Shown one piece after another: positions 1 to 40,488 of a DNA stretch of 40,488 nucleotides. The translations under genes were made by a program, and so were the position numbers. The notes beneath the pieces are model-generated. The model did no database searches. It was not told the origin of the DNA and was given only the letters and a program-made list of their open reading frames with translations. Position 1 is the first letter of the stretch. Each line of letters starts with the position of its first letter. Source of the stretch: a virus; the IMG/VR virus record IMGVR_UViG_3300032304_000290, positions 1-40,488 of that record; one strand, given 5' to 3'.

Positions 1-116
1 AACTAACAGATGAGGAAATAGGTCAAATATGGAAAGATTGTATGGAATCACAATATATGCAAGTAAGTAATCCAGTAGGTTTTGCTAGAGCAATACTAAG
101 AAAGGCACAAGAATGA
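1..116 (+). CDS. Small phage protein, 5'-truncated
   Basis: The reading frame is open from the window edge (first full codon at position 3) and ends at the TGA at 114-116. The visible 37 residues start LTDEEIGQIW and end in ARAILRKAQE. From general familiarity, C-termini of the type FARAI..K occur in small uncharacterised phage proteins. Its stop overlaps the ATG of the next gene (ATGA), so the two are translationally coupled. The next protein ends with a very similar RKAQER tail, hinting at a duplicated C-terminus. Function is unknown. Confidence 0.6.
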   Translation, partial: LTDEEIGQIWKDCMESQYMQVSNPVGFARAILRKAQE

Positions 117-430
117 ACGCAAATGAACTGGCTGACATAGTAGACCACTGGGCTTACAAGGAAAGTGCAGAGTATTTGACAGATGCTGCAACCATGCTAC
201 GCCAGCAACAAGCTGAAATAGACCGATTAAACTATGACCTTGACGGATTTAAGCAGAACTTTTTTGTTAGCGGTTTTCACTTGCAAATCAAAATGGCAAA
301 TGAGCAGTTGGTAAAACAGCAAGAGCAAATAGATGCGCTGAAAGAACTACTTGCTAATGAAGGTATTGTTGTAGGGCATGATTATTTAAATAATTGCATT
401 GCAACAATGAGAAAGGCACAAGAGAGATGA
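113..430 (+). CDS. Small coiled-coil phage protein
   Basis: This 105-residue protein has an N-terminal stretch (residues 1-35) of the type MNANELAD...AATMLRQQQAEIDRL, a pattern seen in many short uncharacterised phage proteins. Two Gln/Glu/Leu-rich heptad-like segments (about residues 27-45 and 62-80) suggest a coiled coil. It starts in ATGA overlap with the truncated gene upstream and ends in ATGA overlap with the gene at 427, so it lies in a tightly coupled accessory operon. No catalytic motif is visible and the function is unknown. Confidence 0.7.
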   Translation: MNANELADIVDHWAYKESAEYLTDAATMLRQQQAEIDRLNYDLDGFKQNFFVSGFHLQIKMANEQLVKQQEQIDALKELLANEGIVVGHDYLNNCIATMRKAQER

Positions 431-684
431 GAGACGGCGGCAAGGGTGACGCAAGGCGCAGACTAGCAATACCGAAGGAAGAGTTTGAGGCCAACTGGGA
501 CGCAATATTTAACAAGCCAAAGCGCAAGATGATTGACCCGCCCAGTGGCTGGAAGTACGGCTTTCCAAAAGAGATACCCGAGGACATTGACGACACCCGT
601 CAGTGGCTACTAGACAACGGATACCCACAGAGCGAGATCGACGCCTGCGGTGATCAATTTTTTGTAAGAGGATGGTACGAATGA
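427..684 (+). CDS. Conserved small phage protein (MRDGGKGD type)
   Basis: The frame is open from 394, but I place the start at 427. There the ATG overlaps the upstream TGA as ATGA, the usual arrangement in this operon, and the protein then begins MRDGGKGDARRRLAIP. That opening, followed by EEFEANWDAIF, is one I recognise from small hypothetical proteins of many phages; no function is known to me. The product is 85 residues and ends DQFFVRGWYE. Its TGA (682-684) overlaps the start of the next gene. Confidence 0.7.
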   Translation: MRDGGKGDARRRLAIPKEEFEANWDAIFNKPKRKMIDPPSGWKYGFPKEIPEDIDDTRQWLLDNGYPQSEIDACGDQFFVRGWYE

Positions 685-857
685 TGGAACTAAAAGAAGT
701 AAAATTAACATTCAAGTGTGATATAGCAACATGGCACCAACAGGAAGTCAAAGACTTAGATTTATTAAAAGCTATTAGTGAAGCGGTAACTAAGGAATTA
801 AATTTGTTGGGGCTGGCCGGCAACCAAACACTTAAATTAGAAGGACATACGGGATGA
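681..857 (+). CDS. Small hypothetical phage protein
   Basis: This 58-residue protein starts at the ATG at 681, which overlaps the upstream stop as ATGA. An in-frame ATG at 672 is less likely because it would overlap more. The sequence has alternating hydrophobic residues (MELKEVKLTFKCDIATW) followed by a short helical, acidic segment. It is not recognised. It ends in ATGA overlap with the gene at 854. Confidence 0.55.
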   Translation: MMELKEVKLTFKCDIATWHQQEVKDLDLLKAISEAVTKELNLLGLAGNQTLKLEGHTG

Positions 858-1069
858 CCAAAAAGAAAAAGACAGTAGAGTTTGACGAGGGCTGGGCTGA
901 TGAGCTCGACCTGACACCCGACGAGCTCGCAGATTTAATGCGCGGCATCACGCAGCTAGTCGAGACAGGCGAGATCTTTGAAGAGGCCGTACCAATCGAC
1001 GAGCTGGACGACGAAGAGCGTGCCGAGATATACGAGCGCCTCTCAAAACCAAAAAACACAAGGCACTAA
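854..1069 (+). CDS. Small acidic hypothetical protein
   Basis: The 71-residue product has a lysine-rich start (MTKKKKTVEF) and a strongly acidic body (DELDLTPDELADLMRG, IDELDDEERAEIYERL). Helices dominate and no catalytic motif is seen. It is coupled to both neighbours: ATGA with the upstream gene and TAATG with the metalloprotease-like gene at 1069. The acidic surface would fit a nucleic-acid mimic or a protein-binding adaptor, but that is only a guess. Confidence 0.6.
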   Translation: MTKKKKTVEFDEGWADELDLTPDELADLMRGITQLVETGEIFEEAVPIDELDDEERAEIYERLSKPKNTRH

Positions 1070-1629
1070 TGAAACCTAAAAAGTACGACTACTACAAGCT
1101 CGACGTGGGGTTCTACCCCGACGTGATGAAGCTATGCTTTGACGACAAGGTATTCCAGCAGATCCTCAAAGACCACAGCATCACACTCAAGGCAAGCGCA
1201 CTGGACACTGGCTGTGCAGAGACACACCAAATCGGCGACGGCAAGCAGGGCATCATCATCTTGGTGTTTAACCTGGCAGAGATTGGCGACACGACAGCAG
1301 AGATATTTGACACCATCGCGCACGAGTCCAGCCACGCGATCGACCACCTCGCCGAGTTTATTGGCGAAGAGGACGGCATCAGTGGCGAGACCCGCGCATA
1401 CCTCACCGGCTCACTGGTAAGACAGATATTTAAGATATACGAAAACGAGAAAGAAAAGAATGCTCGAAAAGCAAATAGAAAAGTATCTGATAAAACGGGT
1501 AAAGGAAAGCGGGGGTCTGACGTACAAGTGGATCTCAAGCGTGACGGGGGTGCCAGATCGGATAGTGTTTCTGTCGGGCAAGATATTCTTAGTAGAATTG
1601 AAAACGGAAACTGGCGTCCTATCGCCTAG
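1069..1629 (+). CDS. Zinc-metallopeptidase-like (HExxH) protein with out-of-frame tail overlap
   Basis: The 186-residue protein carries an HESSH motif at residues 85-89, followed by GETRAYLTG with E107. This arrangement resembles zincin-type metallopeptidases, where HExxH plus a downstream Glu binds zinc. The recognisable fold ends near residue 125. The last ~56 codons (from 1460) lie out of frame inside the VRR-NUC gene and are Lys/Arg/Gly-rich with no clear fold, so they may be a read-on tail after loss of an ancestral stop. A role in host takeover or in trimming a phage protein is possible. The substrate is unknown. Confidence 0.6.
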   Translation: MKPKKYDYYKLDVGFYPDVMKLCFDDKVFQQILKDHSITLKASALDTGCAETHQIGDGKQGIIILVFNLAEIGDTTAEIFDTIAHESSHAIDHLAEFIGEEDGISGETRAYLTGSLVRQIFKIYENEKEKNARKANRKVSDKTGKGKRGSDVQVDLKRDGGARSDSVSVGQDILSRIENGNWRPIA

Positions 1630-1738
1630 ACAGATCCACGTCTTTGACGAGCTAGGCGAGGCCGGCTTTCCGGTTTATATACTAAGAAGTTACTCAGACA
1701 TACAGGAGTTCATACGTGAAGCCACCAAAACCAACTAA
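1460..1738 (+). CDS. VRR-NUC domain nuclease
   Basis: A compact 92-residue PD-(D/E)XK nuclease of the VRR-NUC type. The visible catalytic pattern is GVPD (residues 30-33, D33), VELK (E46 and K48) and SPRQ (Q58), in the order and spacing of the family. The stand-alone single-domain form is common in phages next to helicases, as here. It begins inside the preceding gene (170-nt overlap, +1 frame) and overlaps the HNH-like gene by 23 nt. Probable roles are branched-DNA cleavage in replication or recombination, or packaging. Assignment is confident; the exact substrate is inferred. Confidence 0.85.
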   Translation: MLEKQIEKYLIKRVKESGGLTYKWISSVTGVPDRIVFLSGKIFLVELKTETGVLSPRQIHVFDELGEAGFPVYILRSYSDIQEFIREATKTN

Positions 1739-2456
1739 GTACAAACACGGCGATAAGCATGAAAGTACAGGAAGAATTTTTTTAGGATACGTCTTTCGTA
1801 AGGGTGAATGGATAGAATGTTTTTACACATCCACTTCTAAAAAACAAGTTCAAATAGAAATTATATTGAGAGGATCAAAAGTTCGTGCTAAAAAGAACAA
1901 TCTCCCATGTAATTTAACTATAGAGTACCTGCAAACTATAATAACAGACAAGTGCCCAATTTTTGGCATCGAGCTTTCTTGGGGTTCTATGGGTAGCGGA
2001 ATCAGTGGCAGCTCCCCGACACTAGATCGCATACTGCCAGATTTAGGTTACGTCGAGGGCAATGTTTGTATAATAAGTCACTTGGCAAACCTCATAAAAC
2101 AAAACGTCGGGTACAGGGAACTGTATCAGGTTGCAGATTGGTTATACGAAAAGACAAGGGAAGTAGAACGAAATGTTAAAGCGAACACAGCTGCACCAGT
2201 ATCAGCAGGAGATCATATCCAAGGCGCAGTCGGTGCCGAACTTGGGTCTGTTTCTACCCCCTGGACTTGGCAAGACGACGACCAGCCTCACCATCATTGC
2301 GGAACAATTTCAGGGGAAGACCTTGATCATCGCGCCCAAGCGAGTAGCGGAGACGGTGTGGGACACGGAGGTACAGAAGTGGGAGCACCTAAGACACTTG
2401 AGGGTTTCAAAGATTATTGGCAGTCCCGAGAAAAGACTCGCCGCATTGTCGGCTGA
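1716..2456 (+). CDS. HNH-like endonuclease with long overlap into helicase gene
   Basis: It starts with GTG at 1716 (MKPPKPTKYKHGDKH). Residues 78-129 carry a pattern typical of phage HNH-like nucleases: DKCPIFG, then SPTLDRILPDLGYVEGN (D104, R105, N116), then HLANLIK (N125). The folded part appears to end near residue 150. From residue 153 the frame runs 284 nt inside the helicase gene, in another frame, and encodes a His/Asp/Gly-rich sequence that looks like a shadow of the helicase. The functional protein may be only about 150 residues plus a tail. Alternatives are a homing-type or DNA-repair nuclease. Confidence 0.6.
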   Translation: MKPPKPTKYKHGDKHESTGRIFLGYVFRKGEWIECFYTSTSKKQVQIEIILRGSKVRAKKNNLPCNLTIEYLQTIITDKCPIFGIELSWGSMGSGISGSSPTLDRILPDLGYVEGNVCIISHLANLIKQNVGYRELYQVADWLYEKTREVERNVKANTAAPVSAGDHIQGAVGAELGSVSTPWTWQDDDQPHHHCGTISGEDLDHRAQASSGDGVGHGGTEVGAPKTLEGFKDYWQSREKTRRIVG

Positions 2457-3516
2457 CGCCGACATCTACCTGATCAACCTCGAGAACGTCGCGTGGCTCT
2501 GTGGCCTTTCAGATAAGTTAGTGTTCACTAACTTAGTAATAGATGAAAGCAGCCGGTTTAAGGATCCGAGCACCAAGCGTTTTAAGGCACTTAGGAAGCA
2601 TTTAAAGGGCTTCTCACGGCGTTTAATCCTCACGGGTACACCTACCCCTCAGGGGGTCGCCGATCTCTGGTCACAGGTGGGTATATTGGACTTAGGACAG
2701 CGTTTGGAGACGTCCTTGACCCGCTTTAGGGACAAGTACCTAGAACCGGATCAGATAAACCGGCACACCCGGGTGGTGTACTCATGGAAACCCAAGCTGG
2801 GCGCAGACCTGCAGATCCAGGAAAAGATCTCGGACATCTGCTACTCGCTGAAGGCCGAGGACTACCTACAGCTACCGACACTAAGTAACCTATACCATTC
2901 AATCGAGCTTGACAAATCAGTAAGGAACCAGTATGAGCAGCTTAGAAAAGACATGGTCGTTGAGATCAAGAAAGAAAAGATTACAGCTCCGACAGCAGCG
3001 GCACTGGCGAACAAGCTCCTGCAATTCACATCAGGCGCCGTGTATGACGAGCAAGGAGAGGCTAAAGAGGTACACCGTGCTAAACTGGAATGCCTTGAGT
3101 CGATCATGGAAGAATCCTCTTCCCCTACACTCGTATTCTATCATTTCAAACACAGTCTTCAACGACTACGTCTTCAATTCCCGCAGGCTGTGGTGCTGGA
3201 CGATGACAACATTGCGGCGTGGCGTCGTGGCGAAATTCGTATGCTCCTTGCCCATCCCCAGTCGGGAGGGATCGGGCTTAATCTACAGTGCAACGTTGGA
3301 GACACAGCACAGACAGTGTGGTTCGACCTCCCTTGGAGCAGTGAGAGCTACATTCAAGCCAACGCACGTATTTACCGCCAAGGGCAAGAAAAACCGGTTA
3401 TTATTCACCATCTAACCGTGGCCAAGAGTATTGACGAACAGGTGGTGAAAGTCTTGGACGGAAAAATAAATTTGCAAGACGCCCTTTTAAACGCGCTGAA
3501 TTTTGTATTATTATAA
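2173..3516 (+). CDS. SNF2-type DNA helicase/translocase
   Basis: This 447-residue superfamily 2 ATPase has the motifs in order: Q-motif region (Q11), Walker A PPGLGKT (29-35), motif II DESS (124-127), motif III TGTP (154-157), and a C-terminal RecA-like lobe with GIGLN (366-370) and motif VI QANARIYRQGQ (395-405). DESS in place of DEAH and the arginine finger in RIYRQGQ are typical of phage SNF2-like enzymes. It sits after VRR-NUC and HNH-like nucleases and upstream of the replication genes, consistent with replication or recombination DNA remodelling. Its last codons (3503-3516) double as a copy of the phage promoter motif. Confidence 0.9.
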   Translation: MLKRTQLHQYQQEIISKAQSVPNLGLFLPPGLGKTTTSLTIIAEQFQGKTLIIAPKRVAETVWDTEVQKWEHLRHLRVSKIIGSPEKRLAALSADADIYLINLENVAWLCGLSDKLVFTNLVIDESSRFKDPSTKRFKALRKHLKGFSRRLILTGTPTPQGVADLWSQVGILDLGQRLETSLTRFRDKYLEPDQINRHTRVVYSWKPKLGADLQIQEKISDICYSLKAEDYLQLPTLSNLYHSIELDKSVRNQYEQLRKDMVVEIKKEKITAPTAAALANKLLQFTSGAVYDEQGEAKEVHRAKLECLESIMEESSSPTLVFYHFKHSLQRLRLQFPQAVVLDDDNIAAWRRGEIRMLLAHPQSGGIGLNLQCNVGDTAQTVWFDLPWSSESYIQANARIYRQGQEKPVIIHHLTVAKSIDEQVVKVLDGKINLQDALLNALNFVLL

Positions 3517-3519
3517 GCA
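3503..3519 (+). promoter_or_regulatory. Copy 1 of the conserved phage promoter element
   Basis: TTGTATTATTATA matches the first 13 bases of the element found eight times in this window, then diverges (AGCA). It lies within the final codons of the helicase gene and abuts the ATG at 3519. No Shine-Dalgarno sequence is visible, because the motif fills the space where one would sit. If it promotes transcription about 7 nt downstream, the mRNA of the sigma-like gene would be leaderless. Confidence 0.5.
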
Positions 3520-3839
3520 TGACCGCAAAAAGAACAAAACTAAAACACAAACTGAACGCCGTAGCCCCACGGCTGTCTGACGAGGACATTGACCCGATTG
3601 AGCAGGACGAGTCGGACAATGTATCGAATCAGGTGGTCGAGGGCTGGCAGCCATGGGATCAGGAAGACATCGACGACATAAGAAGGCTGATAGAGGAGCG
3701 CATGCCGGTAAAGCAGCGTTTCATTATCGAGGGCTTCTTAGACGGCATGTCTTACGCTGACCTCGGCGTTACAGAGAAACACTGGCGCTACCACTTTGCT
3801 AAGGGGGTAGACTTTATTAAGAAGGAGCTCAAGCTATGA
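3519..3839 (+). CDS. Sigma-region-4-like HTH transcription factor (putative)
   Basis: A 106-residue protein with a basic start (MTAKRTKLKHKLN), an acidic middle (residues 20-50), and a C-terminal domain (about residues 55-105). That domain has the layout of sigma-factor region 4: RMPVKQRFIIEGFLDGMSY, then ADLGVTEKHWRYHFAKG as a helix-turn-helix with an aromatic recognition helix. No region 2 is present. By analogy with other phage region-4-like proteins it may help host RNA polymerase recognise phage promoters. It directly follows one copy of the conserved element, supporting that idea but not proving it. Another HTH role, such as terminase-like DNA binding, remains possible. Confidence 0.5.
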   Translation: MTAKRTKLKHKLNAVAPRLSDEDIDPIEQDESDNVSNQVVEGWQPWDQEDIDDIRRLIEERMPVKQRFIIEGFLDGMSYADLGVTEKHWRYHFAKGVDFIKKELKL

Positions 3840-4030
3840 CTTACTTTATTGTGGAGCACAACTACAACGGCAGGTACATTATGGAGACAATCGCCGGGGT
3901 AGAAGACATTGACATTAGTTCGTACAAAGAAATACTAGGTCTCTGGGTTTGCGATAGTGACGAGGAGCGAGACGTTATAGAAAACAAGGTAAAGGAGATG
4001 AGGAATGCACGATCCGGTCAACCATCCTAA
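3836..4030 (+). CDS. Small hypothetical phage protein
   Basis: A 64-residue product starting MTYFIVEHNYNGRYIMETIAG, with a predicted mixed alpha/beta pattern and an acidic C-terminal helix (DEERDVIENKVKEMRN). It starts in ATGA overlap with the sigma-like gene and overlaps the DUF3310 gene by 26 nt, so it belongs to the same operon. It is not recognised and no motif is visible. Confidence 0.6.
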   Translation: MTYFIVEHNYNGRYIMETIAGVEDIDISSYKEILGLWVCDSDEERDVIENKVKEMRNARSGQPS

Positions 4031-4214
4031 GCACTATACAGACCACCCATCGGGGGTCGAGTGCATACAGATTACGGAGCACATGGGATTTAACCTAGGT
4101 AACGCACTAAAGTATATTTGGCGGTGTGACTTAAAGAGGGACGCAGTAGAGGACTTAAAAAAGGCCAAGTGGTACATTGAGCGTGAAATAGCTAAACGGG
4201 AGCAGGAAAAATGA
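4005..4214 (+). CDS. DUF3310 family protein
   Basis: The 69-residue sequence opens VNHPKHYTDHPSGVECIQ and continues ITEHMGFNLGNALKYIWRC, the hallmark of the DUF3310 family found in many phages, where it is sometimes annotated as a nucleotide-kinase-like or SaV-like protein. The whole family core is present and the length is normal for the short phage form. Biochemical function is not established. It is coupled to its neighbours by short overlaps. Confidence 0.85.
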   Translation: MHDPVNHPKHYTDHPSGVECIQITEHMGFNLGNALKYIWRCDLKRDAVEDLKKAKWYIEREIAKREQEK

Positions 4215-4399
4215 TGTCATTTATTTTTGTATCAGTAGTCTGCATCGGCGCCAACTGTGACTTTATGTCAAGCAAGCACGCCATGCCACAAGCGGAGTGT
4301 CAAAAGATTAGGCAGCAATTCAGTGCGCTGCCATTTAAACCAGAGGTAACACTGGCGGCGTCGCAGTGCATGGTGTTTAACAAGGAGATGCAGGTATGA
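4211..4399 (+). CDS. Small Cys-containing protein with hydrophobic N-terminus
   Basis: This 62-residue protein starts with a hydrophobic stretch (MMSFIFVSVVCIGANC) that could be a signal peptide or a short membrane anchor. Cysteines at 11, 16, 30 and 53 could form disulfides outside the cytoplasm. It begins in ATGA overlap with DUF3310 and ends in ATGA overlap with the next gene. It is not recognised; envelope or periplasmic placement is an inference from the N-terminus. Confidence 0.55.
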   Translation: MMSFIFVSVVCIGANCDFMSSKHAMPQAECQKIRQQFSALPFKPEVTLAASQCMVFNKEMQV

Positions 4400-4626
4400 A
4401 CATGACAATAGATGTACCAGACGAGTTTATAGACTCGATTGTAGAGGAGGCGCTGCTTGACTCGTATGCCAGCGTTAAGCGAGAGATAGCAGCATTAAAG
4501 AAGATTAAGAAACCAGCGGACTACCAGCTAGAAGACATCAAGGATATGACTGAGTATCTAGCAGCGCTTGAGATTGTAGGCAACTGGTTTGTGTGGCAGT
4601 TTAAAAAGAAGGCAAAAATCAAATGA
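4396..4626 (+). CDS. Small conserved phage protein
   Basis: The 76-residue helical protein opens MTIDVPDEFIDSIVEEALLDSY and has a basic middle (REIAALKKIKKPADYQLEDIKDM) and a lysine-rich end. Similar short proteins occur in other phages to my recollection, without known function. It is tightly coupled: ATGA overlap upstream and 4-nt overlap with the next gene. Confidence 0.6.
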   Translation: MNMTIDVPDEFIDSIVEEALLDSYASVKREIAALKKIKKPADYQLEDIKDMTEYLAALEIVGNWFVWQFKKKAKIK

Positions 4627-4937
4627 ACAATGATACACGCATTGATTTAGAGCAGGCCATCATGACAGTCTGGAGCACGGCCGACGACTTAAAGTTATTT
4701 TCTGAAGCCTACTATGACGGCGAAAGAATAATGACGGTGGACGAGGCGTTCAACCACATGGAGGGTATCAGGTGCATGCTTGAGCTGCGTATGGAAAAAC
4801 TGTACGACACCTACAAGCGCAAGTTTGAGTTGGATCAGTACTGCACCGACCCAGTTAAGTTAGCACAAAGAGAAGCGTTTCTTAACAATTTTAAAACTGA
4901 AGCATTTACAACAAAGAAGAAAGGAAGTAAGAAATGA
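4623..4937 (+). CDS. Small hypothetical phage protein
   Basis: A 104-residue, mostly helical protein (RIDLEQAIMTVWSTADDLKL, then MEGIRCMLELRMEKLYDTYK) with a lysine-rich C-terminus ending KKKGSKK. The basic tail could contact nucleic acid. It overlaps its upstream and downstream neighbours by 4 nt each. No known family is recognised. Confidence 0.6.
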   Translation: MNNDTRIDLEQAIMTVWSTADDLKLFSEAYYDGERIMTVDEAFNHMEGIRCMLELRMEKLYDTYKRKFELDQYCTDPVKLAQREAFLNNFKTEAFTTKKKGSKK

Positions 4938-5173
4938 GCGAAGTAGACAAAGCGGCACCATCAGTAGATGACTTTGCAGTAACCCTGGAGTTTGCGGTAA
5001 AGGAAATTAACGCGCTGCTAAACATCCTAAACACACCTAACCAGGTACCAGCGACAACACTGGTGGCGTTTATTAACATGATCCAACAGCAGGCAGGCCC
5101 GCAGGTACTTAAGGCACAGGAGAGCTTAGCGGCTGTAGCAAAGGCACAAAATGAACCTGAAACAACTTCTTAA
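4934..5173 (+). CDS. Small hypothetical phage protein
   Basis: A 79-residue protein with helices and a Gln-rich segment (NMIQQQAGPQVLKAQESL). It begins in ATGA overlap with the gene before it and overlaps the next gene (start 5151) by 23 nt in another frame. No motif or homologue is recognised. Operon position suggests an accessory protein of the sigma-like/DUF3310 transcription unit. Confidence 0.55.
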   Translation: MSEVDKAAPSVDDFAVTLEFAVKEINALLNILNTPNQVPATTLVAFINMIQQQAGPQVLKAQESLAAVAKAQNEPETTS

Positions 5174-5375
5174 AAACGCCGGCGTTAGTAATGACATCAT
5201 CAAAGAGGTAGAGAAAAAGACCGCCAAGACCAACGCCCAGCTGGAGCAGGAGCACCAAGAAAAGGCACTGGCCATGACCAAGATGATCCTAAACGACGCA
5301 CTGAAGTACCGGAAGGAGCATGGAGTAGCGCCCGAAGCCCCGCCAAAGACCCTTATTATACCAAACGACAAATAG
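5151..5375 (+). CDS. Small Lys/Glu-rich helical protein
   Basis: A 74-residue protein beginning MNLKQLLKNAGVSNDIIKEV and continuing as a charged helix (EKKTAKTNAQLEQEHQEKAL). It is probably helical throughout except a proline-rich tail (APEAPPKTLIIPNDK). It is the last gene before the second promoter element. It is not recognised. Confidence 0.6.
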   Translation: MNLKQLLKNAGVSNDIIKEVEKKTAKTNAQLEQEHQEKALAMTKMILNDALKYRKEHGVAPEAPPKTLIIPNDK

Positions 5376-5395
5376 GGGCGGATTTAGGCGTATTT

Positions 5396-5412
5396 TTGTA
5401 TTATTATATATA
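5396..5412 (+). promoter_or_regulatory. Copy 2 of the conserved phage promoter element
   Basis: A perfect match to TTGTATTATTATATATA, preceded by three more T residues. It lies in a 104-nt intergenic gap upstream of the operon starting at 5480, leaving an untranslated leader of about 65 nt. That leader contains a small GNRA-type hairpin (CGTC-GTGA-GACG, near 5429-5440) and a good AGGAG ribosome site. No strong terminator hairpin precedes this copy. Confidence 0.7.
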
Positions 5413-5479
5413 GGGACAGTAGGACTCGTCGTGAGACGCTCTGACCACCCACTTACACACATCACACAGGAGATTTACA

Positions 5480-5737
5480 ATGAACCCATTTGAGTTACGT
5501 TATTCCGTATTCCAAACTGCTAAAGAGTTTTTAGAGCAGCAATACAAGGCCAACCTGGCCGCGTTTGAGGCACTAGACAAGGCAGCCAAAGATGCCGCTG
5601 AATTGGCACCTAAGTTCCCAACCGTGGAAGAGGTGATCGAAAAGGCAGTAGAAATTAACAAGTTTGTTAGCGATGCCAACGAGCGCGAGCTAACCCGTGT
5701 CGTTAAACGTGTTAACGGTATCGGTATCACATTTTAA
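5480..5737 (+). CDS. Conserved small phage protein (MNPFELR type)
   Basis: The 85-residue protein starts MNPFELRYSVFQTAKEFLE and has a long amphipathic helix followed by FPTVEEVIEKAVEINKFV. Proteins with this opening occur in several phages as I recall; no function is established. It is the first gene after promoter copy 2, with an AGGAG ribosome site 8 nt before the ATG, so it is probably well expressed. Confidence 0.65.
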   Translation: MNPFELRYSVFQTAKEFLEQQYKANLAAFEALDKAAKDAAELAPKFPTVEEVIEKAVEINKFVSDANERELTRVVKRVNGIGITF

Positions 5738-5746
5738 GGAACCGCA

Positions 5747-5902
5747 ATGGCAGCTAAACCAGGTTTATACGCAAACATTCACGCTAAACAAGAGCGCATC
5801 AAGGCCGGTAGTGGCGAGAAGATGCGTAAGCCTGGCGCTGCCGGCGCACCCACAGCCAAGGCATTTAAACAGTCAGCTAAGACCGCTAAGGTAAAGAAGT
5901 AA
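5747..5902 (+). CDS. Small basic phage protein (KPGLYANIHAK type)
   Basis: This 51-residue gene starts at ATG 5747 after an AAGGA ribosome site. The product begins MAAKPGLYANIHAKQERI and is rich in Lys, Ala and Gly, with a segment SGEKMRKPGAAGAP. The KPGLYANI opening is a recurrent signature of small phage proteins often located near the terminase, with unknown function. Its basic composition would suit DNA or RNA contact. It ends TAATG, sharing a base with the next start. Confidence 0.75.
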   Translation: MAAKPGLYANIHAKQERIKAGSGEKMRKPGAAGAPTAKAFKQSAKTAKVKK

Positions 5903-6051
5903 TGGCTGTCCCTAAAAAAGCACTAGAAAAGGCCGGGTTTTACGATAAGGGTAAGACCAAGTCGGAACGAGAAAAGATTGTTACTAAGGTTACAACTAAA
6001 CCCCAACGAGTAGCAATTGTTGAAAAAGTATTTTCTACTAAGAAAAAATAA
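5902..6051 (+). CDS. Small basic hypothetical protein
   Basis: A 49-residue gene with TAATG coupling at both ends. The product starts MAVPKKALEKAGFYDKGKTK and ends in a Lys-rich tail (STKKK). It is highly basic and probably helical in part. It is too short for a domain assignment and is not recognised. Confidence 0.6.
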   Translation: MAVPKKALEKAGFYDKGKTKSEREKIVTKVTTKPQRVAIVEKVFSTKKK

Positions 6052-6317
6052 TGGCAACTACAAAGAAAGCTCCCTCCCTTGCGATTGGCCGTGGTGAAAA
6101 GCTGCCTGCGTCTAAGGGCGCTGGGCTTACCGCCAAGGGTCGTGCTAAGTATAATGCAGCTACTGGCTCGAATCTAAAGGCACCGCAGCCTGAGGGCGGC
6201 GCTCGTAAGGATTCATTCTGTGCTCGTATGAGCGGCGTAAAAGGCCCAATGAAAGACGAGAATGGCAAACCAACAAGAAAAGCAGCAGCTTTGAAAAGGT
6301 GGAAATGTGGTAGCTAA
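6051..6317 (+). CDS. Conserved phage protein with PEGGARKDSFCARM motif
   Basis: The 88-residue protein carries LTAKGRAKYNAATGSNLKAP, then PEGGARKDSFCARMSGVKGP and a C-terminal ALKRWKC. This is a very well conserved small phage family, probably DUF6321-like, commonly adjacent to terminase genes. The two invariant-looking cysteines (FCARM and RWKC) could bind metal or form a disulfide, but no function is known. It overlaps the terminase-like gene by 11 nt. Confidence 0.75.
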   Translation: MATTKKAPSLAIGRGEKLPASKGAGLTAKGRAKYNAATGSNLKAPQPEGGARKDSFCARMSGVKGPMKDENGKPTRKAAALKRWKCGS

Positions 6318-6702
6318 AAAATCGTCCCCAAGCAAGAAGGTATTTACCGAAGATATGGCAAAGGCCATCTTAGAACTCGGTCAACAAGGCGCGTCGCAAA
6401 AAAGTATGTATGCCGCGATTGGCGTCAGCAAGGCCACCGCAGCAAAGTGGAAACAAGAAGATCCATTCTTTGCCGAGACCATGGACATGGCGACCACGTA
6501 CGGGCAATCGTACTGGGAGATGATGCTCCTGGCAAACATCGACAACAAGGCATTTAACAGCCGTGTTGCAGAGATCGCGCTCCGGGGACAATATCCCGAT
6601 GATTACAAGGATAACCGCGAGATCAAGGCAAACATCAAGCAAGAGTTGTCTGTAGACTTCAACAAGGAAATTGGCGATTTGATAGCCGCCCTAAAAACCT
6701 AA
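6307..6702 (+). CDS. Probable terminase small subunit
   Basis: It starts with GTG at 6307, just inside the previous gene, giving 131 residues. Residues 14-50 form a helix-turn-helix (EDMAKAILELGQQGASQKSM, then YAAIGVSKATAAKWKQED) of the kind used by small terminases to bind packaging sites. The rest is helical and ends DLIAALKT. The small-gene neighbourhood is typical for terminases, but the large subunit is not in the window, so the call rests on the HTH and overall pattern. A generic HTH regulator is the alternative. A strong terminator follows. Confidence 0.6.
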   Translation: MVAKKSSPSKKVFTEDMAKAILELGQQGASQKSMYAAIGVSKATAAKWKQEDPFFAETMDMATTYGQSYWEMMLLANIDNKAFNSRVAEIALRGQYPDDYKDNREIKANIKQELSVDFNKEIGDLIAALKT

Positions 6703-6730
6703 CAATATTTATTTTCAGTTTTTCCCAAAA

Positions 6731-6756
6731 GGGGGTCAGAAATGGCCCCCTTTTTT
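6731..6756 (+). terminator. Rho-independent terminator after small terminase gene
   Basis: An 8-bp stem (GGGGGTCA with TGGCCCCC, one G-T pair) closes a GAAA tetraloop and is followed by six T. The T-tract is the start of promoter copy 3, so termination and initiation are fused in about 40 bp. Confidence 0.9.
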
Positions 6757-6771
6757 GTATTATTATATGTA
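6755..6771 (+). promoter_or_regulatory. Copy 3 of the conserved phage promoter element
   Basis: TTGTATTATTATATGTA sits directly on the T-tract of the terminator at 6731-6756 and 26 nt upstream of the DUF2800 start at 6798. It therefore isolates the nuclease operon from the upstream operon. Confidence 0.75.
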
Positions 6772-6797
6772 CGATTAAACAGACTAAAAAGGCTAAA

Positions 6798-7931
6798 ATG
6801 ACAGCACATGCTCTTCTATCCGCTTCAGGCAGTAAACGATGGCTATCCTGCACACCGTCTGCCAAACTAGAGGCAACCCTACCAGAACCAAAACGAGGCA
6901 ACGGCGCCTTTGACTTTAGTCAAGAGGGCACCATGGCGCACTCCCTGGCAGAAGCTAAATTAAGACACTATTATGGACAGATTGGAATAGAAGAATATGA
7001 AACAGAATACAACATCATTAAATCAACATCCTACTACAATGACGATTTCGAGGCTCACGTCGATAGTTACGTACTATACGTCCGCAGTCAAATTGGTGAC
7101 GGGGACACTCCCCTCTTTGAGCAGCGTGTGGACTTCAGTGACTGGGTTCCTGACGGCTTTGGTACGGCCGATGTGGTTATACTTTCTAAGCACGCCATTC
7201 GCGTCATCGACCTCAAGTTTGGGAAAGGAATTCCCGTGTCTGCGCTCGACAACACACAACTCCGACTTTACGCTCTCGGAGCATGGTCTAAGTTTAAAGA
7301 AGAGTATCCAGACATCAAAGAAGTCAGCTACACAATCCACCAGCCTCGCCTGGACAGCATATCAACTGATGGGACTACCGTTGCTAAGCTGGTCGACTGG
7401 GCAAACTACTTCGTCAAACCAAAAGCCAAGAAAGCGTGGAGCGGCGCAGGCGAGTTCCTCCCAGGCGAGTGGTGCCAGTTCTGTCGCGCAAAAGCGCAGT
7501 GCCGAGCTCGCTCCGACTACAACACAGAGCTTGCAAAACAAGAGTTCAAAGCCCCAGCCCTCCTCTCAGAAGAAGAGGTCAGTCAAGTCCTAGCCAAGGC
7601 GCAGCAGTTAAAAACCTGGGCGAATGACGTAGAAGAGTTTGCGCTGACCAGGGCAGTAGACCAGGGAGTTATCCCACCAGGATACAAGCTGGCCACCACA
7701 AAGACCCATCGTAAGATCTCAGACAGCGCCCTAGCGGCCGTTGTGCTAGTAGAGAAGGGTATGAGCCCAGAAGTTATTTGGGAGGCCCCTAAGCTCAAAT
7801 CCATAGCGACACTGGAAAAGCTGGGACCAAAGGGCCAGGTAGCCGCATGGCTGGGAGACCTGGTACTACGGCCTGACGGTGAACCAAAGCTGGTCAAGGT
7901 TAAAGAAGACGCTAAGGAGGACTTTGCATGA
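6798..7931 (+). CDS. DUF2800 Cas4/RecB-like nuclease
   Basis: A 377-residue PD-(D/E)XK nuclease. The opening MTAHALLSASGSKRWLSC is typical of the DUF2800 family. Catalytic residues are visible as GTAD (D125), IDLKFGKG (D138, K140) and Q154 followed by LRLYAL. Four cysteines (C18, then C226, C229, C235 in WCQFCRAKAQC) are arranged as in Cas4/AddB-type iron-sulfur nucleases, one N-terminal and three C-terminal. It is expected to degrade or trim DNA ends, probably with the DUF2815 ssDNA-binding protein nearby. It is the first gene after promoter copy 3 and overlaps the next gene as ATGA. Confidence 0.88.
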   Translation: MTAHALLSASGSKRWLSCTPSAKLEATLPEPKRGNGAFDFSQEGTMAHSLAEAKLRHYYGQIGIEEYETEYNIIKSTSYYNDDFEAHVDSYVLYVRSQIGDGDTPLFEQRVDFSDWVPDGFGTADVVILSKHAIRVIDLKFGKGIPVSALDNTQLRLYALGAWSKFKEEYPDIKEVSYTIHQPRLDSISTDGTTVAKLVDWANYFVKPKAKKAWSGAGEFLPGEWCQFCRAKAQCRARSDYNTELAKQEFKAPALLSEEEVSQVLAKAQQLKTWANDVEEFALTRAVDQGVIPPGYKLATTKTHRKISDSALAAVVLVEKGMSPEVIWEAPKLKSIATLEKLGPKGQVAAWLGDLVLRPDGEPKLVKVKEDAKEDFA

Positions 7932-8071
7932 GCTCATGGCTAATCGGAGTTATTGGTGTGGTCTACTTTGCGGTGGCCATCGACCAGTTTATTAAGGGTG
8001 GCGTAGGGACTGGCATTATGTTCTTGGGCTATGCACTAGGTAACGTGGGATTGGTAATCGTGGCTAAATAG
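7928..8071 (+). CDS. Small two-helix membrane protein
   Basis: A 47-residue protein starting in ATGA overlap with the DUF2800 gene. It has two hydrophobic segments, about residues 4-17 (WLIGVIGVVYFAVA) and 27-45 (GIMFLGYALGNVGLVIV), joined by a short polar turn, so it is probably an inner-membrane hairpin. Small membrane proteins in the early phage region often affect the host envelope or exclude other phages; nothing specific can be said here. Confidence 0.65.
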   Translation: MSSWLIGVIGVVYFAVAIDQFIKGGVGTGIMFLGYALGNVGLVIVAK

Positions 8072-8079
8072 GAGACAGC

Positions 8080-8337
8080 ATGAAGGTAGAGTGCTACGGG
8101 GTGGAGATAGAAATTCCAGACCTGTTAATTGATAAGTTTAAAAAAGACTTTGACTCTCTACCCGGCAGCGGCGCAAGAGAAAGTGTGCATCAGCTGAGAG
8201 AATCAATAGAAGAGATCTTAGACATACTAACAGAAGAGCCTGAGCTACTGGAGGAAAGAGATTACATGCAAGACTTTATCCAGGCAATGGCAATGCGGGA
8301 GGCAATGAGCAAGCTAGGTATTTTGTACGACGCCTAA
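8080..8337 (+). CDS. Small acidic hypothetical protein
   Basis: An 85-residue protein preceded by a GGAGA ribosome site. It is acidic and mostly helical (RESIEEILDILTEEPELLEE), with a beta-like start MKVECYGVEIEIPD. It is the last gene of the DUF2800 transcription unit; promoter copy 4 follows within 40 nt. It is not recognised. Confidence 0.6.
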   Translation: MKVECYGVEIEIPDLLIDKFKKDFDSLPGSGARESVHQLRESIEEILDILTEEPELLEERDYMQDFIQAMAMREAMSKLGILYDA

Positions 8338-8373
8338 CTATCTCACATTGTGAAACAGCAAATGTCATGTTTT

Positions 8374-8390
8374 GTGTATTATTATATATA
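8374..8390 (+). promoter_or_regulatory. Copy 4 of the conserved phage promoter element
   Basis: GTGTATTATTATATATA differs from consensus only at its first base. It lies 68 nt upstream of the DUF2815 start. No strong terminator hairpin precedes this copy; the flanking sequence holds only short weak inverted repeats. Confidence 0.7.
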
Positions 8391-8457
8391 GCAACAAAGG
8401 GTAGACAGATTGGCCCCTATTGAAGACCAATCTTAATGTTAAAAAGGAATCATCATT

Positions 8458-8976
8458 ATGGCAACAAAATCAATCAAGACCAAGTTTGTAACCGGCAAGG
8501 TACGTTTCTCTTACGCTAACGTGTTCCAGCCAGCTGAGACACCTAACGGCACATTGAAGTACTCGGTATCAATCTTGATCCCAAAGTCTGACACAGAGAC
8601 AGTCACACGCTTTAAGAAGGCATTTGAGGAGACCAAGACAGCCAACGCAGCAGTATGGGGCGGCTCGATTCCTAAGGTACTCAAGGGCGGCTTACGTGAC
8701 GGCGACGCAGAGAAAGAAGACGCAGCATACGCAGGTCACTATTTCATTAACGCCAGCTCCAACGAAAAGCCTGGCATCGTCGACGCAGACTTGAACCCAA
8801 TCATTGACACCAGCGAGTTCTACTCAGGTTGCTATGGTCGTGCCTCAATCACATTGTATCCGTACGATACAAGCGGATCTAAGGGCATTGCAGCAGGTTT
8901 AAATAACGTTCAGAAGTTAGAAGATGGCGAGAAGTTTGGTGGTTCGACATCCGCTGCCGCTGACTTTGCAGTTTAA
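8458..8976 (+). CDS. DUF2815 ssDNA-binding protein
   Basis: The 172-residue sequence matches the DUF2815 family pattern: VTGKVRFSYANVFQPAE at the start, LKYSVSILIPKSDTETV, then AGHYFINASSNEKPGIVD and YSGCYGRASITLYPYD. Members act as phage ssDNA-binding proteins with an OB-type fold. Length is typical. It forms a single-gene transcription unit between promoter copy 4 and the terminator at 9068, which fits a protein needed in large amounts. It is expected to work with DUF2800 nuclease, helicase and polymerase. Confidence 0.88.
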   Translation: MATKSIKTKFVTGKVRFSYANVFQPAETPNGTLKYSVSILIPKSDTETVTRFKKAFEETKTANAAVWGGSIPKVLKGGLRDGDAEKEDAAYAGHYFINASSNEKPGIVDADLNPIIDTSEFYSGCYGRASITLYPYDTSGSKGIAAGLNNVQKLEDGEKFGGSTSAAADFAV

Positions 8977-8983
8977 GTTTTAC

Positions 8984-9039
8984 GGGGGCAAAAGGGTGAG
9001 CGCCGACGTGTAGGCTCTTTCATGGATCACGTCACCCCC
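8984..9039 (+). other. Possible structured RNA segment in the intergenic region
   Basis: Between the DUF2815 gene and the terminator lies a segment with complementary blocks: GACGTG (9005-9010) pairs with CACGTC (9028-9033). Outer G-runs (8984-8988 or 8994-8997) can pair with the C-run at 9034-9039. It has no reading frame of note. It could be a small phage RNA or the leader part of the terminator structure. Pairing was judged by eye only. Confidence 0.25.
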
Positions 9040-9067
9040 ACCAATTAGTAGTACCCAGTAGCGGGCG

Positions 9068-9098
9068 GCCCGGCGTAGAAACTACGCTGGGCTTTTTT
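9068..9098 (+). terminator. Strong rho-independent terminator upstream of the reductase gene
   Basis: An 11-bp stem (GCCCGGCGTAG with CTACGCTGGGC, one G-T pair) closes an AAA loop and is followed by six T. It ends the DUF2815 transcript 31 nt before the reductase start. No copy of the conserved promoter element follows. Confidence 0.92.
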
Positions 9099-9129
9099 AC
9101 CCTTATAAACCTATAACAAGAAAGACACC

Positions 9130-11004
9130 ATGGATCAGTACCAAGAATATATTGCAGCAAGTCGATACGCCCGCTTCCAAGACGACAAGGGTCGTCGTGA
9201 ATCCTGGGACGAGACGGTGCAACGGTTTGTAGACTACATCTTTAGTCGCACACCGGCGATCGCAGAAAACAAAGAACTAAAAGCCGAGCTGTTTAGCTCA
9301 ATCAAGAACCTAGAACTTATGCCGTCCATGCGTGCCATGATGACAGCTGGAAAGAGTGCCGACCGTGATAATACTTGCGTGTATAATTGCAGCTATCTGC
9401 CTGTTGACGATCCTAAGTCGTTCGACGAGGCCATGTTCATCCTGTTATGTGGCACGGGTGTCGGATTTTCTGTGGAATCAAAGTACATTACGCTACTGCC
9501 GGAAGTGCCGGAAAAACTTTTCGAGTCAGAGCACACAATCGTCGTCCACGACTCCAAAGAAGGTTGGGCCAAATCATTACGTTTACTCTTGGCAAACTTA
9601 TGGTCCGGTGAAATACCTAAATGGGACGTCAGCAACGTCCGACCAGCCGGAACACGACTCAAAACGTTTGGAGGAAGAGCTTCCGGGCCGGAACCATTAG
9701 TCGACCTATTTAACTTTGCCGTAGCATTATTTAAAAACGCTAAGGGTCGTCGCCTGCATTCACTGGAGTGCCACGACCTGATGTGTAAAATTGGTGAGGT
9801 GGTTGTAGTGGGTGGCGTACGCCGCTCTGCAATGATCTCGCTATCTGATCTTGATGATGAAAGGATTCGACATGCAAAAGCGGGACCTTGGTGGGACACA
9901 GCACCTCATAGAGCACTTGCAAACAATTCAGCCGTCTATAATGAAACTCCGACAGTGGGGAAGTTTATGGAGGAATGGCTTTCTTTGTATAATTCTCACA
10001 GTGGCGAACGTGGTATATTTAACAGAGAAGCTGCTCGCAAAACCGTGGAGAAGTACGGTCATCGTGATCCTAATTTTGAGTTTGGTACTAATCCATGCTC
10101 AGAAATTGTATTAAGACCTTACCAATTTTGTAACCTTTCAGAAGTGGTTGTGCGCCATGACGACACCAAAGAAATCTTATTGCGAAAAGTGCGGCTTGCT
10201 ACCATCCTCGGTACGATCCAGGCGACATTCACCAAGTTTCCATACCTGCGCAAGGTGTGGCAACGTAACACTGAGGAAGAACGTTTACTGGGTGTTTCGC
10301 TTACCGGGATTTACGACAACAAACTCTTGTGTACACAAGGAGAGGAATTAAATGTTTTATTGGACGAACTTAGAGAATGCGCTCGAGCTACAAATAAAGA
10401 ATGGGCAGCAGCTCTCGGAATCCCTGAGAGCGCTTCTATTACATGCGTCAAGCCAAGTGGAACAGTATCCCAGCTTGTTGATTCGGCGAGCGGCATCCAC
10501 CCTCGCCACTCTAAATACTATATCCGAAGAGTGCGAGGAGATAAAAAAGATCCTCTCACCCAATTCCTTGTTGGACAAGGAGTACCAGCTGAAGACTGCG
10601 TTTACAAGCCAACCCAAACTACCGTCTTCAGTTTCCCTCAGAGAGCACCTGACGGACTTGTTAGAGATGACGTCACCCCCATCGCCCACCTCGAGCTCTG
10701 GCTCACCTACCAGCGACACTGGTGCGAGCACAAGCCCAGCGTTACTATTTCAGTTGCAGAAAAAGACTGGCCAAGTGTCGGGGCCTGGACATGGGACCAT
10801 TTCGATGAGATCTCCGGAGTTAGCTATCTCCCTTACGACGGTGGAACCTACCGCCAAGCCCCCTACGAAGAGTGTACGGAAGAAGAGTACAACAAGCTCA
10901 AGGCCAGCATCCCAGTCGTCGACTGGAGCCAGCTCAGAGAAAACACCGACAACGTAGAAGGCGCGCAGATGTTGGCATGTTCTGCCGGTGTCTGTGAGAT
11001 CTGA
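9130..11004 (+). CDS. nrdJ: Monomeric class II (adenosylcobalamin) ribonucleoside-triphosphate reductase
   Basis: The 624-residue enzyme reduces ribonucleoside triphosphates using a B12 radical. Key residues match the monomeric class II reductase of Lactobacillus leichmannii: a redox cysteine in NTCVYNCSYL (probably C87), NPCSEI with radical cysteine C323 and E325, redox partner C334 eleven residues on, and a C-terminal CSAGVC pair (C617, C622) ending the protein. The set appears complete, so it should be active where the host provides cobalamin and thioredoxin. It supplies dNTPs for phage replication next to the polymerase. It lies behind a strong terminator without an obvious phage promoter element. 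Confidence 0.93.
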   Translation: MDQYQEYIAASRYARFQDDKGRRESWDETVQRFVDYIFSRTPAIAENKELKAELFSSIKNLELMPSMRAMMTAGKSADRDNTCVYNCSYLPVDDPKSFDEAMFILLCGTGVGFSVESKYITLLPEVPEKLFESEHTIVVHDSKEGWAKSLRLLLANLWSGEIPKWDVSNVRPAGTRLKTFGGRASGPEPLVDLFNFAVALFKNAKGRRLHSLECHDLMCKIGEVVVVGGVRRSAMISLSDLDDERIRHAKAGPWWDTAPHRALANNSAVYNETPTVGKFMEEWLSLYNSHSGERGIFNREAARKTVEKYGHRDPNFEFGTNPCSEIVLRPYQFCNLSEVVVRHDDTKEILLRKVRLATILGTIQATFTKFPYLRKVWQRNTEEERLLGVSLTGIYDNKLLCTQGEELNVLLDELRECARATNKEWAAALGIPESASITCVKPSGTVSQLVDSASGIHPRHSKYYIRRVRGDKKDPLTQFLVGQGVPAEDCVYKPTQTTVFSFPQRAPDGLVRDDVTPIAHLELWLTYQRHWCEHKPSVTISVAEKDWPSVGAWTWDHFDEISGVSYLPYDGGTYRQAPYEECTEEEYNKLKASIPVVDWSQLRENTDNVEGAQMLACSAGVCEI

Positions 11005-11007
11005 TCC

Positions 11008-11220
11008 ATGGCGATGCCCACCGTTAAATTTGAGAAACTGGAATCTAGCATGGACGTGGCAAGTCCATGCACCGGAATCTGCACTCTCAACTTATTCGGA
11101 GTTTGTAAGGGCTGCAAAAGAACCAGGGACGAAATCATTGCTTGGACACGTCTATCAAACAGCGAAAAGCAACAGGTAATAGACAGGATACAAAATTCCC
11201 GATCGGGAAGATTTGCCTAA
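11008..11220 (+). CDS. DUF1289 cysteine-rich protein
   Basis: A 70-residue protein with the DUF1289 pattern: SPCTGICTLN, GVCKGCKRTRDEIIAWTRLS and SEKQQVIDRI. Four cysteines (CxxxC and CxxC) probably bind zinc or an Fe-S cluster. The family is widespread in Proteobacteria and their phages; its function is not settled. It starts 3 nt after the reductase stop, so the two are co-transcribed. The end of its coding sequence contains a 14-bp perfect palindrome. Confidence 0.85.
   Translation: MAMPTVKFEKLESSMDVASPCTGICTLNLFGVCKGCKRTRDEIIAWTRLSNSEKQQVIDRIQNSRSGRFA
11196..11209. promoter_or_regulatory. Perfect 14-bp palindrome, possible operator
   Basis: TTCCCGATCGGGAA is a perfect inverted repeat at the end of the DUF1289 gene. 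A 12-of-14 match (TTCCTGATCGGTAA) lies 49 bp downstream, close to five helical turns, and both precede the polymerase promoter. The paired arrangement suggests a dimeric DNA-binding protein, though coding constraint could explain the first copy. Confidence 0.35.
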
Positions 11221-11244
11221 ATATTAAGCAAAAAATCTAAAATA

Positions 11245-11258
11245 TTCCTGATCGGTAA
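11245..11258. promoter_or_regulatory. Second imperfect copy of the palindrome
   Basis: TTCCTGATCGGTAA, in a non-coding AT-rich stretch, matches the palindrome at 11196 at 12 of 14 positions. It lies about 45 bp before promoter copy 5 and is flanked by AATATT/AAATATT inverted segments. Confidence 0.35.
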
Positions 11259-11280
11259 ATATTTCACATGGTGGTAGTTT

Positions 11281-11307
11281 GGGGCTCCTTCGGGGGCCCT
11301 CTTTTTT
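11281..11307 (+). terminator. Rho-independent terminator after DUF1289
   Basis: An 8-bp stem (GGGGCTCC with GGGGCCCT, including G-T pairs) closes a TTCG tetraloop and is followed by C and six T. The T-tract runs directly into promoter copy 5. Confidence 0.88.
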
Positions 11308-11322
11308 GTATTATTATATGTA
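11306..11322 (+). promoter_or_regulatory. Copy 5 of the conserved phage promoter element
   Basis: TTGTATTATTATATGTA is fused to the terminator T-tract and lies 32 nt upstream of the polymerase start. It is identical to copy 3 for 22 bases (11302-11323 against 6751-6772, TTTTTT through GTAC). An AAGGAG ribosome site precedes the ATG. Confidence 0.75.
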
Positions 11323-11354
11323 CGCCGATACGTCGGCTTGCCTAAGGAGCTTAT

Positions 11355-13286
11355 ATGATTTATAGCATTGACTTTGAGACACGCAGCAAGATCAGCCTGC
11401 CCGATCGCGGGCTTGACATCTACGCCAACGACGATACAACAGAAGTGTTGTGTATTGCGTTCGGCACCCAACCTGACGATGTGGAAGTTAGCAGCACCAC
11501 AAAAGAGCAACTACACTTTAAGCCGCAGCTATACAAGCTGATTGACCACGTTGCCTCTGGTGGCAAGATCCAAGCATGGAACGCCATGTTCGAGTACGCC
11601 ATCTGGAACTGCGTCTGCGTACCCAAGTACGGCTGGCCTCCCCTAAAGCTGGAGCAGTGCATTGACTCTATGGCCATAGCCGCAGCCAATAACATCCCAC
11701 AGAGCCTGGACGACGCTGGCGACTTTCTTGCAACTGACTACAAGAAAGACGGAATCGGCAAAAAGCTCATCCAAAAGCTATGCAAACCCACTATTAAGGG
11801 CGACTTTAATAACGACCCCGAGCTGTTAAAGCAGTTGTTTGATTACTGCGCACAGGACGTACGCACAGAGATGTCGATTGTAGCCAATTTAAGGCCCCTT
11901 ACAGCCGTCGAACAGGACATCTGGACCCTTACCCAGCGGATCAATACAAGAGGCGTCCCAGTGGATCCTAGTGAGCTCCAAAACGCTGTCTTGGCCTGTG
12001 AAAACGCCCAGGGTGCAATCGACAGGGAAACGGTTGAACTAACCGGCTGTAAGCCCTCAGAGCGGGCCAAGTTGCTGAGTTGGTTAAATACGCAGGGAGC
12101 GGAAATGGCCGACTTGACCGCCAACACCGTTTCAGCTAAGTTAGTAACCACTGACTTATTTGATAACGTTCGGCGTGCCTTAGAGCTGCGCCAAGAAGGA
12201 AGCCAGACTAGCGTGGCTAAGTACGCTAAGATGCAGGAGATCCAACGTGAAGGAAGAATCAGAAATACGCTTGTCTACCACGGGGCTAGTACTGGCCGCT
12301 GGGCTAGTCGCGGCGGACTTAATCTGCAGAACATTGCCCGTCCCACAATCAGTGACGAAGAAATTGAGCTTGCCATTCCTCGTGTTTTTTCTGCGGCGAC
12401 TGGTACAATGGGAGAGCTATCCTCTCTGGTTCGAAGTGCGATCAAGGCGCCGGATGGAAAGACCTTTGTGGACGTGGATTTCAGCTCGATTGAAAACCGA
12501 GTTGGGGTTTATCTAGCAGGGCAAAATGACAAGGTTGAACTATTTAGAAAGGGATTAGATGAGTACAAGGTGTTCGCTAGTGAATCGCTTTACCGTGTGC
12601 CTTACGACCAGGTTACAAAAGACATGCGACAAGTTAGCAAGTCCGCTGTACTTGGAGCAATGTTTGGACAGGGCGCAAAAGGCCTTGTCAAGTATGCAGA
12701 AGGAATGGGAGTCAAGCTGTCAGAAGGACAGGCAAAGAACGCAGTAGATAGTTATCGCACGTCCTATGTTCGTGTAAAGGAGCTATGGGCGAAGTGCGAG
12801 AGCGCTGCGATTCAAGCAGTAGAGAATCCCGGCAACCCGTTTCGCGCCGGTGATAGACTGGTTTTGAAAGTTGCCAAAAATGCTCTGTGGATGCAATTAC
12901 CATCAGGCAGACTTATCTGCTGGCAGCGGCCACAGCTCGAGCTGCTCACCACTCCTTGGGGACAGCAAAAGGTCGGCGTCACCGTCCACAGCCAGAACAC
13001 TTACACTCGGCAGTGGAGCAGGAACGCTCTTATTGGTAGCTCTATTTTTCAGTCCGCTGTACAGGGTACCGCTAGGGACTGTCTTGCCGTGGCTATGATT
13101 AACCTTGAGAAAGCCGGTTACGAGGTGATCAACAGTATTCATGATGAGGTGCTGCTCCTAGTGGAAGAACAAAACGGGGAGTCCGCACTGGAGGACGTCT
13201 TAAAGATTATGACAGTCCCGCCAACATGGGCTCCCGATTTTCCTCTCGCTGCGGAGGGTTGGGTAAGTAAGCGCTACAAGAAGTAG
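11355..13286 (+). CDS. Family A DNA polymerase with 3'-5' exonuclease
   Basis: The 643-residue replicative polymerase has an N-terminal DEDD exonuclease (D6 and E8 in SIDFETR, AWNAMFEYAIW around 74-84, YCAQDVRTE with Y164 and D168) and a C-terminal polymerase domain. Motif A is FVDVDFSSIENR (D375), motif B R425..K429..L433..F437, motif C SIHDEVLL (H596, D597, E598). It lacks a 5'-3' exonuclease domain, as usual in phages. The residue equivalent to E. coli Phe762 is leucine, and Tyr766 is replaced by phenylalanine. It is driven by promoter copy 5 and is the last + strand gene. Confidence 0.95.
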   Translation: MIYSIDFETRSKISLPDRGLDIYANDDTTEVLCIAFGTQPDDVEVSSTTKEQLHFKPQLYKLIDHVASGGKIQAWNAMFEYAIWNCVCVPKYGWPPLKLEQCIDSMAIAAANNIPQSLDDAGDFLATDYKKDGIGKKLIQKLCKPTIKGDFNNDPELLKQLFDYCAQDVRTEMSIVANLRPLTAVEQDIWTLTQRINTRGVPVDPSELQNAVLACENAQGAIDRETVELTGCKPSERAKLLSWLNTQGAEMADLTANTVSAKLVTTDLFDNVRRALELRQEGSQTSVAKYAKMQEIQREGRIRNTLVYHGASTGRWASRGGLNLQNIARPTISDEEIELAIPRVFSAATGTMGELSSLVRSAIKAPDGKTFVDVDFSSIENRVGVYLAGQNDKVELFRKGLDEYKVFASESLYRVPYDQVTKDMRQVSKSAVLGAMFGQGAKGLVKYAEGMGVKLSEGQAKNAVDSYRTSYVRVKELWAKCESAAIQAVENPGNPFRAGDRLVLKVAKNALWMQLPSGRLICWQRPQLELLTTPWGQQKVGVTVHSQNTYTRQWSRNALIGSSIFQSAVQGTARDCLAVAMINLEKAGYEVINSIHDEVLLLVEEQNGESALEDVLKIMTVPPTWAPDFPLAAEGWVSKRYKK

Positions 13287-13298
13287 TTACTTCTTTTT
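13278..13298 (+). terminator. Weak hairpin at the convergent gene junction
   Basis: AAGAAGT-AGTT-ACTTCTT forms a 7-bp AT-rich hairpin followed by T residues on the + strand. It straddles the polymerase stop (TAG 13284-13286) and the stop of the - strand virion gene (13287-13289), which abut with no spacer. It may end transcription from one or both sides. Confidence 0.45.
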
Positions 13299-16172
13299 AG
13301 GAATGGAGTAGTACCGGTCGCCCCGTTTGACAATTTTAGATCCGCGCGCTTCTTCTGCGGCCTCTGCCTTGTCAAACGTTGGGTGGCTTTTTCCTTTTAA
13401 GACAACATAACTATCTTCAGGCATGCCGTGTAGTTGACGCTCGTCGTCTGATGTAGGGGCGACAGATCCAAAGTGACCCTCGTCTTCGCCGGTGCCGGTT
13501 GGGCCCATGCCGTAAGCAAAAGCAGTTTGATAATCATAGTCCGAGCCTGCAGGATTAAATGCAAGACCGCCGGAAGCCATTTTTTCAACTGCTTTTGTTA
13601 CCGGCGTGGGGTCAAACAGTAGCCCCACGTCATCGTTAGCGTAGCCCTTGTAGCCTGCCTTTTTAATCAGGCGCTCAAGCTCGTTTAGGTGCGTTGCCTC
13701 GTCGACTACCTCACGACCAAACTGCATCATGTATGGGTCGATCGCTCTTTCTCTTGCAATCGCTGAGAAGCCCATAGGGTCATCGTGCAGCGGATAAAGA
13801 TCTTCCGCGACGCCCTCGTACTTATGTGGTCCAAGTCCCTGCTCTGGCTGGCGTCCGCCCGCCTTGGTGTAGATGTAGGTACGAGGACGAATGTCTGGTG
13901 CGTTTTTTAAACGACCTGACTCCGCGCCCTTGATGCCAGTCCCGTACATATTGGGATCCAGCGTCGAGATGTTGGGCGCCTTGCTGTAGTGTACGAACGG
14001 CACAGACTTAGCGTGCTCCAGTGCCTTCTTGGCGGCCTTAATAGCACCACCGGCGGCGTACCCCTTGTAGTTAATATCAATTTGCTCTGGCGGTAGTATT
14101 AAAGGCTTCTGGGGGGCATACTGGAACTGCTGTCCCAATTTTAATAATTCGTTGTTAATATCGGACGGGTCTCCACCAGATTTTACTAATTGATCGCGTT
14201 GTATTTTTAACTGGTTCATTGCGTTGATTAACTCTTCGTTCATACCCGAGTAGCTAACTAAAGAATTTTGACCTCGCGTCTCAGTCGCGGCAGCCAAGCG
14301 CGCCAGCGGTGAGTACATTTGCGAGTGGGCCCCATACGCTAACTCTTCACCCTTAGGTCCGAATGACGCGCCGGTGGTACCGTGCCCAAAATAATCATGC
14401 GCGGCCCTAAACTGTTCGTTTCCCTCTTTGCCAAGCGCTGGGTGGGCCTCTCCACCTTGAAACACCATGAGGTGTTTGTTTTCTAAGGCGTCCTCAAGCA
14501 TTTCCTTAGAGCTCTTATATCCTTGGGCGCCGGTTGGGTCCCAAGACAGCTTAACGCCAGCGCCTTCAATTGCCTGAAACTGATCGCGTGTCTCTTTAGC
14601 CATCTGTTGATACGCGGCCTGGGTTAGCTCGTCATAGTTTGTGGCACCAGATTTTCTAACAAGGTCTGGGTGTGATTGCACGTACTGTTTAAATATTTGC
14701 TGTTTAACCTTTGGGTCAACATTCTCAGATGATAGCATCTCAAACGCCCTTGCCACGGGCGTCTGTTTTTGTGCCGATGATACCGGCATTTTTTTAATTG
14801 CTTCTAAGTTAAATTTAGGCGCAATCTTTTTTGCTAACTCAATCGCAGTGTTTACTTTACCACCAGCTTGATATTTTTTACCTGGAAAGTCAGACAGCTC
14901 GAGCCGTGGATCATCCCAGCTTGTTGTCTCCAGGCTGCGCTTAGGCGCAATGATAAGCGGACCAGACTGCAGCTTTTCTTCAGCGGAGAAGACAGGCAAC
15001 CCCGTCTGTTTGTCGTAGAACTGGGAGTGACGACGTGGGTCCATGCCGATCTGTGTATAGGCCGGGTCGCGCATCATCTCTTCCATCATGCGACGAACTT
15101 CGTCATCCTTAGTGCCAACGTTAGTACCCTTAATCATCGCCTTTGGAGTTTTTGATGTTCCAATTTCTGCACCCAATGGTGTAAGCGCCTGCTCCTTGGT
15201 TCCAAGGCCGACACGCACAAATGTATCAGGTGAGGAAGAAAACTCTACATCTTTGAGGTGTCCAGTTCTACCATAGCTAATCGGTTTACCAGCGGCGTCA
15301 TGCGTTGTATCAATGTACACACCGTGCTGTGTGTACGCTGGAATATCCAGACGATTACCGACTCGCATGCCTACAGGCACAGGAGCTAATGCCTTAGGTT
15401 GTTTGTTCGACAACAAGGCATTTCTGATCTCGTCATCGGTATAGTTTGGTGGCAAGTCTTTCCACTGACGGATTGGCAAAAACTGATTCATAATCCGAAT
15501 GCGCTCTTCTTGGCTAATGTTGCCCTTGAGGTATTCTTCCAGTGCCTGCGCTACTCGGGGGTCCTGGCCGTGTGGGTTACGTACGGCCTTAGCCAGTTTA
15601 GTCAACGCTCCTACCTTACCACCTGCAGCCTTCATAAAGTCTGGGTTGGCAGCTTCTTCCGGGTTGTACTCAGCAAACTTGCCGCGGATGTTTTGTGGCT
15701 TTAACACACCGACGTTAGGTATGCCACCCTCTACAACGTGGAATGTATCGTGACCGGTGTTCTTTAAGTGTGTTAGGAAGTCTGAGTTTTCAATTGCCGT
15801 CCAGTCACCGCGCTTCAATCCTTTTTCCAGGTTAACGCGCTTTGGGTATGCAGCAATAAACTCAGATATAACTGCCTGGCCTTCTGGTGTATTTGGATTC
15901 CAGTGTTGGCCTAAATTAACACTAACCGGGTACATGGTCGAGCCAGACTTAATTTTGCCGCTGTTGTTCATAGATAAGAACGACTCAGCAAATTCCGGAT
16001 CCCTGGTAACAAACGTCGCCTTCGGCGTGGTGTACATTGGATCTTTTTTTGACTTAGTAGGGTCAAACTCTTTAATGTCAGGCGACGGACTGCCATGATA
16101 AAAGCCGGTCGTGAATTTCTTTTTAAACTCTTCGACGGCCTTCTTCATCTGCGCTGGAGTTAACTTCGCCAT
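13287..16172 (-). CDS. Large polyvalent virion protein with ADP-ribosyltransferase-like domains
   Basis: A 961-residue multidomain protein. Residues ~20-180 resemble an ADP-ribosyltransferase-like domain (GFYHGSPSP, ATFVTRDPEFAESF, then NVGVLKPQNIRGKFAEYNP). Residues ~270-430 hold a module with PRRHSQFYDKQTGLPVFSAEE. Residues ~565-645 hold QFRAAHDYFGHGTTGASF and AHSQMYSPLARLAAATETRG. Residues ~725-865 start FVHYSKAPNISTLDPNMYGT and resemble a second transferase-like domain. The C-terminus has YVVLKGKSHPTF. Such modules occur in large polyvalent phage proteins thought to be carried in the particle and delivered to the host. Gly-Gly motifs at 184-185, 437-438, 708-709 and 868-869 separate the modules. 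Domain calls are by pattern memory; enzymatic activity is inferred. Confidence 0.6.
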   Translation of the reverse strand: MAKLTPAQMKKAVEEFKKKFTTGFYHGSPSPDIKEFDPTKSKKDPMYTTPKATFVTRDPEFAESFLSMNNSGKIKSGSTMYPVSVNLGQHWNPNTPEGQAVISEFIAAYPKRVNLEKGLKRGDWTAIENSDFLTHLKNTGHDTFHVVEGGIPNVGVLKPQNIRGKFAEYNPEEAANPDFMKAAGGKVGALTKLAKAVRNPHGQDPRVAQALEEYLKGNISQEERIRIMNQFLPIRQWKDLPPNYTDDEIRNALLSNKQPKALAPVPVGMRVGNRLDIPAYTQHGVYIDTTHDAAGKPISYGRTGHLKDVEFSSSPDTFVRVGLGTKEQALTPLGAEIGTSKTPKAMIKGTNVGTKDDEVRRMMEEMMRDPAYTQIGMDPRRHSQFYDKQTGLPVFSAEEKLQSGPLIIAPKRSLETTSWDDPRLELSDFPGKKYQAGGKVNTAIELAKKIAPKFNLEAIKKMPVSSAQKQTPVARAFEMLSSENVDPKVKQQIFKQYVQSHPDLVRKSGATNYDELTQAAYQQMAKETRDQFQAIEGAGVKLSWDPTGAQGYKSSKEMLEDALENKHLMVFQGGEAHPALGKEGNEQFRAAHDYFGHGTTGASFGPKGEELAYGAHSQMYSPLARLAAATETRGQNSLVSYSGMNEELINAMNQLKIQRDQLVKSGGDPSDINNELLKLGQQFQYAPQKPLILPPEQIDINYKGYAAGGAIKAAKKALEHAKSVPFVHYSKAPNISTLDPNMYGTGIKGAESGRLKNAPDIRPRTYIYTKAGGRQPEQGLGPHKYEGVAEDLYPLHDDPMGFSAIARERAIDPYMMQFGREVVDEATHLNELERLIKKAGYKGYANDDVGLLFDPTPVTKAVEKMASGGLAFNPAGSDYDYQTAFAYGMGPTGTGEDEGHFGSVAPTSDDERQLHGMPEDSYVVLKGKSHPTFDKAEAAEEARGSKIVKRGDRYYSIPKKK

Positions 16173-18565
16173 TATTGCTTTTCTTCCTGTAAGGCTCCCA
16201 GACCACCAACAGAGCCCGCACCAATTCCATACATTGGCTTGTTGCCACGGATAAATCCTTTTAGAATTTCTTCTTTAGGCTCTCCTGTAATGGCGTGCGT
16301 TCTTTCGATCATCTCATTAATCTCTTGCATCATAGGCTTGCCAGGGTAATCCTTTGCTCCGGCCCATGCAATGTCTTGAAAGTTAGCAGGTTGAACACCA
16401 GCTTTTTTAGCCTCTTTAGCAAGTGCCTGCTGATAAATACCATAGGCATTTGGTGGAGGTGACATCATTTTTGGATCCCATAACTGACTCATCTGCTCGT
16501 CCAGAGTAGATACATCACGATGACCTAAAAAGTTAGCTGAGAAATTATGGCGCTTTGGGTTAGTTACAGGAATCTCACCCATCTCAGCCAATTTCTTTGC
16601 CTGCTCCATATTGCCGCTTACAAAACGACCACCGATTGGAAATGGTAAATCCGCAGCTTTAGTAGGTATTTCTTGGCCTAAACCTTTTTGATAATTTGTA
16701 AACGCGGCCATCATTAAATTAGAGTTTGGATCTGCGCCGCCAGTGGTTGCTGCCATGGCATCAGCAAATCGAGCCTTAAATTGTTTACGGCCTTCTACAG
16801 GACCAAACTCCTTAATAAACTCTTGTTCCAGTTGACCCATAGCATACCAATCTTTAGCAGCTGGGCGGTCTTTTGCTTTTTCAAATGCACCGCGTAGTCT
16901 TGCCAACGCCTCAGGATCATTTGCTAGTGCCTCGTACTTGGCAATTGTATCTGCTTTTTTAGGCACAATATCTGTAGCGGTATATCCGGCTGTTGGGTAA
17001 TGTGACGGATCTGCATAAAACCTTTTTTCAACATCAAAAAATGGTTGATAGTTACCGGCATCAATTTGCTTTTGTGCAAACTTGCGAGCTTTTTGTACCT
17101 CTAATGCCTCAGGGCTTAACTGCTTTTGCATAAACTCTTTGCCAGTTTTTGCGTCGACCGCTAATACCGGAGGAATTACATCGGGGTATTGTTGGGACAT
17201 CTTGTATGGGTCGTAGTTAAACTTTTTAGAAAGCTCTAAACCCTTTTTTGCTATTGACCCCAACGCACCGACCTTACCACCACCAGCCATCTGCGGCATC
17301 ATGGAACTAAGTGGTGACTGCTGCATAGGTGGTTGCTGCATAGGTGGTTGCTGCGGGGGCATACCTGGAGGCATACCAGGCATACCGGGGGGCATACCAC
17401 CCTGTGGTGGCGCCATAGGCGCTGGCGCTGGTGCAGGGGCTGCAGTAGCCTGCTGCATCAGCTGGTCTAAGAAGTCGCTTAGTGACTTTAGCTTAGGGTT
17501 TGGTGTAACCGAACCACCCATTGCCATTCCAGGTGCAGTTTGCTCCTCTGGCTCGTTGCGTGGATTACGCTTGTCTAAGAAGTTTGCAATTGCGCCAGCA
17601 CCCTGCGATATAATGGCCGCAGGAATACGAGCCTTACCGGGGAACATAGAGCGCATACCGGCAGCAGAGCCAAGTAAGTTAGTAGCGCCGGCCGCAACAT
17701 CACTACCAGTTAAATCTGGACGAGTTAGTCTGTTGTACGCCTGTGTGCCCTGTGCGCCGGCCTCGTAACCACCCATAATAGGCAGAGCCACCTTGCCGAC
17801 AACGTTTGCGCTTCCGGTTAACATGTTTTTGCGGTTTGCTTGATCTCTAAGCATATCGCGCTCTTGCAACCGAGCGGCTCGGTTTTGAGCTACCGCGTTT
17901 ACTTCTGCCTGGTTTGTTGCATTTGCTTGGGCTTGCAATGCCGCACGTTGCTTTGCTATTGCTTCTGCGTCTTGCTCGGGGATGGCCAGCCGGCTACCAG
18001 GTTGTACCTTCATCGTAGGATTGGCTGCCTCAAAGGCGGCGCGTTCCTTGGCAAACTTATCTGCCTCGCTGTAGTTTGAACCACCTAAAAATTCACCGGC
18101 GTGTTGGCCTGCGCCCTCGCCAGGTCTTCCTGCGGTCCAGTTACGCACCGTAGTCGTCGTGCCTTCAGGAAGATCTACGGGAGTGCGACGCTCAATAGCA
18201 CCCTGTGCTACAGCGGACGGATCTTGGAACGTGCGGGGCTTTACCTTTGGCGGGCCACTAGGCTCCATACCCATTAATTTTTCACCAGCACGAATAAGTG
18301 GTCGGCCCTTACTGTAAATAACATCACCGGCAGCACCAATTGCTCCGAGACCAGCACCAGTGTAACCAAATAGCTCGGGACTCTCACGTTCTATAACCGG
18401 CTCTGCAGGCTTTTGTCTTGACGCTAGAGCGTTTAAAATTTCTGTGTCAGCAATTCCGGCGGCGCGAGCGCCTGCCAGGTCATAGTTATGAACCTGGGCC
18501 AGGGTGTCGATGATCTCTGCATCTGGAATACCCGCCTTACGTGCGCTATCTAAATCGTAGCCCAT
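16172..18565 (-). CDS. Large multidomain virion protein with Pro/Met/Gln linker
   Basis: A 797-residue protein whose stop overlaps the next start as TAATG. Residues 3-24 and 28-49 are two tandem repeats (DLDSARKAGIPDAEIIDTLA and DLAGARAAGIADTEILNALA). Residues 60-340 are Ala/Gly-rich with helices, and 375-425 form a Pro/Met/Gln linker. A folded C-terminal module (about 445-797) includes DWYAMGQLEQEFIKEFGPVE and GHRDVSTLDEQMSQLWDP. Gly-Gly motifs MAMGGSV (347-353) and MAGGGKVGAL (426-435) flank the linker; GGKVGAL is shared with the 961-residue neighbour. It is probably an internal, ejected or tail-associated protein. No enzymatic motif is certain. Confidence 0.55.
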   Translation of the reverse strand: MGYDLDSARKAGIPDAEIIDTLAQVHNYDLAGARAAGIADTEILNALASRQKPAEPVIERESPELFGYTGAGLGAIGAAGDVIYSKGRPLIRAGEKLMGMEPSGPPKVKPRTFQDPSAVAQGAIERRTPVDLPEGTTTTVRNWTAGRPGEGAGQHAGEFLGGSNYSEADKFAKERAAFEAANPTMKVQPGSRLAIPEQDAEAIAKQRAALQAQANATNQAEVNAVAQNRAARLQERDMLRDQANRKNMLTGSANVVGKVALPIMGGYEAGAQGTQAYNRLTRPDLTGSDVAAGATNLLGSAAGMRSMFPGKARIPAAIISQGAGAIANFLDKRNPRNEPEEQTAPGMAMGGSVTPNPKLKSLSDFLDQLMQQATAAPAPAPAPMAPPQGGMPPGMPGMPPGMPPQQPPMQQPPMQQSPLSSMMPQMAGGGKVGALGSIAKKGLELSKKFNYDPYKMSQQYPDVIPPVLAVDAKTGKEFMQKQLSPEALEVQKARKFAQKQIDAGNYQPFFDVEKRFYADPSHYPTAGYTATDIVPKKADTIAKYEALANDPEALARLRGAFEKAKDRPAAKDWYAMGQLEQEFIKEFGPVEGRKQFKARFADAMAATTGGADPNSNLMMAAFTNYQKGLGQEIPTKAADLPFPIGGRFVSGNMEQAKKLAEMGEIPVTNPKRHNFSANFLGHRDVSTLDEQMSQLWDPKMMSPPPNAYGIYQQALAKEAKKAGVQPANFQDIAWAGAKDYPGKPMMQEINEMIERTHAITGEPKEEILKGFIRGNKPMYGIGAGSVGGLGALQEEKQ

Positions 18566-18574
18566 TTACTGTCC

Positions 18575-20320
18575 TTATTTAAAAAAATCTTTTGCTGTTT
18601 TTTGTGTGGATTCCGCGGATTCATTTTGAAAGAACTCGGGGAAGCGTTTACGTACGCGCGCATCTTTTTCGTCCATAGCTTTTTTGTACTCAGGCGTCTC
18701 ACGGAAACGATTAAAGTCTGCCGGCATTCCTTCTGCCCGTGCCTGCTTTTGGTACGCTTCCCATGCGTTGTTACGTTGCAGGGTCATCATCTCGTTTTCG
18801 CGGTTTAGCACGGTAAAGATCAAGTTGGCTGCGGCAGGGCTGTCAACGCTAAGACCTTTAGCAACGCCAGCCATCTTCATGTCGGCGTTAGACAATGTCC
18901 CGCGCCCTTCACCGGTAAGGTTGTTTTTAGCAAACTCCACACCTTGCCGGGTTGCAATACTGTTAAATATGTTACGTGCCTCAATAGCCTTCTTAGGCAA
19001 GCTCTTTTGAGCAACCGCTTCTTCAATGCCCTCAGACTTAACCATGCCAAGGATTGGAATGGTAGTGCCGGGTTTTACTAACTGGATAACTGCCGCGGTT
19101 GCAGAGCCGTCCTGGGCGATACCAAAAGCCTTTGGATATTTTTTAAGAATATTTTCAGCCATGTCATATTCTGTGATATTGTTTTTGGCGCTAGAGGCCG
19201 CTGACCGAAGCTGCACCGCGGACTCGCCGGCTGCTTTTTCAATTGGCTTTTGCTGCTCCATGCGGGCAGCAATTTGTTGCTTTGCTGCTTCAGCTTTAGC
19301 GTCCAAATCTTCCTTGCTACCTAGTGCAAAGCCAGTCTGTAGCGTAGGGGCCACTAACGGAGCCTGCATAGTTGGCTTGGCCGTTACAGGAGCCGATACA
19401 GGAGCACTAGGTGTTGATACAGGGGCGCTAGGAGTTGATACAGGAGCGCTAGGCATTGCCGTAGATACTGGGCTTGGCTGCGCCGGTGTCGTGGGAGATA
19501 CGGGGCCTGGACGCATTGCACTTGGTTGTCCTCCGGGTGCTGCAGGACCACCCACTGGGGACATTCTCTGTGCCGAGCCGAGGGGTGTTGATTGAGTTGT
19601 ACCACCAACACCGCGAACATCGTGCGGAACAAAAGCACCGGAGCCAGCAATTTTAGTAAGTGCTATTGACGGTACTAACTTAGGATCAAGCCACCCTGCG
19701 CTAACAGCGCGGCTAATTGTCTTAATTGTTTCTGGGTCTTCTGCGTTTTTAGCTAAATACGATTGAATGGATTTAAGCGCGCCTTCGTTATCTCCTAGCC
19801 TTCCTTGATTTGCAATACTTTCCCTTAACGGAAGATCACGCACAAGGCTGAGCATACCGCCTTGCTGCGAACCAGGGGCTGCAGGTGCCGCGCCAGGTGC
19901 TGCACCTGGAGCAGTTAGTTGACCAGCGGCAGGCGTCGGCATTTCTGTTGGTGCACCAAACAAAGATTGGCTTGCCAGTCTATTTCTTTCTTGAGCAGCA
20001 CGGTACGCAGCCATCTGTTGGCGCATGTCAAACGTGCTTTTTTGTTCTGCTTGTTCTTGTTGGTTGAGCTGGTTTAACGCAGCTGATGGGCCTTGTATGC
20101 CGCCGGATCCCCAAGCAGCCGCACGCTCTAGGCCGCGGTTAAATGATGCCATGGGGCCTTGACGTGAGTCAATCATGGCCTGCATATTGGCCAATAGATC
20201 CGTTGTCTGGGTTGGGTCTAGTGGAGTTTTTTTAGCGTCGGTTTTCGAAGGAGGAGCCAGTGTTTCGCCCGCAGCACCACCGGTTTGAAAATAAGATAAT
20301 CCGTTTTTTATATTTGGCAT
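18575..20320 (-). CDS. Internal/ejection-type virion protein, Gln- and Pro-rich
   Basis: The frame is open from 20377, but I place the start at 20320 (MPNIKNGLSYFQTGGAAG), 1 nt after the upstream stop, giving 581 residues. The N-terminal third is helical and Gln/Ala-rich (ALNQLNQQEQAEQKSTFDMR). The middle (about residues 220-335) is a Pro/Ser/Thr/Ala-rich linker with repeated APVSTPS units. The C-terminal part is helical (GRGTLSNADMKMAGVAKGLS; RKRFPEFFQ). Composition and position in the giant-protein operon suggest an internal core or DNA-ejection protein. A Gly-Gly motif lies near the N-terminus. It is not recognised beyond that. Confidence 0.5.
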   Translation of the reverse strand: MPNIKNGLSYFQTGGAAGETLAPPSKTDAKKTPLDPTQTTDLLANMQAMIDSRQGPMASFNRGLERAAAWGSGGIQGPSAALNQLNQQEQAEQKSTFDMRQQMAAYRAAQERNRLASQSLFGAPTEMPTPAAGQLTAPGAAPGAAPAAPGSQQGGMLSLVRDLPLRESIANQGRLGDNEGALKSIQSYLAKNAEDPETIKTISRAVSAGWLDPKLVPSIALTKIAGSGAFVPHDVRGVGGTTQSTPLGSAQRMSPVGGPAAPGGQPSAMRPGPVSPTTPAQPSPVSTAMPSAPVSTPSAPVSTPSAPVSAPVTAKPTMQAPLVAPTLQTGFALGSKEDLDAKAEAAKQQIAARMEQQKPIEKAAGESAVQLRSAASSAKNNITEYDMAENILKKYPKAFGIAQDGSATAAVIQLVKPGTTIPILGMVKSEGIEEAVAQKSLPKKAIEARNIFNSIATRQGVEFAKNNLTGEGRGTLSNADMKMAGVAKGLSVDSPAAANLIFTVLNRENEMMTLQRNNAWEAYQKQARAEGMPADFNRFRETPEYKKAMDEKDARVRKRFPEFFQNESAESTQKTAKDFFK

Positions 20321-20321
20321 A

Positions 20322-21242
20322 TTATCTGTCGAAATAAAAGTCGTCATTAGTACCGGTTTGGATGTTGCCGTCTGCATCGGTATATGTGTAATCGGTGTTT
20401 GGTGGGTTCATCAACGTATCCATACTTTCAGCGCCCGATGGAGTAAAATTGCTGCCAAGCCCTTTAAAGAAGTCCATAATGCCTTTATTACTAATCAAAC
20501 CGCCGCCACCAGGTGCATTTCCAAATAGCGAAGTTAGCACACCGCTGCCGGCGTTTGCCAAACTGCCGATTGTATTGAGTGGTGATAATTGTGTCCTGTT
20601 TGCTACAGTAGTCGGAGCCTGGATACCACCAACAATCTTACCGTAGTTTGCAGCTGCAGTAAACGGATCGGACTGCTGTGCCTGGCCTAGTGTCGTCATT
20701 GCGCTAGTGCCTTGTTGGCCTACATTACCTAAGCCGGTACTAGCCTGCACACCAGTCTGTTGGTTCTGTAATGCTGCCTGCATCTGCTGGGCAAACAGTT
20801 GTGCCTGGGCGTCGCCCATGGCCTTGTTGTATGCTGTCTGACCGCGTAGGCTGCCAAAGTTACCAGACGCCACATTAGCTCCGGTAACTGGTGCTGTGTA
20901 CTGGGGCATTAACTGGTTAAGCTGTTGGTTCTGAGCCTGGAACAAACCGCCCATCGCCGTGCTTGTGTCAGGAGTTACTTGACCTGTTTGCGCGTTTGTG
21001 ATAAATGGATTGGCCGCGCCAGAGGCAATTTGACCCAGTGTGTTTTGCGCCTGAAAGAAAGGATTCTGCGCGCCGCTGAGGTTGTTAATTGCCTGACCTG
21101 CCACCGTGTTTTGCAGTGTAGGTGCCTGGCCTGCAGCTGTGCCAGCCTGGCTAACAATGTTCTGCTGCGCGGTGTCGTACCACGCCGGCATCGACGTGGT
21201 TTGATTGGCTGTGTTTGTAATAAAGTCTGATAGTCCGGCCAT
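20322..21242 (-). CDS. Conserved Gln/Ala-rich phage virion protein
   Basis: A 306-residue protein starting MAGLSDFITNTANQTTSMPA and continuing with Gln/Ala-rich helical stretches (AQLFAQQMQAALQNQQTGVQ). The C-terminal region is Gly-rich with a short acidic/aromatic tail (DFYFDR). I recall similar openings in many uncharacterised aquatic phage proteins located with internal virion genes. Neighbouring giant proteins point to an internal or ejection role. It begins 2 nt after the stop of the 1505-residue gene. Confidence 0.55.
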   Translation of the reverse strand: MAGLSDFITNTANQTTSMPAWYDTAQQNIVSQAGTAAGQAPTLQNTVAGQAINNLSGAQNPFFQAQNTLGQIASGAANPFITNAQTGQVTPDTSTAMGGLFQAQNQQLNQLMPQYTAPVTGANVASGNFGSLRGQTAYNKAMGDAQAQLFAQQMQAALQNQQTGVQASTGLGNVGQQGTSAMTTLGQAQQSDPFTAAANYGKIVGGIQAPTTVANRTQLSPLNTIGSLANAGSGVLTSLFGNAPGGGGLISNKGIMDFFKGLGSNFTPSGAESMDTLMNPPNTDYTYTDADGNIQTGTNDDFYFDR

Positions 21243-21244
21243 GA

Positions 21245-24200
21245 TTATGCTCTCTTTTTAGCTTCTATTAAGTATGCGAGTGGGCCCGCGGAGTCTGGGG
21301 GTAAATCTTCTGGATCGTGATCTTGTCTGTGCTCACGGACAACTTGCAACAACTGGTCTAACACACTGGCTCCAGCCTCATTGCTGCCGTTACCTAGTGC
21401 TGCAACGACGTCTGCAGGAATAACAAACTCGCCGTTAGCAAGCATTGCTGGGACCTCGTCGCTGGTGCCGTTACCGTCACCCTGAACGTAACGGTTCTCT
21501 AGTGTGCCAAGGCCACCCTCACTGAAGAACTGAGGGTTGTGATCTGCAAGGCCACCTTCCGCCATAAACCTTGGGTTAAAAGCTGGTAGGTCATATCCTA
21601 CATTGCGTTTTGTCATGCCTACTTTTAGTTTAGGCATCTTTAAGTCAGAACCAACAAACGGCGACGTAGCCGGATCTGAAATACCCGCGTTGTCTGATGT
21701 GCCATAGGTTGATCTAGCTAATCCAAATGGGTCGTATTGTGTTGCCACTGCGCCTCCTGAAGCCATCTTAAATTGGCCGGCTAATTGATAGTCTGTCCTG
21801 GCCTTAGTTAAGCCTGGTGTTAAGTCGTAAATGCCTGTTGTATCTTGCGCGGCTTGTGTTGCACGTATCTGAGGTATTGTTAATGGCCGAGGTGCTGTGC
21901 CACCGCCACCGCCGCCTCCGCCGCCGCTGCCTGTGCCGCCGGTGCCAGTTCCGGTGCCGCCTGTGCCAGTGCCAATGTCCACACCTTCACCACCCCCGCC
22001 AGTGCCTGTGCCAGTGCCGCCGCTTCCAGTGCCGGTGCCGGTTGTACCCGCCCCGGTGCCCGTGCCTGTTGTGCCCGATCCTGTACCGGTTGTGCCTGTT
22101 GTGCTGGTGCCTGTGCCAGTTGTGCCTGTTGTTCCGGTACCAGTAACGCCAGTTCCTGTAACACCCGTGCCTGTAACGCCTGTACCAGAGTTAATAGCTC
22201 TAGTAATTACGCTAGGACTAACACCTGTTGCCAATGAAACTTTATTTAAAGTGTTGGCGGCATTGGCACCTTTGTTAATTAAATCTGCGGTTAACGAAAT
22301 GGCTAAATTAATAGCTTCAAAATCATTATTAGCAGAACCCGGCGCTTTAGGTTGGCTGTCTGTAATTGCTTTTAAATATACATCTGCAGCTGCTTTAGAT
22401 ATTTTACCATTTGCTAGACCATCATTAATCTCGGCTGTAGTTGGTAATGTCCCGTCTTTAATATCTTGGGCAATTTCAGCTGCTGTTGGTGCTTCGCCTT
22501 CTTTAGGTGTTGTTCCAACCGATTCTGCAGTACCAACACCGCCGCCGCCAGTATCTGAAACAGGTACGGGTTTCCATGTTGATGTTTCGGTATCAAAATA
22601 CTTTGCATCATACAATTGTGTTTGTATGCCTTGCGGATTTTTTAAAACATCGGATAAAATTTGAGAATCTTCTGCCGTAAACTTTACTGTTACATTTGCC
22701 GCAACTTGTGTTCCTGTTCCAGCGGCAACAGCGGCTTGTTGTTGTCCTTCAGCTAAAGTTTGAGCTAATTCAGAATCTGCCCCTTGACTTATATAATTGT
22801 TATAAGCGCTTATTGCTTGAGGGTTGGTTAATGAGCTTGGAACTGTTGCAGCAACACTACTTGGACTAACCGTTGCGCTTTGATCACTGCCTGTGTACGG
22901 CTGACCTGTAGCCGGATTAATATTCGTATCGGCCGTGGTCGTATCTTTTGCCTTTGCAATACTGGAAGCACCAGATATAACGCCGGTGACAATAGACTGT
23001 AAAATTTGTTCGTTACTCTTACCACTTAACGCAGCAGTAGACCCGGTATTAACAGCAAGTTGTACAGTTCTAGCTAATTTGGCAACACTGTCTTTATCAA
23101 ATCCAGCATCTTTCATTTGACTTACGATTTGCTCTGATGCGCCAACACTTAATCCCGAGGATACTAGAGCAGTTCCAAACGCATCTAAAATTTTATCTCC
23201 GTTAGCGCCAGGTGTGACACCTGTTGCTAATGTACGAGCTAATGTTTGGGAAACAACTGACTGCACACCCGCTGGTGAAATTGCACCGCCCATTAGTTCA
23301 CTGGCACTGGTAAAAATAGAATTTGCTACTTTTGTTCCGTCTGCTGCAATTGTTGGCGGAAACGCCGTATTTAATCCTTCAGATAAACCTTGCGTTATGC
23401 CGGCGGTTACACCACCAACAACAGCACCTTTTACAGACGCATCACCAATACTTTTTCCACTAATTGTTGCGTTTGCCGCGCCAACACCAGCGCCAAGTAC
23501 AACTCCAGTTGCTATGGTGGCACCAATACCAGCACCCATAGTGGATATAAAGTATGCTGATAATTGTGGTGCAAAAGCCGCTGCACCAATTGCAACCGCC
23601 ATGGTGAGAAAAGTTCCAAACGAATTATCTTTTGGACGATAGATGTCCATGTTCTGCACACCGCCGTGTGCTTGCGGCGCGCTAATAGGAATTAATTCAT
23701 CGCCTGTTCGTTTGTAAAACACCGTGTCAAAACTTTGAGCGCCGCCTTCTTTAGCTCGACCCGCTGTCAACGAGTCGCCCGTGTACCTGTAAATATCTTT
23801 TGCTACTTCGCTTACCGCATCATACAGCTGTGACTCGGCAGTAATGGTCTGCATGACGGGCGTTGTATTACCAGACTCATCAGTCTGAAAAGCAGGCTGC
23901 CCACCTTTTGTTACAAGCTGCCCGTACTCATCATACTGATCTTTTGTTGTTGCTTGTACTTGCTTGTCCTTAAACTGCGTTGGGTCTATACCAACTAACT
24001 TAGCTGCTTCGTTTACGCCGGTGTAAGATACCTGCCCAGTTTCGGGATCGACTGTTGTGGTGACACCCAAAGCATTTGCACCCCTAGACAAATCACCACT
24101 AAACGAATTAGACGACCAACCTAAGTCACTGACTAAATTACCGCGGCTGTGCGAGAAATCCGAAACCGTTGCGCTGTTATCATAACCTAAAATTCGGTCT

Positions 24201-25762
24201 GCCGTTTTTGCGTTAAGAATGGGTACATTAGCACCACCCATATTAACAGTGCCGTACTGACCGTACACCGTACGATCCGTGCGAACTAACTCGTCTGGCC
24301 GTTCTGTTAATGGTGTTACTTGCTCCCACATTGTAGGATTCTCGGCTTTTAGTTTTGCGCCAAGTACTGGGTCTAATGCAATCTGCTTATAAATATCCGC
24401 TAACTTAGCATTTTGGTCCAAGGCTGAACTTGGATCCGCAAAAAATCTGGCGTACTGATTTATTTGTTCTGGCGTTAAAGTTTTAAAAAACTCCGTACCC
24501 AGTGTGGCTTCTAGCAACGGTGATATATCACTGGTTGCGGTTTTAATGCCTTCGTCGGATAGGGCAATTGCCCTTGCAATGTCTTGAGGTGCAACGCCGG
24601 CTTGCAGCTGTTCTATCCAGTACTTTCCACCGGCAGCGTCAGGTGCACGACCAAGGTATTCCATGTAGTCGTCGTAGACTGTGCCCTCTGGAGATGACCC
24701 TATTGACTTTAAAATATCTTCAAAAGGTGTGCCTTTAGAAATCTGGTCATACCAGTTTTGAATTTCTTCTGGAGACCCTTTTCGACCTAATTCAGTTTCG
24801 TATGAAGCACCAATGTCGTACTTGCGACCCTCTTCAGATAACCCTATTGACTTTAAAATATCTTCAAAAGGTGTGCCTTTAGAAATCTGGTCATACAAAT
24901 TTTGAATTTCAGTTTCTGAACCTACTCGGCCCAATTCAGTTTCATAAGCCTTTGCGATGTCGTACTTGCGACCCTCTTCAGACTGCGCAATTTGTTGGCG
25001 TAACTGTTCTGGTGTTAGGTTTTGACCAGACCAGAATTGAGCGCCAGGGGCATCTGGAGCACGGCCAACTTCTTGTTGGTAAATGTCATACATCGAACCT
25101 TCTGGAGACGCGTTAAACGCTTTTTCAATATCTGCTCTTGATGTTCCCGAACCAAGCGACTGCATCCAAAAGTCATACCCTGGTTGGTCGTACTCACGAC
25201 CTAGTTCTTTGTCATACAACCCAGAGAGAAATTGACGGTTTTTATACTCGTCACTAGATTGCAAAATAGCTAATTCATTTGGATCCAATGTCTCACCAAA
25301 TGCTTGACTCCAAGCATTTAAGCCACCAATGTCTGCCTCGCGTCCTAAGCTAGTTTTATACCAATCAGCAATTGCCGATGTTGATCCATAGGTCGGGGTA
25401 ATAGCTTGTGCGTTGTCAAACTCAGAACCTGCACTTTGTACTGTCACGTTACTTAACGCGCCAGTGTTATTTAAGTCAGAACCGGCGTTTTGCGCCGTAA
25501 CGTTATTTAACGCACCTGTGTTAAACCCCGTAGATTGTGACTGGGCTCGTGCCTGCGCCTCTGGAGAGTTTGTAAACGCATTTTGAATGTCACCAAAAGA
25601 CGTTCCAGATTGGGCAGCGTTTTGCCAAAAAGCCAAACCCTCTGGATCTGGGGCACGGCCCAGCACGGACTGATACAAACCAGCGATAGGGTCGTTAGTA
25701 GATCCACCATCATCAAAATGGCGGATTTTATATCGCGGGTCTAGCATGTCCAGAGCGGACAT
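21245..25762 (-). CDS. Giant DUF4214-repeat virion protein
   Basis: At 1505 residues this is the longest product. Residues ~26-405 contain about seven DUF4214-like repeats (pattern LGRAPDPEGLAFW...F..S.E). Residues ~715-791 are a long hydrophobic Gly/Ala-rich stretch (AVAIGAAAFAPQLSAYFIST) able to insert in a membrane. Residues ~1191-1291 are a Gly/Thr-rich low-complexity tract. The C-terminus has GGLGTLENRYVQGDGNGTSD, EVPAMLANGEFVIPADVV and LGNGSNEAGASVLDQLL, a module I recognise from phage virion proteins. Gly-Gly motifs are at 19-20, 1336-1337, 1403-1404 and 1416-1417. It is probably a tail or ejection protein that contacts the envelope. Confidence 0.65.
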   Translation of the reverse strand: MSALDMLDPRYKIRHFDDGGSTNDPIAGLYQSVLGRAPDPEGLAFWQNAAQSGTSFGDIQNAFTNSPEAQARAQSQSTGFNTGALNNVTAQNAGSDLNNTGALSNVTVQSAGSEFDNAQAITPTYGSTSAIADWYKTSLGREADIGGLNAWSQAFGETLDPNELAILQSSDEYKNRQFLSGLYDKELGREYDQPGYDFWMQSLGSGTSRADIEKAFNASPEGSMYDIYQQEVGRAPDAPGAQFWSGQNLTPEQLRQQIAQSEEGRKYDIAKAYETELGRVGSETEIQNLYDQISKGTPFEDILKSIGLSEEGRKYDIGASYETELGRKGSPEEIQNWYDQISKGTPFEDILKSIGSSPEGTVYDDYMEYLGRAPDAAGGKYWIEQLQAGVAPQDIARAIALSDEGIKTATSDISPLLEATLGTEFFKTLTPEQINQYARFFADPSSALDQNAKLADIYKQIALDPVLGAKLKAENPTMWEQVTPLTERPDELVRTDRTVYGQYGTVNMGGANVPILNAKTADRILGYDNSATVSDFSHSRGNLVSDLGWSSNSFSGDLSRGANALGVTTTVDPETGQVSYTGVNEAAKLVGIDPTQFKDKQVQATTKDQYDEYGQLVTKGGQPAFQTDESGNTTPVMQTITAESQLYDAVSEVAKDIYRYTGDSLTAGRAKEGGAQSFDTVFYKRTGDELIPISAPQAHGGVQNMDIYRPKDNSFGTFLTMAVAIGAAAFAPQLSAYFISTMGAGIGATIATGVVLGAGVGAANATISGKSIGDASVKGAVVGGVTAGITQGLSEGLNTAFPPTIAADGTKVANSIFTSASELMGGAISPAGVQSVVSQTLARTLATGVTPGANGDKILDAFGTALVSSGLSVGASEQIVSQMKDAGFDKDSVAKLARTVQLAVNTGSTAALSGKSNEQILQSIVTGVISGASSIAKAKDTTTADTNINPATGQPYTGSDQSATVSPSSVAATVPSSLTNPQAISAYNNYISQGADSELAQTLAEGQQQAAVAAGTGTQVAANVTVKFTAEDSQILSDVLKNPQGIQTQLYDAKYFDTETSTWKPVPVSDTGGGGVGTAESVGTTPKEGEAPTAAEIAQDIKDGTLPTTAEINDGLANGKISKAAADVYLKAITDSQPKAPGSANNDFEAINLAISLTADLINKGANAANTLNKVSLATGVSPSVITRAINSGTGVTGTGVTGTGVTGTGTTGTTGTGTSTTGTTGTGSGTTGTGTGAGTTGTGTGSGGTGTGTGGGGEGVDIGTGTGGTGTGTGGTGSGGGGGGGGGTAPRPLTIPQIRATQAAQDTTGIYDLTPGLTKARTDYQLAGQFKMASGGAVATQYDPFGLARSTYGTSDNAGISDPATSPFVGSDLKMPKLKVGMTKRNVGYDLPAFNPRFMAEGGLADHNPQFFSEGGLGTLENRYVQGDGNGTSDEVPAMLANGEFVIPADVVAALGNGSNEAGASVLDQLLQVVREHRQDHDPEDLPPDSAGPLAYLIEAKKRA
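21890..22190 (-). repeat. Gly/Thr low-complexity repeat tract in the giant virion gene
   Basis: About 300 bp of imperfect short repeats (units such as GGTACAGGC on the coding strand) encode alternating Gly-Thr runs, e.g. VTGTGVTGTGVTG and later GTGTGGTGSGGGGGG. It joins the membrane-active/central part to the C-terminal module and probably acts as a flexible linker. Such tracts are prone to length change. Confidence 0.8.
24697..24896 (-). repeat. 56-bp exact direct repeat within DUF4214 units
   Basis: Positions 24697-24752 and 24841-24896 are identical and lie 144 bp (48 codons) apart, each covering QISKGTPFEDILKSIG. The identity at DNA level points to recent duplication of one repeat unit in the giant virion protein. 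Confidence 0.85.
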
Positions 25763-25912
25763 TTACTCAGTGATGTTCTTAGCGCGGGCTGCGAGGGCTT
25801 CTTGTACTGCCTTTTCAAAGGCAGGATTAACTGCATCCTTAGGCTGTTTGGCAAGCATAGCATCAGCTACTGCTTTGTCATTGAGGTACTTCATTGTCTG
25901 TTGACCGTGCAT
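25763..25912 (-). CDS. Small hypothetical protein heading the giant-protein operon
   Basis: A 49-residue gene with a strong AAAGGAG ribosome site and start at 25912, 28 nt after promoter copy 6. The product begins MHGQQTMKYLNDKAVADAML and continues with a helical, Ala/Lys-rich body. It is followed immediately by the 1505-residue gene. It is not recognised; as first gene of the unit it may be a small assembly protein. Confidence 0.7.
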   Translation of the reverse strand: MHGQQTMKYLNDKAVADAMLAKQPKDAVNPAFEKAVQEALAARAKNITE

Positions 25913-25940
25913 ATTGACTCCTTTGGGGTTAGTTTGCTTC

Positions 25941-25957
25941 TATATATAATAATACAA
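25941..25957 (-). promoter_or_regulatory. Copy 6 of the conserved phage promoter element
   Basis: On the - strand this is a perfect TTGTATTATTATATATA, fused to the T-tract of the terminator just upstream. It precedes the small gene at 25912 and the whole giant virion protein operon down to 13287. Confidence 0.75.
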
Positions 25958-25978
25958 AAAAAGGGCACTTAGCGCCCT
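25956..25978 (-). terminator. Rho-independent terminator ending the adaptor/fibre operon
   Basis: On the - strand a 7-bp stem (AGGGCGC with GTGCCCT, one G-T pair) with a TAA loop is followed by seven T. It starts 2 nt after the stop of the 84-residue gene, and its T-tract is the start of promoter copy 6. Confidence 0.85.
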
Positions 25979-25980
25979 AT

Positions 25981-26235
25981 TTATTGACTTGGACCGTTGA
26001 TAATTAAGGTAAACTCACTGGCCCAGGGTTGCCAGGTTTCAAATAGGTCTGGGTCTGGTACTGGAAACACCTCAAAGGTCGGTAGCTGGGATACGTTTTT
26101 TGCCACCATTTTCCAGTTCTCTTCTTCTGGTGTGTACGGTATGGGCTCTTCAGAAAAGAACATGATCAGGTTTCCATTCCAGGACTGCCAGTCTGATCCC
26201 TCCGGAATGAACGGAAAGAATTTTTGAATTGACAT
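25981..26235 (-). CDS. Conserved small phage protein (FFPFIPEGSDWQSWNGN type)
   Basis: The 84-residue protein begins MSIQKFFPFIPEGSDWQSWN and has an EEPIPY segment, LPTFEVFPVPDP and a final WASEFTLIINGPSQ. I recognise this pattern from small conserved proteins of podovirus-like phages near tail genes; function is unknown. It shares one base with the upstream gene's stop, so it is coupled to the 716-residue tail protein. It is the last gene before the terminator. Confidence 0.7.
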   Translation of the reverse strand: MSIQKFFPFIPEGSDWQSWNGNLIMFFSEEPIPYTPEEENWKMVAKNVSQLPTFEVFPVPDPDLFETWQPWASEFTLIINGPSQ

Positions 26236-28385
26236 TACGGCCTTTCGTCGCCGTACTCAGCTGTAATTAAGAGCCTACCCATCTCATAGTTTCCGTTTGA
26301 AACATTTGACTCAAACTTTAACCGTATCTCTCTGTGCTCTACTCGCAAGTCGATCTTGCCAGTGTCTGGGTCAAATGGGAACGGACCTGAATTTTCTGTT
26401 GATCCGCGGGCAAACTTACGACCCAGTATGGTTAAGTTCATCTCGCCAGCTTGTACAAAATCTGGCTCTATACGACGGATGTGCATACGACGGTTTGGTC
26501 CTGATGCAGTATCTTGTGACGGAGTGCCACCAACCCAGCTAATATCGCAAGTCGTAAAGCTAGAGGTTACAGCTGTCTCGGCGTTAAACGATACCGCGTT
26601 TAGCCCGAACTCATGCTGCCACAAGCCGTAACCACCAAATACGCTGTACGCTAGTGCGCCAACAGATATGGCTGGGCTAATATTTTTTGTAAGCGTAACT
26701 CGGGTAACGCCAGGTAACGGCACAAGCATAGTAAAAATAAAGGTGCTCGTGCTTACAGTGTATACTGTGTCGTCTGGATCACCAACGTTAGAGAAGGATA
26801 CAAAACTACCGGGCGCAAATGTAGTGGTTTCATTGCCAGCAATATAGAACTGGTTGGCATTGGGCGCAGGCTGGCCAGCGGGAGTTGCAATGGTTGTGTA
26901 CGCGCTGCTGTAGGCAACATTATATTCCCAAGCTGCCCAGATTGGTGTTGGGAAAATCTCTGTTGTGTACCCGCACGAACGGCGTGTGCCTGCCGCGGAT
27001 CCTGCGTCGTACCACAGCTTGTCCTTAACGTTGTAGATGATTGCGTCTGTTACCTCAGTCGCTTCACCCCTTGGATAAAAAAACCAAATCTCATTGTAGC
27101 GTGGTACCTTGGTGGTCCATACTTTTTGGCGTTGTGTGAAGTTAATGTTATCAAACAGCCAGTTTACGTTTTTATCATTTGGCAAAACACTTACCACACC
27201 GTTGTATTGATAGAAACGGTCAACGCCAAGCCAATAATAAACACCATCCATCTCGACAAAACAAGACGATGACATGGTGGAGATTTGGCTGGAAATAATA
27301 TCGTAACGCCAGTACAAGGGTGCTGCCCCGGTAAATGACGCGCGGATTAACGAGTCCGTTGCCCAGAAAAGGCCGGAAGGTGAGTTTGTACCGCCTCGAA
27401 CTGGAATGCCCATTACAATCTTGGACGAAGACATGTTAACCTGGTTGGCTGTAGCTCCGTTCCAATCCGTTAGTGTTTGGGTTCCATACGCCGCCTCGAC
27501 GTGGTTGTTGGAGATGTATCCGTTTTCACCGTAAGCAAAAATATATGGATACAACACACAAACGCCGCCAGATACGCTAATGGGCAGGTAAGTTGGATTT
27601 TGTCCTGTTGAATCGGCTAGTATGGAAAAGTTCCACTGACCAGGAGACGCGGGCACAATATCACCGACCAGTATTGGGGTTGGGATTCCGTTGTCGATGT
27701 TAGCTAAGTTTAAGCCTGGGTGGGCTAATACTTTTAAAGACTCGCCTGCGGGGGAGTACTGCAAGTCAAACTGCCACAGGTTGAGTTCATCTGCGGCGTA
27801 TTTTGTGTTGTTGATCCAGACGTTTGTTACGGTTGTCATCGCTGGCAGTGCCGGAGTAAACGTAACTACTGTGTTTGGTGTGGTAAAGACAGGTGTGCCT
27901 ACTGTGGTGTACTCCACCGGATTACTTTGGTTAAAAATAACCTTAGTACCCGCTGGGTACGCACTGCTATAATCAACAATCGGCGAGCCTGTGCTAGTGA
28001 TTGTAAACGTGGTCGTGGTATTAGCAGAAATTGTTTGCTGAGAGTAGCCTGGTAAGATGTTAGCTAGGAACGGTCCGGTACCAACACCGAATGTTGTTCC
28101 TGTAGTAAACACTTCAATACCAACCCTATCACCAACAAAAATATAGTTAACGCCGTCGTATGCGTTTGCCACCATGCCGCGGGGAATACCCTCAAAAGAA
28201 CTAAATAGCTGGCGATAGCCACCCATTTTTTTTGGTACTCCACGCTGAAAACGGCACCATTCTCCTGCAGTAAACTCGCGGGATTCAAATAGTGTGCCGT
28301 CACGTTTTATACCTGGTTGTACGCCTAGGGTATAAACTAAGTTATATTGTTCTTGTGCTGTTCCGGAATCTTGTTGCGCTGCCAT
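26235..28385 (-). CDS. Tail/stabilisation virion protein (beta-rich)
   Basis: The 716-residue protein has the opening pattern PGIKRDGTLFESREFTAGEW, then CRFQRGVPKKMGGYRQLF, with repeated beta-rich segments (YDGVNYIFVGD, YDIISSQISTMSSSCFVEMD, KLWYDAGSAAGTRRSCGYTT) that could form propeller blades. This fits tail nozzle or tail-stabilisation proteins of podoviruses by analogy with P22 gp10, though the similarity is only structural guesswork. It sits between a fibre-like protein and a small conserved tail-region gene. A baseplate or receptor-facing structural protein is the alternative. Confidence 0.5.
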   Translation of the reverse strand: MAAQQDSGTAQEQYNLVYTLGVQPGIKRDGTLFESREFTAGEWCRFQRGVPKKMGGYRQLFSSFEGIPRGMVANAYDGVNYIFVGDRVGIEVFTTGTTFGVGTGPFLANILPGYSQQTISANTTTTFTITSTGSPIVDYSSAYPAGTKVIFNQSNPVEYTTVGTPVFTTPNTVVTFTPALPAMTTVTNVWINNTKYAADELNLWQFDLQYSPAGESLKVLAHPGLNLANIDNGIPTPILVGDIVPASPGQWNFSILADSTGQNPTYLPISVSGGVCVLYPYIFAYGENGYISNNHVEAAYGTQTLTDWNGATANQVNMSSSKIVMGIPVRGGTNSPSGLFWATDSLIRASFTGAAPLYWRYDIISSQISTMSSSCFVEMDGVYYWLGVDRFYQYNGVVSVLPNDKNVNWLFDNINFTQRQKVWTTKVPRYNEIWFFYPRGEATEVTDAIIYNVKDKLWYDAGSAAGTRRSCGYTTEIFPTPIWAAWEYNVAYSSAYTTIATPAGQPAPNANQFYIAGNETTTFAPGSFVSFSNVGDPDDTVYTVSTSTFIFTMLVPLPGVTRVTLTKNISPAISVGALAYSVFGGYGLWQHEFGLNAVSFNAETAVTSSFTTCDISWVGGTPSQDTASGPNRRMHIRRIEPDFVQAGEMNLTILGRKFARGSTENSGPFPFDPDTGKIDLRVEHREIRLKFESNVSNGNYEMGRLLITAEYGDERP

Positions 28386-29650
28386 TAGAATGTACCGCCC
28401 TTAATTCCTTTAATTGCTGTAAACGTAGCTGGAGTGCTTACCTGTGGATCTAAGGGCGTCGTATTATCTATCAACATCATCTCCGTACCATTAGCCGAAA
28501 GACCTAGTATATTTACTGCATCCAAATACATGCCTGTTGCTGTGTCGTTTAAAAACGAAAAACTTGGCGCAGCAGCAGAACCATTTTGTGCAAAAAATAC
28601 GGTTGTCGTTGTCTGCGAAATAACGAATAGGAAGTTACCGTCACTTAAGAGTAAAACAACGGAGCCAGGGGTTACAACAATAGGTGCCTGGGCGCTGCCA
28701 GCTATTTGAAATGTAATGTTATACACAACACCGGTTGTGTCGTTTAATATAATATATAGCTGGGTTGTTGCTGGTAACGAAACATTCAATGTAGTTGTTC
28801 TGGTACCAGAAAGCGCTACATACGTCTGAATAATTGGAGCGTATGACACAAGACTAAATGAGTTGCCGACTATGGCGTCTACGTCATACGTTGCCGATGT
28901 GAACGTTACGTTTGATGGAGTAGCTAAGCCAACGGTAAAGAAATTGCCAGTCGTTGACTGGAACATTAGCATACCAGAATCGCCTGGGTTTATGGTAACG
29001 TTTGGCAGACCGTTAATTTGTGACGCACCTGTAGGTACAATATTAACTGCACCTGTGCCATTGTTACGGAAATTAAAATACCAACCGGGGGTTAATCCTG
29101 CCACGGCTGGTAATGTAAACGTGCCGTTGCCGCCAGTCCATACGTATGTATTTGCTCGGCTGTCGTTATTAAAAGTAGGTGCAGTAGATACGGTTAGTGG
29201 TGCTTGTGTTACCGCTAATTTACCTGCTAGGGTTGTTAATCCGGCACCCTGCAAAGACGCCGCATCCGCAGAAGACGTGCCCGTACCAAGGGTGATGTTC
29301 TGCCATGTGCCTACTTCAGTAGAGTTATCTGATAGGTAAAAGTACTTTGTTTGCCCTGCCGCGATCGATACAGAGGCCCCACCAGCTGAATTGGTTACAA
29401 CAAACGAAACAGCTCCTAAGTTACGAAAGAAGATGTCAGTACCTTCTGAGCCTTGACCACCGGGCGGCAAAGCAATCGACAACCCAGCTGTAGAAGGAGT
29501 GCAGTCCATGATGCGGGCTGCAGGAACCTCTGGTGGGTTAACTGTTACAGGCCAGTGTAGCGTCTGGTTAGTACTAAACGCTAAGGGAAAGTACGTGACG
29601 TCTGTCTGTTGGACGACGGTGCCAGTAAACGGCGATACGAATGTCGTCAT
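28385..29650 (-). CDS. Tail fibre or spike-like protein
   Basis: A 421-residue protein rich in Thr, Ser, Gly, Asn and Val, with many short beta strands (SGMLMFQSTTGNFFTVGLAT; NTYVWTGGNGTFTLPAVAG). It has very few charged residues, typical of trimeric phage fibre or spike proteins. It ends KGGTF, the same four-residue terminus as the collagen-like fibre at 38070-39449. It follows two adaptor genes and precedes the tail protein. Receptor binding is inferred. Confidence 0.5.
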   Translation of the reverse strand: MTTFVSPFTGTVVQQTDVTYFPLAFSTNQTLHWPVTVNPPEVPAARIMDCTPSTAGLSIALPPGGQGSEGTDIFFRNLGAVSFVVTNSAGGASVSIAAGQTKYFYLSDNSTEVGTWQNITLGTGTSSADAASLQGAGLTTLAGKLAVTQAPLTVSTAPTFNNDSRANTYVWTGGNGTFTLPAVAGLTPGWYFNFRNNGTGAVNIVPTGASQINGLPNVTINPGDSGMLMFQSTTGNFFTVGLATPSNVTFTSATYDVDAIVGNSFSLVSYAPIIQTYVALSGTRTTTLNVSLPATTQLYIILNDTTGVVYNITFQIAGSAQAPIVVTPGSVVLLLSDGNFLFVISQTTTTVFFAQNGSAAAPSFSFLNDTATGMYLDAVNILGLSANGTEMMLIDNTTPLDPQVSTPATFTAIKGIKGGTF

Positions 29651-29653
29651 TTA

Positions 29654-30274
29654 TTAAGGTTCCTGTACCGTAGTGTTTCTATCAATCTTGCGGCTGTTGT
29701 CTTCTTTTTTCAGTGCTGCGATGCAGTCGTTGTAGTATGATTTCCACACTGGCAACTTGTCTAACGCTTTTAAATAGCCCTGAGCTTGTAGCAGTGTGCC
29801 GAATAACATCGCCTGCGGGGCAATTTGAGTAAATAGGTTTGTTTGATTTGTTGAGTCTAAAGGCTGTACCAAGCTGTAGTAAATAATTTCTACTGCGTAG
29901 TCGTCATCGGGCTCTGGCGCAAAGTTCCAGTTATTGTAGTCGTACTCGGCGTAGAACTTTGGTATGCCTGGGGTAGACTCAGATAAGTACTGGGCTATGT
30001 AGTCTTGTGATCGCATCACAACCGGAGCGCCGTTAATTTTCATTGAGACGGTTTTTCTCCAGCGTGTTGGTTTAATCAACACAGGATCGCCAGGGGTTAA
30101 GTTTGTTTGCACAACTACCAATTGCAACAGAGTCTTTAACTCTGCCGCAATGGCGGACTCTGCCAAACCAATTAATGTTGGAATTTGTGCAATAAAGTCT
30201 GCGTCGTTACGCTCCATGTACTGCTGAACGTCAAGCACCAGATTATCATACGTTTGGATATATGCTGTAGTCAT
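29654..30274 (-). CDS. Head-tail adaptor-like protein
   Basis: The 206-residue protein has a helical N-terminus (NLVLDVQQYMERNDADFIAQ, then IPTLIGLAESAIAAEL), a beta region around the basic KPTRWRKTVSMKING, an acidic PEPDDDYAVEIIYY strand and a final helical pair. This layout resembles phage connector/adaptor proteins that join portal and tail. It overlaps the upstream adaptor-like gene by 4 nt. Family assignment is from pattern recognition. Confidence 0.55.
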   Translation of the reverse strand: MTTAYIQTYDNLVLDVQQYMERNDADFIAQIPTLIGLAESAIAAELKTLLQLVVVQTNLTPGDPVLIKPTRWRKTVSMKINGAPVVMRSQDYIAQYLSESTPGIPKFYAEYDYNNWNFAPEPDDDYAVEIIYYSLVQPLDSTNQTNLFTQIAPQAMLFGTLLQAQGYLKALDKLPVWKSYYNDCIAALKKEDNSRKIDRNTTVQEP

Positions 30275-31350
30275 CGTGTGTAGTAACTGATGTTAGGTTG
30301 GAAGTAGATCGGAGACTTGTCACGGTCTTCTTCTTCAAATGCTGTACGAGCGTCCATTGCTAATTTTTCCAGGTACTGAACCCTGGCTAAGTCTGATCCA
30401 GGTAACTGCATTGCCAGCTTGTGTGACAGCGCAGATTGGAAGTAAGGCAAAGCGCGGTCTGGCATGTACAGCTCATTTGTCAGTGAGCCAACGTCTTGTG
30501 GCTGACACTCAAGGATCAAGGAAAACGCTTGGAAGTTATTGTTTGGTACAGGCCACAAGTACATCTCTGGGTCAATCTGTCGATTAAACCAATACTGCAA
30601 TGTGCGCTCGCTTGGGAATTGTTTGTTTGGCAGGGAGAAGTAGTCGGTACGATTAAGCCTTGCCATCGGAATGACTTGCTGCGACTGCGCAAACTGAATT
30701 GCACGAAGAGAATACGTACTGCCAGCGGTGCGGTTGTTTAGCCTGTAGAAGTTAAACGCCTGCGTGGTGTTGATACCATAGTACTTCCACTCGCGGTCTT
30801 TTAGGGTTACTGCTGGGAATGACTCCCATGTCGTCCATGTGATGCCGTCATTACTTACCTGGAAATCAAGATTATAAGTAGCAGACCCACCAGGAGCATA
30901 GGCATTAAATCCCACATAGAATAACCTCGTAGCTTGTGAGTACGCGGCACCAAAGAAGTTGGCGCCTAGCGAAGTTGTTACGTGTTGATTCAGATCTGCG
31001 TTTGCAGACTGGTCAAACAACAAAGAGACGTTAGGGTTTGAAGTTGGTAATGTGCTGGAGAAGGTTGGATTTACCATGTAGATCCAGTTTGCTTCTAGTA
31101 CGTCCACGCAGTTAGCCGGCATGGGCAATACCTGCTGGTTGGTCTGTGCGCCGATGACGACAACCTCTTGCAGCCAGATATTAATACCACGATTGACAGA
31201 GGTCTGCAGGATGTAAAAAAGCGCCTGTTTGGCGGCTTGTACATACTCAGGGGTCATCTCTTCCGAGGTCTTTCCTGCGTCGCGAAACGCATAGGAAATA
31301 AGCTGATCTACGTTGACCTTAGTCTGATTATATGTGCCAGAGTATGCCAC
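30271..31350 (-). CDS. Adaptor/tail-tubular-like protein with beta-sandwich insert
   Basis: It starts with GTG (31350), giving 359 residues. The N-terminal helices (VNVDQLISYAFRDAGKTSEE, then MTPEYVQAAKQALFYILQTS) are of the type seen in podovirus gatekeeper/adaptor proteins. Residues ~145-230 form an insert (LDFQVSNDGITWTTWESFPA through YRLNNRTAGSTYSLRAIQF) resembling a discoidin/F5-8 type C carbohydrate-binding beta-sandwich. The C-terminus continues the adaptor helices. It is probably part of the tail tube or neck, decorated on the outside by the insert. Confidence 0.55.
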   Translation of the reverse strand: MAYSGTYNQTKVNVDQLISYAFRDAGKTSEEMTPEYVQAAKQALFYILQTSVNRGINIWLQEVVVIGAQTNQQVLPMPANCVDVLEANWIYMVNPTFSSTLPTSNPNVSLLFDQSANADLNQHVTTSLGANFFGAAYSQATRLFYVGFNAYAPGGSATYNLDFQVSNDGITWTTWESFPAVTLKDREWKYYGINTTQAFNFYRLNNRTAGSTYSLRAIQFAQSQQVIPMARLNRTDYFSLPNKQFPSERTLQYWFNRQIDPEMYLWPVPNNNFQAFSLILECQPQDVGSLTNELYMPDRALPYFQSALSHKLAMQLPGSDLARVQYLEKLAMDARTAFEEEDRDKSPIYFQPNISYYTR

Positions 31351-31352
31351 TG

Positions 31353-31520
31353 TTACCTTCCGCGGCCCGCGGCTCGCTTTTGTACTTTATTGGGTAGATT
31401 CTTAGACGCCGGGCCTGCCTTGACAAACTCCTTGCCAACCTTCTTAGGGATGCCAAGGGTTGATTTGCCGGCGGCCGCGGCGTACATTGCGCCTTTTTGT
31501 GCTTCGGACTTAAAAGGCAT
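31353..31520 (-). CDS. Small basic phage protein (MPFKSEAQ type)
   Basis: A 55-residue gene, starting in TAATG overlap with the Lys/Gly-Gly-rich gene. The product begins [20 protein letters not shown] and ends in a basic tail ([11 protein letters not shown]). The MPFKS.AQ opening is a recurrent signature of short basic phage proteins of unknown role found near structural genes. Its composition suits binding to packaged DNA. Confidence 0.65.
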
Positions 31521-32218
31521 TAGCAGACCTTCCCGCCCTTTTTGGCGTACCCCATCTTGTTACGCACCGTGGTGGGTAACTTAGACAGGCCTGGGTTTTC
31601 GTTAGCGTCAACTTCTTTTAAAGAACCGCCTTCTGCACACTTTTTAATTTTGCCACCTTTTTTGTACTGACCTGCTGGGGGAGGAACTAATCCTGCTGCA
31701 GCTGGAGACTGCTTAATCAGTTCGCTTTGTTGTGCTGGGTCGAGCATTCTGGCGCGCTTGAGCTTTTCCATCATACGGCGCTTCTCTAAGTCTGTAACCG
31801 CTCCTTGACCCATTGCTGCTGAGGGGGCTGCCGCCATAGGGCCTGCTGCGGCTGGGCCAGTCATGCCGCCCATTTGCATCTTCTTAGCCTTTTGGCGTTT
31901 TGTGTTGGCGATGTCTTTTATGTCTTTTTTTGTCTTAGGTGTGCCGTATGCGTTCTCTACGCTACCGCCTGCCTTGTAACGGCCGACGCAGCCGCCTTCT
32001 TTCTTGGCACGACCACCCATTTTGAGCTTGAGTTCGGTCTTGGGCTGACCCTTATGCAGCTTCTCTTCGTGCTGCTTAACACCCTTTTTGACGATTGACT
32101 TGTCTTGTGCAATGTCCCCAGAAACTTCAGTCTTGCGCTCGCGCTTCTCGTATGCCTCAATGGCCTTGTCTACTGAGCCGCCGGTTTTCATCTTGATGAT
32201 TTTTTTGAAGTCTTCCAT
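31520..32218 (-). CDS. Lysine-rich protein with eight Gly-Gly motifs
   Basis: The 232-residue protein is rich in Lys, Gly, Met and Ala. The Gly-Gly motif occurs at residues 13-14, 68-69, 75-76, 84-85, 117-118, 188-189, 197-198 and 228-229, usually after Lys, Met or Ala (for example [25 protein letters not shown]). Highly basic segments lie between the motifs. It could be a DNA-condensing or scaffold-like virion protein processed at these sites, or a protein with repeated binding tags. It is the first gene after promoter copy 7. No homologous function is recognised. Confidence 0.6.
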
Positions 32219-32262
32219 GGTGTTTCCTATAGGTTGTAATGGGTAAAAAGGATGATCAGTCC

Positions 32263-32279
32263 TATATATAATAATACAA
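32263..32279 (-). promoter_or_regulatory. Copy 7 of the conserved phage promoter element
   Basis: On the - strand a perfect TTGTATTATTATATATA, directly after the lysozyme terminator, 45 nt before the start of the Lys/Gly-Gly-rich gene. It heads the adaptor/fibre operon running to 25981. Confidence 0.75.
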
Positions 32280-32300
32280 AGAAAGGGCCTAAAACGCCCT
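32278..32300 (-). terminator. Terminator overlapping the lysozyme stop codon
   Basis: On the - strand AGGGC-GTTTTAG-GCCCT (5-bp stem, 7-nt loop) is followed by TTCTTT. It begins within the stop codon of the lysozyme gene (32299-32301). It is weaker than the others by stem length, but the same terminator-promoter layout is seen. Confidence 0.7.
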
Positions 32301-32808
32301 ATGTACCTGCCAAGAACAGGGCTTTTTCTGCCTTTCTACGCTTTCGTAGCTCGGGCGGATTGGACCAGTTCATAAATGCCTGGGCCGCCTTGTGTGGATC
32401 CCCAGCGTTTAAATACTTCACCACGTCAGACCGGCGCATGTTGTCCGGACCAATGTTGTGGCACAGGCTGTGCAATGCGTCGGCTTGCAGTCTCGTGACA
32501 GACACGCTGAGAGCCGTTTGCAGGGCCGTAGAGCACTTTTCTAGGTCTTGGTGTAGGATACCCCTTACCTGGTCCTCAGAAAGCTCTGTATGCAGCAAAT
32601 GACGCGTCTCACGCCTAATCAAATGCCCTACCCCAATCGTCCAGTTACCCTGGCTGTCTCGGTAGGCTGTGTGGCGCTTTCCCTCAAAATTCTCTATAAG
32701 GTGGAGCGTTGATTCCGCTACCCACTCAAATGGCTGCTCTGGCTTACTCTGGACGCTGTTAAATATGATGGCGAACACAACCAGCCATACCGCTATAAAT
32801 TGAATCAT
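32299..32808 (-). CDS. GH24 lysozyme (endolysin) with N-terminal signal-anchor
   Basis: The 169-residue protein has a hydrophobic N-terminus (residues 2-17, IQFIAVWLVVFAIIFN) suited to a signal-arrest-release anchor. The GH24 catalytic site matches T4 lysozyme in spacing: E42 in ENFEGK, D51 in YRDSQG and T57 in NWTIGVGH. It cleaves the glycan strands of peptidoglycan at lysis. It is transcribed as a single-gene unit between promoter copy 8 and the terminator at 32278, with a GGAGG ribosome site. Confidence 0.9.
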   Translation of the reverse strand: MIQFIAVWLVVFAIIFNSVQSKPEQPFEWVAESTLHLIENFEGKRHTAYRDSQGNWTIGVGHLIRRETRHLLHTELSEDQVRGILHQDLEKCSTALQTALSVSVTRLQADALHSLCHNIGPDNMRRSDVVKYLNAGDPHKAAQAFMNWSNPPELRKRRKAEKALFLAGT

Positions 32809-32823
32809 CTTCCCTCCGTAGGT

Positions 32824-32840
32824 TGTATATAATAATACAA
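32824..32840 (-). promoter_or_regulatory. Copy 8 of the conserved phage promoter element
   Basis: On the - strand TTGTATTATTATATACA, one base off consensus, ends 15 nt before the lysozyme start. It lies in the short gap after the M15 peptidase gene. No terminator hairpin precedes it, so lysozyme may also be expressed by read-through. Confidence 0.7.
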
Positions 32841-32848
32841 ATTACAGT

Positions 32849-33277
32849 TTAGGCAAACGGGCGGGTTCCCGTTCTGTCGATGATTAGAGCTTGCCTGCGA
32901 GGACTAGCGCTAGTAGTATTAGGCACACTAATATGTGTCCAACGGTCAAATTCTCGAATAATTTGGTCATATCCAATCCCCGATGCAATAACGGCACGAA
33001 CCACCTCATCGGGGGTCACGCCGGGTACACGAATGTCTGCTGCACAACCAATGCGGTGTTGTGAGGTGTTGCGACTTCCAACGGCAGTATTCACAGCTTC
33101 TGAACGAAATGCACTGTTAACCATAATGGGCTTGCCGCCAAGGATGGTCTTTACCTCTTCCAAGAGTCCTGCCAAGCGAACAAGGTTAGCGGTTTCTGTG
33201 GCGTTTGGTGTGTTGTCGAATTGACGGTGATCTGTATGTGTAAGTTCTTCTAATGTAAAGTGTTCACTTAGTTGCAT
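32849..33277 (-). CDS. Peptidase M15 family murein endopeptidase
   Basis: The 142-residue protein has the M15 zinc motifs SAFRSEAVN, SQHRIGCAADI (H74 and D81) and WTHISV (H115), typical of D-Ala-D-Ala carboxypeptidase-like endolysins and tail peptidases. The opening LSEHFTLEELTHTDHR is usual for the phage version. It overlaps the holin gene by 14 nt, so it belongs to the lysis cassette and probably cuts peptide cross-links alongside the GH24 enzyme. No signal peptide is visible, so export through the holin is expected. Confidence 0.9.
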   Translation of the reverse strand: MQLSEHFTLEELTHTDHRQFDNTPNATETANLVRLAGLLEEVKTILGGKPIMVNSAFRSEAVNTAVGSRNTSQHRIGCAADIRVPGVTPDEVVRAVIASGIGYDQIIREFDRWTHISVPNTTSASPRRQALIIDRTGTRPFA

Positions 33278-33677
33278 CTTTTTCTTTCGCTCTCATGTCC
33301 ATGATCTTCTCGAGCGTACGCCCGCCGAAATAAAATGACATAATTAACATACCCCACTGACCTAGTAGTTCTACATAGGCTTTGTTGGTATCATAATCAA
33401 ATGCTGACATCATGGCAAATATAAAATAACCACCAAGGATAAACAATAGAGTCATTGGGCGGATATTCTTGGATAGCCAAGAATCGCTCATCATGTCAGC
33501 TTGCTGGCGTTTAGTAAGTTCTTGCTGCTCTGCAGTATCTGCTGCAATTTGAGCCAGTTCACCGTTTTGCTGCATCTCCAGCAACTTGAGTTTAGCCTGT
33601 TCAGCCTGTGCTGGATCGGGGAATACCTTGTCTAGTATCTTGCCGCCAATGTCAAGGATAGCTGTTAATGGAAACAT
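33264..33677 (-). CDS. 3-TM holin family protein
   Basis: The 137-residue protein matches the pattern of the 3-TM holin family known from gene transfer agents and phages. It has IGGKILDKVFPDPAQAEQAK, KLKLLEMQQNGELAQIAAD, then SWLSKNIRPMTLLFILGGYF. Hydrophobic segments are clear at about 74-90 and 104-116, with a weaker amphipathic N-terminal one. It should permeabilise the inner membrane at lysis. It sits directly upstream of the M15 endopeptidase. Confidence 0.8.
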   Translation of the reverse strand: MFPLTAILDIGGKILDKVFPDPAQAEQAKLKLLEMQQNGELAQIAADTAEQQELTKRQQADMMSDSWLSKNIRPMTLLFILGGYFIFAMMSAFDYDTNKAYVELLGQWGMLIMSFYFGGRTLEKIMDMRAKEKDATK

Positions 33678-33686
33678 TATTTTAAC

Positions 33687-34142
33687 TTAGCCTTTATGGC
33701 CCCAAGTAAGGTAGTAAGCAATGAGCGTAGCCGCTGCAAAACAGTAGAACTGAACTCTACGCACCGCTTTAAGATCATGTTGAAACTCTTCATTATTTTT
33801 TCTCTCCAGATTCTCAATGTCTAGTTTTATTTTGAGTAGGGCATCCCACTCCTTTGCGCCGTACTTTTTGACAAAGTTAATTTTAAGGTTGGCCTCCTCG
33901 TCGGAGATTTGTTTTTTGCGTTTCCACTCGTCTAGTGCTCGGATGAGGGCGTTTTGCTTTTTGATTTCAGCTTCACGTTCGGCCCTGCGGCGCTCGTTAG
34001 CTCTTTGTTGGGCAACATCGACACCGTCTTGCTGGATGCCTTCGATGCTTTTGGTTAGTTGTTTGGCACTTTCTCTGGTCGAGTCAATCGTGCCGCTAAG
34101 AGTTTTTACTCCTTCTAAAAATCCAAACTGGTCTGATGGCAT
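33687..34142 (-). CDS. Coiled-coil protein with C-terminal membrane anchor
   Basis: This 151-residue protein is mostly charged coiled coil (residues ~20-125; KQLTKSIEGIQQDGVDVAQQ, then RANERRRAEREAEIKKQN) with one C-terminal hydrophobic helix (about 130-147, QFYCFAAATLIAYYLTW). Its place between a small membrane protein and the holin suggests a lysis accessory or spanin-like role, but no lipobox or clear periplasmic signal is seen. The AT-rich gap upstream lacks a clear ribosome site. Confidence 0.55.
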   Translation of the reverse strand: MPSDQFGFLEGVKTLSGTIDSTRESAKQLTKSIEGIQQDGVDVAQQRANERRRAEREAEIKKQNALIRALDEWKRKKQISDEEANLKINFVKKYGAKEWDALLKIKLDIENLERKNNEEFQHDLKAVRRVQFYCFAAATLIAYYLTWGHKG

Positions 34143-34163
34143 ACATAGTCATTTTTATAATTA

Positions 34164-34397
34164 TTATCTATCGACTTTTTTATCTAACTTATCTTCAATA
34201 CGATGAAGGGCTTTTAATACCTCATTCCAACGATCATTAAAATCGTCTTTAGAAACATAGTGCGTTGGGAGTTCTGCACGTAGCTTGGCTAGGTCTTCTT
34301 TGAGCTCCTGGACCGCAGTCCAGAGCTCTCTACAAAACCAGCCAAGCACACCGCAGATGATCGGTATTGCAATGTTAAATAGTTCTTGCAAATCCAT
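34164..34397 (-). CDS. Small membrane protein with coiled coil
   Basis: A 77-residue protein with an N-terminal hydrophobic helix (residues 4-24, QELFNIAIPIICGVLGWFC) followed by a charged helix (TAVQELKEDLAKLRAELPTH) and DDFNDRWNEVLKALHRIEDK. This TM-plus-helix design is common in small phage membrane proteins near holins. It may assist lysis or anchor another factor. It overlaps no gene and is separated by 21 nt from the coiled-coil gene downstream. Confidence 0.6.
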   Translation of the reverse strand: MDLQELFNIAIPIICGVLGWFCRELWTAVQELKEDLAKLRAELPTHYVSKDDFNDRWNEVLKALHRIEDKLDKKVDR

Positions 34398-34399
34398 GA

Positions 34400-34825
34400 C
34401 TACTCTTCAGCCATTGATACGCTTGCTGGCTGGGCCAACACACGATCCATTGACGTTTGGCTGATTGAGTTTGACAACACAAGATACTCCAATAGCTCCG
34501 TTGTGTACGGACGCTCTTGTGGTGTCTGAAACTCGATCTTTGCAGTAACAATTTCTTGAGTGTCGTTATTATCCCAACGAGTCTTGTCTGGTAATGTCAA
34601 TCCAGCACGAACACTTGCGTCGTTCCATGTTTGTGGAGGAGGTACAGGTGGAGGTGGGGGAGGAGCTGGGATCCAGTGCCCATCCACATACCCGTCACCG
34701 TTTTGCGCCTCATCTGGGACTAACGTATCGTAATACGCAGCCACGTTAGGTGTGTAACAGTCTTCTGGGTTGCCACCCTGGCAGATGTCTCTAATTTGTT
34801 CATTTTCAATCCATGCGTACTTCAT
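34400..34825 (-). CDS. Fibre-associated or tail-assembly protein with Pro-rich linker
   Basis: The 141-residue protein has an N-terminal domain (YAWIENEQIRDICQGGNPED through GDGYVDGHWIPAP), a stretch of seven consecutive prolines with a second Pro-rich run (PPPPPPP, then VPPPQ), and a C-terminal helical part (TTELLEYLVLSNSISQTSM). The layout resembles small tail-fibre assembly or tip proteins that follow fibre genes. The gene directly follows the Gly-rich fibre. Function is inferred from position only. Confidence 0.5.
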   Translation of the reverse strand: MKYAWIENEQIRDICQGGNPEDCYTPNVAAYYDTLVPDEAQNGDGYVDGHWIPAPPPPPPVPPPQTWNDASVRAGLTLPDKTRWDNNDTQEIVTAKIEFQTPQERPYTTELLEYLVLSNSISQTSMDRVLAQPASVSMAEE

Positions 34826-34826
34826 A

Positions 34827-36017
34827 TTAATATCCCTCTGTCCAAAAAAGAATTACAGCACCATCACCGCCTTTTCCACTAATTCCACTGGAAGCCCGAG
34901 CACCACCACCACCACCACCGTTACCCGCAGCACCTGCGATAGCATTTGAGCCAAATGCGCCGCCACTACCTCCACCAAAACCACCACTACCCGAAAACAC
35001 GAGTACACTATTCGCAGAAGCCCCGCCTCCTCCACCCCCAAAACCACCACTTCCGGCACATATAGCATTTGAGGCGGCCATTCCGCCACCACCACCACCC
35101 GTGCCGCCAGAAGATGCTGCGTTGGACTGCTGAGGATTAATTACTGTCGCACCACCACCACCCGATGATTGTAGATACCAATACCTAGTTAAATATCCAA
35201 AATCACTAGGACCAGATCCTCCCGATATTGCCATCGGACTAGTGTTATATCCCGGAGCACCAGCGAATGGGCCTCCCGAAGACCATCCGTTGGCTGCACC
35301 GCCCGAGCCTCCCCCACCGCCGCCGCCACCTAGGTCACCAGATGAACCTCCGTCATACAAACCCCCTCCACCAGTACCAGAATCCGATGTACTATACGTT
35401 GAAAAGCCGCCGTTACCCCCAAAGCCACCCCCACCAATTCCCGATAGTGAATTTGAATTTGTTCCTGCTGGGCCTCCGTTACCGCCGTTACCATAAACTG
35501 ACCCCGCACCGCCGCCCCCCGTTCCGTTGTTACTGCCAGCGCTTGTGGAGTAACCGCCAGATCCACCAAGGGCAGTAAATGTGTTTCGTAGTGTTGGACT
35601 TGCCGTGCCGGAACCTGGAGTGCCCGCCGAAGAACTATTTTGTAGACCACCGCCACCGCCCGTTGCGGTTAGCAGTGTGCCAAATGAAGATGTTCCGCCA
35701 GCTAATCCATTATTTGTTGTTGTTCTACTAGCTCCACCGGCACCGACAGTTATTGTTGGTAGTATCTGACCCGGAATAACATCAATAATACCATGAGCAT
35801 ATCCGCCACCATCACCCCCACGGGGCGCGCTAGTGCCAAAAGCACCGCTACCGCCCGCACCAAAAACACACACCATAATTTGATATACGTTAGCAGGAAC
35901 TACAAAATCATTATATGTGCCGGTTCTTAGGTATCCACGGGCTTGCAGCCACGCTGGTGGTGCTACACGAGTTGCATAGTTAGGTGGCAATGAAACGCCA
36001 TACATTCCTTTATTCAT
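34827..36017 (-). CDS. Glycine-rich tail fibre tip / adhesin-like protein
   Basis: A 396-residue protein with an N-terminal beta region (YLRTGTYNDFVVPANVYQIM, VCVFGAGGSGAFG) and then a body made of Gly-rich blocks (GGGGGLQ, GGGGAGSVYGNGGNGG, GGFGGGGGGAS). Such runs can fold as polyglycine-II helices, as in the T-even-like adhesin gp38 of phage S16. It is therefore likely to be a receptor-binding tip of a fibre. The opening VPANVYQIMV resembles glycine-rich phage fibre proteins. The Gly runs make the DNA repetitive (CCACCACCA). Confidence 0.6.
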   Translation of the reverse strand: MNKGMYGVSLPPNYATRVAPPAWLQARGYLRTGTYNDFVVPANVYQIMVCVFGAGGSGAFGTSAPRGGDGGGYAHGIIDVIPGQILPTITVGAGGASRTTTNNGLAGGTSSFGTLLTATGGGGGLQNSSSAGTPGSGTASPTLRNTFTALGGSGGYSTSAGSNNGTGGGGAGSVYGNGGNGGPAGTNSNSLSGIGGGGFGGNGGFSTYSTSDSGTGGGGLYDGGSSGDLGGGGGGGGSGGAANGWSSGGPFAGAPGYNTSPMAISGGSGPSDFGYLTRYWYLQSSGGGGATVINPQQSNAASSGGTGGGGGGMAASNAICAGSGGFGGGGGGASANSVLVFSGSGGFGGGSGGAFGSNAIAGAAGNGGGGGGARASSGISGKGGDGAVILFWTEGY

Positions 36018-36018
36018 C

Positions 36019-36420
36019 TTAGTAGTCTCCGCCTTGTGCTGTTACACGGATACCTGTTTGAGCAACGGAAGTTGTCGCTCTTAAGGAATACCCGGTTGGT
36101 AAGTTAATTGGCAATAGATTTGAGTTACCATTACTAGAAATAGTTGCGGTAAATGCTAACGCCGTTGTCGATGAAGTAATTGCTATAATTGGGACTTGAA
36201 TGTACAAAAAATAATTTGTGCCGTCAAAGATAAACAAGTTAACAATACCTGCAATAGTTGTTGCTACACCTTGAATTTCAATGTAGTCAATGCGTGAACC
36301 ACTAGCGCCGGCGGTAAAAACTGTGCCTACTGTGCTTGGTGCTGTTAATGAAGTATCGGCAGTGGTTAAAAGCGCCGATCCTATCTTAGGTACTGCTGCG
36401 TATTGTGCTGTTGTTGCCAT
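36019..36420 (-). CDS. Small beta-rich virion protein
   Basis: A 133-residue protein low in charge and rich in Thr, Ala, Ile and Ser, with probable alternating beta strands (RIDYIEIQGVATTIAGIVNL, FIFDGTNYFLYIQVPIIAI). Composition and its place among fibre genes suggest a structural protein exposed on the particle. It is not recognised. A short gap separates it from both neighbours and a good ribosome site (GGAGAAAC) precedes the ATG. Confidence 0.5.
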   Translation of the reverse strand: MATTAQYAAVPKIGSALLTTADTSLTAPSTVGTVFTAGASGSRIDYIEIQGVATTIAGIVNLFIFDGTNYFLYIQVPIIAITSSTTALAFTATISSNGNSNLLPINLPTGYSLRATTSVAQTGIRVTAQGGDY

Positions 36421-36431
36421 TTGTTTCTCCT

Positions 36432-37010
36432 TTAAATTATTCCAAAGCCATCACTATTTTGTGTTGGCATCGTATTTGACCCAGTATACATTAATACAAA
36501 ACCTTGCGCGCCACCTCCGCCTCCGCCTGCTGCAGAGGTCCAGGTTGTGCCGTCACTTGTCAGCACATTACCCGTTGTCCCTGGAGCCACAAAATTAACT
36601 GCAGAAGTTCCATTACCTAAAATTACGTTATTTGCGGTAAGGGATGTTCTGTCAGTTCCGCCGTTTGCTACTGGCAGTGTGCCGGATACGTTGGTTGTTA
36701 ACGAACAGTACGCTGTTGCAGTTGACCCTGTGCCTCCATTGGCAATTGCCAACGTTCCAGAAAGTGTAACTGCCCCTGTGGTCGCAGTGTTTGGTGTTAA
36801 TCCGGTTGTGCCGGCGCTAAATGATGTAACTGGGGCGCTGGTTGCGTTAGATGCAAGCAGTCTAACCACACCAGTGTTGTCTTTATAGTACAACTTACCG
36901 TCAGTAATGTTAATCGCCAATTCACCATTGACTAGGTTGGTGTTGATCGGCACCGCAGTCGCAGAAGTGCTAAAGTATAGACTAATTGGTGTAAAGCCCG
37001 CTTGCGCCAT
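36432..37010 (-). CDS. Short tail-fibre protein with ANGGTG repeats
   Basis: The 192-residue protein carries the classic fibre pattern: GELAINITDGKLYYKDNTG near the N-terminus, then LAIANGGTGSTATAY and LPVANGGTDRTSLTANNVIL. A Gly-rich segment (AAGGGGGGAQG) precedes a short C-terminal strand. Such repeats are typical of tail fibre and side-fibre shafts in many phages. It lies between a glycosyltransferase gene and a small virion gene. Receptor contact is inferred. Confidence 0.65.
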   Translation of the reverse strand: MAQAGFTPISLYFSTSATAVPINTNLVNGELAINITDGKLYYKDNTGVVRLLASNATSAPVTSFSAGTTGLTPNTATTGAVTLSGTLAIANGGTGSTATAYCSLTTNVSGTLPVANGGTDRTSLTANNVILGNGTSAVNFVAPGTTGNVLTSDGTTWTSAAGGGGGGAQGFVLMYTGSNTMPTQNSDGFGII

Positions 37011-37012
37011 TT

Positions 37013-38056
37013 TTATTCCTTATAAAACGCTAAGTTTGTTATTAACCGTTGATTGGTTGGTTCAAATTCCAAGGCATTTGTGCCATGCTGTACTGCCTCG
37101 TTTTTAAATCCTAATCTGTACGCTGCAATTGCTGCAAAGTCATGTGGTTTTGCTTTCCAGTTGCTTGCGTCAATGGTGTACGTATGCGTACACTGTGTTA
37201 GCTTAAGTGCGTTACATGCTGCTGCGTAACACTCTTCCCATAATCCTTTTTTGTAACAGGCCTCGGCTAATTCACACCAAGTTTCTCTTACACCCGCATC
37301 TTCTGCTACCGCCTTACGATACCAACTCATGCCATCAAAACCCAGATTGTCGTAGCAGTTACCAATCAACCTAAGTGCGTATGATCTCTCGTTGTTCCAT
37401 GTCGCCTCGGGCATTGCTAGGTACTTATTCAGTGCATCTATTGCCTCTGCCCAACGCTGGTAGTATGTCAACTCCCTAGCATAATAAAACGCATTACGTG
37501 GGCAGCTTGGATCTTCTTTTACTGACATCTCAAGCAAGTCTAGGTACTGTCCGCGCGACTTTGTCTCGTCTGGGTGGTGCGTAATCATTAACATCTCAGA
37601 GTACGCAAACACTTCCTTAGTTCGATGGTCTGGTCTAATGTACTCGTGGCATGGATGATGCCAGTGGTATCCCTTACGGCTGTGAACCTTGGTGCTGTAA
37701 AACACCTTGCCGTGACCCCAGTCAAACTTATAACTTAATCGGGTTGTGTCTTCTTTCCACAACCGCTCAATCTCTTCTCTCCAGCTGAGCTCTAACTGTT
37801 CGTCTAAGTCTAGCGAGATACAAACGTCAATGTCTGCGGGCAATAACGCCAAAGCGGCATTCCTAGCATGATCGAAGCGCCAAGGAGATATGCAAATGGA
37901 ATGAACCACAGCGCCGTACTTTTTAGCCTCTTCTACCGTGTTGTCTGTTGACCCTGTGTCAGCAATTAAAATATAATCTGCTAACTTACTTGACTCACAA
38001 AACGTTTTTACAAACTGTTCTTCGTTTTTACAAATCGCATATACGGCGATTTTCAT
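37013..38056 (-). CDS. Family 2-like glycosyltransferase
   Basis: The 347-residue enzyme has a GT-A type N-terminus: MKIAVYAICKNEEQFVKTF, DTGSTDNT (33-40), and a metal-binding DxD-type site LDLDEQ (D83, D85). The C-terminal half is made of TPR-like helical pairs (YALRLIGNCYDNLGFDGMSW; WCELAEACYKKGLWEECYAA). It is encoded between a collagen-like fibre and an ANGGTG fibre, so its target may be a virion fibre (Thr/Ser-rich) or the host surface polysaccharide. Activity is predicted from the fold; the acceptor is unknown. Confidence 0.8.
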   Translation of the reverse strand: MKIAVYAICKNEEQFVKTFCESSKLADYILIADTGSTDNTVEEAKKYGAVVHSICISPWRFDHARNAALALLPADIDVCISLDLDEQLELSWREEIERLWKEDTTRLSYKFDWGHGKVFYSTKVHSRKGYHWHHPCHEYIRPDHRTKEVFAYSEMLMITHHPDETKSRGQYLDLLEMSVKEDPSCPRNAFYYARELTYYQRWAEAIDALNKYLAMPEATWNNERSYALRLIGNCYDNLGFDGMSWYRKAVAEDAGVRETWCELAEACYKKGLWEECYAAACNALKLTQCTHTYTIDASNWKAKPHDFAAIAAYRLGFKNEAVQHGTNALEFEPTNQRLITNLAFYKE

Positions 38057-38069
38057 AGACTGCCCCTAA

Positions 38070-39449
38070 TTAAAATGTACCGCCACTTACCCCATCATAA
38101 CTTGTTGCTGTTATTATACGCGCGGTAAAGTCACCGTTAGTATCGCGCTGTACCAGCGCACTTGCGGTGTTTGCACTTGCCGCTACCAATGATGTGCCCC
38201 ATGCCGTTCCGGTAGATACTGCCACACCAGACGCTGGATATACTGTGGGACCTGTGTCGCCAGTGGGGCCAGTTGCGCCCTGGATGCCTTGTGGTCCAGT
38301 GGGTCCTACTGGGCCTGTTGGCCCTTGAATACCCTGTGGGCCTGTCGGGCCTGTCGGGCCTAACAAACCTTGTGGCCCTGTATCACCTGTTGGACCTGTT
38401 GGGCCCTGAATACCTTGCGGGCCTGTGGGGCCTAATGGACCAGTGGGGCCTGTGGGGCCTTGTGGTCCTGTTGCTCCTTGAACGCCACTAACAAGCGCTA
38501 ACAGCAACGGTAGGTTGTTGGCAAAGTTAGTCGTGCCGGTTCCGCCCGATGTTACTAACGTTACAGGAACGGTCCAGTAACTGTTTGCGCTATTTGGGTT
38601 AATGTTTGTTGGTGTGCCACTAATTGTCCAAGTCTGAAAGTTTCCGCTAACAGTTTGGTCTTGAACTGTAATTGCTTCAGTCGCCTGCAGCGTTGCCAAA
38701 AAGATGTCAATGTCGACGTTGTTATCTGTTAGGTGATGTATGTTTATCTGCGTCGCACTTATTTGCGTTGCATTATTCCATATAATAAATCCAGCGGTGG
38801 GATCGCCGCTTGTTATTGTTGTGTTTGCCTCGTAGAAAAACAAACTGGACGACGAGCCCTGCGGACCTGTTGGGCCTGTGGGGCCTTGAATACCTTGCGA
38901 ACCTGTGGGGCCTGTGGGGCCTGTGGGGCCTTGAATACCTTGTGGTCCCGTGGGACCTAAGGGTCCCGTGGGGCCAGTTTCGCCCTGTATGCCTTGCGGT
39001 CCTGTGGGTCCTTGAACGCCCTGTGGGCCAGTTGGGCCTAAGGGTCCAGTGTCACCAGTGGGTCCGGTTGGGCCTTGAATACCTGTTGGCCCTGTGGGGC
39101 CTAGTGGACCAATGTCACCTGTTGGACCAACAATTCCTTGAGGTCCTTGTGGGCCGGTAGGTCCGGTTACGCCCTGAATGCCTTGTGGGCCAGTGGGGCC
39201 TGTCGAGCCTGTTGGTCCAGTGGGTCCAGTTACACCTTGAATGCCTTGTGGGCCGGTAGGGCCTGTCGAGCCTATTGGTCCAGTGGGGCCTGTTGGACCC
39301 ATAGGTCCAGTGGGGCCTGTTGGGCCACCTAGGTTTGAAATGTCTTGTAACTGGGTCTGCTTAGTGACGCCGTTTTGAACGACAACAGTAAGCTCATTGC
39401 CTGTTAGCGCCGTTGCTGTACCTAGTTGTGATATACTTTGATCGGCCAT
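38070..39449 (-). CDS. Collagen-like tail fibre protein
   Basis: A 459-residue protein whose residues ~40-205 and ~325-400 are Gly-X-Y triplets, mostly GPT or GPQ (for example [17 protein letters not shown]), with a non-collagenous beta-rich domain between (about 210-325). The N-terminus ([20 protein letters not shown]) resembles a particle-attachment domain, and the C-terminus ends SGGTF. Phage collagen-like proteins form trimeric fibre shafts; the middle domain may set the register. It is followed by the glycosyltransferase gene. Confidence 0.88.
38240..39330 (-). repeat. Two blocks of collagen-type 9-bp repeats
   Basis: The segments 38240-38485 and 38855-39330 consist of short repeats such as GGCCCCACAGGCCCCACTGG (coding strand) encoding Gly-Pro-Thr. 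They lie within the collagen-like fibre gene and are separated by a unique domain. Repeat number is likely to vary between relatives. Confidence 0.85.
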
Positions 39450-39453
39450 AGTC

Positions 39454-39849
39454 TTATATAATTATATCGCCAGATTGACCGGCGGTTGTTGACTGCGTTC
39501 TATCCCGAGTAATAAATATTGAATTACGTGCGGGGTTGTTTGGTTTTCTTGTTCCGTTTACAGGGCTGTCAATAGCACCCTCTGGTGCTGGTCCAGTTAC
39601 AACTTGTTGTCCACTTACTGGACCTGTCGCCACACTGACGTCCGGTCTTGGGAATCGTAGTGCAATGTTTTCTGTTTGTATAGCTGGGAGACGCCATGGA
39701 TCAAAATTGTCCTTATCCGCAGCACACACGCGCATGCCTGGGAAGTTTGGGTCTGGCATTAAATCTGTATACGCAAATTTCCTGCTGCAGCGATCACAGA
39801 TCGCCACAGACAGAACACTATTACCTCGCGTATCAAGGTATACTGGCAT
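39454..39849 (-). CDS. Zinc-ribbon-like conserved phage protein
   Basis: The 131-residue protein begins [20 protein letters not shown] and carries CDRCSRKF (C19, C22) and [17 protein letters not shown], a metal-binding pattern. [13 protein letters not shown] follows and the tail is disordered. I recognise this as a small, widely conserved phage protein located next to structural genes; its role is unclear. It shares a base with the stop of the upstream gene. Confidence 0.75.
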
Positions 39850-40488
39850 TAAGCTACCTGTAAATCGTTCTTAATTAAAACAAAGTTAAAAAACGCGCTG
39901 ACTGAGTTGTTGTTGGCGGCGCCAATTGCAGTTGCGCCAAAACAATTTTTTTCTAGTATTTGAATTGGATACGCAAAGTCATACGAAATTGAACCGTTAT
40001 TTAGTGTAGATATTGCCGCCACTCGCAAGATGCCGTCTGGGCCATGCTGCTTTAAAAAAGCAGTAACCGAAGTAGATCCGGTTGCTTGTCCGGCTGTAAG
40101 AACAGCTTCCGTTAAATATGCAGTATATCCCGCAGGAACACAGTAATGTGCCGTGGTGCGCTGGTTGTATCCAACAGCAATAAGGTCATATAGCGTTGTA
40201 CTTACTTTTGCAGTAATTTCACCTGCGTTTACTCCGCCGCTACCTACGGTAGCAACATAAAACTGGTTTACGTAAAGGTATGAATTAACTGTTGGTACGT
40301 TGGTTGTGCCATTTAGCGTAACAGTTTCGCTAACGACATTGTAACTACCATTTAAACCTTCAATATATACAGTTCTTGCCCCTGTTCCTACTGGGCTACC
40401 ATCATCATCTGTGCTAGTAGACACAATGTCTAATACCGAAGCAGTTGTTGGGTGTGGTACAGTTCCGCCATTAGGCCAAATTGATTCT
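39849..40488 (-). CDS. Beta-rich virion structural protein, 5'-truncated
   Basis: An internal GTG at 40424 could start a 191-residue protein, but the frame is open to the window edge (ESIWPNGGTVPHPTTASVLD before that GTG). The real start is therefore probably outside. Visible features are ARTVYIEGLNGSYNVVSETV, TLNGTTNVPTVNSYLYVNQF and HYCVPAGYTAYLTEAVL, a pattern I associate with phage particle-surface or neck-associated proteins. It is uncharged and beta-rich. No catalytic motif is visible. Confidence 0.65.
   Translation of the reverse strand, partial: ESIWPNGGTVPHPTTASVLDIVSTSTDDDGSPVGTGARTVYIEGLNGSYNVVSETVTLNGTTNVPTVNSYLYVNQFYVATVGSGGVNAGEITAKVSTTLYDLIAVGYNQRTTAHYCVPAGYTAYLTEAVLTAGQATGSTSVTAFLKQHGPDGILRVAAISTLNNGSISYDFAYPIQILEKNCFGATAIGAANNNSVSAFFNFVLIKNDLQVA

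Follow-up and report, generated by a model that had tools for sequence, protein, structure and literature searches.

The window analysed here is the whole 40,488-nucleotide stretch of viral DNA in IMG/VR record IMGVR_UViG_3300032304_000290. Five of its late proteins share a short motif built around a Gly-Gly pair, and all five were found on the minus strand at the places given for them in an earlier note, which was made from the sequence alone. The genes are the following:

13287..16172, minus strand: 961-residue late protein, modular and of apparent polyvalent type, with domains A-B-C-D-E parted by motif copies
16172..18565, minus strand: 797-residue late protein, with a variable N-terminal half, then the motif, then a conserved C-terminal module
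18575..20320, minus strand: 581-residue late protein with an N-terminal motif
21245..25762, minus strand: 1505-residue late protein with DUF4214 repeats, a low-complexity TG/poly-G tract and a tape-measure-related C-terminal domain
31520..32218, minus strand: 232-residue Lys-rich protein made of small motif-bounded cassettes

The third protein has 600 residues when read from its first ATG (20377) and 581 when read from the ATG at 20320; its relatives fit the 581-residue reading better.

The earlier note counted about 19 copies of the pattern [Y/M/F]-x(1,3)-G-G-[K/S/A/L]-[V/I/L/A]. Taken literally, this pattern occurs at 13 distinct Gly-Gly sites (four in the 961-, two in the 797-, one in the 581-, two in the 1505- and four in the 232-residue protein), and the total nears 19 once the looser copies HFDDGGST, FFSEGGLG, LKMGGRA and CAEGGSL are added. 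The count was thus too high for the pattern as written, but the recurrence itself is real: 0.95 copies are expected in the five proteins, and no more than four were seen in any of 300 composition shuffles. The five peptides quoted as examples (YQAGGKV, MASGGLA, MAGGGKV, YKAGGSV and FMAEGGL) are all present, and GGKVGAL does stand verbatim in both the 961- and 797-residue proteins.

The literal pattern is found once in the other late proteins of the window (0.62 expected) and is absent from its early proteins (0.27 expected). The reported absence from early proteins is therefore correct, but it is uninformative in the window alone because only 0.27 copies are expected there; it becomes informative when five relatives are pooled with the window. 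The core form of the motif is [F/Y/M]-x-x-G-G-x-[V/I/L/A]. In this strict form it occurs 12 times in the late proteins of the window (2.15 expected) and not at all in the early ones (0.24 expected), and a comparison of late with early proteins in the window and the five relatives gives late-only enrichment in every case. With the first Gly as position 0, the preferred residues are Y, M or F at -3, K or A at -2, E at -1, and V or I at +3. It is these flanking residues that are over-represented in late proteins and not Gly-Gly as such (610 against 578). The codons differ among copies, with GGT somewhat preferred; because the codons vary, the constraint lies mainly on the protein, and an origin as a DNA-level repeat or by microhomology is unlikely. 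Seventeen distinct copies are found no more than 5 residues from a C-terminus, a modest enrichment over the 7.1 expected, and neighbouring copies are often 9 residues apart. Cultured relatives that carry the motif include Pelagibacter phage HTVC027P, Roseobacter phage CRP-207, HMO-2011 and Caulobacter phage RW. MW202545 is enriched in the motif (16 against 3.1-3.4 expected), as are HTVC027P and CRP-207, and there is no enrichment in T7 (0 observed, 1.7 expected), P22 (1 and 1.9), N4 (1 and 2.0), HTVC010P (1 and 1.1) or CRP-902 (2 and 2.8). A search of open-access papers gave no relevant earlier description of such a motif.

In the 961-residue protein, the copies fall at the four domain junctions:

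15603..15638, minus strand: FMKAAGGKVGAL copy, residues 179-190, junction A/B
14853..14873, minus strand: YQAGGKV copy, residues 434-440, junction B/C, where the loss of domain C in L010 and L011 starts
14040..14060, minus strand: YAAGGAI copy, residues 705-711, junction C/D
13560..13580, minus strand: MASGGLA copy, residues 865-871, junction D/E, the insertion point of an ART-PolyVal cassette in L008

Alignment with relatives shows, at the level of the encoded proteins, whole domains gained, lost, swapped or moved from copy to copy, also between genes. Domain C is removed exactly copy-to-copy in L010 and L011, domain A is joined directly to D in L014, a different domain replaces B in L136, and B sits in the 797-type protein of L125, where it ends in QYKKGGKVKKK and the stop. 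The L008 cassette is inserted at the D/E copy, and G001 has an insertion of this kind at a Gly-Gly copy of a different protein, where G002 has PKFSDGGSTNQMSPE uninterrupted. In the 961-protein orthologs L008 and L126 the extra cassette gives a match to ART-PolyVal (PF18760; 1.4e-17), as does a G001 protein (5.3e-12). The window's own 961-residue protein has no Pfam match as a whole; among its separated domains, A, C, D and E have none and B has non-significant ones only, and domain C matches phrog_3170.

Two further proteins carry the following copies:

17507..17527, minus strand: MAMGGSV copy, residues 347-353 of the 797-residue protein
17270..17290, minus strand: MAGGGKV copy, residues 426-432 of the same protein, running on as GGKVGAL
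16196-17245, minus strand: conserved C-terminal module of the same protein, residues about 441-790
20270..20290, minus strand: FQTGGAA copy (in SYFQTGGAAG), at about residue 11 of the 581-residue reading

The MAGGGKV copy immediately precedes the conserved module of the 797-residue protein, and the copy in the 581-residue protein is retained in L002 as SYFNTGGVAD. Cleavage sites or neutral linkers would be just as likely to take up such border positions.

Of 1022 internal alignment ends across the relatives, 201 are no more than 10 residues away from a strict copy, compared with 57.2 (sd 6.1) for random positions, a 3.5-fold excess in which neither breakpoints nor relatives are independent samples. 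In this freshwater phage group, the motif lies at the borders of exchangeable domains of large late proteins. Passive hinges might produce the same picture: Gly-Gly linkers would be tolerated seams between independently folding domains, and breakpoints would gather where exchange is harmless. Gly-Gly is indeed flexible, and alignment ends also lie above chance near other Gly-Gly pairs (812 against 599 for random positions, 1.36-fold). The motif-bearing stretches have low predicted confidence as well; the AlphaFold models of the 961- and 232-residue proteins have mean pLDDT values of 38.6 and 54.0, give no usable structure and do no more than hint at disorder around the copies. However, a hinge needs neither a fixed aromatic residue or Met at -3 nor V or I at +3, and it has no need of multiple copies 9 residues apart or at extreme C-termini. 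Moreover, in most other phages that share the C-terminal domain of the 797-residue protein, the stretch retrieved is free of strict copies (L132, L134, L137-L139, L142-L144, L146, L148, L149, L153, L154 and L158). We consider the hinge explanation unlikely, though a serious rival.

The 232-residue protein has eight Gly-Gly sites, of which three to six are motif-like depending on strictness:

32171..32191, minus strand: MKTGGSV copy, residues 10-16
31958..31978, minus strand: YKAGGSV copy, residues 81-87
31646..31666, minus strand: YKKGGKI copy, residues 185-191
31523..31549, minus strand: C-terminal copy YAKKGGKVC and stop, residues 224-232

Its relatives carry up to eight copies. The ending GGK[AVT]C recurs across the family (for example, KKGGKAC and stop), and a cassette that is N-terminal in L043, L045 and L047 is C-terminal elsewhere.

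The 1505-residue protein bears copies near both of its ends:

25697..25717, minus strand: FDDGGST loose copy, residues 16-22, near the N-terminus
21746..21766, minus strand: MASGGAV copy, residues 1333-1339
21545..21565, minus strand: MAEGGLA copy, residues 1400-1406
21506..21526, minus strand: FSEGGLG loose copy, which opens the conserved domain
about 21323-21526, minus strand: conserved GTSDxVPAMLANGEFVIPADVV domain

This C-terminal domain matches proteins of Nitrincola 1M3-16, Caulobacter GB2A and DSL-LC04 (E 2e-7 to 2e-6) that are tape measure proteins by their depositors' annotation, not by tested function. Lambda gpH (853 residues) has FATGGF at 733 and YATGGY at 778 beside a GEFV segment, much as FMAEGGL and FFSEGGL precede GEFV here. 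These likenesses raise the possibility that the copies descend from a small structural element of tape measure C-termini that was spread by duplication. Yet the profile match between the 1505-residue C-terminus and lambda gpH is too weak to link them (probability 25.8), so that homology is not established, and in lambda the copies were found only in the tape measure protein examined. The GTSD...GEFV domain is absent from the 232-, 961- and 797-residue proteins, and the variation in copy codons also speaks against duplication. We regard this descent as improbable.

The earlier note likened the motif to adenain-type cleavage sites. Adenain (AVP) of adenovirus likewise has Gly-Gly sites in several late or virion precursor proteins, but it cuts, at the arrow, (M/I/L)XGG↓X or (M/I/L)XGX↓G, sites whose hydrophobic residue stands two positions ahead of the Gly-Gly (PMC4246237). 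In the late proteins of six related phages, these patterns are at chance ((M/I/L)XGG, 74 against 74.7; (M/I/L)XGX↓G, 67 against 74.9), whereas [FYM]xxGG, with its hydrophobic residue three before the Gly-Gly, is enriched 2.6-fold (117 against 44.7). We reject the adenain comparison on this register; the flanks differ too. The earlier interpretation is otherwise borne out in part: the motif is specific to late proteins that are probably virion-associated, it recurs in relatives and it looks functional.

Cleavage of another kind may be considered, in which a phage or host protease would cut at or beside Gly-Gly and free polyprotein modules before packaging or after ejection. The location of copies between modules that are exchanged copy-to-copy is consistent with this. 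Lambda gpH, from which a C-terminal piece is removed as the tail is assembled, has the two similar copies noted above. A host protease trims 20 residues from the N-terminus of the P22 ejection protein gp7 before assembly (PMC4992974), and polyvalent proteins have been proposed as substrates of zincin-like peptidases, with P1 DdrB being processed before packaging (PMC5512222). Mapped on the gp7 sequence, the cut is YPE↓KGGKGG, with a Gly-Gly pair one residue past the processed bond; unlike the motif here, this is a single site near the N-terminus without V or I at +3, and other P22 proteins are unenriched. The window also encodes one candidate enzyme:

1069..1629, plus strand: HExxH...E protein of the early strand, phrog_1365, the one peptidase-like candidate of the window left unexplained

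No homolog of this protein is detectable in the sequenced stretches of RW, HTVC027P, CRP-207 or MW202545, the last three of which are motif-enriched; with no homolog detected in several motif-bearing phages, it is not supported as an obligatory protease partner. Lysis enzymes aside, neither the late genes of the window nor the near-complete 61-kb relative G001 gave a recognisable endopeptidase, whether of adenain, prohead protease or other type. The cysteine protease that the earlier note proposed to look for was likewise not found: Pfam and PHROGs searches gave no C5-type enzyme, and hence no AVP-like gene, among the late proteins of the window or the scanned G001 proteins, although a very divergent enzyme could escape them. 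In addition to the adenain register being at chance, cuts at the motif would take only 0-3 residues off many C-termini and would shred the 232-residue protein. Processing is a rather doubtful explanation, albeit one of some weight. If the copies are cleavage sites, late proteins would be processed here in the manner of polyproteins although no phage maturation protease can be recognised.

The alternative in the earlier note, a docking or packaging tag, fits better than adenain with the C-terminal copies, the 9-residue packing and the flanking of exchangeable modules. We put at slightly below an even chance that the motif is a docking or encapsidation element, with a copy on each module of proteins that lie inside the virion and are probably ejected. 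A virion location is suggested by position in the late operon and by family resemblance; ejection, docking and a partner we infer. In this podovirus group, the motif would be a short linear element that serves for recognition and lies in the exposed linkers and tails of late proteins, which would probably be loaded into the virion and then ejected into the host. Each functional module would carry its own copy at its border: in the 961- and 797-residue proteins the effector domains, ADP-ribosyltransferase-like and other; in the 1505-residue protein the C-terminal domain of tape-measure-like character; and in the 232-residue protein the cassettes. A common virion partner would grip the motif during assembly so that the bracketed module is encapsidated with the DNA, and the 232-residue protein may serve as a multivalent tether. 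Delivery would then withstand the insertion, deletion or replacement of modules and their transfer between genes, because every module brings its own tag.

A chaperonin partner would be a different matter. Copies that imitate the GroES mobile loop could recruit GroEL, and these phages often encode GroES, with the loop STSKGGIILV in G001. However, most copies lack the hydrophobic triplet that GroES has after its Gly-Gly, the aromatic residue at -3 is not a GroES feature, and CRP-902 has GroES yet lacks enrichment. We think such mimicry highly improbable.

In its make-up the 961-residue protein resembles a polyvalent effector protein. Such proteins, known from phages and conjugative elements, are large, late and variable in architecture, and each combines effector-like domains that are unrelated to one another (Iyer et al. 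2017, PMC5512222); the 961-residue type joins several disparate domains in one polypeptide, with A-E variously gained, lost, replaced or relocated, and its orthologs L008 and L126, though by Pfam not the window's own protein, match ART-PolyVal, a domain of the polyvalent catalogue. A difference is that here one short motif is shared by the module borders and by late proteins of unrelated kinds, and no zincin domain was recognised inside the proteins. A text search of PMC5512222 found neither 'glycine' nor 'linker'. How phages choose proteins for capsid loading and injection is known for few systems. It is possible, and we suggest it only tentatively, that the motif is a plug-and-play delivery tag in a widespread phage lineage, such that any bracketed domain would be loaded into the capsid and delivered and effectors would move as tag-bounded cassettes. 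Injected effectors of uncultured phages could then be searched for by the tag, and the loading question would become testable by small mutations. L150 and L151 share the C-terminal domain of the 797-residue protein with no copy ahead of it, though they carry copies elsewhere, which counts against docking; in both, a portal-like protein ends in motif copies at its C-terminus, which speaks against cutting.

An earlier note on this DNA described the pattern [Y/M/F]-x(1,3)-G-G-[K/S/A/L]-[V/I/L/A] as recurring about 19 times in five late proteins (961, 797, 581, 1505 and 232 residues), and the peptides that it cited are all found in the window. The recurrence holds, with 13 sites in the five proteins compared to 0.95 expected from 300 shuffles (highest shuffle, 4), while the figure of about 19 requires a looser pattern. 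Other late proteins of the window contain 1 such site (0.62 expected); early proteins contain none, as the note had reported for the replication proteins that it examined, but only 0.27 would be expected there. The strict form, [FYM]xxGGx[VILA], occurs 12 times in the window's late proteins (2.15 expected), 52 times in those of five relatives (about 10 expected), and 3 times in the early proteins of all six phages (about 2.4 expected). The proposed comparison of late with early proteins thus reveals an excess of strict copies in the former and near-expected numbers in the latter. A 396-residue glycine-rich tail-region protein (window 34827-36017, minus strand), which contains 61 Gly-Gly dipeptides, was left out of the motif statistics as low complexity.

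A position-by-position tally shows that Y, M and F are in excess at exactly -3 from Gly-Gly, K and A at -2, E at -1, and V and I two residues after it. Gly-Gly itself is not over-represented (610 compared to 578), and therefore the signal is a fixed pattern rather than glycine richness. Codons differ from copy to copy. Adenain, to whose sites the motif had been likened, cleaves at (M/I/L)XGG↓X or (M/I/L)XGX↓G (PMC4246237). The late proteins of six related phages give 74 and 67 matches to these two patterns compared to 74.7 and 74.9 expected, so the likeness fails; [FYM]xxGG occurs 117 times in them compared to 44.7. We rejected the adenain reading because the motif's hydrophobic residue sits one position farther from Gly-Gly than adenain requires.

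From its orthologs, the 961-residue protein is a string of domains, A to E, of apparently polyvalent-type architecture, with a motif copy at every join:

A, FMKAAGGKVGAL, B, YQAGGKV, C, YAAGGAI, D, MASGGLA, E

Among loci of relatives, domain C is missing precisely copy-to-copy in L010 and L011, A is fused to D in L014, B is replaced by a different domain in L136, and in L008 an extra cassette with a match to ART-PolyVal (PF18760, 1.4e-17) sits at the D/E copy. A cassette of this family, with Gly-Gly copies on its borders, also splits a different late protein, lying between terminase and portal, in the relative's genome G001; the counterpart in genome G002 is uninterrupted (PKFSDGGSTNQMSPE). 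In L125, domain B is added onto a 797-type protein and the polypeptide then terminates at QYKKGGKVKKK. Most members of the 232-residue family carry the cassette LKxVDxxxNPGLxKLPTxVRNKMGYxKxGG at the C-terminal end, but L043, L045 and L047 carry it at the N-terminal end. Across 850 proteins, 201 of 1022 internal ends of local alignments lie no more than 10 residues from a strict copy compared to 57.2 (sd 6.1) at random positions, and other Gly-Gly pairs give 812 compared to 599; since alignment ends are non-independent, the ratio and not a P value is meaningful. A relative's 797-type protein (L126:9161-11341, plus strand) ends in DUF6321 (PF19846, ...SFCARMGGMKKKLTSAKTANDPNSRINKALRKWKC), which the window copy lacks. 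A passive hinge would account for copies at module borders but leaves the fixed -3 and +3 residues unexplained, and we consider it improbable. Structure predictions of the 961- and 232-residue proteins were both below usable confidence.

The 1505-residue protein contains DUF4214 repeats, and its C-terminal domain (GTSDxVPAMLANGEFVIPADVV), immediately preceded by two or three motif copies, is common to annotated tape measure proteins of Nitrincola 1M3-16, Caulobacter GB2A and DSL-LC04. A TG-repeat and poly-Gly low-complexity tract inside this protein (window 21899-22132, minus strand) is strongly divergent between relatives. A GEFV segment of lambda gpH matches the C-terminal domain weakly, which we treat as a lead only. 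Lambda gpH loses a C-terminal piece by cleavage during tail assembly, and it carries FATGGF and YATGGY near its C-terminus, which we counted in favor of cutting at the motif. Such cutting would also suit copies located between modules. Polyvalent proteins have been proposed to be processed, and P1 DdrB is processed (PMC5512222). P22 gp7, from which a host protease takes off 20 N-terminal residues before assembly (PMC4992974), offers a precedent near a Gly-Gly, the gp7 sequence placing the cut at YPE↓KGGKGG. However, cuts at C-terminal or nine-residue-spaced copies would gain little, and we regard processing as rather unlikely. The search for a protease gene with Pfam or PHROGs, which covered the late proteins of the window and proteins of G001, recognised no maturation protease. 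The sole candidate is an early HExxH protein (window 1069-1629, plus strand) of phrog_1365, a family with no assigned function, bearing the zincin-like signature HESSHAIDHL...GETRAY. It is conserved in three relatives (G001, G003 and G005), and the sequenced portions of RW, HTVC027P, CRP-207 and MW202545 contain no detectable homolog.

We tentatively favor a docking element. Distinct copies within 5 residues of the C-terminus number 17 compared to 7.1 expected (KKGGKAC is one recurrent ending), spacing between copies is often nine residues, and a portal-like protein in L150/L151 terminates in two copies; these observations were counted for docking. Gene position and family resemblance suggest that the motif proteins are located in the virion. 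Tiny late-protein families (82-126 aa; L109:7996-9472 and L087:10357-10889, both plus strand) have one or two copies each, and several of these proteins close with a conserved DGCAxxGKTxG-type tail.

The motif is not enriched in T7, P22, N4 or HTVC010P. HMO-2011 (5 compared to 2.35) and CRP-207 (6 compared to 2.34) show a moderate excess. The excess is strong in MW202545, where a single 449-residue protein has eight copies of the loose pattern. The module at the C-terminus of the 797-residue protein occurs at 44 loci, and in many relatives of the phage group a Gly-Gly copy precedes it (e.g. PQMAGGGKVGALGSIAKK, QGYAPGGTVAKK, KGYAAGGKIVKG). The module has a different N-terminus in other phages, at L132, L134, L137-L139, L142-L144, L146, L148, L149, L153, L154 and L158, whose fetched stretches contain no strict copy; therefore, the motif belongs mainly to the phage group and not to the domain. 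L150/L151 are intermediate, with copies in other proteins and none ahead of the module.

The window is a linear IMG/VR virus record of 40,488 bases whose plus strand carries the early/replication genes and whose minus strand carries the late ones. The early genes include an Enc34-type ssDNA-binding protein and products that read as an SNF2-type helicase, a ribonucleotide reductase and a PolA-type polymerase. The late genes include an SU10-type adaptor, lysozyme, M15 peptidase, GTA-type holin and tail genes; terminase, portal and capsid genes lie outside the window. G001, a close relative of 61,329 bases, encodes terminase, portal, GroES, a scaffold-like protein and a Mu gpT/Phage_capsid_4-type capsid protein. 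The two ends of its gene order connect in the region of the ssDNA-binding gene, so G001 is probably near complete. A terminase-region ORF in G001 (L028:19393 onward to L029:1821) with an intein/Hint-like reading (NTKILTLDYWKPAYKLEVGDYVFDRKG) precedes the large terminase ORF. Two further late features of the window are:

32299-33277, minus strand: adjacent phage lysozyme and M15 peptidase, with the GTA-type holin beside them
38070-39449, minus strand: a protein of 459 residues whose long collagen-like GPTGPTG repeats correspond to several tandem arrays in the DNA
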